Below, in pieces: positions 1-64,000 of a stretch of DNA of 64,000 nucleotides. Within the stretch, counting starts at the first letter, position 1. The number at the start of each line of letters is the position of its first letter. The notes below the pieces were generated by a model. That model searched no databases, was not told the origin of the DNA, and was given only the letters and a program-made list of their open reading frames with translations. This stretch comes from Bacteroidales bacterium. Its GTDB lineage: Bacteria; Bacteroidota; Bacteroidia; Bacteroidales; UBA932. The stretch lies in assembly GCA_017626555.1 (NCBI GenBank), contig JAGAIM010000049.1, positions 32,028 through 96,027 of the forward strand, given 5' to 3'. Made by a program: the position numbers and the translations under genes.

Positions 1-1
1 G

Positions 2-2149
2 CAGGATGACGATATATTTCTGACAGTGAATCTGAGCAGAAGCAATGTGGTTGTGGGAGAACCGGTTACCGCAACGATCAAATTGTATCAGAGAGTCAAT
101 GTAGCCGGTTTTGAAAGTGCAGTATTTCCTACTTTCAATGGCTTCTGGAGTCAGGAGATCGAGGCTCCGACCAATATAGAATTTGCTCGCGAGACATACG
201 ACGGGCAGATATATAATTCCGCCTTGCTCAGAAAGTTCATACTTATTCCACAGCAGCAGGGGCAGATAAAGATAGATCCGGCAGAACTTGTGTGTCTTGT
301 GAATGTCAGAGTGTCTTCTGGTGGTGCCAGCATATTCGACGGCTTTTTTGACGATTACAGGACTGTCAGGAAAAAAGTTGCTTCCAAGCCTCTGACTGTC
401 AATGTTTCTCCTCTTCCTGCGGGTGCACCTGCCTCATTCGGTGGAGGTGTCGGAGAATTCAGGATTTCTGCGGAACTAAGCAGGGATTCACTCAAGACCC
501 ACGAGGCCGCGTCACTGGTGGTGACAGTCAGCGGACGTGGAAATGTATCCCTTCTGGAGGCTCCGAAAGTGTCTTTCCCACCGGATATGGAGGTATATGA
601 TACAAAGATTTCGGACAGAATTGACAGAGGAGGACTTTCAGGAAGCAAGGTATATGAATATCCTTTCATACCAAGAAGTTACGGTGATTTCGTGATTCCT
701 CCGATTAAATATTCTTACTATGATGTCGAAAAGAAGCAGTATGTGACTCTGGAAACTCCTTCAGTGCCTGTCATTGTCGAACGTGGCAATGAATCGGAAA
801 GCGTTGTGACTGTACCGGGAGGTGTTATGCCAAAGGATGTGAAGAATCTTGGAAGTGACATCAGGTTCATAAATACAAAGGAGCCAGGACTGGTGCCAGA
901 AGGCAGATATCTTGTTGGATCTGCGCTGTTCTGGATCATCATCGTTCTTCTAGTGGCGGCGTCTGTTGTATGTTGGGCAGTTTTGCGTCGTCTGGCAGTG
1001 CGGAAGGCAGATGTTGTAGGAACAAAGAACCGTAAGGCTGTGAAGATGGCGTTGAAGAGGCTTCATCTGGCAAATACCTTCCTCAAGCAGAATCTTTATA
1101 CTGCGTTCTATGAGGAATTGCATAAGGCTTTGCTCGGATTCATATCCGACAAATTGAACATAAGCGTTGCGGAACTCTCACGTGAGCGCATATCCGAGGC
1201 ATTGAAGGCCGGAAATGTTGAGGAAAGATATATTGACACATTCATCGGAATACTGGATGCCTGTGAGTTTGCGAGATATGCTCCTGCTTCCGGTCACGAG
1301 GCAATGGCTGCTCATTATGAGAAAGCAGTCGAGGTCATCTCTTCAATCGATTCTGAAATGAAATCTGGAAAACCATCCCCAAGGGGAGCCGTAGTCGCTC
1401 TTCTTATGCTTGTATCATTGCCTTTTGCAGCAGAGGCTGAGCCTAAGGATTATGTCGATTCTTTGTGGAATGCGGCTAATCAGGCGTATTCCGAAGGCCG
1501 CTGGTCGGATGCATTGGAAGGATATGGGCTGATCTCAGGAATGGGACTGGAGTCGGCATCATTATATTGCAACACGGGTGATGCTTATTTCAAAGATGGC
1601 AATGTTGCCAAGGCTATACTTTATTATGAAAAGGCTCTGAAACTGGATCCTTCATATTCTGATGCAAGGTTCAATCTGGAACTCCTCAACAGCGGAATAC
1701 AGGACAGGATCGACCCGGTGCCGGAGTTTGTTCTGAAAGCGTGGATCCGAGACCTTTGCTATATGATGGATTCCGATGCTTGGGCTGTATGCTTTCTGGT
1801 GTTCCTGGCACTGACTCTTGCTATGACTCTGCTGTTCATACTTGCACCTCGTGCAGGGGGACGAAGGGCGGGCTTCTTCACCGGACTGGTAATGCTGGTT
1901 TTTGCTGTATTTTCGCTGACGTTCTCGATATGGCAGAAAAGAGACAGTATGAAGGCAGATGATGCTGTTGTTATGCGTCCTGTCACCTCTGTCAGGAGTT
2001 CTCCGTCATCTGAATCTTCAACAGACCTTTTCATCCTTCACGAAGGTACGAAGGTCAGGATCATAGATGCAGTCGGACAGTGGAACAATATAGAACTTGC
2101 TGACGGACGTCAGGGCTGGATCCCTTCGTCAGACATTGAGATTATATAG
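2..2149 (+). CDS. BatD-BatE fusion protein, 5' partial
   Basis: The frame is open from the first bases of the window, and the only nearby start is a GTG at 26 inside a conserved BatD strand, so the true start lies upstream. Order: BatD (oxygen-tolerance) beta-rich periplasmic part; a membrane helix near nt 910-990; a cytoplasmic helical part; a second hydrophobic segment near nt 1385-1435 ending AAEAEP, which looks like a buried signal peptide; TPR repeats (NTGDAYFKDGN, YYEKALKLDPSY); two further helices; and a C-terminal SH3-like domain ending in GWIPSSD. The TPR-SH3 part matches BatE, usually a separate gene. The Bat system (BatA-E) is an envelope complex in Bacteroidota linked to MoxR ATPases and stress tolerance. 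A fusion is seen; its function is inferred from the families. Confidence 0.85.
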   Translation, partial: QDDDIFLTVNLSRSNVVVGEPVTATIKLYQRVNVAGFESAVFPTFNGFWSQEIEAPTNIEFARETYDGQIYNSALLRKFILIPQQQGQIKIDPAELVCLVNVRVSSGGASIFDGFFDDYRTVRKKVASKPLTVNVSPLPAGAPASFGGGVGEFRISAELSRDSLKTHEAASLVVTVSGRGNVSLLEAPKVSFPPDMEVYDTKISDRIDRGGLSGSKVYEYPFIPRSYGDFVIPPIKYSYYDVEKKQYVTLETPSVPVIVERGNESESVVTVPGGVMPKDVKNLGSDIRFINTKEPGLVPEGRYLVGSALFWIIIVLLVAASVVCWAVLRRLAVRKADVVGTKNRKAVKMALKRLHLANTFLKQNLYTAFYEELHKALLGFISDKLNISVAELSRERISEALKAGNVEERYIDTFIGILDACEFARYAPASGHEAMAAHYEKAVEVISSIDSEMKSGKPSPRGAVVALLMLVSLPFAAEAEPKDYVDSLWNAANQAYSEGRWSDALEGYGLISGMGLESASLYCNTGDAYFKDGNVAKAILYYEKALKLDPSYSDARFNLELLNSGIQDRIDPVPEFVLKAWIRDLCYMMDSDAWAVCFLVFLALTLAMTLLFILAPRAGGRRAGFFTGLVMLVFAVFSLTFSIWQKRDSMKADDAVVMRPVTSVRSSPSSESSTDLFILHEGTKVRIIDAVGQWNNIELADGRQGWIPSSDIEII

Positions 2150-2168
2150 ATAAGTCCTTAAAACCTGA

Positions 2169-5345
<3,177 letters not shown>

Positions 5346-5391
5346 CGCTAAGTGCATATCCTAATGTCTTGGTACATAGGTGCTTATGCTG

Positions 5392-5422
5392 TCTGCGTGC
5401 TCCCCAATGGGGAGCACGCAGA
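5392..5422. repeat. 31-bp near-perfect palindrome after lacZ
   Basis: TCTGCGTGCTCCCCA is followed almost without a loop by its reverse complement. It lies 46 bp after the lacZ stop and before the promoter of the next unit. It may act as a transcription barrier for lacZ, but there is no T-run after it, so it is not a standard intrinsic terminator. Confidence 0.6.
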
Positions 5423-5498
5423 TGCTGTAATGCGCTATCGCTCAGGGAGTTAGTGTATGTCTGAGCCTGGTGCTGGTGGCTGCGGAAGTACCATCCCA

Positions 5499-5530
5499 TT
5501 TGGAATTCTTCTATCAAGTTGATATATTTG
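5499..5530 (+). promoter_or_regulatory. Bacteroidota-type promoter of peptide cassette A
   Basis: TTTG at 5499-5502 and TATATTTG at 5523-5530 are separated by 20 bases, matching the primary sigma factor promoter of Bacteroidota. The peptide start codon is 38 bases downstream. Confidence 0.75.
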
Positions 5531-5568
5531 TGAGTCATTACATAATTGATAATCAAACATCTGCAGAT

Positions 5569-5715
5569 ATGAAGAAAATTATTACCGGAATGAACCAATA
5601 CGAAAGTCCGGAAATTGTCCTGGAGGCAATTGAAAATGAGGGCTTCCTTTGCGCAAGCGGAAGCCACGAATCTCTGACTGAAGATGATAGTTGGGGTGAA
5701 CTTTTGGAGGACTAG
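5569..5715 (+). CDS. Small acidic peptide A (YESP...EGFLCAS family)
   Basis: 48 residues, starting at the ATG of MKKIITGMNQ; an upstream in-frame start would run through the promoter, so this ATG is preferred. Residues 11-30 read YESPEIVLEAIENEGFLCAS, which aligns without gaps to the core of two other small proteins in this window (21243-21395 and 24300-24455): Y-E-[ST]-P at the start and E-G-x-L-C-x-S at the end. The tail is acidic with one Trp (EDDSWGELLED). There is no signal peptide and no membrane helix. The stop is only 6 bp before the next lipoprotein gene, so the two are probably cotranscribed. Short proteins of this look occur in Bacteroidales genomes as hypotheticals; I know of no assigned function. 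Confidence 0.75.
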   Translation: MKKIITGMNQYESPEIVLEAIENEGFLCASGSHESLTEDDSWGELLED

Positions 5716-5721
5716 ATTATT

Positions 5722-8475
5722 ATGAAAAGTTTAGGAAAAATCATACTGATGATTACAGCAGTTGTAATCTCAGTTTCCTGTGTGGAAGATATTGCAGACG
5801 GCACTAATGATCAGCCACAGAAGAGCGATCCTGTCGAGATGACTTTCAATGCATCCTTTGCCGATACCAGGACAACTCTTATTAACGGAGTTGATGTCTG
5901 GTGGGAGCCGGGGGATCTCATTACCATTAACGGAGATTCTTTTTTTGCTGATATAAAGGAGACAGGTCCCTCTGCGGAATTCAAAGGTGAGACAACTCCT
6001 GCTACAGAGTATAGTGCGGCGTATCTCTCCTGTCCATACGAGTGGCGTGACGGCGACTGCTATTTTAATTTCTCCTGGTGGCAATTGGCTGTAAAGAATC
6101 AACTTCCTTGTTTGGTTTCAGCCGCTAAATGTTCAGGTAACGATAAAAGTTTGCGTTTCAAGAGCCTTTTGGGATATGTCAAATTCACAGTTACAGAGAA
6201 ATTTTTACCGAATCGTCTGGATATAACCGCAAATGGAGGAGAATACCTCACTTTGGCTTTGGCGAAGATTGATTTTTCCGGAGATGAGCCTGTTCTTGTC
6301 GATGTTGAAGATGAATATCCGAAAGAGGTATGTTTGTATTCTGACACCGCTTTGGAGCCAGGAGATTATTATGTCGCTCTTAACCCTGGGACATTCTCAA
6401 GGGGATTGACTTTTACTTTTAGCACGGTTGACGGGAAGATGGTGATAAAGTCGATTAATCAGGAGATAACTCTTGAAAGGGGAGTGATAAAGAATATCGG
6501 AGAGATATCGGAGCCTGAAGGATTGCAGGATCAACTTGAAGCGGAACGTGAAGCATTGATGGATTTTTACAATGCTACGGGCGGAGATAATTGGGACGAT
6601 AACACGAATTGGGGTTCAGACAAACCGGTAAGCGAATGGTATGGCGTTTCTGTTGATGGAATGGGTTGTGTTACCGAACTGATTTTTTACGGTAATAATC
6701 TTGTATGTGCCGATGACTTACCGGCCTCTATGACGAATTTGAAAAAACTTCGCACATTGATACTGCTCGAGGGTGATTATCAGAAAATACCTGAAGTGAT
6801 CAGAAACATCGGGTCGCTTGAGTATTTCAGCATATCTGGCGGAGCCTATACTCCTCTGGAATGCGTTATACCGGATTGGATCGGTGAACTGACGAATCTG
6901 AATACGCTAGGATTGTCCGGAGATTTCCCTGCTATTCCTGATGAGATCACCAATCTGACTAATCTTACATCATTGGGAATATCAGGTCCTTGGACTGTAG
7001 GAGGTGATCTTGGAGGTAAACTTCCTGATCTGAGCAATCTTAATAAACTCAAATCATTGTCAATAATTTATTATAAACTTGACATAGAAATTCCAGATTG
7101 GATTTATGATATGACTTCGTTGGAATCCTTGATTCTGAATAATATAGGATTGAGAGGAGAGATATCGGAAAAAATATCAAATCTGAAAAACCTCCAGAAT
7201 CTTGGCTTGCAGACAAATAAACTCGAAGGCAGAATCCCGGACGGGATAACGGAACTTACGAATCTGAACTGGTTGCAACTTCAGGAAAACAATCTGACAG
7301 GAAATGTGCCGGATGGTTTTTCAAACCTCAAGAATCTTATGACCCTTTGGTTATACGGAAACAGGTTGTCAGGTCGTCTTCCGGAGGATTTCGAGAAGAA
7401 TCCTAACTATGATTTATGGGGCGTCGATCAGAATGTTCTGCTCCAACAGAGCGGATATGGGCTGGTGCCGTTTTCTGATATTTACGAGTCGTCCGATTAT
7501 TCTAAGGATGGAGAAGTGATGGTTCTTCAGGAGGCGAAGGTTACAAATGGCGTTGATATCGTGCTTCTGGGTGATGGTTTTGTTGATAAGGATATGAGCA
7601 AGGACGGCAAATTCGAGCAGGCTATGAACGAGGCTTTGGAGTATCTGTTCAATCTGGAGCCTATGAAGACATATCGTGATTATTTCAATGTGTATGCAGT
7701 TAAAGCGGTATCGAAGAATGATAGATTCACAGAAGGATGCCATACTGCTTTTGAATCATTCTTCGGTGAGCCTCCAGCAGTGAGCGGAAATGATTCCAAA
7801 GTGATTGAATATGCTTTAAAGACTCCAGTGAAATCAGTAGATGACCTTACGGTAGCAGTAATACTGAACTCTAATGTCTATGCGGGAATGACATCAATGA
7901 ATATGACTGATAATTCCGCTATAGCCTATGTGGGAATGGCTCGTGACGCCTATGGAGCGTATCCTAATTCCTTTGAGGCGACCTTTACTCACGAAGTGGT
8001 TGGTCACGCTTTGGCTAAACTTGGTGATGAATATGTATATAGGAATGAGGCATATCCGTTGGCAGGAGATATTGAGTGGAGAAACGAAGCGTGGGTGAAG
8101 ACAGGTTATTCAGCAAACCTCGACCTGACTTCCGATCCTGATCAGATAAGATGGGCTCATATGCTGAAGGATGAAAGATATTCCACATATACCGGAATTG
8201 TCGAGGGTGGAGACTATTATTCATACGGAATATGGCGTCCGGAGGAGAATAGTATGATGCGTAATAATGACCCTTATTTCAATGCGCCTTCAAGAGAAGC
8301 GATAGTCAAAAGGATAATGGAACTTGCTGGAGAGGAATTCACTTTCGAGAAGTTTGCCCAGAAGGATGTTTATAGTCCGTTGCCTTACACAAGATCGAAC
8401 TATGTGGAAAGGACGTTCGAACATACTCCTCCACCGGTGATAATCAACGGTTCCTGGAGGGATGCCGTAAAGTAA
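5722..8475 (+). CDS. Lipoprotein with fimbrillin-like, LRR and M64 metallopeptidase domains
   Basis: 917 residues. The lipobox VISVSC gives a lipidated Cys at about residue 20, so it is membrane-anchored and probably surface-exposed. Residues about 35-260 resemble the N-terminal part of fimbrillin-like lipoproteins, with the T[RK]T ... W..GD signature (TRTTLING, WWEPGD). Residues about 275-560 form a plant-type leucine-rich repeat region (FYNATGGDNW cap, then L..L.L..N.L.G.IP repeats). Residues about 600-900 match peptidase family M64: HEVVGHALAKLGDEY at about 757-771 carries the zinc ligands. The spacing is HExxxH; I recall this longer spacing in Bacteroides M64 proteins but cannot verify it here. 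M64 includes clostridial IgA peptidase, so cleavage of a host glycoprotein is possible; the substrate is unknown. It follows peptide A by 6 bp. Confidence 0.85.
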   Translation: MKSLGKIILMITAVVISVSCVEDIADGTNDQPQKSDPVEMTFNASFADTRTTLINGVDVWWEPGDLITINGDSFFADIKETGPSAEFKGETTPATEYSAAYLSCPYEWRDGDCYFNFSWWQLAVKNQLPCLVSAAKCSGNDKSLRFKSLLGYVKFTVTEKFLPNRLDITANGGEYLTLALAKIDFSGDEPVLVDVEDEYPKEVCLYSDTALEPGDYYVALNPGTFSRGLTFTFSTVDGKMVIKSINQEITLERGVIKNIGEISEPEGLQDQLEAEREALMDFYNATGGDNWDDNTNWGSDKPVSEWYGVSVDGMGCVTELIFYGNNLVCADDLPASMTNLKKLRTLILLEGDYQKIPEVIRNIGSLEYFSISGGAYTPLECVIPDWIGELTNLNTLGLSGDFPAIPDEITNLTNLTSLGISGPWTVGGDLGGKLPDLSNLNKLKSLSIIYYKLDIEIPDWIYDMTSLESLILNNIGLRGEISEKISNLKNLQNLGLQTNKLEGRIPDGITELTNLNWLQLQENNLTGNVPDGFSNLKNLMTLWLYGNRLSGRLPEDFEKNPNYDLWGVDQNVLLQQSGYGLVPFSDIYESSDYSKDGEVMVLQEAKVTNGVDIVLLGDGFVDKDMSKDGKFEQAMNEALEYLFNLEPMKTYRDYFNVYAVKAVSKNDRFTEGCHTAFESFFGEPPAVSGNDSKVIEYALKTPVKSVDDLTVAVILNSNVYAGMTSMNMTDNSAIAYVGMARDAYGAYPNSFEATFTHEVVGHALAKLGDEYVYRNEAYPLAGDIEWRNEAWVKTGYSANLDLTSDPDQIRWAHMLKDERYSTYTGIVEGGDYYSYGIWRPEENSMMRNNDPYFNAPSREAIVKRIMELAGEEFTFEKFAQKDVYSPLPYTRSNYVERTFEHTPPPVIINGSWRDAVK

Positions 8476-8477
8476 AT

Positions 8478-9164
8478 TCAGGCTAACAAGTCATATATGC
8501 GGACGGTTTCGCGATACACTGCGGAGTCGTCCGCTATTATTTCCTGGAGGGCGTTGAGGCGTGCCGCGTTGTCGCTCCAAGGGATCCATAGTTTAAGATA
8601 GCCTCCACGTCCGTATTTTTCACGCAGATGCTCCACCGCTCTTTTGATGTGAGCCTCCCGCTCTAGTGAAGGGTAGTGGGTGAATCCGAACTGTATTGTA
8701 CGTCGTATGATTGTCTCTCCGTCAATGACTCTGTCCGCTTCGGCGACGATCTTGCCATAAATGCTCCTTGGGTCGGATTTGCCCGATGCCCGGTGGTCTT
8801 CGGCAGCCTGGGCTATAGTCTCGATCTGCCCGGCGGAGAACCATTCGGTAAGACGTGAGTCGTTCCGTATGATCTGCCCCGAGTCCAGATGATGCCTGTC
8901 CCTGCCGTTCACAAGTCCGAGGTCGTGGCAGGCTGCTGCTGCAAAAAGAACCTCCCGGTCGATATCTTCCATCCATAAAGCGGCTGTCTCTGCGCTCTGG
9001 GACGAACGCCAGGGCACAAGACCGTCCATAAGGCGCATCGCCTGGTCAATTACTGTGATGGCGTGGTCTTCTCTGTGTGCAGGATCGAATCCTGCATATT
9101 CCGGTACTATTCTGCCATAGATATAATCGAGCAGGCCGGATCTGATATCCTTGTATTGTTCCAT
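8478..9164 (-). CDS. HD-domain phosphohydrolase
   Basis: 228 residues, cytoplasmic. The metal-binding HD signature is visible as AHREDHA near residue 29 and CHDLG near residue 104, with further His and Asp residues (DRHHLDSG, AEDHRASG, VAEADRVID). HD proteins of this type hydrolyse nucleotides or other phosphoesters; the substrate cannot be told. It is the last gene of the minus-strand unit miaB-glpK-glpF-cls-HD, starting 2 bp after the cls stop, so it is almost certainly cotranscribed with cls. Confidence 0.85.
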   Translation of the reverse strand: MEQYKDIRSGLLDYIYGRIVPEYAGFDPAHREDHAITVIDQAMRLMDGLVPWRSSQSAETAALWMEDIDREVLFAAAACHDLGLVNGRDRHHLDSGQIIRNDSRLTEWFSAGQIETIAQAAEDHRASGKSDPRSIYGKIVAEADRVIDGETIIRRTIQFGFTHYPSLEREAHIKRAVEHLREKYGRGGYLKLWIPWSDNAARLNALQEIIADDSAVYRETVRIYDLLA

Positions 9165-9166
9165 AA

Positions 9167-10597
9167 TTATAGAAGAGGTGCGAACAGACGCATAATGGCT
9201 TGGATTATCTTATCATACCAAGGGCGTTTTTCCCATTGTGGCAGAGTCACTTCGTTACATTCCTTCAGGTCTGCCATAAAGATCCTGTAGTTCTCCCTGG
9301 CAATATCTTCATTGTATATGTATGCGTTGATCTCGTAACTCAGTTCCATACTTCTGCAGTCCATATTTGCTGAACCTATGATGGAAAGATAATCATCCGA
9401 AACCATTGTCTTGGAATGAATGAATTTGCCACCCTTTTCAAAGACCCTGATTCCCGCCTCAAGACAGTCGCGGTAGAAGGATTTGTTTGCCGGTCCCATA
9501 AAGAACAGATCGGCTTTTTTCGGAACCATCAGCCTTACGTCACAACCTTTGAATGCAGCAGATTTCAGAGCCATAAGAAGTGGCTCAGGAGGCACGAAGT
9601 ACGGTGTCTGGATATATAGGTATCTCTCGGCGTGGTGGGCTGTCCACAATGCTCCCAGATGCAGTATCGGGAATTCCCTGTCCGGCTCATCTGGAATGAT
9701 CTGGACAAGTTTGTCGTCGTGAATCTGCCTGTCCATAGGGAAGAATTCAGAAAAATCACCGTCGATCTTTCCTCCGGATGTGATCCAGGAATTGAGAAAA
9801 CAATACTGCAGTGTGGCGACGGCATTGCCGGTGATGCGGGTGTGAGTGTCGCGCCATCGGAAGAAATAGTCGTCTCCGATGTTCATTCCTCCCGTGTATC
9901 CGACCTTTCCGTCGATAACCACTATCTTGCGGTGATCGCGATAGTTGAATTTAGAGAGCAGGAATGCATTAGGGTTGGTGAATTTCACCACTTCCACTCC
10001 GGCCTCTTTCATTTCATTGTAATAACCGGGCCAGATGGTGATGTTCGCTATGTTCTCGTGGATGAACCTCACCTTGACACCTTCCCGTGCCTTCTGCATA
10101 AGGAGATTCTTTATCCTGCGGCTTCCATCATCCTTGAGAAAATAGAAATATTCGAAATGAATATGGTGCTTTGCAGCAAGCAGATCATTAATCAGGGCTT
10201 CCAGTTTTCTTCCGCCTGAAGTGATGATCTCCAGTTCGTTGTTGTCAGTGACTGTAAGGCCGCTGTCTTTCTTCAGAAGTCGGCTCAGACTTTGGTATTC
10301 CGGCCTTATCTCTTTCTCGTATTCTCCCCCGAACAGCAGATTCCTGGTGTGTTCGTTTGCCTTCTCCTCGAATATGTCCAGAAAATCTTTGTTCCTGTAT
10401 TGGAAGAATCCGGGCTTGCGGAAATTCATTCCGAAAACAATATAGAGCAGCAGTCCGATGACAGGCAATATGCCGATAATCAGGATCCAGGCCACCTTTC
10501 TGCCTGAATCCTGATTGTCATTCAATATCACCAGAATGGCTCCTATTATCAGAAACGCTCCGATAACGGATACCGTTATGGACATTATACCGGTCAT
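9167..10597 (-). CDS. cls: Cardiolipin synthase (phospholipase D family)
   Basis: 476 residues. Two hydrophobic N-terminal helices with the PLDc_N motif are followed by two HKD catalytic motifs: HRKIVVIDGKVGYTGGMN in the first half and HSKTMVSDDYLSIIGSAN in the second. The enzyme joins phosphatidylglycerol molecules into cardiolipin and releases glycerol in the membrane. It lies 6 bp downstream of glpF. That placement suggests coupling of glycerol handling to phospholipid synthesis; it is inferred from gene order only. Confidence 0.95.
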   Translation of the reverse strand: MTGIMSITVSVIGAFLIIGAILVILNDNQDSGRKVAWILIIGILPVIGLLLYIVFGMNFRKPGFFQYRNKDFLDIFEEKANEHTRNLLFGGEYEKEIRPEYQSLSRLLKKDSGLTVTDNNELEIITSGGRKLEALINDLLAAKHHIHFEYFYFLKDDGSRRIKNLLMQKAREGVKVRFIHENIANITIWPGYYNEMKEAGVEVVKFTNPNAFLLSKFNYRDHRKIVVIDGKVGYTGGMNIGDDYFFRWRDTHTRITGNAVATLQYCFLNSWITSGGKIDGDFSEFFPMDRQIHDDKLVQIIPDEPDREFPILHLGALWTAHHAERYLYIQTPYFVPPEPLLMALKSAAFKGCDVRLMVPKKADLFFMGPANKSFYRDCLEAGIRVFEKGGKFIHSKTMVSDDYLSIIGSANMDCRSMELSYEINAYIYNEDIARENYRIFMADLKECNEVTLPQWEKRPWYDKIIQAIMRLFAPLL

Positions 10598-10603
10598 TTT
10601 CTA

Positions 10604-11356
10604 TCAATACAGTGCGATATATGTCAATGCTGCAAGAACCGCACCTGCTATAGGACCTGCCACAGGAACCCAACTGTAGCCCCATCCGCTGCTTCCCTTG
10701 CCTTTCATAGGAAGTATAGCGTGTGCAAGACGTGGTGAAAGGTCTCTTGCCGGATTGAGGGCATATCCTGTAGTTCCTCCCAATGACATACCGATTGCCA
10801 TTATGAGGCAGGTTACCGGAATCGCTCCGAGTTCTCCCATACCAATGTGAAGGTGATAGCCTTCAGCGTCGAGTGTAGGCACATTTGCATCCACTCCGAA
10901 CACGAGGATTACGAACACGAGAAGCCAGGTGGCTACAGTCTCGCAGAAGAAGTTGCGGATCTGGTGCCCCTCGATGGCCGGCATAGTGCAGAATGTACCG
11001 AGTTTGGTGGCAGGATCTTCAGTGATGTCATAATGATCTTTATAGAAAAGCCATACAAGGACTGCTCCTGCGAATCCTCCGAGCATCTGGGCTATTATGT
11101 AGCCTGGAACAGCACTCCACGCCATTGTACCGGCCATAGCGCATCCTATGCTGACTGCAGGATTGAGATGTGCTCCGGAAACAGATCCGGCGATGAATAC
11201 TCCCACCATTACGGCGAAGCCCCATCCCATTGCTATCACGATCCAGCCGGCTCCCTTGGCCTTGCTCTTGTTCAGACTTGTTGCGGCGCAGACTCCGTCG
11301 CCAAGGAGTATCAGCACCATAGTGCCGATGAACTCGAAAAGGTATTTTTCAAACAT
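10604..11356 (-). CDS. glpF: Glycerol uptake facilitator (MIP/aquaglyceroporin)
   Basis: 250 residues with six predicted helices and both pore signatures: HLNPAVSIG in the first half and LNPARDLSPR in the second. The Asp after the second NPAR is typical of glycerol channels rather than water channels. The protein allows glycerol to cross the inner membrane. It starts 7 bp after the glpK stop, in one transcription unit with the kinase that traps glycerol as glycerol 3-phosphate. Confidence 0.95.
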   Translation of the reverse strand: MFEKYLFEFIGTMVLILLGDGVCAATSLNKSKAKGAGWIVIAMGWGFAVMVGVFIAGSVSGAHLNPAVSIGCAMAGTMAWSAVPGYIIAQMLGGFAGAVLVWLFYKDHYDITEDPATKLGTFCTMPAIEGHQIRNFFCETVATWLLVFVILVFGVDANVPTLDAEGYHLHIGMGELGAIPVTCLIMAIGMSLGGTTGYALNPARDLSPRLAHAILPMKGKGSSGWGYSWVPVAGPIAGAVLAALTYIALY

Positions 11357-11363
11357 ATCAGTG

Positions 11364-12851
11364 TTATTTTGTTGTCAGTGTCCTGCCTATTGCTTCAGAC
11401 CATCCCTGCTTGAGGCTCTCTACCTGCTGTTGCGATGCCTCAGGCTTGAATTCCATCTCCACACCCCACTGGCTCTTAATATGGTCGATGCTTTCCCAGT
11501 AGCCTACGGCGAGTCCTGCGAGATATGCCGCACCGAGTGCTGTCGTCTCAGTTACTATAGGCCTGATTACGGATGTCCCCAGAATATCGGCCTGGAACTG
11601 CATCAGGAGATTGTTGCGTGATGCACCTCCATCGACCTTGAGTTCCTTTAATGTGCATCCTGCATCCTTCTGCATAGCATTGACTATATCCATAGTCTGG
11701 AATGCAATGCCTTCGAGTGCAGCACGTGCAATATGAGCGGCAGTCGTTCCGCGGCTTATGCCATAGATGCTACCCTTGGCATACTGATCCCAATGCGGTG
11801 CTCCCAGCCCTGTAAGTGCAGGGACGAAATATACGCCTCCATTGTCCGGAACACTGGAAGCAAGCGCTTCCACCTCTGAAGATGAACGTATTATCCCCAG
11901 GCCGTCACGTAGCCATTGCACCACTGAACCAGCCACGAAAATGCTGCCTTCGAGAGCATAATTCACCTTGTCTCCGATCTTCCAGGCAATAGTCGTAAGA
12001 AGATTGTTGGATGACATTATAGGCCTCTCTCCGCTGTTCATAAGCATAAAGCAACCTGTACCGTATGTGTTCTTTACTGATCCAGGTTCTGTACACATCT
12101 GTCCGAAGAGTGCAGCCTGCTGGTCGCCAGCGATGCCGGCGATAGGGACTTCGTGTGCGAAAAGAGTGGTTTTGGTATAGCCGTATATCTCACTCGATGA
12201 CTTCACCTCAGGCATCATCGACTCCGGAATATCTAAAAGACGGAGAAGTTCCTTGTCCCATTCGAGGGTGTGGATGTTGAAAAGCATTGTCCTTGATGCA
12301 TTTGTCACATCGGTCACGTGAACCTCTCCACGAGTGAGCATCCAGATCAGCCAGGTATCGACGGTGCCGAATCTCAGTTTTCCCTCATCGGCCTTGCGGC
12401 GTGCTCCAGGCACGTTTTCCAATATCCATAAGATTTTGGTCGCACTGAAATATGCATCGATGATGAGTCCGGTCTTGCTGCGGATCAGGTCTGTCCTTCC
12501 GTCCCTTTTGAGACTGTCGCATAACTCTGATGTCCTGCGGTCCTGCCATACGATTGCATTATAGACAGGCTCACCGGTCTCAGCATCCCAGACAATGGTG
12601 GTCTCACGCTGATTGGTGATGCCGATTGCGGCAATGTTCAGGCCGTTGATGTCAATGGATGTGATGGCCTCGGCTATCACGGATGCCTGTGAGGACCATA
12701 TTTCCATAGGGTTATGCTCCACCCAGCCCGGCTTAGGGAATATCTGGGTGAACTCTTTCTGTGACACAGCCTTTGTCTGGCCGTATTCGTCGAATACTAT
12801 TGCCCTCGAACTGCTCGTTCCCTGGTCAAGGGCGAGAATGTACTTCTCCAT
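11364..12851 (-). CDS. glpK: Glycerol kinase
   Basis: 495 residues, the usual length. The FGGY-family ATPase start is [16 protein letters not shown], and the C-terminal part has [18 protein letters not shown], the second nucleotide/substrate signature. It phosphorylates glycerol to sn-glycerol 3-phosphate with ATP in the cytoplasm. It begins 40 bp after the miaB stop; I see no clear TAnnTTTG box in that gap, so it may be transcribed from the miaB promoter. Confidence 0.96.
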
Positions 12852-12891
12852 AATTATGTGGTTATTGGTCTGTCTTTATTACTGAAGCCGA

Positions 12892-14247
12892 TCAGCCGAT
12901 GCGCTTGCAGATAAGCGTGGCGGAGGTCACAGACACCACCTCCACTTCGCAGTAGTCTCCAGCCTTCTCTCCTCTCGAAGGGAATACGCACATCTTGTTG
13001 CTGCTTGCTCTTCCGCAGAGTTCGTCAGGATTCTTCTTTGAAGGCCCTTCTACAAGCACCTTCAGCACCTTGCCGACTTCTTTTTCATTGCTCTTGAGGC
13101 TCATCCTTCCCTGAAGAGCGATAATCTCGTTAAGTCTCTGTGTCTTAAGTTCGTAAGGGATGTCGTCAGGATATTTCTTCGATGCGAGGGTGCCGGGACG
13201 TTCCGAATAAGCGAACATAAATGCAGAATCGAAGACAACCTCTTCCATAAGCGTCAGAGTGTCCTTGTGGTCCTGGTCGGTCTCTCCGCTGAATCCTGCG
13301 ATCACATCTGTCGTGATGCCGCAGTCCGGAATGACGCTGCGTATCTTCCGCACTCTTTCGAGATACCATTCCCTGTCATACTTCCTCCTCATCTTTTCGA
13401 GCATAATGCTGCTGCCGGACTGTACAGGAAGATGGATATGCTTGCATATATTATCGTACATCGCCATAGTGTATATGACCTCGTCGCTGATATCCTTAGG
13501 ATGTGAAGTGGAGAATCTGACCCTCATTTCAGGGCTGATCTTTGCAACCATTTCGAGAAGTTGCGCGAAATTGACATCTTTGTCCGCATCCTCCTTGTCT
13601 TTCCAATAATATGAATCGACGTTCTGTCCCAGAAGAGTCACTTCCTTGTAGCCGTTCTCAAAGAGTTCCTGCGCCTCGCGGACGATTGTATAAGGATCGC
13701 GGCTGCGTTCTGCACCACGGGTATATGGCACCACGCAATATGAACATACGTTATTGCATCCACGCATAATGGATATGAATGCCGAGACACCGTTCTTGTC
13801 AAGCCTCACAGGAGATATTTCAGCGTATGTCTCCTCGTGCGAAAGCAATACGTTGATCTGAGGCTTGTCAGGCCTGATTGCTTCCAGCAGATCGGGAAGA
13901 GTCCTGTATGAGTCCGGGCCGGCCACAAGATCCACAGCCTCAAGAAGTTTGTCCTTCAATCTTTCTGCCATACATCCCACGATACCGATGATGACATTGT
14001 CCCTTTTTCTTTTCTGAATCTTGAACTGATCGATCCTGCCCCATATCCTCTGCTCCGCATTGTCCCTGATGGAGCAGGTGTTGGCCAGGATAACATCAGC
14101 CTGCTCGATGTCTTCGGTCAGAACGTAGCCGGCATCCTGAAGAATGGAAAGAATCACTTCGCTGTCATTCACGTTCATCTGACATCCGTATGTCTCTATA
14201 TATACCTTCGGCTTCGAAGGGTCTGTGATAGGTCTTATATTCCGCAT
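12892..14247 (-). CDS. miaB: tRNA-2-methylthio-N6-dimethylallyladenosine synthase MiaB
   Basis: 451 residues. An N-terminal UPF0004 domain (ETYGCQMNVNDSE, with further Cys residues in NTCSIRDNA and VGCMAERL) holds one iron-sulfur cluster. A radical SAM core with CNNVCSYCVVPYTRG holds the other, and a C-terminal TRAM domain follows. It adds the methylthio group to i6A37 of tRNAs reading UNN codons. It is the first gene of the minus-strand unit that continues with glpK. Confidence 0.95.
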   Translation of the reverse strand: MRNIRPITDPSKPKVYIETYGCQMNVNDSEVILSILQDAGYVLTEDIEQADVILANTCSIRDNAEQRIWGRIDQFKIQKRKRDNVIIGIVGCMAERLKDKLLEAVDLVAGPDSYRTLPDLLEAIRPDKPQINVLLSHEETYAEISPVRLDKNGVSAFISIMRGCNNVCSYCVVPYTRGAERSRDPYTIVREAQELFENGYKEVTLLGQNVDSYYWKDKEDADKDVNFAQLLEMVAKISPEMRVRFSTSHPKDISDEVIYTMAMYDNICKHIHLPVQSGSSIMLEKMRRKYDREWYLERVRKIRSVIPDCGITTDVIAGFSGETDQDHKDTLTLMEEVVFDSAFMFAYSERPGTLASKKYPDDIPYELKTQRLNEIIALQGRMSLKSNEKEVGKVLKVLVEGPSKKNPDELCGRASSNKMCVFPSRGEKAGDYCEVEVVSVTSATLICKRIG

Positions 14248-14272
14248 ATAGTCGTGTTTTTACAGTAGGATA

Positions 14273-14309
14273 CAAAGATAGGATTTTTCGTCGAATATAG
14301 TTATCTTTG
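14273..14309. promoter_or_regulatory. Divergent -7 elements between miaB and the LEA-like lipoprotein gene
   Basis: TATCTTTG lies on the plus strand at 14302-14309 and again on the minus strand at 14280-14273, so the two -7 boxes form an inverted pair 21 bases apart. No good TTG box is visible for either. The plus-strand box is very close to the ATG at 14323. Confidence 0.5.
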
Positions 14310-14322
14310 CGAAGAGGTAAAA

Positions 14323-14805
14323 ATGATCAATATGAATAGAAGAATGTTGATTCCGGCTGTTCTGGCTATGTTGGTGCTGTCCGGATGTGCTGATATAAAG
14401 AAACTTGAAGATCTGGAAGTCAATTCCATAAGACTTGAGAATGTGACTCCTCACGGACTCAGAAGTCTGGGCGTTACGCTGGTCGTTGAGGTAGATAATC
14501 CGGGAGCGGAGGTGTCGCTTTCGGAAATTTCCGGTCAACTTGAGCATTCTGGCAAGGTTCTTGGTAACGTGGCCGTTGACCCATTCACTTTACAAGGAAA
14601 AAAGACTGATGTATATCATCTTCAGGCCGACCTGTCGTTGGGAGAAGGTGCCACAGTCCTGGATCTTGGCAGACTTCTCGATAAGAAAGTAATGGATGAA
14701 GCGCTGGTGGATGTTTCGGCCAAGGTAAGGATAAGGAAAGGCCCTGCCAGAAAGATGGGAATCAATGATATGCCTTTGAAGAAACTTATAGATGCTGTAA
14801 AATGA
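14323..14805 (+). CDS. LEA-type-2-like lipoprotein
   Basis: 160 residues with lipobox LVLSGC (Cys at about residue 22), so it is anchored in the envelope. The remainder fits the LEA14/water-stress fold: a stretch on conserved order and disorder (LGVTLVVEVDNPGAEV) typical of these small beta-sandwiches. The role is unknown. GAAGAGG before the ATG at 14323 supports this start, although ATG 14332 is possible because the -7 box is so near. Its stop overlaps the start of the next gene by 4 bp. Confidence 0.75.
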   Translation: MINMNRRMLIPAVLAMLVLSGCADIKKLEDLEVNSIRLENVTPHGLRSLGVTLVVEVDNPGAEVSLSEISGQLEHSGKVLGNVAVDPFTLQGKKTDVYHLQADLSLGEGATVLDLGRLLDKKVMDEALVDVSAKVRIRKGPARKMGINDMPLKKLIDAVK

Positions 14806-15395
14806 AAAGAACTGAAATCCTATCTATCCTTTTGATATCGTTGTTGTTCGGCTTGTTCGCACCGGAATCTGTTGCTCAGACGGTTCCAGATGGTTATGAA
14901 CTTGCGGATTCTGTAGTTTACAGGCCTGTTGCGGCAGTCGATTCGACTCTTGCCGGCAAGGATATATTTCTCGTCCTGCCTTCTGGAGAAACCGGTGACG
15001 ACGCGAATGTAGTAGTGCATCAGTCCGACCTTGTCAGAAATTCCATCCGTCGTCATATATCTTCCAATGCAAAAAGGACCTCGACCGGCTACCGTGTAAG
15101 AATATTCTTCGACAACAGGCAGACCGCGCGCAATGAATCAGAAAATACCCTGAAGAGGTTCAAGCAACTCTTCCCAGAAGTGGCGGCATATCGGATATAT
15201 GCAAATCCTTATTTCAAGGTTACGGTGGGGGATTTCAGGACAAAATCCGAGGCAATGTCTCTTCTGACGCGTATCAAAGGAGCGTTTCCAAGTGCTTTTG
15301 TCGTAAAGGAAAACATTGAATATCCTGTCGTTGACAGTGATAATGCAGTGGTGGCAGATACTATAAAGGTTCTGCGTCCAGTCAATCAGTTATAG
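14802..15395 (+). CDS. Exported SPOR-domain protein
   Basis: 197 residues. A signal peptide (about residues 1-25, ending SVAQ) is followed by a linker and a SPOR-like domain at about 95-165: GYRVRIFFDNRQTARNE, RIYANPYFKVTVGDFRTK. SPOR domains bind peptidoglycan stripped of its stem peptides, often at division sites. It overlaps the lipoprotein gene before it by 4 bp and is followed 10 bp later by rpoN, so the three genes are likely one operon. Confidence 0.8.
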   Translation: MKRTEILSILLISLLFGLFAPESVAQTVPDGYELADSVVYRPVAAVDSTLAGKDIFLVLPSGETGDDANVVVHQSDLVRNSIRRHISSNAKRTSTGYRVRIFFDNRQTARNESENTLKRFKQLFPEVAAYRIYANPYFKVTVGDFRTKSEAMSLLTRIKGAFPSAFVVKENIEYPVVDSDNAVVADTIKVLRPVNQL

Positions 15396-15405
15396 TAGTA
15401 GTGTT

Positions 15406-16815
15406 ATGTTAAAGCAAGGATTGGAGTTAAAGCAGCAGCAGAAACTTTCTCCGCTGCAGATTCAGACGATCAAACTGATCGAATTGCCTGTCCAGGAACT
15501 GGAACAGAGAATCCGCAAGGAACTGGAAGAGAATCCGGTTCTTGACGAAGATATATCCAGCGAAAAGGAAGAGGACGAGGCTCCAAGAGAAGTTTCATTG
15601 TCAGATTACAAGGATGATGACCCAATACCGGGCTATCGTCTCAGGGCTGACAATTATTCAAAGGACGAGCGTCCGCAGTACAATACTTTTTCAGTAAAGG
15701 AAAGTTTCACGCAAAGCCTTCAGGAACAGTTGGGTTATCGCAATCTTTCGGAACATCAGTATGCAGTGGCATCCTTTCTCATAGGTAGTCTTGATGATGA
15801 CGGATATCTTCGCAGAAGCATCGACAGCATCGTTGACGACCTTTCCTTCAGAGCCAATGTTGAAACTACCGAAGAAGAGGTTGAGGAAATGCTGAAGGTG
15901 ATCCAGGAGTTCGAGCCGGCCGGTGTCGGAGCGCGCGATCTTCGTGAATGCCTCATGCTCCAGATCAGATTCTGCAAGAAGACTCCTGCGGTGGAAAATG
16001 CTGTGAAGATCCTGACCAACTATTTCAATGATTTTACCAGCAAGCATTTCCAGAAGATAATGACCCGTATGAATCTTTCGGAAGACGAACTTAAGGCTGC
16101 AATTGCAAAGATTCTCAAACTCAATCCTTCTCCAGGCGGTCAGATCGATGATTCATATACCGATCAGGCTCAGCAGATTGTGCCGGACTTCCTTTTGGAA
16201 TATAAGGATGGGGAACTCCATCTTTCGATGCCTCGTTTCTCTGTGCCGGAACTCAGGGTCAACAGGAAATATGCCGACATCCTTCTTGAAGCGGCCAATA
16301 CTTCAGAACGTGACAAGAAAGAGGCGGCTGCATTTGTCAAGAAGAAACTGGATTCTGCCAAATGGTTTGTAGAAGCGATAAAGCAACGTCACAATACATT
16401 GTCGAGCACAATGCAGGCAATCGTCGATTATCAGCGCGAGTATTTCATCGATGGTGACGAGGCTAATCTCAAGCCTATGGTACTCAAGGATATAGCAGAA
16501 AAAACGGGCTTCGATATATCCACAATTTCCAGAGTAGTGAACAGTAAATACATCGAAACCCATTTCGGTATATATTCGTTGAAATATTTCTTTTCCGAAG
16601 GTCTTGAGAATCAGGATGGTGAAGAAGTGTCAACCCGTGAACTCAAGAAGGCTCTTCAGGAATGTGTCGATAGCGAGAACAAGCGCAAGCCGCTTACCGA
16701 TGACGAACTTGTCGATAAGATGACTGAAAAGGGCTACAAGGTCGCTCGCCGTACTATCGCCAAGTACCGTGACCAGTTGGGCATTCCTAAGGCGAGACTC
16801 AGAAAAGAACTTTAG
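15406..16815 (+). CDS. rpoN: RNA polymerase sigma-54 factor
   Basis: 469 residues. Region I is Gln/Leu-rich (LELKQQQKLSPLQIQTIKLI), an acidic region II follows, then the core-binding domain, a helix-turn-helix (DISTISRVVNSKYI) and the RpoN box (ARRTIAKYRDQLGIP) at the C-terminus. It directs transcription that depends on AAA+ enhancer-binding activators. No such activator gene and no -24/-12 promoter was recognised in this window. Confidence 0.95.
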   Translation: MLKQGLELKQQQKLSPLQIQTIKLIELPVQELEQRIRKELEENPVLDEDISSEKEEDEAPREVSLSDYKDDDPIPGYRLRADNYSKDERPQYNTFSVKESFTQSLQEQLGYRNLSEHQYAVASFLIGSLDDDGYLRRSIDSIVDDLSFRANVETTEEEVEEMLKVIQEFEPAGVGARDLRECLMLQIRFCKKTPAVENAVKILTNYFNDFTSKHFQKIMTRMNLSEDELKAAIAKILKLNPSPGGQIDDSYTDQAQQIVPDFLLEYKDGELHLSMPRFSVPELRVNRKYADILLEAANTSERDKKEAAAFVKKKLDSAKWFVEAIKQRHNTLSSTMQAIVDYQREYFIDGDEANLKPMVLKDIAEKTGFDISTISRVVNSKYIETHFGIYSLKYFFSEGLENQDGEEVSTRELKKALQECVDSENKRKPLTDDELVDKMTEKGYKVARRTIAKYRDQLGIPKARLRKEL

Positions 16816-16819
16816 CCTA

Positions 16820-16928
16820 TATATAAAAACAGTCAGTGTGATTCCGATGACCCCCGCCCTCGCAGGCTCGGGCACCCCCCTAGCCGGGGGTGGCACGTCA
16901 TCTCCATCACACTGACTGTTTTTATATA
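16820..16928. repeat. 109-bp branched palindromic element after rpoN
   Basis: Perfect 23-bp inverted arms (16820-16842 and 16906-16928, containing AAAAACAGTCAGTGTGAT) enclose about 63 bases. After a 3-base mismatch the stem continues with GATGAC (16846-16851) and GTCATC (16897-16902). Inside are two GC-rich sub-hairpins, GCCC..GGGC and CACCCCC..GGGGGTG, which would give a cross-shaped fold. The outer arm ends in TTTTTATATA on the plus strand, so it can terminate rpoN. Its size and branching are more elaborate than a simple terminator, and it could be a small non-autonomous mobile repeat. Confidence 0.75.
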
Positions 16929-16993
16929 ATTGGGTATAATTGCCAAAAGCGGTTGGCGAAAATCCTCGTAATTATCTGAATTACAATAACTAC

Positions 16994-17029
16994 AATAGCT
17001 TTGATGAAATCGGTTCCGTCAAGGCTATT
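16994..17029 (-). terminator. Weak hairpin at the 3' end of upp
   Basis: Read on the minus strand, AATAGCCTTGA and TCAAAGCTATT pair with one wobble around the end of upp, overlapping its TAG stop. The following run is only moderately T-rich, so this is a tentative call. Confidence 0.35.
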
Positions 17030-17678
17030 TCTTTATGCCGTAGGCAAGGTCGCCGGCATCACCGAGGCCAGGAACTATGTATGAGTGGCTGGTGAGTTCT
17101 TCGTCAATAGTCGCTACCCAAAGTGTCACTTCATCTGCAGGAAGATGTTTCTGGAGATACTCTACTGCGTATGCACTTGCGATCGGGCATACCAGATGGG
17201 TATGTGCAGGCTTTCCTTCTTCGCAGAGTCTCTTGTATGCAATTTCGAGGGATGCGCCGGTGGCCAGCATAGTGTCGGCAAGGATCAACACCTTTCCTGT
17301 AAGATCCGGAGTGCTGCAATATTCGATGTTGATATGGAAATCTTCTCCCTTATCGTATTTCCTGTATGCAGCGACAAAGGCGTTCTGGGCATCGTCGAAA
17401 TAGTTGAGAATACCTTGATGCAGAGGCAGCCCGGCACGTAAGATGGTGGAAACCACCACTTTGCTATCAGGAGTCGGTACGCTTGCAATACCAAGAGGAG
17501 TTACAACATCCTTCTTGCTGTAGTCAAGTTGCTGACTTATCTCGTATGCGAAAATTTCGCCCAGTCTTTCGAGATTTCTGCGGAAACGCATACTGTCTTT
17601 CTGGATGCACTTGTCGCGCATCTGTGCTACGAATTTGTTGAGAATGCTGTTCTTCTCTCCAAGGTTGATGATTTTCAT
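17025..17678 (-). CDS. upp: Uracil phosphoribosyltransferase
   Basis: 217 residues counted from MKIINLGEKNS; a longer frame extends 25 codons upstream but is not family-like. The PRPP-binding loop is LILADTMLATGAS, and the uracil-binding end reads SYIVPGLGDAGDLAYG. It makes UMP from uracil and PRPP, the pyrimidine salvage step. It lies downstream of radC on the same strand with a 68-bp gap. Confidence 0.93.
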   Translation of the reverse strand: MKIINLGEKNSILNKFVAQMRDKCIQKDSMRFRRNLERLGEIFAYEISQQLDYSKKDVVTPLGIASVPTPDSKVVVSTILRAGLPLHQGILNYFDDAQNAFVAAYRKYDKGEDFHINIEYCSTPDLTGKVLILADTMLATGASLEIAYKRLCEEGKPAHTHLVCPIASAYAVEYLQKHLPADEVTLWVATIDEELTSHSYIVPGLGDAGDLAYGIKK

Positions 17679-17746
17679 TTGTGTGATTTTTGGTTTATGA
17701 GTCACAAATATATTCTTATTTGTCAATAACTCAAAATTTTTCCCGT

Positions 17747-18433
17747 TCAGCATCGCGCGACTTCCTCATCCGCAAAACTGTAGTAACTGTCCTCAGCGAT
17801 GATTACGTGGTCGAGAAGAGATATCTCGCAGGTCTTGAGGGCTTTATCCAGTTGTTTTGTCGCTTGTATGTCGGCAGTTCCGGGCAAAGCGCTTCCGGAC
17901 GGATGGTTGTGCACGAGGATGATGCCGCTGGCACTCTTTTCTATAGCCTTTCTCGCTATCGTACGGCAGTCAAGAATTGTGGAATCTATGCCTCCGCTGC
18001 TGATTCTTTCTTTGGAAATCAGGTGATTGGCGCGGTTGAGGAAGAGCACCCAGCATTCCTCGTGATCCAGCCCTCTGAGGATCGGGAACATCATTCTGAA
18101 TACTATCTTGGGAGATGAAATGCTTGTACGTGAATCCGTTATGCATTCGGCTGCGCATCTTCTGCCCAGTTCGAATGCCGCAGCCAACGTCACTGCCTTG
18201 CTTGGGCCGATGCCCTGTGTCCTGCACAGACTTTCCACAGACATTCCGGCTATTATGTTAAGTTTCCCATCGCTGCTCTTGAGCAGTTCCCTCGCAACGT
18301 CGATTACATTCTTTTTCTCCGTACCGGTCCTGAGCATTATCGCCAGCAGTTCGATGTTGCTGAGTGCCTCTGCCCCTCGTTCCATCATCTTCTCCCGAGG
18401 ACGCTCCTCTATGCATAAATCCTTGATCTTCAT
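17747..18433 (-). CDS. radC: RadC family JAB-domain protein
   Basis: 228 residues from the ATG of MKIKDLCIEERPREKM; the only earlier in-frame start is a TTG 15 bp upstream. The N-terminal UPF0758 region is followed by helix-hairpin-helix motifs (LCRTQGIGPSKAVTL) and a JAB/MPN+ metalloprotease-like domain with HNHPSG and a downstream Asp. Despite the name, a role in DNA repair is not established for this family. Confidence 0.92.
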   Translation of the reverse strand: MKIKDLCIEERPREKMMERGAEALSNIELLAIMLRTGTEKKNVIDVARELLKSSDGKLNIIAGMSVESLCRTQGIGPSKAVTLAAAFELGRRCAAECITDSRTSISSPKIVFRMMFPILRGLDHEECWVLFLNRANHLISKERISSGGIDSTILDCRTIARKAIEKSASGIILVHNHPSGSALPGTADIQATKQLDKALKTCEISLLDHVIIAEDSYYSFADEEVARC

Positions 18434-18448
18434 ATCCTTTTTCTGCAA

Positions 18449-18891
18449 AGTTCCGAAGGATTATCCGTGTACTCAAAAAGTATTCGGTTAATTTCTCAAA
18501 TCGGCCTCAGAGGGTGTTGCAAAGGGGAATTGAGGGAGTGAGATTTGTGTGAATTTTGAAAATTCCGCTTGGAGGCAGTGTCTGCTGTTTTGTGGCAGCG
18601 GTTAGTTTCAGGGAAGTGGTTTCGTGGAAGGATTTCCGGAAGGAATGGTCGTAATTCTGCCGCGATGCAAACGACACGGCTTCCATATTTGTTTCGTGGA
18701 AGGATTGGAATGCAGATCAACCGAGTGACCGTTGAGTCCTGATGACATAGAATGCTTTTTTTGCATATCCATCGGACGGCAAATCATTGTCTGGTGGTGT
18801 TCTGGCCGCTCAATGGGTATGAAAGCGATACCATTGAGCGGTCAGAGGGCATCTGAATGTAGTATTTCCGCTCAACGGGGGAGTGCAAACA
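18449..18891. other. Non-coding stretch upstream of radC with an inverted repeat
   Basis: I see no credible gene in these roughly 440 bases. An inverted repeat lies at 18802-18816 and 18831-18845 (CTGGCCGCTCAATGG, 14-base spacer, then its complement with one wobble), and a partial third copy (CCGCTCAACGGGG) follows at about 18869. A direct repeat GTTTCGTGGAAGGATT occurs near 18619 and 18692. Confidence 0.5.
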
Positions 18892-18944
18892 AAAAAAAGC
18901 CCCGAACTGATGTTCGAGACTTTTTAGGGTGCCCAGTGGGATTC
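18892..18944 (-). repeat. Copy of the tRNA-His 3' end plus terminator (53-bp direct repeat, distal copy)
   Basis: These 53 bp are identical to 19007-19059. On the minus strand they contain the last 16 or so bases of tRNA-His from the T-loop (GAATCCCACTGGGCACC) and its terminator hairpin. This copy has no tRNA body. The repeats are 115 bp apart start to start. Confidence 0.9.
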
Positions 18945-19006
18945 TTCCGCTACGCTCCAGCGACTTCGTCGATGACGAACCCTGTGGGTTCTCACCCACC
19001 GGTCAC

Positions 19007-19040
19007 AAAAAAAGCCCCGAACTGATGTTCGAGACTTTTT
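19007..19040 (-). terminator. Intrinsic terminator of tRNA-His
   Basis: On the minus strand GTCTCGAAC, loop ATCA, GTTCGGGGC form a 9-bp stem with wobble pairs, followed by a run of seven T. The same structure is repeated at 18892-18925. Confidence 0.85.
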
Positions 19041-19059
19041 AGGGTGCCCAGTGGGATTC
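19007..19059 (-). repeat. 53-bp direct repeat, copy inside tRNA-His
   Basis: This copy covers the real 3' end of tRNA-His and the terminator next to it. It is identical base for base to 18892-18944. A tRNA 3' end duplicated in direct orientation is the usual footprint of integrase-mediated insertion, though a local tandem duplication would look the same. Confidence 0.9.
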
Positions 19060-19117
19060 GAACCCACGACATTCAGAACCACAATCTGACGCTCTAACCA
19101 ACTGAACTATGGGCACC
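19043..19117 (-). tRNA. tRNA-His (GTG)
   Basis: The cloverleaf folds fully: acceptor GTGCCCA/TGGGCAC, D-arm with GTTCAGTTGGTTAGAGC, anticodon stem TCAGA/TCTGA around loop TTGTGGT with anticodon GTG, and T-arm GTGGG/CCCAC around TTCGAAT. The extra G at -1 (position 19117) opposite C73 (19043), diagnostic of tRNA-His, is present. The 3' CCA is not encoded. Confidence 0.97.
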
Positions 19118-19134
19118 ATATTGGATTAGGACTG

Positions 19135-19164
19135 CAAAGATATGTAAAATTTTCGAACCTGCAA
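19135..19164 (-). promoter_or_regulatory. Promoter of tRNA-His
   Basis: On the minus strand TTG (19164-19162), 19 bases, then TATCTTTG (19142-19135) lie just upstream of the tRNA, matching the Bacteroidota consensus. Confidence 0.75.
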
Positions 19165-19238
19165 TAAGGAATATGAATTTTTGTGTTTATTTGAGTGTCT
19201 TTTGCTAAAGTGTTAATTATATGTCAAGAAAAGTTTCA

Positions 19239-19246
19239 TATATTTG
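19239..19246 (+). promoter_or_regulatory. -7 element before the carboxyltransferase gene
   Basis: TATATTTG sits 29 bases before the ATG at 19276. No clear TTG partner is seen at the usual distance. It supports starting the gene at 19276, since the longer frame would begin upstream of the promoter. Confidence 0.5.
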
Positions 19247-19275
19247 TTGTCTATCAAATATATAAAATCGGTTTT

Positions 19276-21057
19276 ATGGGACGTGAAATTAAATTCTCTC
19301 TTGTTTACAGGGATATGTGGCAGTCATCAGGAAAATATGTTCCGACTGTCGCCCAACTGAAGGAAGTCGCTCCGGCAATCATAGAAATGGGCTGTTTCGA
19401 CCGTGTCGAGACTAACGGAGGCGCATTCGAACAGGTCAATCTTCTTTTTGGTGAGAATCCTAATAAGGCCGTGCGAGAATGGACAGCCCCTTTCCATAAG
19501 GCAGGGATACAGACCCATATGCTTGAAAGAGGCCTTAATGCGTTGAGGATGAATCCGGTACCGGCTGATGTGCGTGAACTTATGTACAAAGTCAAGAAGG
19601 CTCAGGGTACGGATATCTCCCGTTCTTTCTGCGGCCTCAACGATCACCGCAATCTCCGCCTCAGTGTTGAATACGCCAAAAAGGCCGGAATGATTTCGCA
19701 GGTTGCACTTTCCATCACTAATTCGCCTGTGCATACGGTAGAATATTATATGGGCGTGGTTGATCACGTTGTGGAGTATGGCTGTGACGAGATCTGTCTT
19801 AAGGATATGGCGGGAATCGGCCGCCCTTCCTTCCTGGCAGAACTCACTTCCCGGATCAAGAAGAAATATCCGCATATCAAGGTTCAGTATCACGGTCATT
19901 GCGGTCCTGGCTTCTCTCCGGCATCGATGCTGGAAGTGGCTCGTGCAGGTGCCGACTATCTTGATGTCGCTGTGGAACCTCTCTCCTGGGGAAAGGTTCA
20001 TCCGGATGTGATTACGATAAGAGAAATGCTGAAAGCAGACGGATTCCAGGTCAAGGATCTGAATATGAATGCCTATATGGACGTACGCGCCCTTACCCAG
20101 AAATTCATCGACGATTTTCTCGGATATTGGATCGATCCGAACAATTCTCAGATGAGTTCGCTGCTTGTGGGCTGCGGCCTTCCGGGAGGAATGATGGGCT
20201 CGATGATGGCTGACCTGAAAGGATTCCACGGAGCAATCAATTCTTCTTTACGTGCTCAAGGCAAGGCAGAACTGACTCTTGACCAATTGATGGTGATGCT
20301 CTTCCAGGAAGTTGAATATGTATGGCCTCGTCTGGGCTATCCGCCTCTCGTGACACCGTTCAGCCAGTATGTGAAGAACACGGCTCTGATGAACCTGATG
20401 GCTCTTCTCAAGGGACAGCCTCGCTGGACTACCATTGATAAGGACACCTGGAATATGATCCTGGGCAAGATGGGACGCCTCCCGGGAGAACTTGCGCCTG
20501 AGATCGTGGCTCTTGCCAAGGAAAAAGGACTCGAATTCTATACTGGCAATCCTCAGGATGCATTCCCGGACGAACTGGATAAATTCCGTGCGATGATGAA
20601 TGAGGAAGGCTGGGACTGCGGACCGGATGATGAGGAACTCTTTGAACTCGCTATGCACGAAAGACAATATCGTGACTACAAGAGCGGAGTGGCCAAGGAA
20701 CGCTTCAATAAGGATCTGGAGGCAGCAAGAGCAAAGGCCGGTGCTCCGATAGTCGTGACCCGTCCTGTGGTGGAGATGCCTAAGTATGACATTGACAGAT
20801 TGATGGAGAAATATCCGTCTGCACTTGCTGTGCAATCGCCGGTCAAGGGACAAATTATATGGCAATATGATGTCGAGGATGCTTCTACCGCACCTGCTGT
20901 CGGCACGGAGGTCACTGCAGGCACACCGGTATGTTACGTCCAGACATATTATGGTATAGAGGAAGTGCCGGCAGCCATAACCGGACGTATCGTGGCAGTA
21001 TGCTGCCGCCAGGGAGATAAAGTTGCCAAAGGAGAAATTCTGGCTCTGGTGCAGTAA
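19276..21057 (+). CDS. Pyruvate carboxylase subunit B / oxaloacetate decarboxylase alpha-like protein
   Basis: 593 residues from MGREIKFSLVYRDMWQSS. The carboxyltransferase TIM barrel is recognisable by YRDMWQSS at the start, CLKDMAG with the Lys that is carboxylated in the family, and the metal-site strand QYHGHCGPG. The C-terminal 80 residues have the biotinyl/lipoyl fold (SPVKGQI ... GTEVTAGTPV ... GRIVAVCCRQGDKVAKG). The hairpin that should hold the biotin lysine in EAMKM instead reads QTYYGIEEV at about residues 556-564, so the protein cannot be biotinylated in the usual way. It could act with a separate biotin carrier or have a changed role. No biotin carboxylase or membrane pump gene is adjacent. 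Confidence 0.8.
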   Translation: MGREIKFSLVYRDMWQSSGKYVPTVAQLKEVAPAIIEMGCFDRVETNGGAFEQVNLLFGENPNKAVREWTAPFHKAGIQTHMLERGLNALRMNPVPADVRELMYKVKKAQGTDISRSFCGLNDHRNLRLSVEYAKKAGMISQVALSITNSPVHTVEYYMGVVDHVVEYGCDEICLKDMAGIGRPSFLAELTSRIKKKYPHIKVQYHGHCGPGFSPASMLEVARAGADYLDVAVEPLSWGKVHPDVITIREMLKADGFQVKDLNMNAYMDVRALTQKFIDDFLGYWIDPNNSQMSSLLVGCGLPGGMMGSMMADLKGFHGAINSSLRAQGKAELTLDQLMVMLFQEVEYVWPRLGYPPLVTPFSQYVKNTALMNLMALLKGQPRWTTIDKDTWNMILGKMGRLPGELAPEIVALAKEKGLEFYTGNPQDAFPDELDKFRAMMNEEGWDCGPDDEELFELAMHERQYRDYKSGVAKERFNKDLEAARAKAGAPIVVTRPVVEMPKYDIDRLMEKYPSALAVQSPVKGQIIWQYDVEDASTAPAVGTEVTAGTPVCYVQTYYGIEEVPAAITGRIVAVCCRQGDKVAKGEILALVQ

Positions 21058-21091
21058 ATTTCATTCATTCCGGTCAGGAATAATCATAATC

Positions 21092-21133
21092 AACGGAAAT
21101 CACTTTTTGCAAGTGGTTTCCGTTTCTTTTGTT
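21092..21133 (+). terminator. Intrinsic terminator after the carboxyltransferase gene
   Basis: AACGGAAATCACTT, a 5-base loop and AAGTGGTTTCCGTT form a 14-bp stem with one wobble, followed by TCTTTTGTT. Confidence 0.85.
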
Positions 21134-21161
21134 AAATAAAATTAGATATAAGTTAAATTAA

Positions 21162-21192
21162 TTTGAGAAATGGTTAATTAAAACTATATTTG
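21162..21192 (+). promoter_or_regulatory. Bacteroidota-type promoter of peptide cassette B
   Basis: TTTG at 21162-21165 and TATATTTG at 21185-21192 with 19 bases between them. The peptide ATG is 50 bases downstream. Confidence 0.78.
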
Positions 21193-21242
21193 CCGTTTCT
21201 GGGAAATTTTTCGAAATCAAATATTATTTAACACTATTACTT

Positions 21243-21395
21243 ATGGAATTCAACAACAATTTGACTTGGGGGGGGCAACCCTATGAAACCCCATCTTTAA
21301 ACGTACTCGATGTTCAGGTCGAGGGAGTATTGTGTGAGAGTCTTACTTCTGATCCAGACGATTGGACTCCAGGAAATGATGGCTGGTTTGAATAA
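21243..21395 (+). CDS. Small acidic peptide B (YETP...EGVLCES family) with a G8 tract
   Basis: 50 residues, MEFNNNLTWGGQP followed by the core YETPSLNVLDVQVEGVLCES at residues 14-33. The core aligns without gaps to peptides A and C; LDVQVEG is identical to peptide C. The tail is acidic with two Trp (DDWTPGNDGWFE). It has no signal peptide or helix. A run of eight G (21268-21275) encodes Trp-Gly-Gly just before the core; gain or loss of one G would bring a stop within a few codons and remove the core. A lipoprotein gene starts 30 bp later, and the gap (GTTTAACTTTTAAAAGAGAA) resembles the one after peptide C. Function unknown. Confidence 0.78.
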   Translation: MEFNNNLTWGGQPYETPSLNVLDVQVEGVLCESLTSDPDDWTPGNDGWFE

Positions 21396-21425
21396 TCTGC
21401 TACGGGTTTAACTTTTAAAAGAGAA

Positions 21426-23459
21426 ATGATTATGAAGACAGGAAATAAACTCTTCTGGATGCTCGCTGCGTCTGTTCTTTCTTTTGCAGGATGCGAAATT
21501 GTTGAAGTTAAGGATGCCTTTATTCCAGAAACTGTTGGCTCGACATTCGAACTAGTGGCTGATATCGCTCAGACCAGGACTACTGTAGATCCTGAGGATG
21601 GTTATAAGGTTTCTTGGGAGGAAGGTGATGTGATCTATATGGTGACCGATGACGAAACTTGGGGAAAACCATATGAATCCAGTAGTGTGACGAATATTGA
21701 AACCATAGCAGAATTTGTTTATGGCGATGGCAAATTCACTACAGAGGCTACGATTGATGATGGAGAATATACATTCAACGCTATGTATTGTGCGGCAGAT
21801 AATAAGTCCTGGCACAGGGGAGCAGGGTCAACACATAAACTGAGTGCTGTTCAGAATCAGGATTGTACAAATCCTACTGCTCACATCAAGAATTATGATG
21901 CTCTTGTCGGAACCTTTACTACAACTCTTCCTGTAGAAAATCCACAGAGTGTTGCGATGCATCATATCTATACATTGATGCAGGTGAATGTCGTTAATAA
22001 TACAGGAGCGGCAATCGAAGTTGCAAAGTTTGAGATGACAGTGGGAGGTGCAGATCTTGTTGGAATATTTAATGTTGACGATTTTGCTACTTCAGCGACC
22101 TCTGTGAAGACAGGATATGGTGAGACCATAACAGTCAATGTAAGCAATGGAACAGTCTCAGCCGATGAATCTCTCCCAATTTATTTCGTAGTATCTCCAT
22201 TTACATCCGATGCTGAAAAAGGCATTACCTTTAAAGTTACCGATGCTTCTGGTAATACCTACACAAAGACTGTAAATAAAGCCATCACATTCTCAGCAGG
22301 AACTTATAATACTACTCCATATACTATCACTAAGGCCGACGAAGTGGAAGAAATTGATTATTCGGGAAAATTCGCTGCAGTTGTTTGTAAATCAAATGAA
22401 TATGTTTATTTGACAACCAATGCAAGTGGGAAAAGATTGGCGACAGATGCTTCTGGGGTTTCAAACATTACAGACTATTCGACTACGCTCACTGATTTTA
22501 AGCGAGTTTCACCTGAATATATTTGGTCAATTAATAAGATTGAAGGTTCGTCTTACTATACTATGTGTGCTAATTCTTTATATATAAAAAAGGTTACTAC
22601 GTCTAGTAATTATGCATATACAGATGAGTCGGAAGAAAATGCGGAACCTGTAAAAATTACTTACAATGCAGAGAAAAAGTGCTACATGATAGAAAGCACA
22701 ACTAGTGGTTATGCTGGAAGAAAACTAGCAGTGAATACGACTGAGGCGTATTATGCATTCTATGGAAGTACAACAACGATGCTTACTGATATTATTCTTA
22801 TTCCATATGAAGAAGATACCACTCCAATATTGTCAGTTCCATCTAATATACAATCTGTTGTAGATCAGCAAACAAAAACAATCACAATAACTTGGGATGC
22901 CGTTCCTAATGCTTCAAAGTATGTTGTATTATGTGATGATCTAAAATCTGAGGTCAATGAATCGCAATGCGTCATTAATGTAGCGGAATATGGAATGTAT
23001 ACTGTTACTATAGAGGCCTTTGCTGAAGGATATTACTCTTCTAAATCAGATCCTATTAATGTGGAGGTAGTTGACCCCTCTGTATCTACAACAACGGTTA
23101 CATTTAGCTGTAATGACAGTGATTTTGTTGCAGATACAGATTGTATAAAGGCTACAAATGGTGTAATAATTGTTACTCAAGAAAAGGCAAAAGGGTCAAG
23201 TTTTGATACTAAATATTTAAATCCATTACGATTTTATGCGGCTAATACACTAACTATATCAGGAGCTGTAATAACAAAAATTGAAATTGGGTTTAATGGA
23301 ACTTATAAAGGAGACAATCTAATTAGTGATGTTGGTAGTTTTAATGGGACAATATGGGTTCCAACTGAAAATAATGAATCTGAGACTGTAGTTCTGACAA
23401 ATAATGGAAACTCTCAGACTCGTATAGATTCTATAACTATTACTTATAAAAATAAATAG
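21426..23459 (+). CDS. Fimbrillin-like lipoprotein with C-terminal beta-sandwich domains
   Basis: 677 residues (ATG 21426, or ATG 21432 two codons on). Lipobox LSFAGC places the lipidated Cys near residue 23. The N-terminal third matches the other fimbrillin-like lipoproteins here (TRTTVDPEDG, VSWEEGDVI, AMHHIYTLMQVNV). Residues about 310-460 are of unknown type; about 475-560 look like a fibronectin-III-type domain (ITWDAVPNASKYVV); and the last 120 residues form a beta-rich domain (FYAANTLTISGAVITKIEIG) often seen at the end of Bacteroidales surface lipoproteins. From about 22380 on, the DNA is clearly richer in A/T than the first third, which hints at a mosaic gene. It lacks a nuclease domain, unlike its downstream relatives. 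Confidence 0.8.
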   Translation: MIMKTGNKLFWMLAASVLSFAGCEIVEVKDAFIPETVGSTFELVADIAQTRTTVDPEDGYKVSWEEGDVIYMVTDDETWGKPYESSSVTNIETIAEFVYGDGKFTTEATIDDGEYTFNAMYCAADNKSWHRGAGSTHKLSAVQNQDCTNPTAHIKNYDALVGTFTTTLPVENPQSVAMHHIYTLMQVNVVNNTGAAIEVAKFEMTVGGADLVGIFNVDDFATSATSVKTGYGETITVNVSNGTVSADESLPIYFVVSPFTSDAEKGITFKVTDASGNTYTKTVNKAITFSAGTYNTTPYTITKADEVEEIDYSGKFAAVVCKSNEYVYLTTNASGKRLATDASGVSNITDYSTTLTDFKRVSPEYIWSINKIEGSSYYTMCANSLYIKKVTTSSNYAYTDESEENAEPVKITYNAEKKCYMIESTTSGYAGRKLAVNTTEAYYAFYGSTTTMLTDIILIPYEEDTTPILSVPSNIQSVVDQQTKTITITWDAVPNASKYVVLCDDLKSEVNESQCVINVAEYGMYTVTIEAFAEGYYSSKSDPINVEVVDPSVSTTTVTFSCNDSDFVADTDCIKATNGVIIVTQEKAKGSSFDTKYLNPLRFYAANTLTISGAVITKIEIGFNGTYKGDNLISDVGSFNGTIWVPTENNESETVVLTNNGNSQTRIDSITITYKNK

Positions 23460-23826
23460 TTTAAAATTAATGATTGAATAACTTTTGTGAAAGAATTGAG
23501 AGTAAGATAGTTTTCTATGTGGGAGGGGAAAGGATATGCGCAGACAATCAGGAAATGACACCTTGGCTGTTTTGGGGCTAGGGAATGGCCAAGGTGTAAC
23601 GAAAAAGTGCTCGTGAAGCGTCTTTTCAGCACATCTTGGACGGTTTTGTGTCAATTTCTGTCCAAGATGTCTGATTCGGGCTTGTTCTGATCTGTGATTT
23701 GGACTTGTTCCGATTTGTGATCTAGTTCTGGTGAATGTTGTGTGCGGAAAGTTCACTGGAACTGCCGGATTCTGCCCTTGAAGTCGTGATTCGGGAGGTT
23801 CTGGTGAAGTTCTGGCTGCCAGGATT

Positions 23827-23874
23827 CACTAGAACCTTCGCTAGAACCTTCACTAGAACCTTTGCTAGAACCCT
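23827..23874. repeat. Four tandem 12-bp units (CACTAGAACCTT type)
   Basis: Units CACTAGAACCTT, CGCTAGAACCTT, CACTAGAACCTT and TGCTAGAACCCT follow each other directly. The inverse of the unit occurs just upstream as AGGTTCTGGTGAA, so the region can form hairpins. Confidence 0.8.
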
Positions 23875-23950
23875 TGAAGAGAGACTGTATGAAGGAGACT
23901 GTTTGACGAATATGTTTATATCGGAGGCGCTTTTTGTTGAGACGGCCAGC

Positions 23951-24031
23951 GTCGCCGGAATATACGACCTCCGGCGACTACAGATCAAGCGCTGCGGGTC
24001 GGCTCGGCCAAAGGGCCGTCCTCGCGCTTGA
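23951..24031. repeat. Pair of GC-rich hairpins
   Basis: GTCGCCGGA (23951-23959) pairs with TCCGGCGAC (23970-23978). Six bases later TCAAGCGC (23985-23992) pairs with GCGCTTGA (24024-24031), enclosing an inner CGGCC-AAAG-GGCCG hairpin. It is much richer in G/C than its surroundings and resembles a repetitive extragenic palindrome. Confidence 0.65.
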
Positions 24032-24246
24032 CTGTTGTCCTCCTATCGCACGAATTGTTCTTCATTGAGTTTGGGCGCGGATAATCGGAGTCAACCTGAA
24101 TCAGGAAATGACAGTTCCGATCTGTGATCTGGTTCTGGTGAATGTTGTGTGCGGATATTCATTTGATTTTTATGAAAAACCAACAACTTATTCCACAGAG
24201 TTGCTGAAAATTCTGTACAACTCTATGATAAGCGAAATAAAAATTC

Positions 24247-24254
24247 TAACTTTG
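24247..24254 (+). promoter_or_regulatory. -7 element of peptide cassette C
   Basis: TAACTTTG lies 45 bases before the peptide ATG, a leader length close to that of cassette B. No convincing TTG box is seen upstream. Confidence 0.5.
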
Positions 24255-24299
24255 TGGAATATCACATTTCGACACAGATTCTAGTAACAATAATTAATT

Positions 24300-24455
24300 A
24301 TGACACTTAAACATTTTGATTTATCTCAGAAGGGTTTTTCATACGAGACACCTTCTGTAAGCATTCTCGATGTTCAGGTCGAGGGAATGCTCTGCGAAAG
24401 CGGAATCAGCATCAATGATTGGGAGAACGATGAAGAACTCCTTGATTTTGACTAA
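24300..24455 (+). CDS. Small acidic peptide C (YETP...EGMLCES family)
   Basis: 51 residues, MTLKHFDLSQKGFS followed by the core YETPSVSILDVQVEGMLCES at residues 15-34, aligning without gaps to peptides A and B. The tail is acidic with one Trp (NDWENDEELLDFD). No signal peptide or membrane helix is seen. At the DNA level the stretch for LDVQVEG is almost identical to that of peptide B (CTCGATGTTCAGGTCGAGGG), so B and C are recent relatives. A lipoprotein gene begins 28 bp after its stop. Function unknown. Confidence 0.78.
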   Translation: MTLKHFDLSQKGFSYETPSVSILDVQVEGMLCESGISINDWENDEELLDFD

Positions 24456-24483
24456 AAGTTTAACTCCTTAAAGAAAAGTAACG

Positions 24484-26928
24484 ATGAAAAAGATTTTATT
24501 CGCAATGGGAGTTATGCTGGCAGCCACATTTACTCTCACAAACTGTACAAAGGAACTTCAGAATCCTCAGGACGTAAAGACTCCTTACACTATTTATGCA
24601 AACACAGCAGAGACCAAGACTGCAAACGACGGCCTTTCAACTGTATGGGTTGAAGGCGATGCTCTTAACGTTTTCGCTACTGCTGCAGGTTCGACCGAAT
24701 ATGGAACCAGTTCGAAGTTTACTCTTACAGATGCCGCTTCAGGAAAGTTCGAGACCGATGATCTCAAGGCTGAATTGGCAGCGACCAATGACTGGTATGC
24801 ACTTTATCCATATAGCCAGTATGTAACAACTCCAGCAAGTACAGATGCCGGATATATCTATTTCGGCAATAAAAACGGTCTGACTCAGGAAGAGTATAAC
24901 AGCACAAGCCATCTGTCTGGCAGCACTTGTCCTCTTTACGGAGTGGCTGAAGCCGTTGCCGGCACTGAACTTCCTGCAATTGAAATGCAGCATCTTACTT
25001 CTGTTGTGAAGATCAATGTAACTAATGGAACATCTTCGACATTCGCTATCAAGGATCTTTCATTCACATCTTCAGCAGGTGACATTGTCGGACACTATTT
25101 CGTTGATTTTACACAGGATGCTCCGGTGTTGACACCAAGAACAGGCAATGTATCAAACACGGCATCGCTGACAGTCACAAATCCATCTGACCTTGCTCCA
25201 AGTCAGACTGCTTCATTCTATATCGTAGTAAGACCTTTCACTGCTCCTGCAAATTCTACTCTTACCATCAAGATCGGAAGTGTGGAGAAGACAAAGACTC
25301 TTGCTGAAGAAGTGGTGTTTGCTGCCGGAAAGATCAAAGGTATAAATTATACTCTTAAAGAGGTACCAGTGGAAGTTCCTCCTACAAAGGCAACTGTTGA
25401 AGATTTCCTCGCTGCAGCGGAAGATGATACCTGGTATGAACTTACAGGTACTATTTCAAATCTCACTAATACTACATTCGGAAACTTTGACCTTACAGAT
25501 GCTACAGGAAAAGTATATGTTTATGGCCTGACAAAGACAAAGGTTGCTTCTAACGACAGGTCTTTTGCTTCTATTGGTCTCAAGGAAGGTGATGTGGTGA
25601 CTCTGATCGGAAAGAGGTCTTCTCACAATGGCACACCTCAGGTAGGCGGCCCTGCATATTATGTAAGTCACGTTGCAGGTGAAGAGCCTGAACCAGAGCC
25701 AGGAACAGGTGAACTTACTCATCCGCTTACAAGTAACCTAGTGTGGACACTGGGCGCAAAGGCTTATGAGTCAACTGTTGCTGTAAACGGAAATGAAGCG
25801 GTTGCGGCTTTAAAACTTGGAACAGGCAGTCTGGTTGGAAATGCTACAATTACTATTCCTGCAGGAACGACTAAGGTAGGATTCTATGGTGTAGCCTGGA
25901 ATGGCGCTAAGGGAACGATTACCGCTTCGGCTGAACTCGCAAATGGTGTGTTCTATTCTCAGGATCTTACTGCAAATGCAGGTGCTTCGGGAAGTACATC
26001 TAATTATACAATGACAGCATCTGATTCCGACTATTATGAAATCGATGTGGTGTCAATTCTTGGAGCCGCGGCACCATCAGATATTCCTGTAACAATTTCT
26101 ACAGTAGAGGGAGCGCTGAGAGCGATCATCTGGGGTCTTAACTATTATACTGCTTCCGGAATCGGTGCTGACCAGTCAGGTTCAGAGCCAGAACCAGAAC
26201 CAGAGCCAGAACCAGAACCAACTCCAGGTGCACCGGCATCTCTGATTACTGCGACTGTTGCAGAATTCCTCGCAGCTGCTGAAAGCACTGATACTTGGTA
26301 TAAACTTACAGGTGAGATTGTTAGCATTGCAAAGGCAGATTATGGTAATTTCACAATCAAGGACGAGACCGATGAGGTTTACATTTATGGTATGACAAAT
26401 GGCTGGGTCGGATCAAATGACCAATCTTTCTCAGCAATAGGACTGAAGGTTGGCGATATCGTGACTCTCGGAACACTCAGAGGCTCACATAATGGTACTC
26501 CTCAGGGAGGTGGAAATACTGTTCCGGCATATTATATAAGTCACGTGGAAGGTGAAACTCCAGAGGTGACCGTTGAAGGCTCTGGTACAGAGGCAGACCC
26601 ATATACTGTTGCCGATGTAATTGCTTTGCATAATTCAGGAGCCGCTCCGGCTGATGCTGTTTGGATTGAAGGTGATATTGTCGGTTATTATAATAGTAAT
26701 ACCAGCAAGTTCTGTGCAGGAACAGATGGAGCGGTTGCTTCAAATCTTGCTCTCGGAACCTCTGATGTAAATATTCCAGTACAATTGCCATCTGGAAATA
26801 TTCGTAAGGCATTGAACCTTCTTGATAATCCGGGGAATCTTGGGAAAACAGTGGCTATATGCGGAAAGATTCAAGCATACTTCTCTGTTGCCGGAATTAA
26901 GTCTCCAACAGATTACAAACTGAACTGA
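24484..26928 (+). CDS. Fimbrillin-like lipoprotein with repeated OB-fold domains
   Basis: 814 residues. Lipobox FTLTNC gives a Cys near residue 21. The N-terminal third is fimbrillin-like (TKTANDG, TVWVEGDAL, EMQHLTSVVKINV). It is followed by an OB-fold-like domain (FLAAAEDDTWYELTGTI ... HNGTPQ) at about 295-400, a beta domain, an acidic Pro-Glu linker (EPEPEPEPEPEP), a second copy of the OB-fold (FLAAAESTDTWYKLTGEI ... HNGTPQ) at about 588-700, and a third OB-like segment ending SPTDYKLN. The TGA at 26926-26928 is followed in the same frame by a Gly/Pro linker and a nuclease domain (next entry). Similar OB-fold parts are found with secreted Bacteroidales nucleases. It is 28 bp after peptide C. 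Confidence 0.82.
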   Translation: MKKILFAMGVMLAATFTLTNCTKELQNPQDVKTPYTIYANTAETKTANDGLSTVWVEGDALNVFATAAGSTEYGTSSKFTLTDAASGKFETDDLKAELAATNDWYALYPYSQYVTTPASTDAGYIYFGNKNGLTQEEYNSTSHLSGSTCPLYGVAEAVAGTELPAIEMQHLTSVVKINVTNGTSSTFAIKDLSFTSSAGDIVGHYFVDFTQDAPVLTPRTGNVSNTASLTVTNPSDLAPSQTASFYIVVRPFTAPANSTLTIKIGSVEKTKTLAEEVVFAAGKIKGINYTLKEVPVEVPPTKATVEDFLAAAEDDTWYELTGTISNLTNTTFGNFDLTDATGKVYVYGLTKTKVASNDRSFASIGLKEGDVVTLIGKRSSHNGTPQVGGPAYYVSHVAGEEPEPEPGTGELTHPLTSNLVWTLGAKAYESTVAVNGNEAVAALKLGTGSLVGNATITIPAGTTKVGFYGVAWNGAKGTITASAELANGVFYSQDLTANAGASGSTSNYTMTASDSDYYEIDVVSILGAAAPSDIPVTISTVEGALRAIIWGLNYYTASGIGADQSGSEPEPEPEPEPEPTPGAPASLITATVAEFLAAAESTDTWYKLTGEIVSIAKADYGNFTIKDETDEVYIYGMTNGWVGSNDQSFSAIGLKVGDIVTLGTLRGSHNGTPQGGGNTVPAYYISHVEGETPEVTVEGSGTEADPYTVADVIALHNSGAAPADAVWIEGDIVGYYNSNTSKFCAGTDGAVASNLALGTSDVNIPVQLPSGNIRKALNLLDNPGNLGKTVAICGKIQAYFSVAGIKSPTDYKLN

Positions 26929-26929
26929 A

Positions 26930-26955
26930 ACCCATCCGGCGGAGGCGCCGGGGGT
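26930..26955 (+). promoter_or_regulatory. GC-rich hairpin right after the in-frame TGA
   Basis: ACCC, a bulged AT, then CCGGCG, loop GAGG, CGCCGG and GGGT form a 10-bp stem beginning 1 base after the TGA stop. There is no T-run, so it is not a usual terminator. It could slow ribosomes and favour readthrough, or be a by-product of a Gly-rich linker. Confidence 0.5.
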
Positions 26956-27024
26956 GATGAGCCTACGGAACCAACGGTCCCTGGCGGTGACCCGTATGCT
27001 ACACCAGCCCTGAAAAAGGGCTGG

Positions 27025-27834
27025 TTGGAGTTGCCGGGAGCCCAGGGCAATCAGGAGTACGTGCAGACGACTTATTCCGGAAGTGCGAGGAACTATTCTT
27101 ATAATTATGACAAGGATATGTTCACATCGCTCTGGGTTGCTTATCCTCTCTACGCAAGCGCCATCAACGGAAGCAATTCGGCTGGCTGGAAGAAGGATCC
27201 GAACATTCCTGACCAGTATGAGATCAATCTGGAGAATAACAGTTATCAGGTGAACTATGGAAATACGACCCCTGATGGCTATGACAGTACTAAAGAGTAC
27301 TATGCCCGTGGTCACCAGATACCAAATGCCGACAGGAAGGCGGATGCGACTATGAATTCGCAGACTTATTATCAGACGAATTCGACACCGCAACTTCAGA
27401 ATGGATTCAATGGCGGCATCTGGAGTTCTTTGGAAAATTCTGTCCGTAAGGCGATTCCTTCCAGTGACACTCTTTATGTCGTGACTGGAGCGGCTTTCGA
27501 AAAGGTAGGAGAGACCAAGGCGGTGACTTGGATTCTTCCAAAGGGAGAGGTTGATAAGGGTACAAACAAGAAGTGTCCGGTACCGAACTATTACTGGAAG
27601 GTGCTTATGAAGGTAAAGCGTGACAGTAATGGAAATGTGACTGCGGCCAGTACGATAGGATTCTGGTTTGAGCACAAGATATACAATACATCTTCTGCTA
27701 CAAACTATTCCGTGACTGTCGATCAGATAGAGGAATGGACCGGATTTGATTTCTTTGTGAATCTGCCGGACGATATTGAGAATACTGCTGAGAATAACAG
27801 CGACTGGAATACTTTCTATAATTATAAGATTTAG
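27025..27834 (+). CDS. DNA/RNA non-specific endonuclease domain, separated by TGA from its lipoprotein
   Basis: The frame is open from 26929, directly after the TGA of the lipoprotein gene, and codes a linker (NPSGGGAGGDEPTEPTVPGG) and then this domain. The first possible start, a TTG at 27025, has no ribosome-binding site and lies inside the conserved KKGWLELPG, so independent translation is unlikely; a signal peptide is also missing. The ArgGlyHis motif YARGHQIPNADR (catalytic His at nt 27313-27315) and QTYYQTNSTPQ match the DRGH ... N active site of the NUC family, beta-beta-alpha-metal nucleases. The gene just downstream ends in the same domain (KYGWYELPA, NKGHMLGSAER), joined to its lipoprotein without a stop. 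This is either a nonsense-disrupted gene, a readthrough product or a sequencing error. Confidence 0.7.
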   Translation: MELPGAQGNQEYVQTTYSGSARNYSYNYDKDMFTSLWVAYPLYASAINGSNSAGWKKDPNIPDQYEINLENNSYQVNYGNTTPDGYDSTKEYYARGHQIPNADRKADATMNSQTYYQTNSTPQLQNGFNGGIWSSLENSVRKAIPSSDTLYVVTGAAFEKVGETKAVTWILPKGEVDKGTNKKCPVPNYYWKVLMKVKRDSNGNVTAASTIGFWFEHKIYNTSSATNYSVTVDQIEEWTGFDFFVNLPDDIENTAENNSDWNTFYNYKI

Positions 27835-27845
27835 GAATTGACCTT

Positions 27846-30095
27846 ATGATGAAAAGGTTGCTTCATAGGATTACGGCAACTGTCGCACTCACGGCAGTTG
27901 CTGTTTCTTGCGTAATGACAACGCAGAAAGATGAGGACGTTCTGAAAAGAATGTCGTTCAAGGCTTCATATTTTTCTGATGATACAAAGACCGTCCTTGT
28001 GGATCGTGTAAAGGTCTATTGGCAGGACGGAGATGAAATTGCTGTCAGCGGGGCAGAGATGCCATTCGTTACTTCTTTGGAGGAGGATTCGCCGACAGCA
28101 GTGTTTGAAGGAAAGGCTTCTGAGGCAGATGTCTATTACGCAGCATATCCTTATGATGCGGTATCCGAATGGGCAGATGAGATTGTTCTGCTCACACTTC
28201 CAGTCGAGCAGCGGGCTGTAGCCGGCACATTTGCGCCGGGTCTCAATATTTCAGTTGCATCCTCTCAGGACGCAGACAAGAATTTCTTTTTCCGTAATGT
28301 GTTGGGATATGCGAAGTTTACGATAGACGGCTCAGTCGGAGATGTAACTTCCATTTCTGTGACTGCAAACGGGGGTGAGGCGCTTGCCGGAGATTTTTAT
28401 GTCGATTGTTCGTCTGACGCTCCGGAGGTTGTCCCTGACGCAGAGATATCCGTTGTGACTCTTGTTTCCGATTCTGTGCTCGAGGATGGCGATTATTATA
28501 TCGCTATGCTTCCGGGAACGTATGAGGAAGGCCTTACTTTCACTTTTACAGGTCCGGAGGGGACTGCTGTCAAGAAGGTTGAGCGTTCTCTTACTCTTGA
28601 GCGGGGCAATATCAATGTCGTGAATATTTCCGGGCTTGAGTGGGAGCCTGACGAGGCTTTCTATGTGAAGGTCGATGATAATCTTGCTGATTGGTCCGGT
28701 GATTATCTTATTGTATATGATGATGTCACTTCCTTGCTGGTATTCAACTCGTGGACTGGTTCGGACAAGGGTGTTTCTACTGTTAACCTGTATCCGAAGT
28801 TGACATCTGATGGCATTCCGGCAGAAGATGGCGATCCTTATAAGGCTGTCATATCCAAGGTCGGAGATTATTACAGCGTGTTTGTGACTGGAGTGGGGTA
28901 TATAGGACTGACAAGTTCTTCCAATTCGCTGGCAAAGCAGGATGCGGCTCCATCTTCTACCGATACAAAGTATCTGTGGAATCTGTCATATTATGAAGGC
29001 GAACTCTGGATGGCCAATGCGTCTTATTCGAACAGAAGGCTTCAGTGGAATGCGAGTGCCGAGATATTCCGTTGTTATACAGGCAGTCAGCAGGAGATAA
29101 CTTTGTTCCGAAGGACTTCTTCGTCACAGACTGTTACTCCGACACCTGACCCCGACCCATCGGATCCCGACCCATCAGACCCAGATCCGACCCCTGACCC
29201 GACCCCAGATCCTGATGTTCCAGGAGAGGAAGTCCCTGACCCTGTTCCTGGCACGACCGGAAAATACGGGTGGTATGAACTTCCGGCAATAAACTACACA
29301 CAGTCAGGAACCTATCTGATAGATTCCTCTGACAGGAATCTCTACTATGCCCACCATTTATGTGCTGGCAGTGAGAAAGGTCCTGGCGGAAAGAAGGCCA
29401 GGAATTACACCGTATGCTACAGCGCTGAACATCATTGTCCAGTATGGGTTGCTGCACCGCGGCATTCGATGTATGAAGGCAGCGCGAACAGGACAAATGC
29501 ATACGCGAAGGATCCTTCGATCCCTTCCGATATCCAGTATAGTTCTAAGAATACCGGAGGAAGTTGCAATAAAGGACATATGCTCGGCTCTGCAGAGCGT
29601 ACTTCTTCGAGTGCGACCAACAGGCAGGTGTTCTATTATACCAACATTGCACCGCAATATTCAAGCACTTTCAATACAGGAGGCGGAGGATGGAACACTC
29701 TTGAGGACTGGGTGGATTCCAAGGTCTGCTCTGATACCCTGTATGTTGTCATCGGTACTTATTTCGAGACCTATACCGACAGGAGAGGCTATACTGATTC
29801 GCCTAAGACAATTTCATTCGGAGGCAGGGATGATGTGACCCGCCCTTCGATGTTCTATTACGTGATGATGAGAACGAAAAAAGGCAACACAGGCAAATCC
29901 CTTTCCGAGTGTACCTCAGATGAGATTATGTGTGCAGCCTTTGTAAGGAGTCACGCTACTCCAAAGGGTGTCAGTGTTGGCGAAAAGGATATGATGTCGG
30001 TGAGCGATCTGGAAAAGATCACAGGATTCACCTATTTCCCTAATGTGCCTCAGGCTCCGAAAGATACCTACAAGGCCTCCGATTGGGGCCTCTGA
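27846..30095 (+). CDS. Fimbrillin-like lipoprotein with C-terminal DNA/RNA non-specific endonuclease
   Basis: 749 residues (ATG at 27846; a second ATG follows directly). Lipobox TAVAVSC; the protein should be anchored in the envelope, probably facing outward. The N-terminal part is fimbrillin-like (TKTVLVDRV, VYWQDGDEI). A middle domain at about 270-420 is of unknown type, then comes a Pro-Asp linker (PDPDPSDPDPSDPDP), and a NUC endonuclease domain from about 475. The active site reads CNKGHMLGSAER with catalytic His at about 578, followed by YYTNIAPQ with the metal-binding Asn. The usual DRGH is NKGH here. It likely degrades extracellular nucleic acid for nutrition or defence; that is inference. 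It starts 11 bp after the previous nuclease frame. Confidence 0.85.
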   Translation: MMKRLLHRITATVALTAVAVSCVMTTQKDEDVLKRMSFKASYFSDDTKTVLVDRVKVYWQDGDEIAVSGAEMPFVTSLEEDSPTAVFEGKASEADVYYAAYPYDAVSEWADEIVLLTLPVEQRAVAGTFAPGLNISVASSQDADKNFFFRNVLGYAKFTIDGSVGDVTSISVTANGGEALAGDFYVDCSSDAPEVVPDAEISVVTLVSDSVLEDGDYYIAMLPGTYEEGLTFTFTGPEGTAVKKVERSLTLERGNINVVNISGLEWEPDEAFYVKVDDNLADWSGDYLIVYDDVTSLLVFNSWTGSDKGVSTVNLYPKLTSDGIPAEDGDPYKAVISKVGDYYSVFVTGVGYIGLTSSSNSLAKQDAAPSSTDTKYLWNLSYYEGELWMANASYSNRRLQWNASAEIFRCYTGSQQEITLFRRTSSSQTVTPTPDPDPSDPDPSDPDPTPDPTPDPDVPGEEVPDPVPGTTGKYGWYELPAINYTQSGTYLIDSSDRNLYYAHHLCAGSEKGPGGKKARNYTVCYSAEHHCPVWVAAPRHSMYEGSANRTNAYAKDPSIPSDIQYSSKNTGGSCNKGHMLGSAERTSSSATNRQVFYYTNIAPQYSSTFNTGGGGWNTLEDWVDSKVCSDTLYVVIGTYFETYTDRRGYTDSPKTISFGGRDDVTRPSMFYYVMMRTKKGNTGKSLSECTSDEIMCAAFVRSHATPKGVSVGEKDMMSVSDLEKITGFTYFPNVPQAPKDTYKASDWGL

Positions 30096-30097
30096 AA

Positions 30098-30865
30098 CTA
30101 ATTCAGATTTATGAGGGATCTGAACATCTGTGCTTTTTCAGGTACTTGCTGGAAGGTGTCTGCTGAATATAGCATCTCGCGGCTGTGTTCTACTGTTTCA
30201 GACAGTATGACAGCGTTTCCTTCCACTTTATAATTGAGCCATTTGAGTATGATTCTGGCATCCTTCTCCTTGATGATGGATGCCACTGGCGTGCTGACGT
30301 ATGCGTATGCGAATTCAATCCTGCTTTCGTTTGTCTCGTTGAATACTTCGCCGTTGCAGTCGTGACTTATAGTGAAGGTATATGCACCGTCACTTTGCGC
30401 GTTGTCCTCATAAATAAAGTTTATGGTATGGGTTATTTTGCTGTCCACCACAATAGGGACTGCAAGCAGGATGTTTATATATCCTCCTGATATCCAGTGA
30501 TTTCTGAGGAGGATAGGATCGTTTGCAGGCTTGTTTTCTTCAGTGATTCCAGATGCGGGAAGAGCCTCTTTTGTAAGCACAGGAGCCAGATAATTGAGTC
30601 TTACGTCATATTCTCCTTCGATTCCCTCTGTATTGTTGAGCACGTCGCATATTATGAATGCTCTTTTCATTGTGTCAAGTTTGCCCTGGCAGGTCTGCTC
30701 GATTACGTTGAATATATTGCCTTGGTCGCTGGTGAATTTTCCGTTCGCTACGTTACCCATAGTGGCGTTGTTGTATCTGATGGTATTATCCTTCGAACAG
30801 GATGCTGCAGCGATTGCTGCGATGCCGGCTGCGATTACTATAAATGCTTTTGTCAATCTCTTCAT
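30098..30865 (-). CDS. NigD-like lipoprotein
   Basis: 255 residues with lipobox IAAASC (Cys near residue 23). The central and C-terminal parts (DVRLNYLAPV, DPILLRNHWISGGYINI, HTINFIYED) follow the pattern of NigD-like proteins, small Bacteroidales lipoproteins of unknown molecular function, first named from a bacteriocin region. It is convergent with the nuclease lipoprotein gene, 2 bp between stops, and divergent from cstA. Confidence 0.7.
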   Translation of the reverse strand: MKRLTKAFIVIAAGIAAIAAASCSKDNTIRYNNATMGNVANGKFTSDQGNIFNVIEQTCQGKLDTMKRAFIICDVLNNTEGIEGEYDVRLNYLAPVLTKEALPASGITEENKPANDPILLRNHWISGGYINILLAVPIVVDSKITHTINFIYEDNAQSDGAYTFTISHDCNGEVFNETNESRIEFAYAYVSTPVASIIKEKDARIILKWLNYKVEGNAVILSETVEHSREMLYSADTFQQVPEKAQMFRSLINLN

Positions 30866-30918
30866 TTCTTCTGAATTGCTTTATTGCGTCATATAAGATG
30901 CAGTAAAGCCGGATTTCG

Positions 30919-30949
30919 TTGCATTTGCCGGATAAACTTGGTAATTTTG
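30919..30949 (+). promoter_or_regulatory. Promoter of cstA
   Basis: TTG (30919-30921), 20 bases, then TAATTTTG (30942-30949), 27 bases before the ATG at 30977. Confidence 0.7.
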
Positions 30950-30976
30950 CTGACGGATCAACATATAACACTGAAA

Positions 30977-32440
30977 ATGATAACATTTTTTGTATCGATC
31001 ATTCTGCTTCTGGCCGGATATTTCTTCTATGGTAAGATAGTCGAACGCTTCATCGGGGCAGACCCGGCAAGAAAGACTCCAGCCTACGAGTCGCAGGACG
31101 GAATAGACTTTATGCCTATGTCCACCTGGAAGGTTTTCGTAATTCAGTTTCTGAACATTGCGGGTCTCGGACCGATATTCGGAGCCATTATGGGAGCGGC
31201 ATACGGCCCTGCTGCATATATCTGGATTGTTGTGGGATGTATTCTGATGGGTGCGGTGCACGATTTCTTTGCAGGAATGATGTCGATCCGTAATGGAGGT
31301 GCCAATATGCCGGACAGTACGGGAAAGTACCTTGGAAAGACAATGCGCGGACTTATGAACTTCATCGTTGCCTTCCTGCTTCTGGCGGTTGGTGTTTCGT
31401 TCGTGACCGGACCGTCCGATCTGATAGCATCCCTGACCGGAGTGAACAAGGAGGTGTGGCTCTACGTTATCTTTGCCTATTATATACTTGCGACTATGCT
31501 TCCTATCGACAAGATCATCGGCACGGTTTATCCGTATATGGGAGCCGCCCTGCTTTTTATGGCGCTCGGTGTGGCTGTTATGCTTGTAGTCGGTGATATA
31601 AGGGGAACTCACGAGATGATCGAACTGACGCCGGCCACTTTGAAGAACTGGCATTCCGACCCTGACAATAATATCCTCGTTCCGATGCTTTTCATTGTCG
31701 TTTCCTGTGGTGCGATTTCGGGCTTCCATTCGACTCAGTCTCCTCTTATGGCAAGATGTCTTAAGAATGAGAAATATGCCCGTCCTGTGTTTTACGGGGC
31801 AATGATAGCGGAAGGAATAGTTGCTATGGTGTGGGCTACTGCTGCTATGGCCTTCTTCGGTGGCCCTGAGGGACTTAACGATGCTATGACGGAGGGTGTT
31901 ATGATCGATGGAGTTCTTACTAAAGTGACGCCAGCCATAGCGGTCGATATGATCTGCAAAAGTTGGTTGGGAAAGGTGGGAGCGGTAATAGCAGTGATAG
32001 GTGTGGTGGTGTGCCCGATCACTTCCGGAGACACTGCATTCCGCAGTCTTCGTCTGACGATTGCCGATTTTCTGAAGAGCGACCAGAAGCCGGTCTTCAA
32101 GCGCCTTGTGATTACAATACCGATTTTCGCTCTGGCTTTCCTCTGCTGCAAGATGGATTTCTCCACCGTATGGAATTACGTCGGTATCGGCAATCAGTTG
32201 CTGGCTGTTTTGGTGCTGTGGACTTCGGCTGCTTATCTGATTTCAAGGGGCAAACCTCACTGGATGTGTTCGCTTCCGGCAGCATTCCTGACATTCGTAT
32301 GCGTCAGTTATTTCATAATGGCTCCATACAAGGCCGGCGGACTTCATCTGTCTCCGGGCATAGGCTATGTGGCGGGGGCAGTCATAGGACTTGCTCTTCT
32401 GATATTCTGTGTGATAAAGGCTCGTAAGGCTTCCAGATAA
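30977..32440 (+). CDS. cstA: Carbon starvation protein CstA family transporter
   Basis: 487 residues from MITFFVSIILLLAGYF; a longer frame reaches upstream across the promoter and is not supported. Many membrane helices. Family signatures are visible: QFLNIAGLGPIFGAIMGA, the GPAAYIWIVVGCILMGAVHDF stretch at about residues 70-90, and SGFHSTQSPLMARC. CstA proteins import peptides or pyruvate, often during carbon limitation. This is the shorter form common in Bacteroidota. A bidirectional terminator follows at once. Confidence 0.9.
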   Translation: MITFFVSIILLLAGYFFYGKIVERFIGADPARKTPAYESQDGIDFMPMSTWKVFVIQFLNIAGLGPIFGAIMGAAYGPAAYIWIVVGCILMGAVHDFFAGMMSIRNGGANMPDSTGKYLGKTMRGLMNFIVAFLLLAVGVSFVTGPSDLIASLTGVNKEVWLYVIFAYYILATMLPIDKIIGTVYPYMGAALLFMALGVAVMLVVGDIRGTHEMIELTPATLKNWHSDPDNNILVPMLFIVVSCGAISGFHSTQSPLMARCLKNEKYARPVFYGAMIAEGIVAMVWATAAMAFFGGPEGLNDAMTEGVMIDGVLTKVTPAIAVDMICKSWLGKVGAVIAVIGVVVCPITSGDTAFRSLRLTIADFLKSDQKPVFKRLVITIPIFALAFLCCKMDFSTVWNYVGIGNQLLAVLVLWTSAAYLISRGKPHWMCSLPAAFLTFVCVSYFIMAPYKAGGLHLSPGIGYVAGAVIGLALLIFCVIKARKASR

Positions 32441-32476
32441 AGAAAAAGTACAGTGTCAGACACTGTACTTTTTTCT
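32441..32476. terminator. Bidirectional terminator between cstA and the Fur-family gene
   Basis: AGAAAAAGTACAGTGTC and its complement GACACTGTACTTTTTTCT form a near-perfect palindrome with A-run and T-run on either side, so it can stop transcription from both sides. Its right half is also the last codons of the Fur-family gene (RKKYSV, stop). Confidence 0.88.
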
Positions 32477-32905
32477 TGAAGGACGTCCTATCAACTGGAT
32501 GTCAAAGCCTTCTATTCTGTAGCCTCGTACTCGTTTGCGGCTCAGATGTGATTCTATCAGACTGACCAGTTCGTCGTCTATGACATCCCTGAATGTGTGG
32601 TTGTCCTTGTCGTAGAAGTGGATGTGCTTGAAAGTGTTCACGTCAAAGTACATCTTGTTGTTGGCGCTCAATCTGTAGTTATATATGCCCAGCATTGCCA
32701 TCTGGGTCAGAATATTATAAACGGAGGCCAGAGTCACTTTGGCTGTACCTTTCTCCTTGATCGTCTCTGTCACCATATCGGCGCAGGCGTGTCCGAGACA
32801 CATCATCGCATCGTGGACGGCAAGCCTTTGAGGGGTTGCCTTGAGGGAGTGTTTCCTGAGGATTGCCTTGAATTCCTCGATGTTCGGGCATTTGTGTGTA
32901 TTCAT
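32456..32905 (-). CDS. Fur family transcriptional regulator
   Basis: 149 residues. The winged-helix part has LKATPQRLAVHDAM and LASVYNILTQMAMLGI, typical of Fur/PerR proteins. The metal region reads FDVNTFKHIHFYDKDNHTF; the CxxC pairs that hold structural zinc in classical Fur are absent. It may sense iron, peroxide or another metal; the sequence does not say which. The stop codon lies inside the terminator palindrome shared with cstA. Confidence 0.88.
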   Translation of the reverse strand: MNTHKCPNIEEFKAILRKHSLKATPQRLAVHDAMMCLGHACADMVTETIKEKGTAKVTLASVYNILTQMAMLGIYNYRLSANNKMYFDVNTFKHIHFYDKDNHTFRDVIDDELVSLIESHLSRKRVRGYRIEGFDIQLIGRPSRKKYSV

Positions 32906-33004
32906 ATAATGTCTTTATGGTCGCAAATATATGTATTTTAGGGATAAACGCAAAATAAATTTGAAAAATTCCAATTTGTTCTCGAAAAAAGATGTTGTCT
33001 GGAA

Positions 33005-33035
33005 TTGCGAGGTTGCGTTAAAATTGGTATTTTTG
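33005..33035 (+). promoter_or_regulatory. Promoter of the SDR gene
   Basis: TTG (33005-33007), 20 bases, then TATTTTTG (33028-33035), 32 bases before the ATG. Confidence 0.7.
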
Positions 33036-33067
33036 CGGCCGTTTTGGAAATATAGAATTGCACATAT

Positions 33068-33880
33068 ATGAAGAAGTTTTTCAGAGAGTATAAGGCTTGG
33101 GCTCTTATCACCGGTGCTGCATCGGGGATGGGGCGTGTCTATGCCTCCAGACTGGCCGCTATGGGATACAACCTTGTGCTTGTGGATATCAATGCAGCAG
33201 GACTGGAGGAAACGGAATCTATTATCAGAGCAGATTCAGGTGAAGTGAAGGTGCTCCGGGTCGTTCAGGATCTTTCTCAGATTGATGCTGCGGATATGGT
33301 CTTCGCCAGGACTGAGGCGGAAGGCTGCGAGGTTGAGGTGCTGGTCAATAATGCAGGGATAATGTATTGCCAGGGCATTGCAGAGACGAGCGAGAGAACG
33401 CTGCGTCTCATAATGATGGTACATACATATACGCCGTTGATGCTGTGCCGCAAATATGTAGGCCAGATGAAAGAGAGAGGTTGCGGATATATTCTGAACA
33501 TTTCGTCTCTGGCTGAGTGTATGAACTGGCCCGGCATCGGAATGTATGGCTCGACGAAAAGGTTCGTCAAGGATTATTCGAGAGAGTTGCGGATAGAGTG
33601 TCAGAAGACAGGTGTAAGTGTGACTAATGCTTACTTCGGTGCTGTCGATACGCCTCTGATCCCCCTTAAGGACAGCCTGAGGAAACTGGCACGTGCTCTG
33701 GCGGTGATGATTACTCCGGAAAAGGCTGTTGACAGGGCGTTGAATGCCACTTTCAAAAGACGCAGAGGTGTTATGCCGGGTGTGCTCAACCATATCTTCA
33801 GACCTATATGTCGTATTCTTCCCGATTTCCTTCTCGGTTGGGTTTACAGAAAGGCAAAGCCTTATCTTATGAAAGTATGA
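33068..33880 (+). CDS. Short-chain dehydrogenase/reductase
   Basis: 270 residues. Classical SDR features: the cofactor loop ITGAASGMGRVYASRLA near residue 15, NNAG near residue 93, a Ser in ILNISSLAE, and catalytic YGSTK. The C-terminal extension is basic (FKRRRGVMPGV). Asp in VLVDIN after the second strand suggests preference for NAD(H). The substrate cannot be told. trxB follows 40 bp later with its own -7 box. Confidence 0.88.
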   Translation: MKKFFREYKAWALITGAASGMGRVYASRLAAMGYNLVLVDINAAGLEETESIIRADSGEVKVLRVVQDLSQIDAADMVFARTEAEGCEVEVLVNNAGIMYCQGIAETSERTLRLIMMVHTYTPLMLCRKYVGQMKERGCGYILNISSLAECMNWPGIGMYGSTKRFVKDYSRELRIECQKTGVSVTNAYFGAVDTPLIPLKDSLRKLARALAVMITPEKAVDRALNATFKRRRGVMPGVLNHIFRPICRILPDFLLGWVYRKAKPYLMKV

Positions 33881-33890
33881 GAAAAAGAGT

Positions 33891-33898
33891 TATATTTG
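33891..33898 (+). promoter_or_regulatory. -7 element before trxB
   Basis: TATATTTG lies 22 bases before the trxB ATG; no TTG box is evident upstream. Confidence 0.5.
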
Positions 33899-33920
33899 CA
33901 AGTTATATATAATTTTTGCT

Positions 33921-34844
33921 ATGGAAAGAATAAAGTGCCTTATCGTCGGAGGTGGCCCTGCGGGCTATACTGCGGCAATCTATGCTTCTAGAGCCGATAT
34001 TGCTCCTGTGGTCTATGAAGGAGTACAGCCGGGCGGCCAACTTACGACAACTACTGATATAGAGAACTTCCCTGGATTTGAAAACGGTATTTCAGGGCAG
34101 CAACTCGTTGATACAATGAGGGCTCAGGCGGTTCGTCTTGGTGCGGATGTCCGTACCGGAGCGATTACCTCGGCAGACCTTTCGCAGCGACCTTTCAGGA
34201 TAGTGGTCGATGGAGATAAGGAGATTGAGGCGGAGACTCTGATCATAGCGACCGGAGCGACAGCGAAATATCTCGGTCTTCCTTCTGAAATCAAGTACAG
34301 AGGACTCGGCGTGTCTGCTTGTGCGACCTGTGACGGTTTCTTCTACAGGAAAAAGACCGTGGCTGTAGTCGGAGGCGGTGATACTGCCTGCGAGGAGGCT
34401 ACTTATCTTGCCGGCCTTTGCAAGAAGGTGTATATGATTGTACGCAGGGATGTGCTCAGAGCCTCAGAGGCTATGCAGGAGCGTGTAAGAAATACCGAAA
34501 ACATCGAAATCCTCTGGAATTGCAACACTCAGGAAGTGCTTGGAGACGAGTATGGCGTTACTGGTGCAAGACTGGTACGTAAGGATGGCGAGGTTTTTGA
34601 TATAGCGGTGGACGGATTTTTCCTTGCTATTGGCCATCATCCGAATTCCGATCTTTTCAGAGAATGGATCGAAGTCGATAAGGAAGGATATATAGTGACT
34701 GACGGCAGAACTTCCAAGACCAATGTTCCGGGAGTGTTTGCCGCAGGCGATGTGCAGGATCCGCTTTACAGGCAGGCTATCACAGCAGCCGCTTCAGGCT
34801 GTCGTGCTGCACTTGACGCTGAGAAGTTCCTGAAAATGCTTTAA
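33921..34844 (+). CDS. trxB: Thioredoxin reductase
   Basis: 307 residues. The FAD-binding GGGPAGYTAAIYASRA is at the N-terminus, the redox pair is in SACATCDGFFYR, the NADPH-binding loop is VVGGGDTACEEATYL, and GVFAAGDVQDP is at the C-terminal FAD site. It reduces thioredoxin with NADPH in the cytoplasm. bamD follows 20 bp later. Confidence 0.95.
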   Translation: MERIKCLIVGGGPAGYTAAIYASRADIAPVVYEGVQPGGQLTTTTDIENFPGFENGISGQQLVDTMRAQAVRLGADVRTGAITSADLSQRPFRIVVDGDKEIEAETLIIATGATAKYLGLPSEIKYRGLGVSACATCDGFFYRKKTVAVVGGGDTACEEATYLAGLCKKVYMIVRRDVLRASEAMQERVRNTENIEILWNCNTQEVLGDEYGVTGARLVRKDGEVFDIAVDGFFLAIGHHPNSDLFREWIEVDKEGYIVTDGRTSKTNVPGVFAAGDVQDPLYRQAITAAASGCRAALDAEKFLKML

Positions 34845-34864
34845 GAAGACATATATTTTTTAAG

Positions 34865-35752
34865 ATGAAGTTGAGAAACCTTATCATTGCCGCTGTACTG
34901 ATAGCGGCTACAGTTTCCTGCAAGTCTCAGTATGAGATGCTCCTGAACAGTAATGATGCCGACCTTAAGTATGAGGCTGCCTTCGATTATTTCAATGAGG
35001 GCAAATATTCAAAGGCCGGATCGCTTTTCGAGTCTCTGTCCGTTCTCACGAACGGTACGGAGCGTGATGACACAGTAAGGTATTACTGGGGACTGAGCAA
35101 TTATAAGTTCAAGGATTATTACACGGCAGAGACCAATTTCACTAATTTCCTTGAGATATATCCCCGCAGCCCTTTTGCTTCGGAAGCCAGGTATCTCAGG
35201 CTGGACTGCCTGTATCGTTCCACACTCAGATATGAACTGGATCAGACTCCTACATATAAGGCTATCACGGAGATTTCCGAGTATATCATCGAGTTTCCGA
35301 GGACTCCGCATCTGGAGGCTTGCCGTGATATGCTGAAGGATCTCAACGAACGTCTCGACAAGAAGGCATACGAGGCCGCCAGGTTATATTATAAGATGGA
35401 GGATTACAAGGCTTCCAGAGTAGCATTCAGAAATGTCCTGAAGGATGATTCCGAGAACATATACAGGGAAGATATACTCTATTATATTGCTATGTCTTCA
35501 TACAATTATGCGCATTTGAGTGTGCCTGAGAAGCAAAAGGAGAGATATCTTACATTTGTTGACGACTATCTGAATTTTGTGGGAGAGATTCCTCAGTCTC
35601 ATTATCGTAAGGAACTGGACAATGTCTATCGTAAGGCTCAGAAGGCCTTGGGTAAGGATGTGGCCGTGGAAAATGAGGATATGACCGAGAAGGATTTTGC
35701 CAAGGAGAGACGGAAAATCGTCAAGGAGGAGAAAAAGTCAAAAAATAAATGA
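34865..35752 (+). CDS. bamD: Outer membrane assembly lipoprotein BamD
   Basis: 295 residues with lipobox AATVSC (Cys near residue 19). TPR-type repeats follow (YFNEGKYSKAGSLFESL, YYWGLSNYKFKDYYTAE, FLEIYPRSPFASEARY), the standard BamD layout, and the tail is very basic (ERRKIVKEEKKSKNK). It works with BamA in inserting beta-barrel proteins into the outer membrane; bamA itself is at 53199. Confidence 0.9.
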   Translation: MKLRNLIIAAVLIAATVSCKSQYEMLLNSNDADLKYEAAFDYFNEGKYSKAGSLFESLSVLTNGTERDDTVRYYWGLSNYKFKDYYTAETNFTNFLEIYPRSPFASEARYLRLDCLYRSTLRYELDQTPTYKAITEISEYIIEFPRTPHLEACRDMLKDLNERLDKKAYEAARLYYKMEDYKASRVAFRNVLKDDSENIYREDILYYIAMSSYNYAHLSVPEKQKERYLTFVDDYLNFVGEIPQSHYRKELDNVYRKAQKALGKDVAVENEDMTEKDFAKERRKIVKEEKKSKNK

Positions 35753-35809
35753 AACTCTCGGCACTTTGATGGAGTATAATTAAATGGAAAACGAAAAGTA
35801 AACATAAAG

Positions 35810-36130
35810 ATGGCAAACAAGAAAACACCTACAAACACTCTTACAAGAGACCTCTGCGATCTCGCGGCTCCTACAGGAAACATTTACGAGACTGTGGTCA
35901 TTCTTTCAAAAAGAGCAAACCAGATCGCAATCGCTGAGAAGAAGGAACTCACTAGAAAACTTGAAGATTTCAAGAATGACAGCAATGCGATAGAGGAGAT
36001 CTTCGAGAATCGCGAACAGATCGAGATTTCTAAATATTACGAAAGACAGCCTAAGCCGAGCCTCGTGGCAATAGAGGAATTTCAGGAAGGTGATGTGTCA
36101 TACAGAATGGCACGACAGGACGAGGAATAG
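35810..36130 (+). CDS. rpoZ: DNA-directed RNA polymerase omega subunit
   Basis: 106 residues. The pattern TLTRDLCDLAAPTGNIYETV ... SKRANQIA is the Bacteroidota form of omega, with a longer C-terminal part than the E. coli subunit. It sits between bamD and recN, 3 bp before recN. Confidence 0.88.
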   Translation: MANKKTPTNTLTRDLCDLAAPTGNIYETVVILSKRANQIAIAEKKELTRKLEDFKNDSNAIEEIFENREQIEISKYYERQPKPSLVAIEEFQEGDVSYRMARQDEE

Positions 36131-36133
36131 TCT

Positions 36134-37807
36134 ATGCTCGCCGCGCTTCAGGTAAAGAATTACGTGTTGATAGACTCTCTGGAGATTGATTTTCCGGAGG
36201 GTCTGATCATTATTACGGGGCAGACCGGAGCCGGCAAATCCATTCTTCTTGGAGCATTGTCCCTTGTGATGGGCGCAAAGGCGGATGCCCTGATGGTGTC
36301 TGAAGGTGCCGAGAACTGCGTCGTTGAAGCAGAGTTCGATACGGCAGATCTTTCATTGAGACCCATCCTCGAGGAAAATGAGGTGGAATGGGAAGACGGG
36401 CATATTACGATAAGAAGAGTGGTGAACCGTTCAGGTCGTTCCAGATCCTTTGTGAACGACTCGCCAGTGCCGGTTTCTGTGCTTCAGGAGATATCTTCAA
36501 GGCTTATAGATATACACTCCCAGCACCAGACACTTCTCCTGTCCGACAAGTCTTTCCAATTGGAACTTCTTGATCATTTTGCCGGATGTATGCCGCTTAG
36601 GGAGGAATGCGCCCGCCTGTGGAAATCATTGTCAGGCATCAGGGCGGAACTCCGTGAGACAGAAGATCGGATTGCACGTCTTGCGCAGGAAAGGGACTAC
36701 AACGATTCTCAATTCAGACAACTGGAGTCTGCCGGATTGAGGGAGGGTGAACTTGAGGAACTTGAAGAGGAACAGAAGCAACTTGCCAACGCCGAGGAAA
36801 TCAAGACCGGGCTTTCAGCGGTTGAAGAACTGTTCACATCTGCTTCATCCGGTGGAGAGGTGCTTTCGATGGATGCTTCCCTGAAAGAGGCCGGAAAGAT
36901 ATTGTCGAAAGTGGGAAGATACGTTTCTTCTGTTTCTGAACTTGCAGAAAGGGTTGACTCCTGCCGCAGGGAATTGGATGATATCCTTTCCGATGTTATG
37001 GATATCAATTCGGGAGTCGATCTGTCTCAATCGCGTCTTGAAGAGGTCGAGAACCGTATGTCGCTGATATATGGATTGATGCAGAAACACTCCTGCAGTG
37101 ATATTGCAGATCTCATCGCTTTACGGGACAGACTTTCTGAGACGCTTGCGGACTCTACATTGCTTGAAGAAAAACGCGATAAACTTTCTGCTGAGGCGGA
37201 AAGAACAGGAAAAGAACTTGAAGATGTTGCCGAAAGGCTTCATTCGGCTCGTGCATCATCTGCAGATTCATTTGCTTCCAGCATTCAGGAATCTGTCAGG
37301 TCGATGGAACTTCCGTATGCCATATTTGAGGTGGTGCTTAAGGATGTGCCGGTCTCTGCGGTAGGAAAGGATTCCGTTGAGTTTAGATTTTCATCTACAG
37401 GAAAAAATGCCGTGGATGTGGCGAAATGTGCTTCAGGGGGTGAAATGTCAAGAATTATGCTTGCCCTGAAGTCTATGATGGCAATGTTTGCCAATATGCC
37501 TACAATGATATTCGATGAGATCGATACCGGAGTGTCCGGAAGCGTTGCAGACAAGATGGGCAGGGTTATATGTGATATGGGTTCCCGTATGCAGGTTTTT
37601 GCCATCACTCATCTTCCGCAGGTGGCAGCCAAAGGTTCTGCACATTATATGGTTTCCAAGGATATTGATCCATCGACATCCAAGGCTGTGTCTAGAATTA
37701 CGCTGCTTTCTGATGATCAGAGAGTTATGGAACTTGCCCGTATGCTCAGCGGTTCCGAACTTACGGAGGCTGCGATCGCCAATGCGAAGTCATTGCTTGA
37801 ATATTAA
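36134..37807 (+). CDS. recN: DNA repair protein RecN
   Basis: 557 residues. SMC-like ATPase: Walker A in ITGQTGAGKSILLGALS, long coiled-coil arms (EELEEEQKQLANAEE, ERTGKELEDVAERL), then the ABC signature CASGGEMSRIMLALK and Walker B TMIFDEIDTGVSG. RecN acts in double-strand break repair. It starts 3 bp after rpoZ and its stop is 4 bp before the SusC gene. Confidence 0.95.
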   Translation: MLAALQVKNYVLIDSLEIDFPEGLIIITGQTGAGKSILLGALSLVMGAKADALMVSEGAENCVVEAEFDTADLSLRPILEENEVEWEDGHITIRRVVNRSGRSRSFVNDSPVPVSVLQEISSRLIDIHSQHQTLLLSDKSFQLELLDHFAGCMPLREECARLWKSLSGIRAELRETEDRIARLAQERDYNDSQFRQLESAGLREGELEELEEEQKQLANAEEIKTGLSAVEELFTSASSGGEVLSMDASLKEAGKILSKVGRYVSSVSELAERVDSCRRELDDILSDVMDINSGVDLSQSRLEEVENRMSLIYGLMQKHSCSDIADLIALRDRLSETLADSTLLEEKRDKLSAEAERTGKELEDVAERLHSARASSADSFASSIQESVRSMELPYAIFEVVLKDVPVSAVGKDSVEFRFSSTGKNAVDVAKCASGGEMSRIMLALKSMMAMFANMPTMIFDEIDTGVSGSVADKMGRVICDMGSRMQVFAITHLPQVAAKGSAHYMVSKDIDPSTSKAVSRITLLSDDQRVMELARMLSGSELTEAAIANAKSLLEY

Positions 37808-37811
37808 GACT

Positions 37812-40800
37812 ATGAAAAAGATATTTGCTGTGCTTTTTCTGCTGTCCGCAGTTTGTCTTTGTGCTGCCGGACAACAGAAGACGGTTGTCTTGAAGGGACG
37901 TGTCATCGATTCTTCGGACGGGTATCCTCTGATCGGAGTATCCGTTATTGTTGCTGGAACCGATGGCGGAACTTTTACCGATGTAGATGGTAATTATGAA
38001 CTTGAGGTCCCCTCATCCGGTTGTGATGTGTCGTTTACTTATGTCGGTTATGAAGAAGTTGTAAAACGATACACATCCAAAAATGCATCTTCCTTTTCAA
38101 GGATAGTGATGTTTATGGATGCCACGGAACTTGAGGATGTCATTGTTACTGGTGTATATGAGCGCAAGAAGGAAAGTTTTACAGGTGCTTCGGCCACTTT
38201 CAAGACAGATCAACTCAAGGCTGTCGGTTCCAATAATGTCCTTCAGAGTCTCAAGACTCTCGACCCTTCGTTCAAGATGATGGAAAGTACGCAGTTCGGT
38301 TCCAATCCCAATATGATGCCGGATGTGGAGATACGAGGCAAGACAAGCGTTATGGGACTGAAGGAGGAGTATGGTACCGATCCCAATCAGCCGCTGTTCA
38401 TACTTGACGGCTTCGAGACCACTCTTGAGACGATAATGAATCTTAATATGAACCGTGTGGCATCAGTTACGATTCTCAAGGATGCCGCATCTACTGCAAT
38501 CTATGGTTCTAAGGCTTCCAACGGTGTTGTGGTGATAGAGACCAAGGCACCGGCCAGAGGACGTCTCCAACTTTCATACAAAGGCGATTTCGGACTTTCG
38601 CTGGCAGATCTGACTGATTATAATCTTATGAATGCCCGTGAAAAACTCGAATTCGAGACCCTGGCCGGAGTGTATAAGGATAATTCATCAGATCCGTTCG
38701 CCCAGATCCGTCTGGACAATCTCCGTAATGAAAGACTTAAAGAGATTGAGCGCGGGGTGGATACATACTGGCTCAGCGAGCCGGTAAGGACAGGTTTCAC
38801 GCATAAGCATAATATATATGCAGAGGGCGGTGAGGACAAGATACGATATGGCATAGGTTTGAGTTACGGTGATGTTGATGGTGTGATGAAAGGGTCTGAC
38901 CGTCAGACACTTGAGGGTAATGTAGATCTTATATACAGAACCGGAAAGTTCCAGTTCAGCAACAAATTGTCGATCGATTGGCTTGAGACATCCAATCCTG
39001 TGGTATCTTTTGCTGATTATGCATACGCCAATCCTTATTACAGGAAGTCCGATGCAAGATATCTCTACTATCCGGAAGAAGGAATCGATGATTATCCGGT
39101 GGCGAACCCTTTGTGGAATGCAGGTCTTAACAATTGGGATAAAGCGAATGGCTTCGGCTTTACTAACAATTTCATTTTCGAGTGGTTTATGGCTGAGTCT
39201 CTCCGTATGAGGGCTAAGTTCGGATTGACAAAGTCGGGAGATACGGAGCAGATGCGTCTGTCCCCTTTGCATACCAGTTTCGATGACGTCGGTGAAACTG
39301 AAAAAGGATTGTACAGCCATACGCGTATCGATCAGATAGCCTATGAGGGAGATGTCTCCTTGACTTTCGGAAAAGTCCTCGCAGATAAGCATCAGTTGAA
39401 TGCTGTAGGAGGCTTCAATTTCAGTGCAAGCAATCAGCAGGTATATGGATATTCGGCGAACGGGTTCACAGATGACCAGTTTGATGCTCCGTCGTTTGCA
39501 AACGGTTATCCTGCAGATGATAAGCCTGATTATAGCGAAAGTATGAAAAGAGCCGCAAGTTTCTATATAAACGGAGGTTATGTGTATGACGACAGATATC
39601 TTGCCGATTTCAATTATCGTCTTGACGGGGCATCTATGTTCGGAACCGGCAACCGTTTCAGAAATACCTGGTCTGTGGGAGCGGGATGGAATATTCATAG
39701 GGAACATTTCCTTCGTGACAATGAGTTCCTGACATTCCTGAAACTCAGAGGCTCTGTCGGTAATCCGGGAAATCAGAATTTTTCAGCCTATCAGGCTTTC
39801 TCTACCTACAAGTTCAACGGGTGGATGACGAATATCTTTGGTACCGGTGTGATCCTCAATGCATTAGGTAATGCTGGCCTGGCCTGGCAGGAAACTGTCA
39901 ATTATGATGTCGGTGCAGATATCACATTCTGGGGAGAACGTGTCAATATAACATTGGATTATTACTGGAAGGACACCGATCCTCTTCTTGCCATCATAAC
40001 GACTCCAGGATCGATGGGCGTGACTAGTGTGGCGATGAATGCAGGAAGTCAGAAAACGCAAGGCTGGGAGGCGACTTTCAGGATATCTCCTGTATATATT
40101 CCGTCTGAAAGAATCAATTGGAATATAAGTTTCAATGCGACCAGTGCAAAGTCACGTTACGACGGTATAGGAAATTCATTCAGTGCTCTGAACGAAAGCG
40201 GCAAGACGTCTCTGGTAGGTACTACACGTTATTATGACGGGGGTAGTCCTACAGCCATCTGGGCTGTGCGTTCTGCAGGAATAGATCCTGCCACAGGCCG
40301 GGAATTGTTCATCAGGAAGGATGGAACATATTCCTTTACTTACGATGTCAATGATGAGGTTGTCGTCGGAGATACTCAGCCTAAGGTGGAGGGTATATTC
40401 GGAACTACTCTTTATTTCAAGGGATTTTCTGCGGGATGCCATTTCCGTTACAGGTGGGGTGGTCAGGTGTTCAATACGTCTTTATTCCAGAAGGTTGAGA
40501 ACATAGGTACCGAGGATGTATATAACAACCAGGATAAACGTGCTCTGTATGACCGCTGGTCGGAAAGCAATCGCGAGGCTTATTTCAAGGGAATTTCTAT
40601 GGTGCAGAAGACGGAGAAGTCCTCTCGTTTCGTGATGGATGATAATGCGTTGATAGGTGAATCCTTCAATCTGGGATATGAGTTCCCGGACAGGCTCATA
40701 AGGAAGATGAGGATATCTGCTTTGAATCTGCAGTTGACGATGACAGATGCATTTCGTGCAACTTCGGTGAGAGTGGAACGAGGCATAGATTATCCATTTG

Positions 40801-40838
40801 CCAGGACTGTGACTCTGGCTGTAGGTGTAACATTCTAA
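37812..40838 (+). CDS. SusC/RagA family TonB-linked outer membrane protein
   Basis: 1008 residues from MKKIFAVLFLLSAVCLCAAG; the longer frame overlaps recN and is rejected. Signal peptide, carboxypeptidase-regulatory-like domain (VVLKGRVIDSSDGYPLIGVS), plug domain with PLFILDGF and SVTILKDAASTAIYGSKASN, then the 22-strand barrel ending in a C-terminal aromatic residue (VGVTF). It imports a large ligand together with the SusD lipoprotein that follows. There is no room for a promoter between recN and this gene except inside recN. Confidence 0.94.
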   Translation: MKKIFAVLFLLSAVCLCAAGQQKTVVLKGRVIDSSDGYPLIGVSVIVAGTDGGTFTDVDGNYELEVPSSGCDVSFTYVGYEEVVKRYTSKNASSFSRIVMFMDATELEDVIVTGVYERKKESFTGASATFKTDQLKAVGSNNVLQSLKTLDPSFKMMESTQFGSNPNMMPDVEIRGKTSVMGLKEEYGTDPNQPLFILDGFETTLETIMNLNMNRVASVTILKDAASTAIYGSKASNGVVVIETKAPARGRLQLSYKGDFGLSLADLTDYNLMNAREKLEFETLAGVYKDNSSDPFAQIRLDNLRNERLKEIERGVDTYWLSEPVRTGFTHKHNIYAEGGEDKIRYGIGLSYGDVDGVMKGSDRQTLEGNVDLIYRTGKFQFSNKLSIDWLETSNPVVSFADYAYANPYYRKSDARYLYYPEEGIDDYPVANPLWNAGLNNWDKANGFGFTNNFIFEWFMAESLRMRAKFGLTKSGDTEQMRLSPLHTSFDDVGETEKGLYSHTRIDQIAYEGDVSLTFGKVLADKHQLNAVGGFNFSASNQQVYGYSANGFTDDQFDAPSFANGYPADDKPDYSESMKRAASFYINGGYVYDDRYLADFNYRLDGASMFGTGNRFRNTWSVGAGWNIHREHFLRDNEFLTFLKLRGSVGNPGNQNFSAYQAFSTYKFNGWMTNIFGTGVILNALGNAGLAWQETVNYDVGADITFWGERVNITLDYYWKDTDPLLAIITTPGSMGVTSVAMNAGSQKTQGWEATFRISPVYIPSERINWNISFNATSAKSRYDGIGNSFSALNESGKTSLVGTTRYYDGGSPTAIWAVRSAGIDPATGRELFIRKDGTYSFTYDVNDEVVVGDTQPKVEGIFGTTLYFKGFSAGCHFRYRWGGQVFNTSLFQKVENIGTEDVYNNQDKRALYDRWSESNREAYFKGISMVQKTEKSSRFVMDDNALIGESFNLGYEFPDRLIRKMRISALNLQLTMTDAFRATSVRVERGIDYPFARTVTLAVGVTF

Positions 40839-40851
40839 AGTGTAGGGGATT

Positions 40852-42303
40852 ATGAGAAGATTTACTTTGATTTTGACAATGACCGCCGGTCTCCTACTTG
40901 CTGCAGGATGTGCCGGATGGCTTGATGTAAAGCCATACGATAAGATCGCCCAGGATGAACTGCTTTCTTCTGAAGAGGGATATATGAAACTCCTGAACGG
41001 AGTGTATGTGGAACTCAACCGGGATATGTTGTATGGTGCCGCTCTTTCTGTTGAGATGATAGAGGTGATGGGAGGCGCATATACAATAGGTACAGACAAT
41101 TCCGTGTGGGGTAACTATCGTGACCTTTCGGAATATGAATATGGCACTCAGTACTGGAGGGCGAGACTCAACGAGACTTGGGACAAGGCATATTCGCTTA
41201 TCCTTAACTGCAATCTCCTTCTCGAGAATATAGATGCCGACAGGGCTCTGTTTTCAGATGACAATTACAGAATGATAAAAGGTGAAGCCCTGGCTATGAG
41301 GGCTATGCTGCATTTCGATATGCTGCGTCTATTCGGCCCGGTGTTTTCGCGCAATCCTCAGCAGGTAAGCATACCTTACTATAAGGCATATACAGTGGTG
41401 CCTAACAGTGCTCTTCCGGCATCAGAGGTGGCCGGGCTTATTACAGATGATCTTCTGGAAGCGCGTATCCTTCTTGCCAATGATCCTGTAAGGACAGAGG
41501 GAGTGAGGATGGAGCAGCCTGCGGACGGATCTTCCAATTTCCTTCACTACCGTAATCTTCGCCTGAACTGGTATGCCGTGTCGGCACTTCTGGCTCGTTC
41601 AAGTCTCTATTTCGGTGATAAGGAGTCTGCGGCGAAATATTCGATGGAAGTGATAAAGTCAGTAGATGAAGGTATATTTTCATTCGTTGACAAATCTCTG
41701 GTAACAGGTTCTCCTGATGATCCGGACAGGATTTTCTCATCGGAAGTCATATTTGCACTTTCACATTCTCAGAGAAATTCTTTGTTCAGGAATTATTACG
41801 ATCCCAGCCGTATTCCCAATTATGTTTTCAGGATGGATAATGACCTGATGGGTAATATTGTTTTCGGAGGTGGTGCCCTGACAGGAGGAAATCAGGATGA
41901 TTATCGGTACAGGGTCAATTGGATGGCAACTGGAGCAAACAGATACTTCTATAAATATTCCGATATGGTGGATACCGGAAACATCCGCAACACTATGATA
42001 CCGATGATCAGGCTTGGAGAGATGTATCTGATTGCTGCGGAGTCTGTTTCGGATGACATTGCAGCAGGTGCTCCATTTGTGAACATACTCCGTTCCAACA
42101 GGGGAGTGAACAATATATCCGAACTTACACGGGAAATCCTCCAGTATGAATATATCAGGGAACTGTACGGAGAAGGACAGTTGTTCTATATGTACAAGAG
42201 GATGTATTCTCCGGTTATGTTTTCTTCTGTCGCATCGATGAATCCGGAGCCGAGCGACAAGATATTTGTGGTACCGCTTCCGGACAGTGAGACAGAAAAC
42301 TGA
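40852..42303 (+). CDS. SusD/RagB family nutrient-binding lipoprotein
   Basis: 483 residues with lipobox LLAAGC. The N-terminal SusD-like helical part (WLDVKPYDKIAQDELLSSEEG, MRAMLHFDMLRLFGPVF) and C-terminal RagB/SusD part (IPMIRLGEMYLIAAE, EYIRELYGEGQLF) are both clear. It forms the lid on the SusC barrel. The next gene starts 4 bp later. Confidence 0.93.
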   Translation: MRRFTLILTMTAGLLLAAGCAGWLDVKPYDKIAQDELLSSEEGYMKLLNGVYVELNRDMLYGAALSVEMIEVMGGAYTIGTDNSVWGNYRDLSEYEYGTQYWRARLNETWDKAYSLILNCNLLLENIDADRALFSDDNYRMIKGEALAMRAMLHFDMLRLFGPVFSRNPQQVSIPYYKAYTVVPNSALPASEVAGLITDDLLEARILLANDPVRTEGVRMEQPADGSSNFLHYRNLRLNWYAVSALLARSSLYFGDKESAAKYSMEVIKSVDEGIFSFVDKSLVTGSPDDPDRIFSSEVIFALSHSQRNSLFRNYYDPSRIPNYVFRMDNDLMGNIVFGGGALTGGNQDDYRYRVNWMATGANRYFYKYSDMVDTGNIRNTMIPMIRLGEMYLIAAESVSDDIAAGAPFVNILRSNRGVNNISELTREILQYEYIRELYGEGQLFYMYKRMYSPVMFSSVASMNPEPSDKIFVVPLPDSETEN

Positions 42304-42307
42304 TAGT

Positions 42308-43060
42308 ATGAGACTCAGATTCATATTTCTTGTCGTGATTTCTCTTTCCTTGATTTCGTGTCAGGAGAGGAATCCGTCCTTGTTCGATGATATCTCGGGG
42401 GTCTATTTCAATAATCTATCCTCTACGATGATGCTTACGGACAGTATAGGTGTGACGTTCGTGTATGAAAAGGAAGATTATCTTGAAGTGCCTGTGAAAA
42501 TTCAACTTGTCGGCAGGACTTCAAGCGAGCCGCGTCCCGTGGAAGTTTCCGTGAGTTCGGATAATGCCGTTTCCGGTACAGATTTCTTGCTTCCGGACTC
42601 TCCGGTCATTCCGGCTGGGGCTTCTCAGATGGACTATGTAGTCACTCTTCTGAGGACTGAGGCATTGAAGAAGATGGAAAAAAGGATTACTCTTACGATA
42701 CATCCGAACGAGTATTTTGCCCTGCCTGTGACTGAAATGGTCAATGTCGGTGACACTGTCTCCACACTGACCTGCTCTATCTGCTTTTCAGATATGTTCA
42801 CAAAGGCTCCAGCGGCTTGGGATTCCAATCTTGTCGGTGAATTTTCCCAGCAGAAATTCGAACTTATATGCAAGGTCCTGGATATGGATCCTGCTGACTT
42901 CAATGACAATTCTGTGATAACATTGGCAAGGCTTCTATATATTTCGGCAGAGATGACTGCATACGTCGATGGAGAAGTTGAAAAGAAGAATGAGGGTAAA
43001 CCATACGATGAAGATGCTTTTGACCCGGCGACCGGACAACCGTTGAAATTCATTAAGTGA
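42308..43060 (+). CDS. DUF4843 domain lipoprotein
   Basis: 250 residues from MRLRFIFLVVISLSLISC; lipobox SLISC. The start FDDISGVYFNN and the following immunoglobulin-like strands match DUF4843, a family found next to SusC/SusD pairs with PKD-like lipoproteins. It is likely an accessory surface lipoprotein of the import complex. Its TGA overlaps the ATG of the next gene by one base. Confidence 0.8.
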   Translation: MRLRFIFLVVISLSLISCQERNPSLFDDISGVYFNNLSSTMMLTDSIGVTFVYEKEDYLEVPVKIQLVGRTSSEPRPVEVSVSSDNAVSGTDFLLPDSPVIPAGASQMDYVVTLLRTEALKKMEKRITLTIHPNEYFALPVTEMVNVGDTVSTLTCSICFSDMFTKAPAAWDSNLVGEFSQQKFELICKVLDMDPADFNDNSVITLARLLYISAEMTAYVDGEVEKKNEGKPYDEDAFDPATGQPLKFIK

Positions 43061-44622
43061 TGAAAGATCTTTTATATAAAATACTGTTCCTGACATCTGT
43101 CGTTCTGTCTTTTTTCTCTTGTGCTTCTGACGAGGGAAATTATGATTACCGCGATCTGAACGAACTTTCCATTTCAGGACTTTCCGATGCCCAAGTCCTT
43201 ACCTACGACAGACTGGAATTCTCTCCGTCGCTTGGTGACAAGTCTTTGGCAGAGGATGCATATACATACGAATGGAAGGCAGTTGACCGTAATGGTGTCA
43301 ATGAATCATATATGATCGGGGAAAGCAAGAATCTTGATTATGAGGTCACTCTGAGTCCCGGACTGTATTCATTGTTCTTTACAGTTACTGAAAAGACTAC
43401 CGGCTTGTATTGGCAGGAAGAAGTCAGCCTCCTTGTCAGTTCGTCAATGTCGGAAGGGTGGATGGTGCTGTGTTCCGATGCCGGAAGAGCGCGTCTGGAT
43501 GTTATCTCCAGCGTGACCGGAGAAATCTATCGGGATATGCTTGCTTCGAACGGTACTCCTGTCTATAACGGGCCTCGTAAGATCCAGTGGCTTTCCGACA
43601 AGACAGATGAGTCGTCTCCATATTATCTTCTCACAGATGATGGTGCAACAAGACTGGGCAAGGATGATTTCGGCTGGAAGCCTGAATATGATTTCCAATA
43701 CGAGGTGGCTGCACCTGACAGACTTGCCCCATATTCCATTGTTTCGGCCGGATTCGGGAAAGTGGTTGTCAGCGGAACGAAGGCATATTATTGCGAGATT
43801 ATGGGTTTTGACGGACTTTACGGCAGCGCGGTAAACAAGAGTTTTCCGGTGTCGCCGTATGTGGGTGCAAATGTTTCTGCATCGCAGGTTTATGCAGCAG
43901 TATATCTTCTGTATGACACATCGCGGAAGCGCTTTGTCGCATTCTGTCCTCTGTTGTCTTCAAACGATTTGGGCGGTCTTGAACCTTTGATGGATATGGA
44001 TGAGTTCACCCAGGTAGCGGACGGAATGGCAGGCGATGCCGGTGTGGTAGGGATTGCTTTTGATGAGTGGCCGGAAGGAAAGGAACTGCTGTATATGGAA
44101 AATACAAGATATGATCCCGGTAATGCGAAGATGGGGCTGACATACGCTGTGCTGTCTGATGTGAACGGGACATATCTGTATGGAATCCAACTTGGTGATA
44201 TCCTGAGATATGCCGACTGTACATACGTTCTTGGAAAGGGATATTATGGCGATCTTTCGCAATGCAGGAACATAGCGGAGGAGGGTAATCTGTTTGCATT
44301 CAGTTCATTGAAGAATTATATGTATTATTCGTCCGGCAGTGTTGTATATCGCGTGGATCTGTCTGCCGAGCCTTTGCAGGCTCAGGAGATGTTCAGACTT
44401 CAGGGCGAAGAAATCACGTGTCTGAAATTCAATCTGTATCGTAATCCGGAAAATCTGCAGAAGAGTTATGACTTGATAGTGGGCAGTGAAAAGAACGGAG
44501 AGGGCATTCTGAGAGTTTATGAAGGAAACGGATCAGGAGGAGATTTCAGGAATGTAGAACCACAGGTATATGGAGGTTTTGCAAGAATAAAGGATGTGGA
44601 ATTCAAAGAAAGAGTATATTGA
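43060..44622 (+). CDS. PKD-like family lipoprotein
   Basis: 520 residues. Lipobox SFFSC; the beginning SDEGNYDYRDLNELSISG is typical of PKD-like family proteins of SusCD loci, followed by a PKD/Ig-like domain and a larger beta-rich, possibly propeller-like part (MVLCSDAGRARLDVIS). No catalytic motif is recognised. Its role is presumably ligand binding at the cell surface. It overlaps the gene before it by one base and is 2 bp from the next. Confidence 0.78.
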   Translation: MKDLLYKILFLTSVVLSFFSCASDEGNYDYRDLNELSISGLSDAQVLTYDRLEFSPSLGDKSLAEDAYTYEWKAVDRNGVNESYMIGESKNLDYEVTLSPGLYSLFFTVTEKTTGLYWQEEVSLLVSSSMSEGWMVLCSDAGRARLDVISSVTGEIYRDMLASNGTPVYNGPRKIQWLSDKTDESSPYYLLTDDGATRLGKDDFGWKPEYDFQYEVAAPDRLAPYSIVSAGFGKVVVSGTKAYYCEIMGFDGLYGSAVNKSFPVSPYVGANVSASQVYAAVYLLYDTSRKRFVAFCPLLSSNDLGGLEPLMDMDEFTQVADGMAGDAGVVGIAFDEWPEGKELLYMENTRYDPGNAKMGLTYAVLSDVNGTYLYGIQLGDILRYADCTYVLGKGYYGDLSQCRNIAEEGNLFAFSSLKNYMYYSSGSVVYRVDLSAEPLQAQEMFRLQGEEITCLKFNLYRNPENLQKSYDLIVGSEKNGEGILRVYEGNGSGGDFRNVEPQVYGGFARIKDVEFKERVY

Positions 44623-44624
44623 TT

Positions 44625-45992
44625 ATGAGAAACTTTATTACTTGTTTGGCTGCGGTTTTATTATCCGTGGGGTGTTCGGTTTCCGGCAGCAGTGACATCA
44701 TTCTGACTTTTGATGTGACCGGGCAATTATCTGACGAAGTCGTTGTTGTCTATCACAACAAGATATTGACATCGCGTCTTGATGCGCAGGGACATTCCGA
44801 ACTTGTCATCACCGGAGAAGATGCAGTATATGCCAGGCTGTTCTATGCAAGCGACCTGAGTGTATTCAAGCAGATTTATCTTGAGAAAGGTGACAGGGTA
44901 TCTGTAAAGTTCGATGGAAAGGACTTTGACGGAACTTTCTCCTTTGATGGCGACAAGGCTGAAGCAGTGAAGTACCTTAATTCCGTGCATCTTACAGCCC
45001 TTCCTGACGAAGATTATGCTCTTCCGTTCGATCAGTATCTGACTAAGATCGAAGCGAAGGAGAGGGATGCTGTCAAACTTATGAAAGCACACGGTTTGCG
45101 CGATGCGGGCGATTTTGAGGAAATGGAAAAGGGAAGGATAAAGTATTCATACGGGACTCAGATCCTGATGTATCCTCTTGGCCATCGTTATATGGCACAA
45201 GAGGTGGACTATGTGCCCGATGATGCGTATTATTCGGTTCTTGATTCCTATCTCATAGAGAATGCCAAGTGGGCTGCTCTCGACCAGTATCGTGATTTCA
45301 TTGTCGAGGCTGCGCATATTCTGGATGAGCAGAACAGAAGTGTGACTGAAACATATCCTAAGGCTGTTGCTCAGATGAAGTTCATAGCCGACCGTTTTAC
45401 TGACGATAAGGTGAGGAATACTCTTCTTCATTATCTGGCATACGCCTACATAGACAATTTCGGTGTAAAGGATATTACCGATATGGAGAATATATATCGT
45501 ACATACGTCAAGGATACAGTGCTGATGGCCGAGTATGACAAGGTATGCGAGAAATGGAATCTGACCTCTGTGGGCAAGACTTCTCCTGATTTTGAGGCAG
45601 TGGATATAGATGGCAAGGTGCATACTCTTGCCGATTTCCGAGGAAAGTATCTGTATATCGATGTGTGGGCTACCTGGTGCGGTCCGTGCCGTCAGGAACT
45701 GCCTCATCTGAAGGCACTTGAGGAGAAATACAAGGATGCCTGCATAACGTTTCTGAGTCTGTCTGTAGATAGGGAAAAAGACAAATGGGAAAAACGTGTG
45801 AGTGAGGGTGGCTTGGCAGGTAACCAACTGTATCTCGGTTCCGGAAGTCCGTTCCAGACGGCATATCAGATATCGGGGATACCTCGCTTCATTCTGCTCG
45901 ACAAGGAAGGCAGGATAATAGATAATGATGCGCAGCGTCCTTCCGATAAGTACCTGTCTGATACTATTGATGCTCTTGATGGAATAAGATAA
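44625..45992 (+). CDS. TlpA-like thioredoxin-fold lipoprotein
   Basis: 455 residues. Lipobox LSVGC, an N-terminal DUF4369-like beta domain (ITGEDAVYARLFYASD, YLEKGDRVSVKFDG), a helical middle, and a C-terminal thioredoxin domain with WATWCGPCRQELPHL (Cys near residues 352 and 355) and the cis-Pro in SGIPRFILLD. It is probably a periplasmic or surface thiol-disulfide oxidoreductase serving the imported or exported proteins of this locus. The start ATG at 44625 is preferred over an upstream TTG. Confidence 0.85.
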   Translation: MRNFITCLAAVLLSVGCSVSGSSDIILTFDVTGQLSDEVVVVYHNKILTSRLDAQGHSELVITGEDAVYARLFYASDLSVFKQIYLEKGDRVSVKFDGKDFDGTFSFDGDKAEAVKYLNSVHLTALPDEDYALPFDQYLTKIEAKERDAVKLMKAHGLRDAGDFEEMEKGRIKYSYGTQILMYPLGHRYMAQEVDYVPDDAYYSVLDSYLIENAKWAALDQYRDFIVEAAHILDEQNRSVTETYPKAVAQMKFIADRFTDDKVRNTLLHYLAYAYIDNFGVKDITDMENIYRTYVKDTVLMAEYDKVCEKWNLTSVGKTSPDFEAVDIDGKVHTLADFRGKYLYIDVWATWCGPCRQELPHLKALEEKYKDACITFLSLSVDREKDKWEKRVSEGGLAGNQLYLGSGSPFQTAYQISGIPRFILLDKEGRIIDNDAQRPSDKYLSDTIDALDGIR

Positions 45993-47317
45993 TGATTATG
46001 AGAAAGTATCTGTTGATCCTTTTGACTATATTATGCCTTGGCTCGTGCAGTCGGGAAGGTTCCGGTTCAATGTCGGGTGCAGTGGTTGATCCTGTTTCAG
46101 AATGTGTGGTGCCTTCCAACGCTACAGGCGGAGAAGATGTCATTCTTCAATGGAACGGCTTTGTTCAGGATGATGTCATTGTACTCTCCGGGTCTTCCGG
46201 CGAACATATTGTCCGGATACAGAAAGTAACGGGTTCCGGACTTATTTTCTATGTCCCTTTTGCTATGGAACCTGGTAGATATGCTGTCATTTTGAGACGC
46301 GAGGCAGATGAGCAATTAGGAATGATGGATATTTCTGCTCCTGATATTCCGTTTGTAGGAGTATCGTTACCATCCTCTGTCATCGCAGGAGAGGATCTGC
46401 TTATTGCAGGCTCCGGATATGACCGCACAGTCATTGTCACATTCGTTTCTTCAGAAGGCGAAAGGATCCGTATGGAATCATCCTTGGATTCTCGAGGTAT
46501 CGTTGTCCTGATTCCGTCAGTTATGCCTGAGGGACAATATGAAGTATATATATCGTATATGGACTGCGAGTGGTTTGTTGCGGCTGTGAGTGTGTCTTCT
46601 GCTGCTAAAAGGCTTGTTTCCATTACGTATGTCGGCCCTTATTTCGGTTCGACCGAGGTGGCATATTCCTGGACTGTGGATGAAGAATCCTCTGAGATTG
46701 TACTTACCGAGTCTTTGGTCGAGAATGGCGTTTTTGCAGAAAATGCATCTGATGTATATGAGTCGGATGGTCCGATGTCATATAAACTCACTGTCGATGG
46801 ACTTGAAATGTCGAATGATGTGTCTATGTCATATATTCTGGATACAGACGGAAAGGTGACTGCTTCAGATGTAATCTTATATGGAAATGATGAGCCTACA
46901 CGTTTTGAGTGGTCCTATGATGCCGATGACAGACTCTCGGAGGTGACTTTCATTTCAAATAGGGGAGAAGGTACTTTTGCATCTCTTGAATACCAGGATG
47001 GCAATATCGTCCGTTTCAATTCCAGATTCTTTGAATATTCGGATCCTGAACTCAAGAACAATCCATACGCTCCATCAGTAGTATGGGGATATATGGCTGT
47101 GCAGGAAAAATTCGATCCTTTCCTTTATTTCCCTTATCTGACAGGTCTGTACAGAACAGACTCGCCTCTGCTTCCGACATCGTTCAAATATAATGATGGA
47201 GGAGGTGAGGTGACCTGCCCGTTGTCATATACTTTTGATGACGACGGCTATGTTCTTGAAATGAGTTGGGTAGAGAACAGAAGCACCAGCAGAATAATGT
47301 TTGCTACTTCACTTTGA
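45992..47317 (+). CDS. Lipoprotein with TIG/Ig-like repeats, last gene of the SusCD operon
   Basis: 441 residues; ATG 45992 overlaps the stop before it, and a second ATG lies at 45998. Lipobox CLGSC. Two IPT/TIG-like domains lie at about 30-115 and 120-200 (VPSNATGGEDVILQWNG, LPSSVIAGEDLLIAGSGYD). The C-terminal half has Tyr/Asp-rich strands (FEWSYDADDRLSEVTF, LSYTFDDDGYVLEMSW) similar to domains that follow a running text-like repeat in Bacteroidales lipoproteins. Its function is unknown. Its 3' end overlaps the convergent LysM gene by 14 bp. Confidence 0.7.
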   Translation: MIMRKYLLILLTILCLGSCSREGSGSMSGAVVDPVSECVVPSNATGGEDVILQWNGFVQDDVIVLSGSSGEHIVRIQKVTGSGLIFYVPFAMEPGRYAVILRREADEQLGMMDISAPDIPFVGVSLPSSVIAGEDLLIAGSGYDRTVIVTFVSSEGERIRMESSLDSRGIVVLIPSVMPEGQYEVYISYMDCEWFVAAVSVSSAAKRLVSITYVGPYFGSTEVAYSWTVDEESSEIVLTESLVENGVFAENASDVYESDGPMSYKLTVDGLEMSNDVSMSYILDTDGKVTASDVILYGNDEPTRFEWSYDADDRLSEVTFISNRGEGTFASLEYQDGNIVRFNSRFFEYSDPELKNNPYAPSVVWGYMAVQEKFDPFLYFPYLTGLYRTDSPLLPTSFKYNDGGGEVTCPLSYTFDDDGYVLEMSWVENRSTSRIMFATSL

Positions 47318-48974
47318 CGACAGACCACTCATCTCCATAGATGATTCTTCTGACTCCTGTGTTTATATAGCCTCCCTCTCCGTCTTTCCTGAATCGGAAG
47401 GTGCTTTGCAACATAGAACTGTCGGAACGGTCAAGTCTGTCGTACCATCTGTTGCCGTATTTCGTGCTCAGTCCGATGAAATAACTTGCAAGATCGTATC
47501 CCTGGAAAGAGAACTGAGTCGGTTCGCAGTTGTATAATGCCCTGTATTTCAGGAGGAAATCCTGTACGCGCGGGTCGTCATAGTCGATGTAATAGCCTGT
47601 GCTGATATGGAGAGATGTATTATGCAGGTTTTCCACCTCTATGGTCTCATAGTTCCTGATCCTTGATGGTGCATAGAGCACGACATCATACTTCTTGTGG
47701 ATCATAAGGTTGAGATTCCTTACCACATCGTTGACGAAGGCTTCGCTGTCAGATGTGATATATACCCTGTTCGTGCCGCTCTCTGTCATAAGATATTCAA
47801 GCGATCCGGTTACGTTCCTTCCTTCCAGGATACTGTATGCCAATGCTTTATATTCTATGCCGGAGGAGTCAGCCGCCGCTTTCATCTCCAGAATCGTTTC
47901 AGTCTGCTGTGCTCCCTTTTCACTGATTACGAGCATTCGGTCGTTTTCTTCCATATCTTCCTTGATCCAGTCGATAAGGTCATTGTACTGGAGACGGAGC
48001 GGAGTCGGAGCCTGGATCATACCTGTGTATGTGCCGGTAAGATGACCTGCCCTCTGGTCCAAAGGAGATACAATAGCCTTTGCTTCAGGGGCTATTTCAA
48101 ATGCTCTCTTGATATCGGCTGGTGAAACAGGACCGATCACGACATCGCTTTCTTCAAGTCTTTCCTTTGTGACAGGCATTCTTCCCTCTGCAACATCATA
48201 AACGCTAAGATCGGTACCAGTTCCTTTCTCTGCCATATCATATACGGCAAGAAGGACACCGCAGTAGAAATCCATATTTCCTGTACTACCGCTGCTTCCG
48301 TCAGCCTTGAGAGGCAGCAGGAGACTGACTGAAGCCTCTTTCTTAGGGAAGAAGATGTCTTCAAACAAGTTCCTTGAGTCTTTTGTGCTGTCCGGGATCT
48401 GCAAGGAATCCGCTACTACAGTAGAGTCTGCCGGAACTTCCATTGCAAGCGCTTCTATGATTTCACCGGGGGATGGGATGATGAGTTTCTGGCGTCTTGT
48501 CAGTTTTCGTCCTTTGAGCCCGTTTATCTTTATTATATCTTCCACAAGCACTCCATATTTTTCGGCAATCAGGTCAATGTCCTCGAACCATTTTACTATA
48601 TGGGTCTTTCTTGGAGCAGCCTGTTCCTGTTCCTTTGGCTGTTCCTGTTCCTGTTCCTGTTCCTGCTTTACTTCTTCAATCAGAGGAATCATAAGAATCG
48701 AGTTCTTCTGCAGCCCTTTTTCCTTGACAGAAGGGTTGAATCTGTATATATCCTCAAGGGTCACGTTATAAGCCTTGCAGATTGAAAACAAGGTCTGCTT
48801 TTCAAGAACGATATGAGAATAGCATATCTGATCACCGATCTTCAGTTTCTCTTTTGAAACGGTGACAGGTGTGGTTTCATATTCCTGGGCGTAAACAGAT
48901 GATGGAATGACTGATGCAACAGCAGCCATCATTATCGCTGCAAATCTTATAACGCTTTTATACATATACATCAT
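47304..48974 (-). CDS. LysM protein with periplasmic-binding-protein-like domain
   Basis: 556 residues (ATG 48974, or in-frame ATG 48965). Signal peptide ending SSVYA. Two LysM modules bind peptidoglycan: SHIVLEKQTLFSICKAYNVT and KTHIVKWFEDIDLIAEKYGV, joined by a Gln-Glu repeat (KQEQEQEQEQPKEQEQ). From about residue 210 the fold resembles type I periplasmic ligand-binding receptors (VSLLLPLKADGSSG, GPVSPADIKRAFEIAPEAKA, FQGYDLASYFI). This architecture recalls cell-wall-linked LpoA-like or amino-acid receptor proteins. The role is probably structural or regulatory in the cell wall; not proven. Confidence 0.8.
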   Translation of the reverse strand: MMYMYKSVIRFAAIMMAAVASVIPSSVYAQEYETTPVTVSKEKLKIGDQICYSHIVLEKQTLFSICKAYNVTLEDIYRFNPSVKEKGLQKNSILMIPLIEEVKQEQEQEQEQPKEQEQAAPRKTHIVKWFEDIDLIAEKYGVLVEDIIKINGLKGRKLTRRQKLIIPSPGEIIEALAMEVPADSTVVADSLQIPDSTKDSRNLFEDIFFPKKEASVSLLLPLKADGSSGSTGNMDFYCGVLLAVYDMAEKGTGTDLSVYDVAEGRMPVTKERLEESDVVIGPVSPADIKRAFEIAPEAKAIVSPLDQRAGHLTGTYTGMIQAPTPLRLQYNDLIDWIKEDMEENDRMLVISEKGAQQTETILEMKAAADSSGIEYKALAYSILEGRNVTGSLEYLMTESGTNRVYITSDSEAFVNDVVRNLNLMIHKKYDVVLYAPSRIRNYETIEVENLHNTSLHISTGYYIDYDDPRVQDFLLKYRALYNCEPTQFSFQGYDLASYFIGLSTKYGNRWYDRLDRSDSSMLQSTFRFRKDGEGGYINTGVRRIIYGDEWSVVKVK

Positions 48975-48975
48975 A

Positions 48976-50097
48976 TTATAATTGTCTGATGAAGTCTGTC
49001 AGCATCTGTGCGAAGTTTTTCCAGGAAAGCCTTTCCTTTTCCTTCCTGATCGCTTCAATGCATCCTTCCTTTATCGACGGATTGCTGAAAAATCTCAATA
49101 TCTCGTTGTGGATTGCTTCAGGAGTACCTTCCTCAGCAACAAGACCTGTGCCTCTGTCCCCTATGGTTTCCTTTAAGCCGCCGACATCTGTAACTATCAT
49201 AGGCACTTCGAAATGATATGATACGGAACTGATTCCGCTTTGAGTCGCGCTCCTGTAAGGAAGTACTGCCAGATCGGCTGCTGAAAAATAATCCGTAACC
49301 TCAGAATCCTTTATATACTTGAGGTCCATAACGATCCTGTCTTTGCCTGGCAGCCTGTCAATGATTTCCTGATATTTGTCGAAAGACCCGTATGGCTCCC
49401 CGGCAATTATCAACTGATATTCGTCCGGAAGTCTGCCGAATGCTTCAAGCAGAATGTCAAGACCCTTGTATGTCCTTATAAGTCCGAAGAACAGTATGTT
49501 TTTCTTCCCGGATGCAAGTCCGAGTTTCTTTTCGGCCTCTGCTCTGGATTTCTTTTCTCCGAAATGTGAGTAAAGAGGATGCTGTATCACAGCATATTCT
49601 GCATCAGGATCGATTCTGAGCAGATCTTTCGATACTGCTTCGCACAGGGTTACAGAGCCTGTGCTTCCTTTGAGAAAATATCTCGTCAGCGGAGTGTCGA
49701 AGAAATGCTGCTCGTGCGGAATGACATTGTCCAGGATGGATATGACCTTGCAATGCTTCTTCATTCTGCGGGTTATGTACCCAAGAGACGGAGCGAAATA
49801 TGACATCCAGTATCTGACTATCAGCACATCAGGCTTCCAGTCGCGTATGGCCTTGTATGTGCTGTGGTATGTAAAAGGATTGGCCGTATCCAGCAGAGAT
49901 GTACTCTCTACCGGTACGGCCTCATCGTCGTCTGTCACGTATTGTGTCTTGCCCGGAAAGAGGAATTCGGGATATTGTCTTTTGAAGTTGAATGCTCTGA
50001 CAATGTGTGTTTTGCTCAGTTCGCCATAAAGACAAGCATTAAACTGAGAAATTCCTCCTCGATAGGGGTAGAAACAGGACAGTATCGCAATTTTCAA
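48976..50097 (-). CDS. GT4-type glycosyltransferase
   Basis: 373 residues with a GT-B fold: the N-terminal ILSCFYPYRGGISQFNACLY loop and the C-terminal donor site with FFGLIRTYKGLDILLEAFG and AVLPYRSATQSGISSVSYHF (nucleotide-sugar Glu replaced by Gln in the usual E-x7-E region). No membrane segment. It probably transfers a sugar in polysaccharide or lipid-linked glycan synthesis; donor and acceptor are unknown. It lies 1 bp from the LysM gene and 3 bp from the chaperone gene, in one operon. Confidence 0.85.
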   Translation of the reverse strand: MKIAILSCFYPYRGGISQFNACLYGELSKTHIVRAFNFKRQYPEFLFPGKTQYVTDDDEAVPVESTSLLDTANPFTYHSTYKAIRDWKPDVLIVRYWMSYFAPSLGYITRRMKKHCKVISILDNVIPHEQHFFDTPLTRYFLKGSTGSVTLCEAVSKDLLRIDPDAEYAVIQHPLYSHFGEKKSRAEAEKKLGLASGKKNILFFGLIRTYKGLDILLEAFGRLPDEYQLIIAGEPYGSFDKYQEIIDRLPGKDRIVMDLKYIKDSEVTDYFSAADLAVLPYRSATQSGISSVSYHFEVPMIVTDVGGLKETIGDRGTGLVAEEGTPEAIHNEILRFFSNPSIKEGCIEAIRKEKERLSWKNFAQMLTDFIRQL

Positions 50098-50100
50098 TGA

Positions 50101-50721
50101 TTATTCCTCGCTTTTTTCGTTCTTTGTCTTGATGTACTCTTCGTTGAGTCCTGCAAGAACATCTTCTGTAATGTCAAGAGATGCATCCGCTGTGATTACA
50201 GGCGCTCCACCGGAGTTGGTAAGGATCATTGCATACTGCTTCTCCTCGTTGTACTTTGTGATGAAAGTCTGGATCGCGTCTCCGAGTTGGTTCATCATCA
50301 CAAGTTGCTCCTCCTGGATCTCCTGCTGCTTCTGAGCCGCATAGTTGTTGAAGTCGATCTCCTGCTGCTGGAGTTTCTGACCCTGAACCTCTGCAACAGA
50401 GCGAGTCATAAGACCCTTCTGGATCTTTTCCTGATATGCTGCAACCTCCTTCTCAAGTTTCTGACCTCTTCTGTTCACCTCTGCCTGGATGTTCTGGACC
50501 TTTGTCTCCACTACAGATCTGAGATCGTTAGCCATATCGTAATCTGTAAGAATCCTGTCAAGGTCAACATAGACGATTGCACCAGCCTGAGCCGCTGCTT
50601 CTGTAACTTCGCCTTCAGCCGGTTTATCTGCTTTTTTTCCATCCTTTGTGAGAGTGATGACTCCGAATGTTACAACAGCAATCAGTGAAATGATGCTGAG
50701 GATAAGTGATGTGTTCTTCAT
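50101..50721 (-). CDS. OmpH/Skp family periplasmic chaperone (copy 1)
   Basis: 206 residues. An N-terminal membrane anchor or uncleaved signal (LILSIISLIAVVTFGVITL) is followed by the OmpH start AIVYVDLDRILTDYDMAND and long Gln/Lys/Glu-rich helices forming the prefoldin-like arms. It keeps outer membrane proteins unfolded on the way to BamA. A second family member lies at 55851. The gene is upstream of the glycosyltransferase on the same strand. Confidence 0.85.
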   Translation of the reverse strand: MKNTSLILSIISLIAVVTFGVITLTKDGKKADKPAEGEVTEAAAQAGAIVYVDLDRILTDYDMANDLRSVVETKVQNIQAEVNRRGQKLEKEVAAYQEKIQKGLMTRSVAEVQGQKLQQQEIDFNNYAAQKQQEIQEEQLVMMNQLGDAIQTFITKYNEEKQYAMILTNSGGAPVITADASLDITEDVLAGLNEEYIKTKNEKSEE

Positions 50722-50787
50722 TTCTTTATATTTTATTGATTATAATTCCAATCGTCGCATTCTCCATGATGCAGCCTGCAAAGGTAG

Positions 50788-51507
50788 TCAAAAAATCTTT
50801 ACTTTTGAAAGATATGCCTTTATTGTTTGCTCGAGACCCATATAAAGAGCATCGCATACGATTGCGTGCCCGATCGAAACCTCGTCTGTCCAAGGAATGT
50901 TCCTGATGAAATATTCCAGATTGTCGAGGTTGAGGTCGTGCCCTGCATTCAGCCCGAGTCCGCATTCCCTCGCTGCTTCTCCGGCCTTGATGAACGGAGC
51001 AACCGCTGATTCTCTGTCATCAGGGAACAGTTGTGCGTATGGTTCTGTATATAATTCCACACGGTCGCATCCGCATAGAGCGGCACCTTCCACCATTGCG
51101 GGGTCTGCATCCACGAAAATGGAGGTCCTGATGCCGTATTTCTTGAATTCAGCACATACTTCCGTGAGGAAACTTCTGTTCCTGATTGTGTCCCAGCCAG
51201 CATTCGAAGTTATGGCATCTTCTGCATCAGGGACAAGTGTCACCTGATCCGGACGGTTTTCTGTCACGAGATCGATGAACGATGGTATGGGGTTGCCTTC
51301 GATATTGAATTCCGTCTTGATAAGCGGTCTGATTTCCCTGACATCCGAGTATCTGATGTGCCTTTCATCAGGCCTTGGGTGGACTGTGATACCTTCAGCC
51401 CCGAAGAGTTCGCAGTCTATGGCAGCCTTGGTCACATCAGGCATTCTGCCTCCTCTTGCGTTCCTGATGGTGGCTATCTTGTTTATATTGACACTTAATC
51501 TAGTCAT
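50788..51507 (-). CDS. pdxJ: Pyridoxine 5'-phosphate synthase
   Basis: 239 residues. TIM-barrel protein with [17 protein letters not shown] at the N-terminus, [13 protein letters not shown], and [18 protein letters not shown], the phosphate-binding region. It condenses 1-deoxyxylulose 5-phosphate and 3-amino-2-oxopropyl phosphate into pyridoxine 5'-phosphate, the last ring-forming step of the DXP-dependent vitamin B6 pathway. It is divergent from nadK. Confidence 0.95.
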
Positions 51508-51534
51508 CTCCGGTTAAATTGTTGGTACGGGACA

Positions 51535-51583
51535 CAAAATTACATAATAAACTTCAAATTTTGATATTAAAGTAGTATTTTTG
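51535..51583. promoter_or_regulatory. Divergent -7 elements between pdxJ and nadK
   Basis: TATTTTTG at 51576-51583 on the plus strand faces nadK, and TAATTTTG at 51542-51535 on the minus strand faces pdxJ. Clear TTG partners are not seen at 19-20 bases. Confidence 0.45.
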
Positions 51584-51606
51584 GACTCTCTTTTCATCAA
51601 AAGTTT

Positions 51607-52425
51607 ATGAAGATTGCAATTTATATAGGTAAAAAGGAGTCTGTGGATGATGCTGGTGTCAGGACAATGCTTGCTGAATTGAATGATGCCGGGAGCCAAA
51701 CCGTTCTCCTTTTGGACGGTGAGGTGCCGGATGCCGATGTCGATATGCTTCTGAGTGTGGGTGGCGACGGTACGTTTCTATCGGCATCGAAATCTGTTGC
51801 AGGACGGGATATCCCGGTGGTAGGAGCCAATCTCGGCCGTTTGGGCTTTTTGTCTGAAAACCGTCCGTCTGATGTTGCAAAGGCTTTGCTGTCAGGAGAC
51901 TATTGTATAGAAGACAGGGCTATGCTCTGTGCAGATGTGGTCACTGGCAATGCTGATATCGATAGGTGGCCTTACGCCCTGAATGAGTTCACGGTTCACA
52001 GGAACGGTGCCGCAATGCTCGGAATCGAAGCCAGCATAGATGGGGTGAATCTTCCTACATATTGGGCTGATGGCCTTATTGTCTCGACCAGTTCGGGATC
52101 GACGGCTTATTCCCTCAGTTCGGGAGGGCCGATAGTCCTGCCTGAATCAAAAGTGCTGATCATTACGCCGATCGCGCCGCACAATCTGAATGTGCGTCCA
52201 TTGGTTGTGCCGGATAGTGCCGTGATCACTCTCAGGATGCATTCGCGTGATGAGAATGTTATATTCACTGCAGATAACAGGACGGCATCGGTACCTTCGG
52301 ATACGGTGATTTCCATTAGTGTGGCACAGTTTTCGCTTAAGCGAGTCCGACTCAACAAATCCAATTTTATAAACGCTCTTACAGAGAAACTGTTCTGGGG
52401 CGAAGATGTCAGAAACAACAACTGA
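51607..52425 (+). CDS. nadK: NAD kinase
   Basis: 272 residues. The ATP-NAD kinase signature LSVGGDGTFLSASK and the GANLGRLGFLSE stretch are present, with the NAD-binding STSSGSTAYSLSSGGP. It phosphorylates NAD to NADP in the cytoplasm. uppS follows 6 bp later. Confidence 0.95.
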   Translation: MKIAIYIGKKESVDDAGVRTMLAELNDAGSQTVLLLDGEVPDADVDMLLSVGGDGTFLSASKSVAGRDIPVVGANLGRLGFLSENRPSDVAKALLSGDYCIEDRAMLCADVVTGNADIDRWPYALNEFTVHRNGAAMLGIEASIDGVNLPTYWADGLIVSTSSGSTAYSLSSGGPIVLPESKVLIITPIAPHNLNVRPLVVPDSAVITLRMHSRDENVIFTADNRTASVPSDTVISISVAQFSLKRVRLNKSNFINALTEKLFWGEDVRNNN

Positions 52426-52431
52426 AGAATT

Positions 52432-53160
52432 ATGTCTATTGAAACTATGACCAAAGTGCCTGTCCATATATCGATGATTATGGATGGAAACGGACGTTGG
52501 GCTAAAGAACGCGGCAAGGAGAGGGCCTATGGCCATTTCGAGGGTGTCGAGAGTGTGCGTGCCTGTGTGGAGTCTTCTCTTGAGTATGGAGTGAAGTATC
52601 TCTCGGTATTTGCCTTTTCCGAAGAGAACTGGAATCGTCCAGAGGATGAGGTCGTGGCTCTTATGGGGCTGATGGTGAAGGCTATGGCGGCCGAGATGGA
52701 GTCTTTGAACAGGAATGGAGTGCGCTTTATGGTGCTTGGCAACAGAGCGCGTCTTTCGTATGAACTCAATGCAGAAATTGATGCCTGTATGGATATGACG
52801 GCTCATAATGAGGCGCTTACCCTTATAGTTTTCCTAAGTTATAGCGGAAAGTGGGATATTCTCCAGGCTGCCAAGAAAATGGCTGTCGAGATGGTCGAAC
52901 ATCCGGAAAAGAGGGAAGAATTTGAAAATATGGGTACGGATGGGTTCGACCGTTATCTCGTTACGGCGGGGATACCGGATCCGGATCTTATCGTAAGGAC
53001 TTCCGGTGAGAGCAGGATAAGCAATTACCTTCTATGGCAGAGTGCTTATTCGGAATTCCTTTTTGTCGATACATTGTGGCCCGATTTCAGGAAGGAGGAG
53101 TTCCGCAAGGCATTGGAATCGTATGCAAAACGTGACAGACGTTATGGAAAAGTCAAATAA
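52432..53160 (+). CDS. uppS: Isoprenyl transferase (undecaprenyl diphosphate synthase)
   Basis: 242 residues. The cis-prenyltransferase signature MIMDGNGRWAKERG holds the catalytic Asp; FAFSEENWNRP and LIVRTSGESRISNYLLWQ are the substrate-binding motifs. It builds the C55 carrier lipid for peptidoglycan and surface glycans. It lies between nadK and bamA, as in many Bacteroidota. Confidence 0.95.
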   Translation: MSIETMTKVPVHISMIMDGNGRWAKERGKERAYGHFEGVESVRACVESSLEYGVKYLSVFAFSEENWNRPEDEVVALMGLMVKAMAAEMESLNRNGVRFMVLGNRARLSYELNAEIDACMDMTAHNEALTLIVFLSYSGKWDILQAAKKMAVEMVEHPEKREEFENMGTDGFDRYLVTAGIPDPDLIVRTSGESRISNYLLWQSAYSEFLFVDTLWPDFRKEEFRKALESYAKRDRRYGKVK

Positions 53161-53165
53161 TTACG

Positions 53166-53173
53166 TATATTTG
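53166..53173 (+). promoter_or_regulatory. -7 element before bamA
   Basis: TATATTTG lies 25 bases before the bamA ATG, 5 bases after the uppS stop. Confidence 0.45.
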
Positions 53174-53198
53174 CAGTTTTGAAATTAAGAGTATCGTG

Positions 53199-55787
53199 AT
53201 GAGAATTTGCAGAATAGTCTTCCTTTTCACACTGCTGATGCTGTCCGGCCAGGCTTTGGCGCAGCAGACCGGCGGTGGTGTTGAGGTTGATTACAATAAT
53301 CCGAAAAAATATATTGTAGGTGGTGTCAAGGTGGAAGGAAACCAGTATCTGTCTCCGGATCAGATACTGCAGGTTGCATCTCTTCAGAAGGGAATGGAAG
53401 TGACTGTCCCAAGCGAGGAACTCTCGAATATCGTCAGCAGGCTATGGGTCCAGAGGTATTTCGAAGATGTGGCTGTCGTTATCGACTCGCTGACTCCTAC
53501 GCGTGATACTGCATTTTTCAAGGTATCGATAATAGAGCGTCCGCGCGTTTCCCGCTGGGTTTTCAGTGGAGTCAAGAGCGGTGAAGAAAAAGAACTCCGT
53601 GACAGACTTAATCTTCGCAGAGGAGGAGAGTTTTCCGAGTATGTTGCAAAGACATCCAGCGATATAATCAAAAGATACTATAAGGAGAAGGGATTCTACA
53701 ACGTGAAAGTTGATGTGAACACCAAACGGGATACAGTGATCAAGAGTGCCATCCGTGTCCAGTTTGCTGTTGACAGAGGTGAAAAGGTCAAGATCCAGAA
53801 GATTACTTTCAGCGGAGCCGATCATATCAAGGAAAGCAAACTCGTCAGATCGATGAAGAAGACGAGAGATAAGAGACTTCAGAACTTCTTCAGTTCCAAG
53901 AAGTTCCAGGAGAAGGAATATGACAACGACAAGAAAGCGCTTCTTTCTGTTTTCAATGAGGCCGGCTACAGGGATGCACGAATAGTAAAGGATACTATGT
54001 ATTACGTGGAACCTGACCGTCTTCAGATCGATTTCGAAATAGATGAAGGTAAGCAGTATTTCTTCAGGGATATAACCTGGACCGGTAATTCAGTCTATAC
54101 TTCGGAGACTCTCAATGAGATACTGATGATAGGCAAGGGAGATGTCTATGATGTAGTCACTATGGAGAAACGTCTTTTCGGTGGTGGCAAGCAGAATGAA
54201 TACGACATTTCCAAATTATATAGGGATAATGGTTATCTATTCTTCCAGGTACAGCCTGTCGAACTCAATATCGAGGGTGATTCTGTGGATGTTGAAATGA
54301 GAATCGTCGAGGGCAAGCCTGCCACTCTGAACAATATCGTGATCAATGGTAACGACCTGACAAACGAGCGAGTGATCCGCCGTCAGGTGTTCACCCGTCC
54401 GGGATATCTTTACAGCCATAGTGCGTTCGAACGCTCGATCCGTGAGATTGCGTCTATGGGACAGTTTGACCCTGAGGCGATTATGGATCCGGCCAAAGGA
54501 TGGTCTCTCCTTCCTAATCCTCTCGACAATACTGTGGATGTCGTATATAATGTGACCGAAAAGCCGTCGAGCCAACTTGAACTTTCAGGAGGATGGGGCG
54601 GCAATACCTTCGTCGCTACTGTCGGAGTAAGTTTCAACAACTTCTCCACCAGAAGGCTTTTCGATAAGACCGCCTGGCGTCCGGTTCCTCTGGGAGATGC
54701 CCAGAACCTGTCATTGCGTTTCCAGACCAACGGAACATATTACACCAGTCTTTCCGCTTCATTCTCAGAGCCTTGGCTTTTCGGAAAGAAGCCGACTTCG
54801 CTCAATATGTCGTTGTACTATACCCGTCAGACCAATTCATACATTTATTACAACATTCTCAATAATGATGAGTATATGGAAGTGTATGGATTTGCAGCGG
54901 GACTTGGAAAGCGTTTGAAATGGCCTGACAACTATTTTGTGCTCTACAATCAGTTGAGTTGGCAGACATACCGTCTCCAGAACTGGGCATATCAGTTCCT
55001 GTTCAATACCGGTATTTCACACAACCTCAGTTATACCCTCAGCCTTTCAAGAAACTCCACAGACCAGCAGATTTATCCGCGTGAAGGATCTGACTTCAGT
55101 TTCTCGCTTCAGTTGACCCCTCCATACTCGCTTTTGAGGAAGAAGGATTACGGTCTGCTCGATGCGGAGGGAAATCCTACCAAGGTAAAGGATTGGAGAG
55201 ACATCAATTATGACTTCCAGAGTTCTCAGGATCGTTACAAATGGATCGAGTATCATAAATGGTCGTTCAAGGGTGCTGTATATGCTAAACTTGTCGGAGA
55301 CCTCGTCCTTATGGCTCGTGCTCAGTTCGGATACCTCGGATATTACAACAGAAACTGGGGATATTCTCCTTTCGAGGGCTTCCGCGTCGGTGGTGACGGT
55401 ATGTCGGGATATGATACATACGGATCTGAGATCATTTCGCTCCGTGGTTACGAGAATTACTCGCTTACCCCTCAGGCATTGTCTTCGTACAATTCTACAG
55501 GAAACTATTACGCAGGTAATGTCTATGACAAGTTTACAGTGGAACTTCGATATCCAGTCATACTTCAGCCGCAGTCAACCATTTACGCATTGCTCTTCCT
55601 TGAAGGAGGTAACTGCTGGTCTGACATCAGAGACTTCAATCCGTTCCAGATCAAGAGATCTGCCGGTGTGGGTGTGAGAGTGTTCCTCCCTATGATCGGT
55701 CTTCTTGGAGTTGACTGGGGATGGGGATTCGACGATCCTGTCAACGGAAAGAGCCAGTTCCACTTCGTGATCGGACAGCAGTTCTAA
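53199..55787 (+). CDS. bamA: Outer membrane protein assembly factor BamA
   Basis: 862 residues from the ATG at 53199 (a GTG lies directly before it). Signal peptide ending ALAQ. About five POTRA domains fill residues 35-450 (VGGVKVEGNQYLSPDQIL, KIQKITFSGADHIKESKL, NNIVINGNDLTNERVI). The 16-strand barrel follows, with the loop-6 motif SLRGYENYS and a C-terminal Phe (FVIGQQF). It is the core of the Bam complex together with BamD (34865). An OmpH chaperone gene follows after 63 bp. Confidence 0.95.
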   Translation: MRICRIVFLFTLLMLSGQALAQQTGGGVEVDYNNPKKYIVGGVKVEGNQYLSPDQILQVASLQKGMEVTVPSEELSNIVSRLWVQRYFEDVAVVIDSLTPTRDTAFFKVSIIERPRVSRWVFSGVKSGEEKELRDRLNLRRGGEFSEYVAKTSSDIIKRYYKEKGFYNVKVDVNTKRDTVIKSAIRVQFAVDRGEKVKIQKITFSGADHIKESKLVRSMKKTRDKRLQNFFSSKKFQEKEYDNDKKALLSVFNEAGYRDARIVKDTMYYVEPDRLQIDFEIDEGKQYFFRDITWTGNSVYTSETLNEILMIGKGDVYDVVTMEKRLFGGGKQNEYDISKLYRDNGYLFFQVQPVELNIEGDSVDVEMRIVEGKPATLNNIVINGNDLTNERVIRRQVFTRPGYLYSHSAFERSIREIASMGQFDPEAIMDPAKGWSLLPNPLDNTVDVVYNVTEKPSSQLELSGGWGGNTFVATVGVSFNNFSTRRLFDKTAWRPVPLGDAQNLSLRFQTNGTYYTSLSASFSEPWLFGKKPTSLNMSLYYTRQTNSYIYYNILNNDEYMEVYGFAAGLGKRLKWPDNYFVLYNQLSWQTYRLQNWAYQFLFNTGISHNLSYTLSLSRNSTDQQIYPREGSDFSFSLQLTPPYSLLRKKDYGLLDAEGNPTKVKDWRDINYDFQSSQDRYKWIEYHKWSFKGAVYAKLVGDLVLMARAQFGYLGYYNRNWGYSPFEGFRVGGDGMSGYDTYGSEIISLRGYENYSLTPQALSSYNSTGNYYAGNVYDKFTVELRYPVILQPQSTIYALLFLEGGNCWSDIRDFNPFQIKRSAGVGVRVFLPMIGLLGVDWGWGFDDPVNGKSQFHFVIGQQF

Positions 55788-55850
55788 CCATTCCGTTCTG
55801 ATCTGTACAAAGGGTACTTAATGAATAATTATTAATTGTAAGATAAAATT

Positions 55851-56423
55851 ATGAAAAAAATCATCATCATCGCAGCAATGGCCATCGTGTCAGTTGCAGC
55901 ATCGGCTCAGGATTTTAAGTTCGGCTATGTAAACTACACAGAACTTGTGCAATTGATGCCGGAAATGGACTCTGTGAGAGTACAACTTGAGGCACAGGAG
56001 AAGGAAACATACGAGACTCTTAGTGCAATGTATGAGGAGTACCAGACCAAGGCTCAGCAGTTCCAGCAGAAGGAAGCGACCTGGACTCCAGCCATCAGGG
56101 ACAGCAAGATGAAGGAACTTCAGGAGATCGAGGCTCGTTTCCAGGAAAGCCAGCAGATCTTCCAGCAGGAACTTCAGCAGATGCAGCAGATGCTTCAGGC
56201 TCCGGTTTATGAGAAGGCTCAGACTGTTGTGACAGACCTTGCCAAGGCAAAGGGACTCGCTTTCGTGTTTGAGGAGACTCAGATGCTCTATATCGATCCT
56301 GCTCAGGGTATAAATCTTACTCCAGAAGCCCGTACATCTCTAAATATACCTGAGGGAAGGACAATCGAGACCCTTCAGGCTGAACTTCAGGCAAAGGCTC
56401 AGGCTGCTCAGGGACAGATGTAA
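55851..56423 (+). CDS. OmpH/Skp family periplasmic chaperone (copy 2)
   Basis: 190 residues. Cleavable signal peptide (MKKIIIIAAMAIVSVAASA), OmpH start KFGYVNYTELVQLMPEMDSV, then Gln-rich coiled helices (QQIFQQELQQMQQMLQ). It carries unfolded outer membrane proteins in the periplasm. The position just after bamA is the common one, and an intrinsic terminator follows. Confidence 0.9.
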   Translation: MKKIIIIAAMAIVSVAASAQDFKFGYVNYTELVQLMPEMDSVRVQLEAQEKETYETLSAMYEEYQTKAQQFQQKEATWTPAIRDSKMKELQEIEARFQESQQIFQQELQQMQQMLQAPVYEKAQTVVTDLAKAKGLAFVFEETQMLYIDPAQGINLTPEARTSLNIPEGRTIETLQAELQAKAQAAQGQM

Positions 56424-56448
56424 TCAGTTGATAGATAAAGATATATTC

Positions 56449-56492
56449 AAGACAGGAATTTCATTATAAGAGGTTCCTGTCTTTTCTTTTTT
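56449..56492 (+). terminator. Intrinsic terminator after the second OmpH gene
   Basis: AAGACAGGAA and TTCCTGTCTT pair across a 15-base loop, followed by TTCTTTTTT. Confidence 0.9.
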
Positions 56493-56533
56493 GAAAAAGT
56501 GTGAATTTGTATTCCATATTCGGGAAAAATGCA

Positions 56534-56541
56534 TACATTTG
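56534..56541 (+). promoter_or_regulatory. -7 element of the korAB-gdhA operon
   Basis: TACATTTG lies 42 bases before korA. A TTTG at 56506-56509 is a little farther away than usual. Confidence 0.5.
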
Positions 56542-56583
56542 TATGAAAATCTAACCAATTGATTTAAATTTATAACACAAACT

Positions 56584-58416
56584 ATGCAACATAAGGTTAT
56601 TGATACTAAGGATGTTGTCATAAGATTTGCAGGAGATTCGGGAGATGGTATGCAGCTCACCGGGTCTCTTTTTGCAGATATGTCAGCCATCTTCGGTAAC
56701 GAACTTTCTACATTCCCGGATTATCCGGCTGAAATCCGTGCACCGCACGGTACCGTATCTGGCGTGTCAGGCTTCCAGGTTCATATCGGAAGCGAGCACA
56801 TTACTACTCCTGGAGATTTCTGCGATCTTCTCGTGGCAATGAATCCGGCAGCGCTCAAGGCAAATGCCAAATGGCTCAAGAGGACTGCTATGGTTCTTAT
56901 TGATTCTGATACATTCGATGAGGAGGGACTTAAGAGAGCCGGCCTTAAGAATGATCCGATTGCAGAACTTTATATAGAGGACAGGACAATCATCATTGCT
57001 CCTATCACTACTCTGACTGAAGAAAGTCTCAAGGATAGCGGTCTTGACAGAAAGACAGTTGCAAAGTGCAAGAATATGTTCACCCTCGGTATGGCTTGCT
57101 ACATCTATAACCGTCCGATGGAGTACATATTCCAGTATCTTGAGCGCAAGTTCGGAAAGAAGAAGCCGGAACTTATCGAGCCGAACAAGAAGGTTCTGAA
57201 GGACGGCTATAACTATGCCGCCAATATTCAGGCTATTCCAAATAAATACAATATCGAGCCTGCACATCAGCCTAAAGGACTTTATAGGAACATCACAGGT
57301 AATCAGGCCACAGCCTGGGGACTTCTTGCTGCTGCAGAGAAGGCTAATCTGCCGCTCTTCTGCGGATCATATCCTATTACGCCTGCCACCGGAATCCTTG
57401 AGGAACTGGCAGTTCACAAGAGCCTTGGAGCCAAGACCCTCCAGGCAGAGGATGAAATTGCCGGTATCTGTACAGCCATCGGTGCTGCCTTTGCAGGTAA
57501 TCTTGCCGTGACAACAACTTCAGGTCCGGGACTTTCACTCAAGTCTGAGGCTTTAGGTCTTGCCGTTATGACTGAACTTCCGCTTGTAATAGTTGATGTG
57601 CAGCGTGCTGGACCTTCTACAGGTATCCCTACAAAGACCGAGCAGACCGACCTCAATCAGGCTCTTTACGGAAGAAACGGAGAGTGTCCGATGGTTGTAA
57701 TGGCGGCTCATTCTCCTGCAGGATGCTTCGATGCTGCATTCAATGCAGCCAAGATTGCCCTTGAGCATATGACTCCAGTCCTGCTTCTCACTGAGGGCTT
57801 CCTTGGAAACGGCTCCGAGCCTTGGCTCATTCCTTCGATGAAGGATTATCCTAAGATTGTACCTCCATTTGCTCAACCGAATACAGAATACAAGCCATTC
57901 AGAAGAGATCCTGAGACATTAGTCCGTAAGTGGGCTGTACCAGGTATGGCAGGCTGCGAGCATCGCGTGGGAGGACTCGAAAAGAATCACGACGGAGTTC
58001 TTTCTTCCGATCCTGTCAATCACGCCACAATGGTTCGTGAACGCGAAATGAAGGTGCAGAAAATTGCAGATTTCATTCCTGAACTTGAAGTCAACGGACC
58101 TGAAAGCGGTAAACTTCTGGTTGTGGGATGGGGAGGAACATACGGACATCTTCTTTCCGCAGTACAGGAATTGCGTGCGCAGGGAACAGAGGTAAGTTTT
58201 GCTCATTTTGACTACATAATGCCGCTTCCACGTAATACAGAGAATGTGTTAGGAAAGTTTGACAAGATTCTCGTATGCGAACTTAACAGCGGACATTTTG
58301 TCAACTATCTCCGAGGAAAATTCCCTCAGTTCAAGTATGAGCAGTTCAATAAGGTACAGGGACAACCGTTCCTCGTTCAGGAAATAGTCGCTGCCATAAA
58401 GGAAAACCTATCTTAA
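56584..58416 (+). CDS. korA: 2-oxoglutarate:ferredoxin oxidoreductase, fused gamma-alpha subunit
   Basis: 610 residues. The N-terminal gamma-type domain starts VVIRFAGDSGDGMQLTGSLF; the alpha part begins near residue 215 and has the pyrimidine-binding GSYPITPATGILEELA and TTTSGPGLSLKSEALGLA. Together with korB it interconverts 2-oxoglutarate plus CoA and succinyl-CoA plus CO2, using ferredoxin. In anaerobic Bacteroidales the reductive direction supplies 2-oxoglutarate. Specificity for 2-oxoglutarate rather than another 2-oxoacid is inferred from the gamma-alpha fusion and the gdhA neighbour. Confidence 0.9.
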   Translation: MQHKVIDTKDVVIRFAGDSGDGMQLTGSLFADMSAIFGNELSTFPDYPAEIRAPHGTVSGVSGFQVHIGSEHITTPGDFCDLLVAMNPAALKANAKWLKRTAMVLIDSDTFDEEGLKRAGLKNDPIAELYIEDRTIIIAPITTLTEESLKDSGLDRKTVAKCKNMFTLGMACYIYNRPMEYIFQYLERKFGKKKPELIEPNKKVLKDGYNYAANIQAIPNKYNIEPAHQPKGLYRNITGNQATAWGLLAAAEKANLPLFCGSYPITPATGILEELAVHKSLGAKTLQAEDEIAGICTAIGAAFAGNLAVTTTSGPGLSLKSEALGLAVMTELPLVIVDVQRAGPSTGIPTKTEQTDLNQALYGRNGECPMVVMAAHSPAGCFDAAFNAAKIALEHMTPVLLLTEGFLGNGSEPWLIPSMKDYPKIVPPFAQPNTEYKPFRRDPETLVRKWAVPGMAGCEHRVGGLEKNHDGVLSSDPVNHATMVREREMKVQKIADFIPELEVNGPESGKLLVVGWGGTYGHLLSAVQELRAQGTEVSFAHFDYIMPLPRNTENVLGKFDKILVCELNSGHFVNYLRGKFPQFKYEQFNKVQGQPFLVQEIVAAIKENLS

Positions 58417-58427
58417 ATCAGACTATT

Positions 58428-59447
58428 ATGCCAAGATATACATTCAAAGAATTCAAGAGTGATCAGGAAGTAAGATGGTGCCCGGGTTGTGGCGACCACG
58501 GTGTGCTTGCAGCATTGCAGAGGGCTCTTCCTGATGTGACTGAAGCATTGGGCTACAGCAAGGAGAGGTATGTGGTAGTATCCGGAATCGGCTGCTCTTC
58601 ACGTCTTCCTTATTATATGAATACGTATGGCTTCCATAGCATACACGGTCGTGCGACAGCGATTTCGACCGGTATAAAGGTCGCCAATCCGGATCTTACC
58701 GTGTGGCAGGCCTGCGGAGATGGTGATGCCCTTGCCATCGGAGGAAACCACTTCATCCACGCGATCAGAAGAAATGTGGATATAAATATAATCCTGTTCA
58801 ACAATCAGATTTACGGTCTGACCAAGGGACAGTATTCACCGACATCCAAGTTCGGAGCAATTTCCAAGACTTCTCCTTACGGAACCGTGGAGCATCCTTT
58901 CAATCCGGGAAGCCTTGTTCTCGGAGCAAAGGGAACATTCTTCGCAAGAAGCCTTGATTCTGAATTGAAACTGACATCAGAGATTATGCTTGCTGCAGCA
59001 GAACACGACGGTTGTTCTGTAATGGAAATGCTTACCAACTGTGTGATTTTCAATGATGGGGCTCATAAACTTATCGCCGACAGGGAGGTACGTGCCGACA
59101 GAACCATCGTACTCCGTCACGGTGAGAAGATGATTTTCGGTAAGAACCGCGACAAGGGTATTGTGCTTGACGGTATGGGACTGAGAGTTGTTACGATTGG
59201 AGAAAACGGCATCACAGAGGATGATATCCTGGTACACGACGCTCATTCAGAGAATGTCGGTATCCAGATGATGCTTGCCGATATGAAGTATCCGGACTTT
59301 CCTGTGGCTCTTGGAGTAATCCGTGATGTCAAGGATGTTACATACGATGATGGCGTACGCGATCAGGTGGCTGAGGTCAAGGCAAAATCAAAGATCCAGT
59401 GTGTTGACGACCTGCTTCGCAGCGGTTCGACCTGGGAAGTGAAATGA
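58428..59447 (+). CDS. korB: 2-oxoglutarate:ferredoxin oxidoreductase, beta subunit
   Basis: 339 residues. Thiamine diphosphate-binding subunit: WCPGCGDHGVLAALQRAL at the N-terminus, SGIGCSSRLPYYMNTYGFH, and the cofactor motif GDGDALAIGGNHFIHAIRRN with NNQIYGLTKGQYSPTS. It begins 11 bp after korA and forms the enzyme with it. Confidence 0.93.
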   Translation: MPRYTFKEFKSDQEVRWCPGCGDHGVLAALQRALPDVTEALGYSKERYVVVSGIGCSSRLPYYMNTYGFHSIHGRATAISTGIKVANPDLTVWQACGDGDALAIGGNHFIHAIRRNVDINIILFNNQIYGLTKGQYSPTSKFGAISKTSPYGTVEHPFNPGSLVLGAKGTFFARSLDSELKLTSEIMLAAAEHDGCSVMEMLTNCVIFNDGAHKLIADREVRADRTIVLRHGEKMIFGKNRDKGIVLDGMGLRVVTIGENGITEDDILVHDAHSENVGIQMMLADMKYPDFPVALGVIRDVKDVTYDDGVRDQVAEVKAKSKIQCVDDLLRSGSTWEVK

Positions 59448-59474
59448 CAAACCAATAATCAATAACACAAAACA

Positions 59475-60815
59475 ATGAACACAGCAGATTTGATGGCCAA
59501 ACTCCAGGCCAAGTATCCTTACGAGAAAGAATATCTCCAGGCGGTACACGAAGTATTGGAGTCAATTGAGGAAGTTTACAATCAGCATCCTGAATTCGAA
59601 GATGCAAAGATCGTAGAGCGTATCGTAGAGCCTGAGCGTATCCTTACATTCAAGGTTACCTGGATAGATGATAATGGTGAGGTTCAGACAAATACAGGCT
59701 ACAGAGTGCAGTTCAACTCTGCAATCGGACCTTACAAGGGCGGTCTCCGTTTCCATCCTTCAGTAAACCTCTCAATCCTCAAGTTCCTCGGTTTCGAGCA
59801 GACATTCAAGAACGCCCTCACAACTCTCCCTATGGGTGGTGGAAAGGGTGGCTCGGACTTCAACCCAAGAGGAAAATCAGATGCCGAGATTATGCGTTTC
59901 TGCCAGGCATTTATGCTTGAACTCTGGAAGGTGGTCGGTCCTGACCAGGACGTTCCTGCCGGTGACATCGGAGTTGGCGGACGTGAGATCGGCTTTATGT
60001 ACGGTATGTACAAGAAACTTGCTCAGCAATATAACACAGGCGTGCTTACCGGTAAGGGCCTGACCTGGGGCGGTTCAATCCTTCGTCCTGAGGCTACCGG
60101 TTTCGGTGCAGTCTATTTCGTTCAGCATATGCTCCAGATGGCCGGAAAGGACATCAAGGGCAAGACTGTCGCTCTCTCCGGCTTCGGTAACGTGGCTTGG
60201 GGTGCTGCAACAAAGGCTACAGAACTTGGTGCAAAGGTGATCGCAATCTCAGGCCCTGACGGAGCAATTTATGATCCTGAGGGAATGAATGCAGAGAAGA
60301 TCGCTTATATGCTCGAACTTCGTGCTTCTAACAACGACGTTGTGGCTCCATTCGCAGACAAATTCCCGTCAGCGACATTCTATCCTGGCAAGAAGGCGTG
60401 GAGCATCAAGTGTGATATCGCTATGCCTTGTGCATTCCAGAATGAGATGACAGGTGCAGACGCAGAGGAACTCCTTGCAAACGGTACCTGGCTTGCTGCC
60501 GAGGTGTCGAATATGGGATGTACTCCTGAGGCTATCGCAGCATTCCAGAAGGCTGGCATTATGTTCGCTCCTGGCAAGGCAGTAAATGCAGGTGGTGTGG
60601 CAACTTCAGGTCTTGAGATGACTCAGAACGCTATGCATATCAGTTGGGGACCTGCTGAGGTTGATGAGAAACTCCACAGCATTATGGTCAACATCCACGA
60701 GGCTTGCGTGAAGTACGGTACTCAGCCAGATGGCTATATCAACTATGTGAAGGGTGCCAACATCGCCGGCTTTATGAAGGTTGCTCAGGCAATGCTTGAA
60801 CAGGGTATCATCTAA
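59475..60815 (+). CDS. gdhA: Glutamate dehydrogenase (NADP-type)
   Basis: 446 residues, the hexameric type. The catalytic Lys motif is LPMGGGKGGSDFNPRGKS; the nucleotide-binding fold has VALSGFGNVAWGAATKA. It aminates 2-oxoglutarate to glutamate. It starts 27 bp after korB and ends at an intrinsic terminator, so the three genes form an operon that turns succinyl-CoA into glutamate. Confidence 0.95.
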   Translation: MNTADLMAKLQAKYPYEKEYLQAVHEVLESIEEVYNQHPEFEDAKIVERIVEPERILTFKVTWIDDNGEVQTNTGYRVQFNSAIGPYKGGLRFHPSVNLSILKFLGFEQTFKNALTTLPMGGGKGGSDFNPRGKSDAEIMRFCQAFMLELWKVVGPDQDVPAGDIGVGGREIGFMYGMYKKLAQQYNTGVLTGKGLTWGGSILRPEATGFGAVYFVQHMLQMAGKDIKGKTVALSGFGNVAWGAATKATELGAKVIAISGPDGAIYDPEGMNAEKIAYMLELRASNNDVVAPFADKFPSATFYPGKKAWSIKCDIAMPCAFQNEMTGADAEELLANGTWLAAEVSNMGCTPEAIAAFQKAGIMFAPGKAVNAGGVATSGLEMTQNAMHISWGPAEVDEKLHSIMVNIHEACVKYGTQPDGYINYVKGANIAGFMKVAQAMLEQGII

Positions 60816-60829
60816 TTTTACACATATCG

Positions 60830-60880
60830 CTAAAAGTGAGGCTTGTCAGTGACTTGCCTCACTTTTAGTTTTTTATTTTA
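60830..60880 (+). terminator. Intrinsic terminator after gdhA
   Basis: CTAAAAGTGAGGC and GCCTCACTTTTAG form a perfect 13-bp stem, followed by TTTTTTATTTT. Confidence 0.93.
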
Positions 60881-60891
60881 TAAAATAGAGT

Positions 60892-60899
60892 TATCTTTG
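60892..60899 (+). promoter_or_regulatory. -7 element before the DASS transporter gene
   Basis: TATCTTTG lies 43 bases before the ATG, directly after the gdhA terminator. Confidence 0.5.
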
Positions 60900-60942
60900 C
60901 GGCCGTTTTTTGGAGCGAAATATATTCTAACTAACAATTATA

Positions 60943-62409
60943 ATGGGTACTAAGAAATTTTCAGTTAAGTATTGTGTACTGCTTCCTTTGGTGTTGCTGG
61001 TCACAATTTTCCTACTTGCTGTCCCTACATCTTTCTTTGGTATTGAGGGACTGACTGTTCTGCAGCAGCGTACAATCGCTCTTTTTGTATTTGCTGCCCT
61101 TATGTGGATCTTCGAGATCATTCCAAGTTGGACAACATCTGTACTGGTTATCGTGATGGCTCTTCTTATGCTTTCCAACAAGGGACTTGGCTTCCTGATG
61201 GTAGATGCTTCTGGAGAGAAACTCGAGGGTATAATGAACTACACCAAGATTATGTCTGCGTTTGCGGATCCTGTTGTAATGCTCTTCCTTGGTGGATTCT
61301 CACTCGCAATTATGGCGCAGAAGTATGGCCTGGACGTCACTCTCGCAAGATTCCTTTTGAAACCTTTCGGTACCAATCCTAAGATGGTGCTCCTTGGTTT
61401 CCTGGTGGTAATCGCGCTCTTCTCAATGTTTATGAGCAACACTGCGACAGCGGCTATGATGCTTGCGTTCCTTGCTCCTATACTTGCAACATTCCCAGAG
61501 GGAGACAAAGGTAAGATCGCACTTGCGCTTTCAATCCCGGTATCTGCTAATATCGGTGGTATCGGTACCACTATCGGTACTCCTCCTAACGGTACTGCGG
61601 TTTCCAACCTTGAGACTTATTTCGGTATGAGCATATCATTCGGTGAGTGGGCTATCCATATGATTCCGTTCGTGCTCATTATGATTCTTGTAGCGTGGGT
61701 CGTACTTCAGGTTATGTTCCCATTCTCTACCAAGAAACTTGAGGTAAATATTCCGAAGAATGACAAGCCGACTACCTGGAGAACATATCTTGTGTGGGCT
61801 ACATTTGCTGTGACTATCCTTCTTTGGGCTACTGAGAGCCTGACAGGTATCAGTTCAAACATTGTCGCTCTCATTCCTCTTGCAGTATTTGTCTGCACAG
61901 GTACCTTCGATAAGGAAGATATCAAGCAGATTGACTGGAGTGTGCTCTGGCTCGTTGCCGGAGGTTTCGCCCTCGGTTATGCAATGCTCGATATCTCCAA
62001 AGGCGGAACAGGACTTGGCGCTACTCTCGTAAATGCAATTCCATTCGGTGAGATGTCCATCATCCTTGTATTCGTTGTTGCGGGCCTCGTATGCTACCTG
62101 CTCTCAAATTTCATCAGCAACTCTGCTACTGCAGCCCTTCTCATCCCTATCCTTTGCGCTGTATCGTCAGGACTTTCTGCAAATCCTGCTTTTGCAGGCT
62201 TTGGTGGTGAAAAGGCTATGATTTGTTTCGTTGCTACCTGTGCTTCGCTTGCGATGCTGATGCCTATCTCTACTCCACCTAATGCAATCGCATTCTCTAC
62301 CGGTCTTATCAAGACCAAGGATATGCTCAAGGCAGGTGCTGTGATTGGTATCTTCGGTCTTGTGTTCGCCTTCTTCTGGCTCACCAAGATTTTCCCATTT
62401 GCTGCATAA
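60943..62409 (+). CDS. DASS/SLC13 family sodium-coupled anion transporter
   Basis: 488 residues with about a dozen helices. The two Ser-Asn-Thr substrate/sodium motifs are visible: FMSNTATAAMMLAFLAP in the first half and FISNSATAALLIPIL in the second, together with PISTPPNAIAFSTGLIK. The family takes up dicarboxylates such as succinate or malate, or sulfate. An outer membrane barrel gene follows, so the two may provide uptake through both membranes. Confidence 0.9.
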   Translation: MGTKKFSVKYCVLLPLVLLVTIFLLAVPTSFFGIEGLTVLQQRTIALFVFAALMWIFEIIPSWTTSVLVIVMALLMLSNKGLGFLMVDASGEKLEGIMNYTKIMSAFADPVVMLFLGGFSLAIMAQKYGLDVTLARFLLKPFGTNPKMVLLGFLVVIALFSMFMSNTATAAMMLAFLAPILATFPEGDKGKIALALSIPVSANIGGIGTTIGTPPNGTAVSNLETYFGMSISFGEWAIHMIPFVLIMILVAWVVLQVMFPFSTKKLEVNIPKNDKPTTWRTYLVWATFAVTILLWATESLTGISSNIVALIPLAVFVCTGTFDKEDIKQIDWSVLWLVAGGFALGYAMLDISKGGTGLGATLVNAIPFGEMSIILVFVVAGLVCYLLSNFISNSATAALLIPILCAVSSGLSANPAFAGFGGEKAMICFVATCASLAMLMPISTPPNAIAFSTGLIKTKDMLKAGAVIGIFGLVFAFFWLTKIFPFAA

Positions 62410-62443
62410 TTCCCTTCAGTATCTGAGTTACTGAAAAAATGTC

Positions 62444-62472
62444 TATATTTGCGGGTCGCTTTACGGCGACCC
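62444..62472 (+). promoter_or_regulatory. -7 element and leader hairpin before the barrel gene
   Basis: TATATTTG (62444-62451) is followed by GGGTCGC, 6 bases, GCGACCC (62453-62472), so the transcript would carry a small stem at or close to its 5' end, 30 bases before the ATG. Confidence 0.5.
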
Positions 62473-62501
62473 GTTAATATTTGAACTCTAATCATTTTTA
62501 T

Positions 62502-63860
62502 ATGAAACGCATTTACCTGATTCTTTCAGTTGTGCTTATTTCTTTTTGCGCACTGAATGTCTCTGCTGCAGAGAAGGAGCAGAAGGCAGAACCTAAGAAC
62601 AATTTCAAATTTTACGGCTTCATCCGCAATTATTTCATCTTCGATAGCCGTGAGAGCAAGTCTGGTACCGGTGACCTGTTCTATTATCTTCCTCTGGATA
62701 AGAAGATGAACGAGGATGGCACACAGGATCTTAATGCTACGTCGTCATTCCGTTTCCTTGCCCTTACTTCACGTCTTGGTGTGGATGTCAGCGGATATAG
62801 CATCAATAATGTTCACTTCGGAGCCAAATTCGAGGGAGACTTTTATTCAGGTCTTTCGTCTGCTTCTGATGTGAAGGGCTATTTCCCGGGCAATTCAAAA
62901 ATCTCAGGAACGGCTACAGCACGTCTTCGTCAGGCATACGCTACAGTTACCTGGAAGGAACTCGGTAAGGAACAGCAGAACTCCGTTGCTATGAAGATCG
63001 GTCAGGCCTGGCATCCTATGGCAGCAGATCATCCTCACCTCTTCAGCCTTGAGGTTGGTGCACCTTTCGGACCGTTCTCCAGGACCCCTCTTGTACAGAT
63101 GGATGCAAATCTTGGAAACAACTGGGTCGTATCAGCAGCGGCGATCTGGCAGATGCAGTACCAGTCTGCCGGCCCGGTAGGAGGTTCTGCAATTTATATG
63201 AAGTACGGCAAGACTCCTGAACTGTATGCGGCCCTTGCATATAAATCCAAGGGATTCCTTTTGAGGGCAGGAGTGGATATGGTAAGCATCAAGCCTCGTG
63301 CTCTTGGAACTCTTGACGGTGTTACAGTAAAGGTTTCAGACCGCAAGACATCTGTCCTCGGATATGTCTATACACAGTACAGTAAGAATAAGTTTGCTGT
63401 AAAGGCCAAAACCACGTTCGGTCAGGGCGGTGAGCATATGAACCTTATGAGCGGTTATGCGAAGATCGGTGAAAATTCTGACGGAAGTTGGGAATATGCT
63501 TCGCTCCGCAATTCATCATCGTGGCTTTCCCTCAGTTATGGAAAGAAATGGCAGGGCGTTCTTTTCCTCGGTTATATAAAGAATCTGGGTCTTGCTGATG
63601 CAGCAAATGGTCCGATTGCCAAGGGTAATGTCTATTTCTGCGGTAACGGATTCTCCAACATCAACCAGATGTACAGGATCAATCCTCAGGTTATATATAA
63701 TATAGGTAAGATGAACATTGGCCTGGAGTATCAGTGGACTGCTGTTGAGTATGGAGATTATGACAGCGAAGGCAATTTGAATAAATTCGGTCTGGCAGAT
63801 CAAGGCCTTCATTGGGTAGGAAATCATCGTGTGAATCTGATGGTGAAATACAACTTCTGA
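62502..63860 (+). CDS. Outer membrane beta-barrel (porin-like) protein
   Basis: 452 residues from MKRIYLILSVVLISFC; the earlier in-frame codon is a TTG. Signal peptide ending VSAA. The rest is strands with alternating polarity and many aromatic residues, ending in VNLMVKYNF with a C-terminal Phe as in Bam substrates. NNFKFYGFIRNYFIFDSRES at the start resembles DcaP-like porins. It is probably a passive channel, perhaps for the anions taken up by the adjacent DASS transporter; this pairing is inference. Confidence 0.78.
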   Translation: MKRIYLILSVVLISFCALNVSAAEKEQKAEPKNNFKFYGFIRNYFIFDSRESKSGTGDLFYYLPLDKKMNEDGTQDLNATSSFRFLALTSRLGVDVSGYSINNVHFGAKFEGDFYSGLSSASDVKGYFPGNSKISGTATARLRQAYATVTWKELGKEQQNSVAMKIGQAWHPMAADHPHLFSLEVGAPFGPFSRTPLVQMDANLGNNWVVSAAAIWQMQYQSAGPVGGSAIYMKYGKTPELYAALAYKSKGFLLRAGVDMVSIKPRALGTLDGVTVKVSDRKTSVLGYVYTQYSKNKFAVKAKTTFGQGGEHMNLMSGYAKIGENSDGSWEYASLRNSSSWLSLSYGKKWQGVLFLGYIKNLGLADAANGPIAKGNVYFCGNGFSNINQMYRINPQVIYNIGKMNIGLEYQWTAVEYGDYDSEGNLNKFGLADQGLHWVGNHRVNLMVKYNF

Positions 63861-63884
63861 TTTTAACAAAAATGTAACAATCGA

Positions 63885-63927
63885 TTACGGCCGTGATCCT
63901 CAGCAAGTTGCAGGATCACGGCCGTAA
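63885..63927. terminator. Long hairpin after the barrel gene
   Basis: TTACGGCCGTGATCCT and its exact complement (16 bp) enclose 11 bases. It lies 24 bases after the stop. A T-run is missing on the plus strand, so termination is probable but not textbook. Confidence 0.7.
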
Positions 63928-63963
63928 AAAGTATCTGTTTGGTTGGTAAAATTGTAAAAAAAG

Positions 63964-63994
63964 TTTGGAAGTTATGATAAAAAGCGTACCTTTG
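63964..63994 (+). promoter_or_regulatory. Promoter for a gene beyond the window
   Basis: TTTG at 63964-63967, 19 bases, then TACCTTTG at 63987-63994, a good match to the Bacteroidota consensus. The transcript starts at or past the end of the window. Confidence 0.75.
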
Positions 63995-64000
63995 CACTCC

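Follow-up and report, generated by a model that had tools for sequence, protein, structure and literature searches.

Acidic small peptides encoded beside surface-protein genes in Bacteroidales are probable precursors of a RiPP-like pathway encoded in trans

Introduction

The closest known systems are the clusters for phosphorylated lasso peptides (paeninodin, pseudomycoidin and Bradymonas bsf; genes A, B1, B2, C, D, K and N). A passage of PMC10368454 states that lasso RREs bind and need a YxxPxL leader motif, and a section of PMC9266682 gives His-Lys-Asp-Asp as the catalytic residues of lasso kinases. The peptide system described here has in common with these clusters a YxxP leader, a discrete PqqD-like RRE, a kinase with a putative His-Lys-Asp-Asp quartet and an ABC exporter, and in some loci only a nucleotidyltransferase (PF14907). 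It differs in having a signal-peptidase-like protease and no B2 leader peptidase, and in that many of the presumed precursor genes lie at a distance from the enzyme genes, next to genes for surface proteins.

Two further systems were compared. SynChlorMet cassettes have radical SAM genes; none was recognised in the enzyme and exporter loci viewed here (hereafter, machine loci). The kinase of the genome under study matches ScmC and HprK-related kinase A (HprK_rel_A) of NCBIfam weakly and its PqqD protein matches ScmD weakly, with scores well short of the curated cut-offs in every case. Type V (FimA/Mfa) fimbrillin-like lipoproteins resemble the candidate partner proteins, which differ in their enzymatic or binding passenger domains and in the preceding precursor peptide. 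No description of this combination of peptide, machine and surface protein was found in the literature searched.

Results

Peptide-lipoprotein cassettes in the window

The analysed stretch, called the window, comprises 64,000 nucleotides of contig JAGAIM010000049.1 of Bacteroidales bacterium GCA_017626555.1 (own genome); window coordinates are used throughout. It contains three cassettes and a further lipoprotein gene:

5523-5530, + strand: TAnnTTTG promoter element of cassette 1, read from the sequence, 38 bp before the ATG of peptide 1
5569-5715, + strand: candidate precursor peptide 1, 48 aa, YESP...EGFLCAS and an acidic tail with W (ORF, alignment, profile)
5722-8475, + strand: putative surface lipoprotein partner 1, fimbrillin-like N-domain, LRR and peptidase M64 domain (Pfam; fold of residues 1-300)
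21185-21192, + strand: TAnnTTTG promoter element of cassette 2, read from the sequence, 50 bp before the ATG of peptide 2
21243-21395, + strand: candidate precursor peptide 2, 50 aa, YETP...EGVLCES and an acidic tail with W (ORF, alignment, profile)
21426-23459, + strand: putative surface lipoprotein partner 2, N-domain of this same family, an fn3-like region that does not reach cut-off (Pfam, N-domain profile)
24247-24254, + strand: TAnnTTTG promoter element of cassette 3, read from the sequence, 45 bp before the ATG of peptide 3
24300-24455, + strand: candidate precursor peptide 3, 51 aa, YETP...EGMLCES and an acidic tail with W (ORF, alignment, profile)
24484-26928, + strand: putative surface lipoprotein partner 3, N-domain again of this family, an OB-like region that does not reach cut-off and a C-terminal DUF6359 (Pfam, N-domain profile)
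27846-30095, + strand: further lipoprotein whose N-domain belongs to this family, carrying a DNA/RNA non-specific endonuclease domain, downstream of cassette 3 and lacking a peptide of its own

The first-pass annotation of this DNA had described three small genes of 48, 50 and 51 codons with gaplessly aligning cores, a TAnnTTTG element 38-50 bases upstream and a lipoprotein gene 6-30 bp downstream. All of this was confirmed, the gaps between peptide end and lipoprotein start being 6, 30 and 28 bp. Its remark that no modification enzyme lies nearby holds for the cassettes themselves, but candidate enzymes sit on another contig.

The TAnnTTTG element occurs 20-85 nt upstream of 25 of 81 peptides (9 of 15 in the own genome), compared with a mean of 3 in shuffles. 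It also precedes 7 of 52 control gene starts and is thus only moderately specific. The inverted repeats at the three cassettes were compared by eye for signs of invertible promoters, and no element common to them was seen.

Size, sequence and selection of the peptide family

At E ≤ 10, a profile made from the three window peptides retrieved 14 places from the own genome. Twelve are small open frames, one of them lacking a start codon, and each is followed by a lipoprotein gene; the other two (L015 and L017) are other frames or genes and were dropped. Profile search gave 20 places as the family size in the own genome, and 63 peptide places were found at family level among 59 related genomes.

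The common layout is Y..P, 13 residues, [CA]xS and an acidic tail, usually with Trp. Among 71 aligned members, Y and P are present in all; position 6 is I, V, M or L in 43 and T in 15; positions 18 and 20 both carry a small residue in 63; the tail has a net charge ≤ -2 in 67 and a Trp in 52. The cysteine that had been taken as invariant is not so family-wide, being Cys in 44/71 and Ala in 22/71. Between copies, leaders are conserved and tails diverge strongly.

Conservation of the peptides is borne out by substitution rates, which indicate purifying selection: dN was below dS in 8/8 pairs (pooled pN 0.14, pS 0.41), the pairs being hand-picked for similarity and two of them having one member in common. 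By their sequence layout the peptides look like leader-bearing precursors. Neither the three peptides nor 57 family members gave a match over cut-off in Pfam or NCBIfam. Three single weak matches below cut-off (NF033524, E 0.06; NF033528, E 0.08; PF19397, E 0.04) point toward lasso-type precursors, PF19397 being a family that we take to be lasso-linked. A profile of the 71 peptides had no match among PDB sequences at E ≤ 10.

Neighbouring surface proteins and gene order

The expected enrichment of peptides next to lipoprotein genes was found: a lipobox-bearing gene starts within 400 nt after 60/63 peptide places and within 60 nt after 57, versus 25 and 4, respectively, of 668 further small ORFs that were taken from related genomes as a matched control and treated in the same way. 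Among longer ORFs in such regions, 36/250 have a lipobox by a looser test. In the own genome, 24 lipoprotein matches to the N-domain were found, of which 22 had a locus and were inspected. One window partner was modelled (residues 33-268) and has a two-domain fimbrillin beta-sandwich fold behind the lipobox. The N-domain profile had no match among PDB sequences at E ≤ 1, and only 1/13 N-domains matched Mfa_like_1 (Pfam, E ≤ 1).

Other lineages have a second class of neighbour. In genome G168, 16 of 19 peptides (one spurious place of 20, L338 71697, having been dropped) follow secreted proteins with a common C-terminal motif, 11 recognised by pattern and 5 by eye. The type A T9SS domain TIGR04183 gave no C-end match at E ≤ 1 in five of these proteins, a scan that a divergent domain could escape; a single mid-protein match had an E of 0.54. 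In a set of 80 loci retrieved through the kinase only, 8/19 peptides are followed by a lipoprotein gene, 6 others follow a C-terminal-motif gene (4 by a looser pattern, 2 by eye) and 5/19 have no recognised surface-protein partner.

The shortness of the ORF, the promoter-like element ahead of part of the copies and the small gap to the next gene would also suit a regulatory leader ORF that acts on the lipoprotein gene through attenuation or translational coupling. Conservation at the amino-acid level (dN < dS) speaks against it, as does the position of the peptide gene after the partner gene in G168 and several other genomes; nor would it predict the co-occurring RRE, kinase and exporter described below. 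We regard it as very improbable. The suggestion of the first-pass annotation that the peptide has a common task (regulator, export or assembly partner, ligand) is partly supported.

The machine encoded in trans

The machine comprises a PqqD/RRE protein, an HprK/PEPCK-fold kinase, a Ser-His signal-peptidase-like protease and an ABC exporter without a C39 domain, to which some genomes add a nucleotidyltransferase. In the own genome these genes lie on a contig other than that of the three cassettes. The RRE protein matches PF05402 over cut-off, and the only match of its profile among PDB sequences (E ≤ 0.1) is the lasso RRE TfuB1 (6jx3, E 6.6e-8). H144, K165, D184 and D185 of the kinase are invariant in 22 sequences and probably correspond to the His-Lys-Asp-Asp quartet of lasso kinases. 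The kinase structure model (pLDDT 94.8) retrieved PEPCK (E 4e-8) and HprK/P (E 2e-5) with Foldseek, at TM-scores of about 0.5 and 0.3. In the protease, SM.P, HR and GDG are invariant in 23 sequences, and SpsB and SEC11C were matched in the PDB. The nucleotidyltransferase (PF14907) was seen in 8/23 family machine loci and 19/80 kinase loci and was absent from the 16-kb machine locus of the own genome; given these counts it cannot be essential.

A YxxP leader motif, a discrete PqqD-fold RRE (B1) and a PadeK-type kinase fold with His-Lys-Asp-Asp were thus found. The B2 transglutaminase-like leader peptidase (PF13471) was over cut-off in 0/10 machine-bearing genomes, with weak sub-threshold matches in two; since it is absent, a lasso system proper was rejected. 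No Asn-synthetase-like lasso cyclase (C) was recognised by eye among the machine loci listed.

Likeness of the machine to lasso tailoring and export genes, together with conserved leaders and strongly varying tails, might also suggest secreted bacteriocins or signalling peptides that are matured by this same machine and act on other cells, the neighbour being a receptor or immunity protein. A single peptide match in 11 of 24 peptide-positive family genomes (G021, E 0.014, was not counted as positive) is in keeping with this and means that large peptide sets are not universal. However, up to about 20 different copies occur per genome (20 places in the own genome, 19 in G168), and the neighbours are varied surface proteins whose passenger domains resemble enzymes or adhesins (peptidase M64, LRR, an endonuclease in the same protein family) rather than one repeated immunity gene. 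Bacteriocins or signals are therefore considered rather unlikely.

Co-occurrence and linkage of peptides and machine

Among the 59 genomes of the own GTDB family, 21 have both peptides and machine, 2 the machine only, 3 peptides only and 33 neither (Fisher's exact test, P = 8e-11). Collapsed to 25 genera, the counts are 11/1/0/13 in the same order (P = 3e-6); permutation within genera, a weak test, gave P = 0.03. The first profile, made from own-genome peptides before PqqD was examined, gave 16/7/3/33 (P = 1e-6); a later profile, A5, was made in part from peptides of machine-bearing genomes, one found beside pqqD, and so favours those genomes. HprK-like and RRE-type PqqD genes mark the identical 23 genomes. 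A second PqqD type (MQ[KR]YFVP...) in G017, G019 and G038 was left out of the count: it differs in sequence, and a search of these genomes found no HprK-like gene.

Of the two machine-only genomes, G030 has a pqqD with an internal stop and a split nucleotidyltransferase gene, and in G058 a divergent peptide was recognised by eye next to a lipoprotein gene, about 5.5 kb from pqqD. The genomes with peptides in which no machine was found are G026 (73% complete), G033 and G051. At order level (149 genomes), peptides (E ≤ 0.01) occur in 7 genomes, all within the 10 that have a strong PqqD match (≥ 70 bits; 12 lower matches of 32-57 bits were not counted); the other three, G108, G135 and G144, gave no peptide match.

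A peptide lies within 5 kb of the machine in 7/23 family loci (P about 4e-7, from a rough mean peptide density), and outside the family at 1.3 kb in G076 and 3.5 kb in G170. The 80 loci fetched by kinase alone contain 16 peptides of at least 15 bits in 14 loci, the maximum for reversed ORFs being 7.3 bits; the fetched flanks of the other 66 hold none of this score. In L249, L266 and L231 (14 bits), the peptide directly precedes the nucleotidyltransferase gene of the cluster. None of the 20 peptide places of the own genome falls inside its 16-kb machine locus.

The frequent adjacency to surface-protein genes, the P of only 0.03 within genera and the three genomes with peptides and no machine found would be compatible with a peptide that stays unmodified in the cytoplasm as a partner in assembly or export of the surface protein, its co-occurrence with the PqqD machine being a by-product of shared ancestry or lifestyle. 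Against this, the association holds after collapse to genera and at order level and is accompanied by physical linkage, the conserved residues match the known RRE-binding leader motif, and lineages with reversed gene order and another partner class still keep the leader. Such a partner is accordingly judged unlikely, somewhat more so than a bacteriocin or signal.

Discussion

From the gene family, its coupling, coding selection, machine make-up, intact catalytic motifs, genome-wide co-occurrence and, in part, linkage, all directly established, we propose that a RiPP-like pathway, acting in trans, matures these precursor peptides and exports them, and that they partner the co-encoded surface proteins (probability about 0.72). 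Genetic evidence gives good support to the maturation link between peptides and machine; the chemistry and the function as partner are proposed more cautiously. Components named in broad definitions of RiPPs (precursor with leader, recognition protein, modifying enzyme, protease, exporter) are all present as judged by gene content and co-occurrence only.

In the proposed pathway, the leader Y..P.[often hydrophobic]...E[VIL] would pair with the discrete PqqD/RRE protein, which would hand the precursor to the enzymes. The HprK/PEPCK-fold kinase, with its catalytic residues intact, may then phosphorylate a Ser or Thr, and where a nucleotidyltransferase is present an addition onto the phosphorylated residue could follow. 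The Ser-His signal-peptidase-like protease would cut near the small-x-small motif [CA]xS, and the acidic tail, some 18 residues long and in most cases with a Trp, would leave the cytoplasm through the ABC exporter. Motifs of the small-x-small kind are frequent, and the cleavage position given here is a guess; with exact lasso spacing it would fall 3 residues earlier.

In the last and weakest step, the mature peptide may act together with the surface protein of the adjoining gene. That this protein is the functional partner is suggested by gene order alone, the precursor genes being mostly coupled to genes for fimbrillin-like lipoproteins or C-terminal-motif proteins. More tentatively, one machine in Bacteroidales, possibly also in Fibrobacter, might mature and export as many as about 20 different acidic, phosphorylated peptides in a genome, and each of these might serve only the surface protein encoded next to it, as a cofactor, an anchor or an assembly strand.

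A family of small proteins from gut and rumen bacteria that had no annotation is now tied to a defined enzyme set, and 'function unknown' is replaced by testable steps, namely RRE binding, phosphorylation, cleavage and export. Since no peptide place of the own genome lies in the machine locus, enzyme-centred RiPP searches would miss most such precursors. Very small peptides of this kind appear to be made by many gut and rumen Bacteroidales, and a single dedicated enzyme set encoded elsewhere in the genome probably matures and exports them. Should their pairing with surface proteins prove functional, this would be a use of RiPP machinery without description in the literature searched and would bear on the assembly or regulation of surface adhesins and enzymes in Bacteroidales. 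If each peptide has a private partner, RiPP chemistry would equip the surface proteins of the cell itself rather than yield a free natural product.

Peptide genes and neighbouring lipoprotein genes

Re-reading of the window sequence bore out the three small ORFs of the first-pass annotation, with their spacing to the lipoprotein genes and their promoter elements:
5569-5715, peptide 1; fimbrillin-like lipoprotein gene from 5722
21243-21395, peptide 2; fimbrillin-like lipoprotein gene from 21426
24300-24455, peptide 3; fimbrillin-like lipoprotein gene from 24484

A profile of the three peptides matched 14 places of the own genome (GCA_017626555.1) at E ≤ 10. At 12 of these, a lipoprotein gene comes next after a small open frame, which in one case lacks a start; the other two fall in other frames or genes. 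With a later peptide profile, 20 places were obtained at E ≤ 0.02. Within the GTDB family of this genome, 63 places were found in 19 of 59 genomes (profile search, E ≤ 0.01). The start of a lipobox gene was located ≤ 400 nt downstream in 60 and ≤ 60 nt downstream in 57 of them, whereas with the same procedure 668 further small ORFs from related genomes yielded 25 and 4, respectively. In one of the three misses, the next gene has a plain signal peptide. Viewed in reverse, 17 of the 22 examined own-genome lipoprotein genes sharing the fimbrillin-like N-terminal domain are immediately preceded by a peptide gene; among the remaining five, at least two lie closely behind an upstream gene.

One own-genome peptide copy (locus L085, 2232-2324) comprises 31 codons, lacks a start codon and has an in-frame stop just before the core; it still lies directly upstream of a lipoprotein gene and is likely decayed. 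Early in the coding sequence of peptide 2, eight consecutive G (21268-21275) may form a slippage (phase-variation) tract. In cassette 3, the lipoprotein ORF stops at 26926-26928, after which its frame is open as far as 27834; this open frame, read by eye, resembles a DNA/RNA endonuclease domain (RGHQIP), and the region 24484-27834 is probably an interrupted gene. A perfect 15-nt inverted repeat with a 1-nt spacer is present at 5392-5422, between a GH2 beta-galactosidase gene and cassette 1, and no second copy was found within the window when ≤ 2 mismatches were allowed.

Coding selection and sequence pattern

The small ORFs encode a peptide under selection. For all eight peptide pairs, which were picked for similarity, dN was below dS (pooled pN 0.14, pS 0.41). 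The exact promoter consensus TAnnTTTG was present 20-85 nt upstream of 25 of 81 peptides; shuffles averaged 3, and among control gene starts it was present at 7 of 52.

Residues were numbered from the conserved Tyr (position 1) in 71 aligned members; since these were picked by profile, the counts are partly circular. Tyr 1 and Pro 4 are invariant. Glu is found at positions 10 (46/71) and 14 (50/71), V/I/L/F/M at position 11 (70/71), L/I/F at position 17 (65/71) and Ser at position 20 (62/71). At position 18, 44 members have Cys and 22 have Ala, thus Cys is not essential here. The tail after position 20 has about 18 residues; its net charge is ≤ -2 in 67 members, and it contains Trp in 52. Many tails of genome G168 (L200, L203, L340 and other loci) end alike (R...W.D/E..E-like), and their partner genes have a common C-terminal motif.

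A trans-encoded gene set

An RRE-binding leader was suspected from the Y..P motif together with a weak match to a lasso leader, and PqqD was therefore sought. One PqqD gene of the own genome exceeds the Pfam cut-off; it lies on contig C43 and not on the window's contig. PqqD occurs together with an HprK-like protein in 23 family loci, except in genome G044, where the latter is on a different contig. Most of these loci also encode a signal-peptidase-like protease and an ABC exporter without C39 domain, and eight a nucleotidyltransferase (PF14907); this set is termed the machine.

Among ten proteins of three loci searched against Pfam and NCBIfam, PqqD, ABC and PF14907 exceeded the Pfam cut-offs; kinase and protease gave weak matches or none. 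The kinase motifs F.G.SG.GKST, NDD and G.PWSG are kept in 22 sequences, and its model (pLDDT 94.8) matched PEPCK (E = 4e-8) and HprK/P (E = 2e-5) in Foldseek with TM-scores of about 0.5 and 0.3. The protease motifs SM.P, HR and GDG, kept in 23 sequences, correspond to Ser, His and Asp of SEC11-type signal peptidases; PDB sequence matches were SpsB and SEC11. Against the PDB, the PqqD profile matched only TfuB1, the RRE that serves the lasso peptide fusilassin/fuscanodin.

A kinase profile scan of GTDB genomes yielded at least 302 relatives, the best 80 of which were examined with flanks. These came from Bacteroidales and four Fibrobacter-labelled contigs, and the flanks contained the protease in 74, PqqD in 66, the exporter in 47 (strict threshold) and the nucleotidyltransferase in 19 cases. 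The Fibrobacter-labelled contigs (L221, L249, L254, L266) carry kinase and protease genes, L221 and L254 also PqqD, and L249 and L266 precursor-like peptides; either true transfer or mis-binning would account for them. A second, distinct short PqqD family (MQ[KR]YFVP...) was seen in G017, G019 and G038 (L139, L144, L142), genomes without HprK-like gene.

Association of peptide and machine

Peptide and machine were both present in 21 of the 59 family genomes, machine only in 2, peptide only in 3 and neither in 33 (Fisher test, P = 8e-11). Collapsed to genera, the counts were 11/1/0/13 (P = 3e-6); with the first peptide profile, built before PqqD was considered, they were 16/7/3/33 (P = 1e-6). 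Permutation within genera gave P = 0.03, and co-occurrence is partly due to shared ancestry. The exceptions fit in part. In G030 (L162; no peptide hit), pqqD contains a stop and the nucleotidyltransferase gene is split, marking a decayed machine. In G058, machine only by profile, visual inspection revealed a divergent peptide next to a lipoprotein gene, at a distance of about 5.5 kb from pqqD. Of the peptide-only genomes (G026, G033 and G051), G026 is 73% complete. Among 149 genomes of the order, peptides were found at E ≤ 0.01 in seven, all belonging to the ten with strong PqqD matches; the other three (G108, G135, G144) gave no peptide match.

A peptide gene lies ≤ 5 kb from 7 of the 23 family machine loci (P ~ 4e-7 at rough mean density). 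The 80 loci picked by kinase profile alone contained 16 peptides of ≥ 15 bits in 14 loci (19 peptides at ≥ 8 bits), with reversed ORFs reaching at most 7.3 bits. In L249, L266 and L231, one peptide is directly upstream of the nucleotidyltransferase gene.

Known systems and proposed mechanism

A lasso system proper was rejected, since a B2 peptidase over cut-off was found in none of ten genomes tested. No curated Pfam or NCBIfam peptide family exceeded its cut-off for the window peptides and family members, and searches of the open-access literature turned up neither the peptide family nor its pairing with surface proteins. A RiPP survey of Bacteroidales focuses, in the passages available, on radical SAM enzymes and GG-leader transporters, and these passages gave no description of the PqqD/kinase/protease/exporter set (PMC10352776). 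According to excerpts of a rumen bacteriocin survey, lasso clusters were counted by PF13471 plus cyclase, with a separate RRE-containing class (PMC13289728), which might include loci like those described here. Extracts of another survey list many rumen genomes with PqqD, HPr-kinase and nucleotidyltransferase genes (PMC7533575), and part of the RRE-Finder paper mentions discrete RREs, possibly from uncharacterised RiPP classes (PMC7470986).

In lasso systems, as far as the sections available describe, RREs bind YxxPxL leaders and accelerate the kinase (PMC10368454), kinases of this type act on Ser, and the presence of a nucleotidyltransferase homologue leads to phosphoserine that bears hexoses (both PMC9266682). 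By analogy, the peptide would be bound by the RRE through Y..P, its tail would be modified, and the signal-peptidase-like protease would cut near [CA]xS. Where the cut falls is uncertain: with exact lasso spacing (Tyr at -17) it would lie before position 18, whereas the signal-peptidase -3/-1 rule would place it after position 20. The cut peptide would be exported and, judging by gene order, may in a last step act together with or upon the surface protein encoded next to it.
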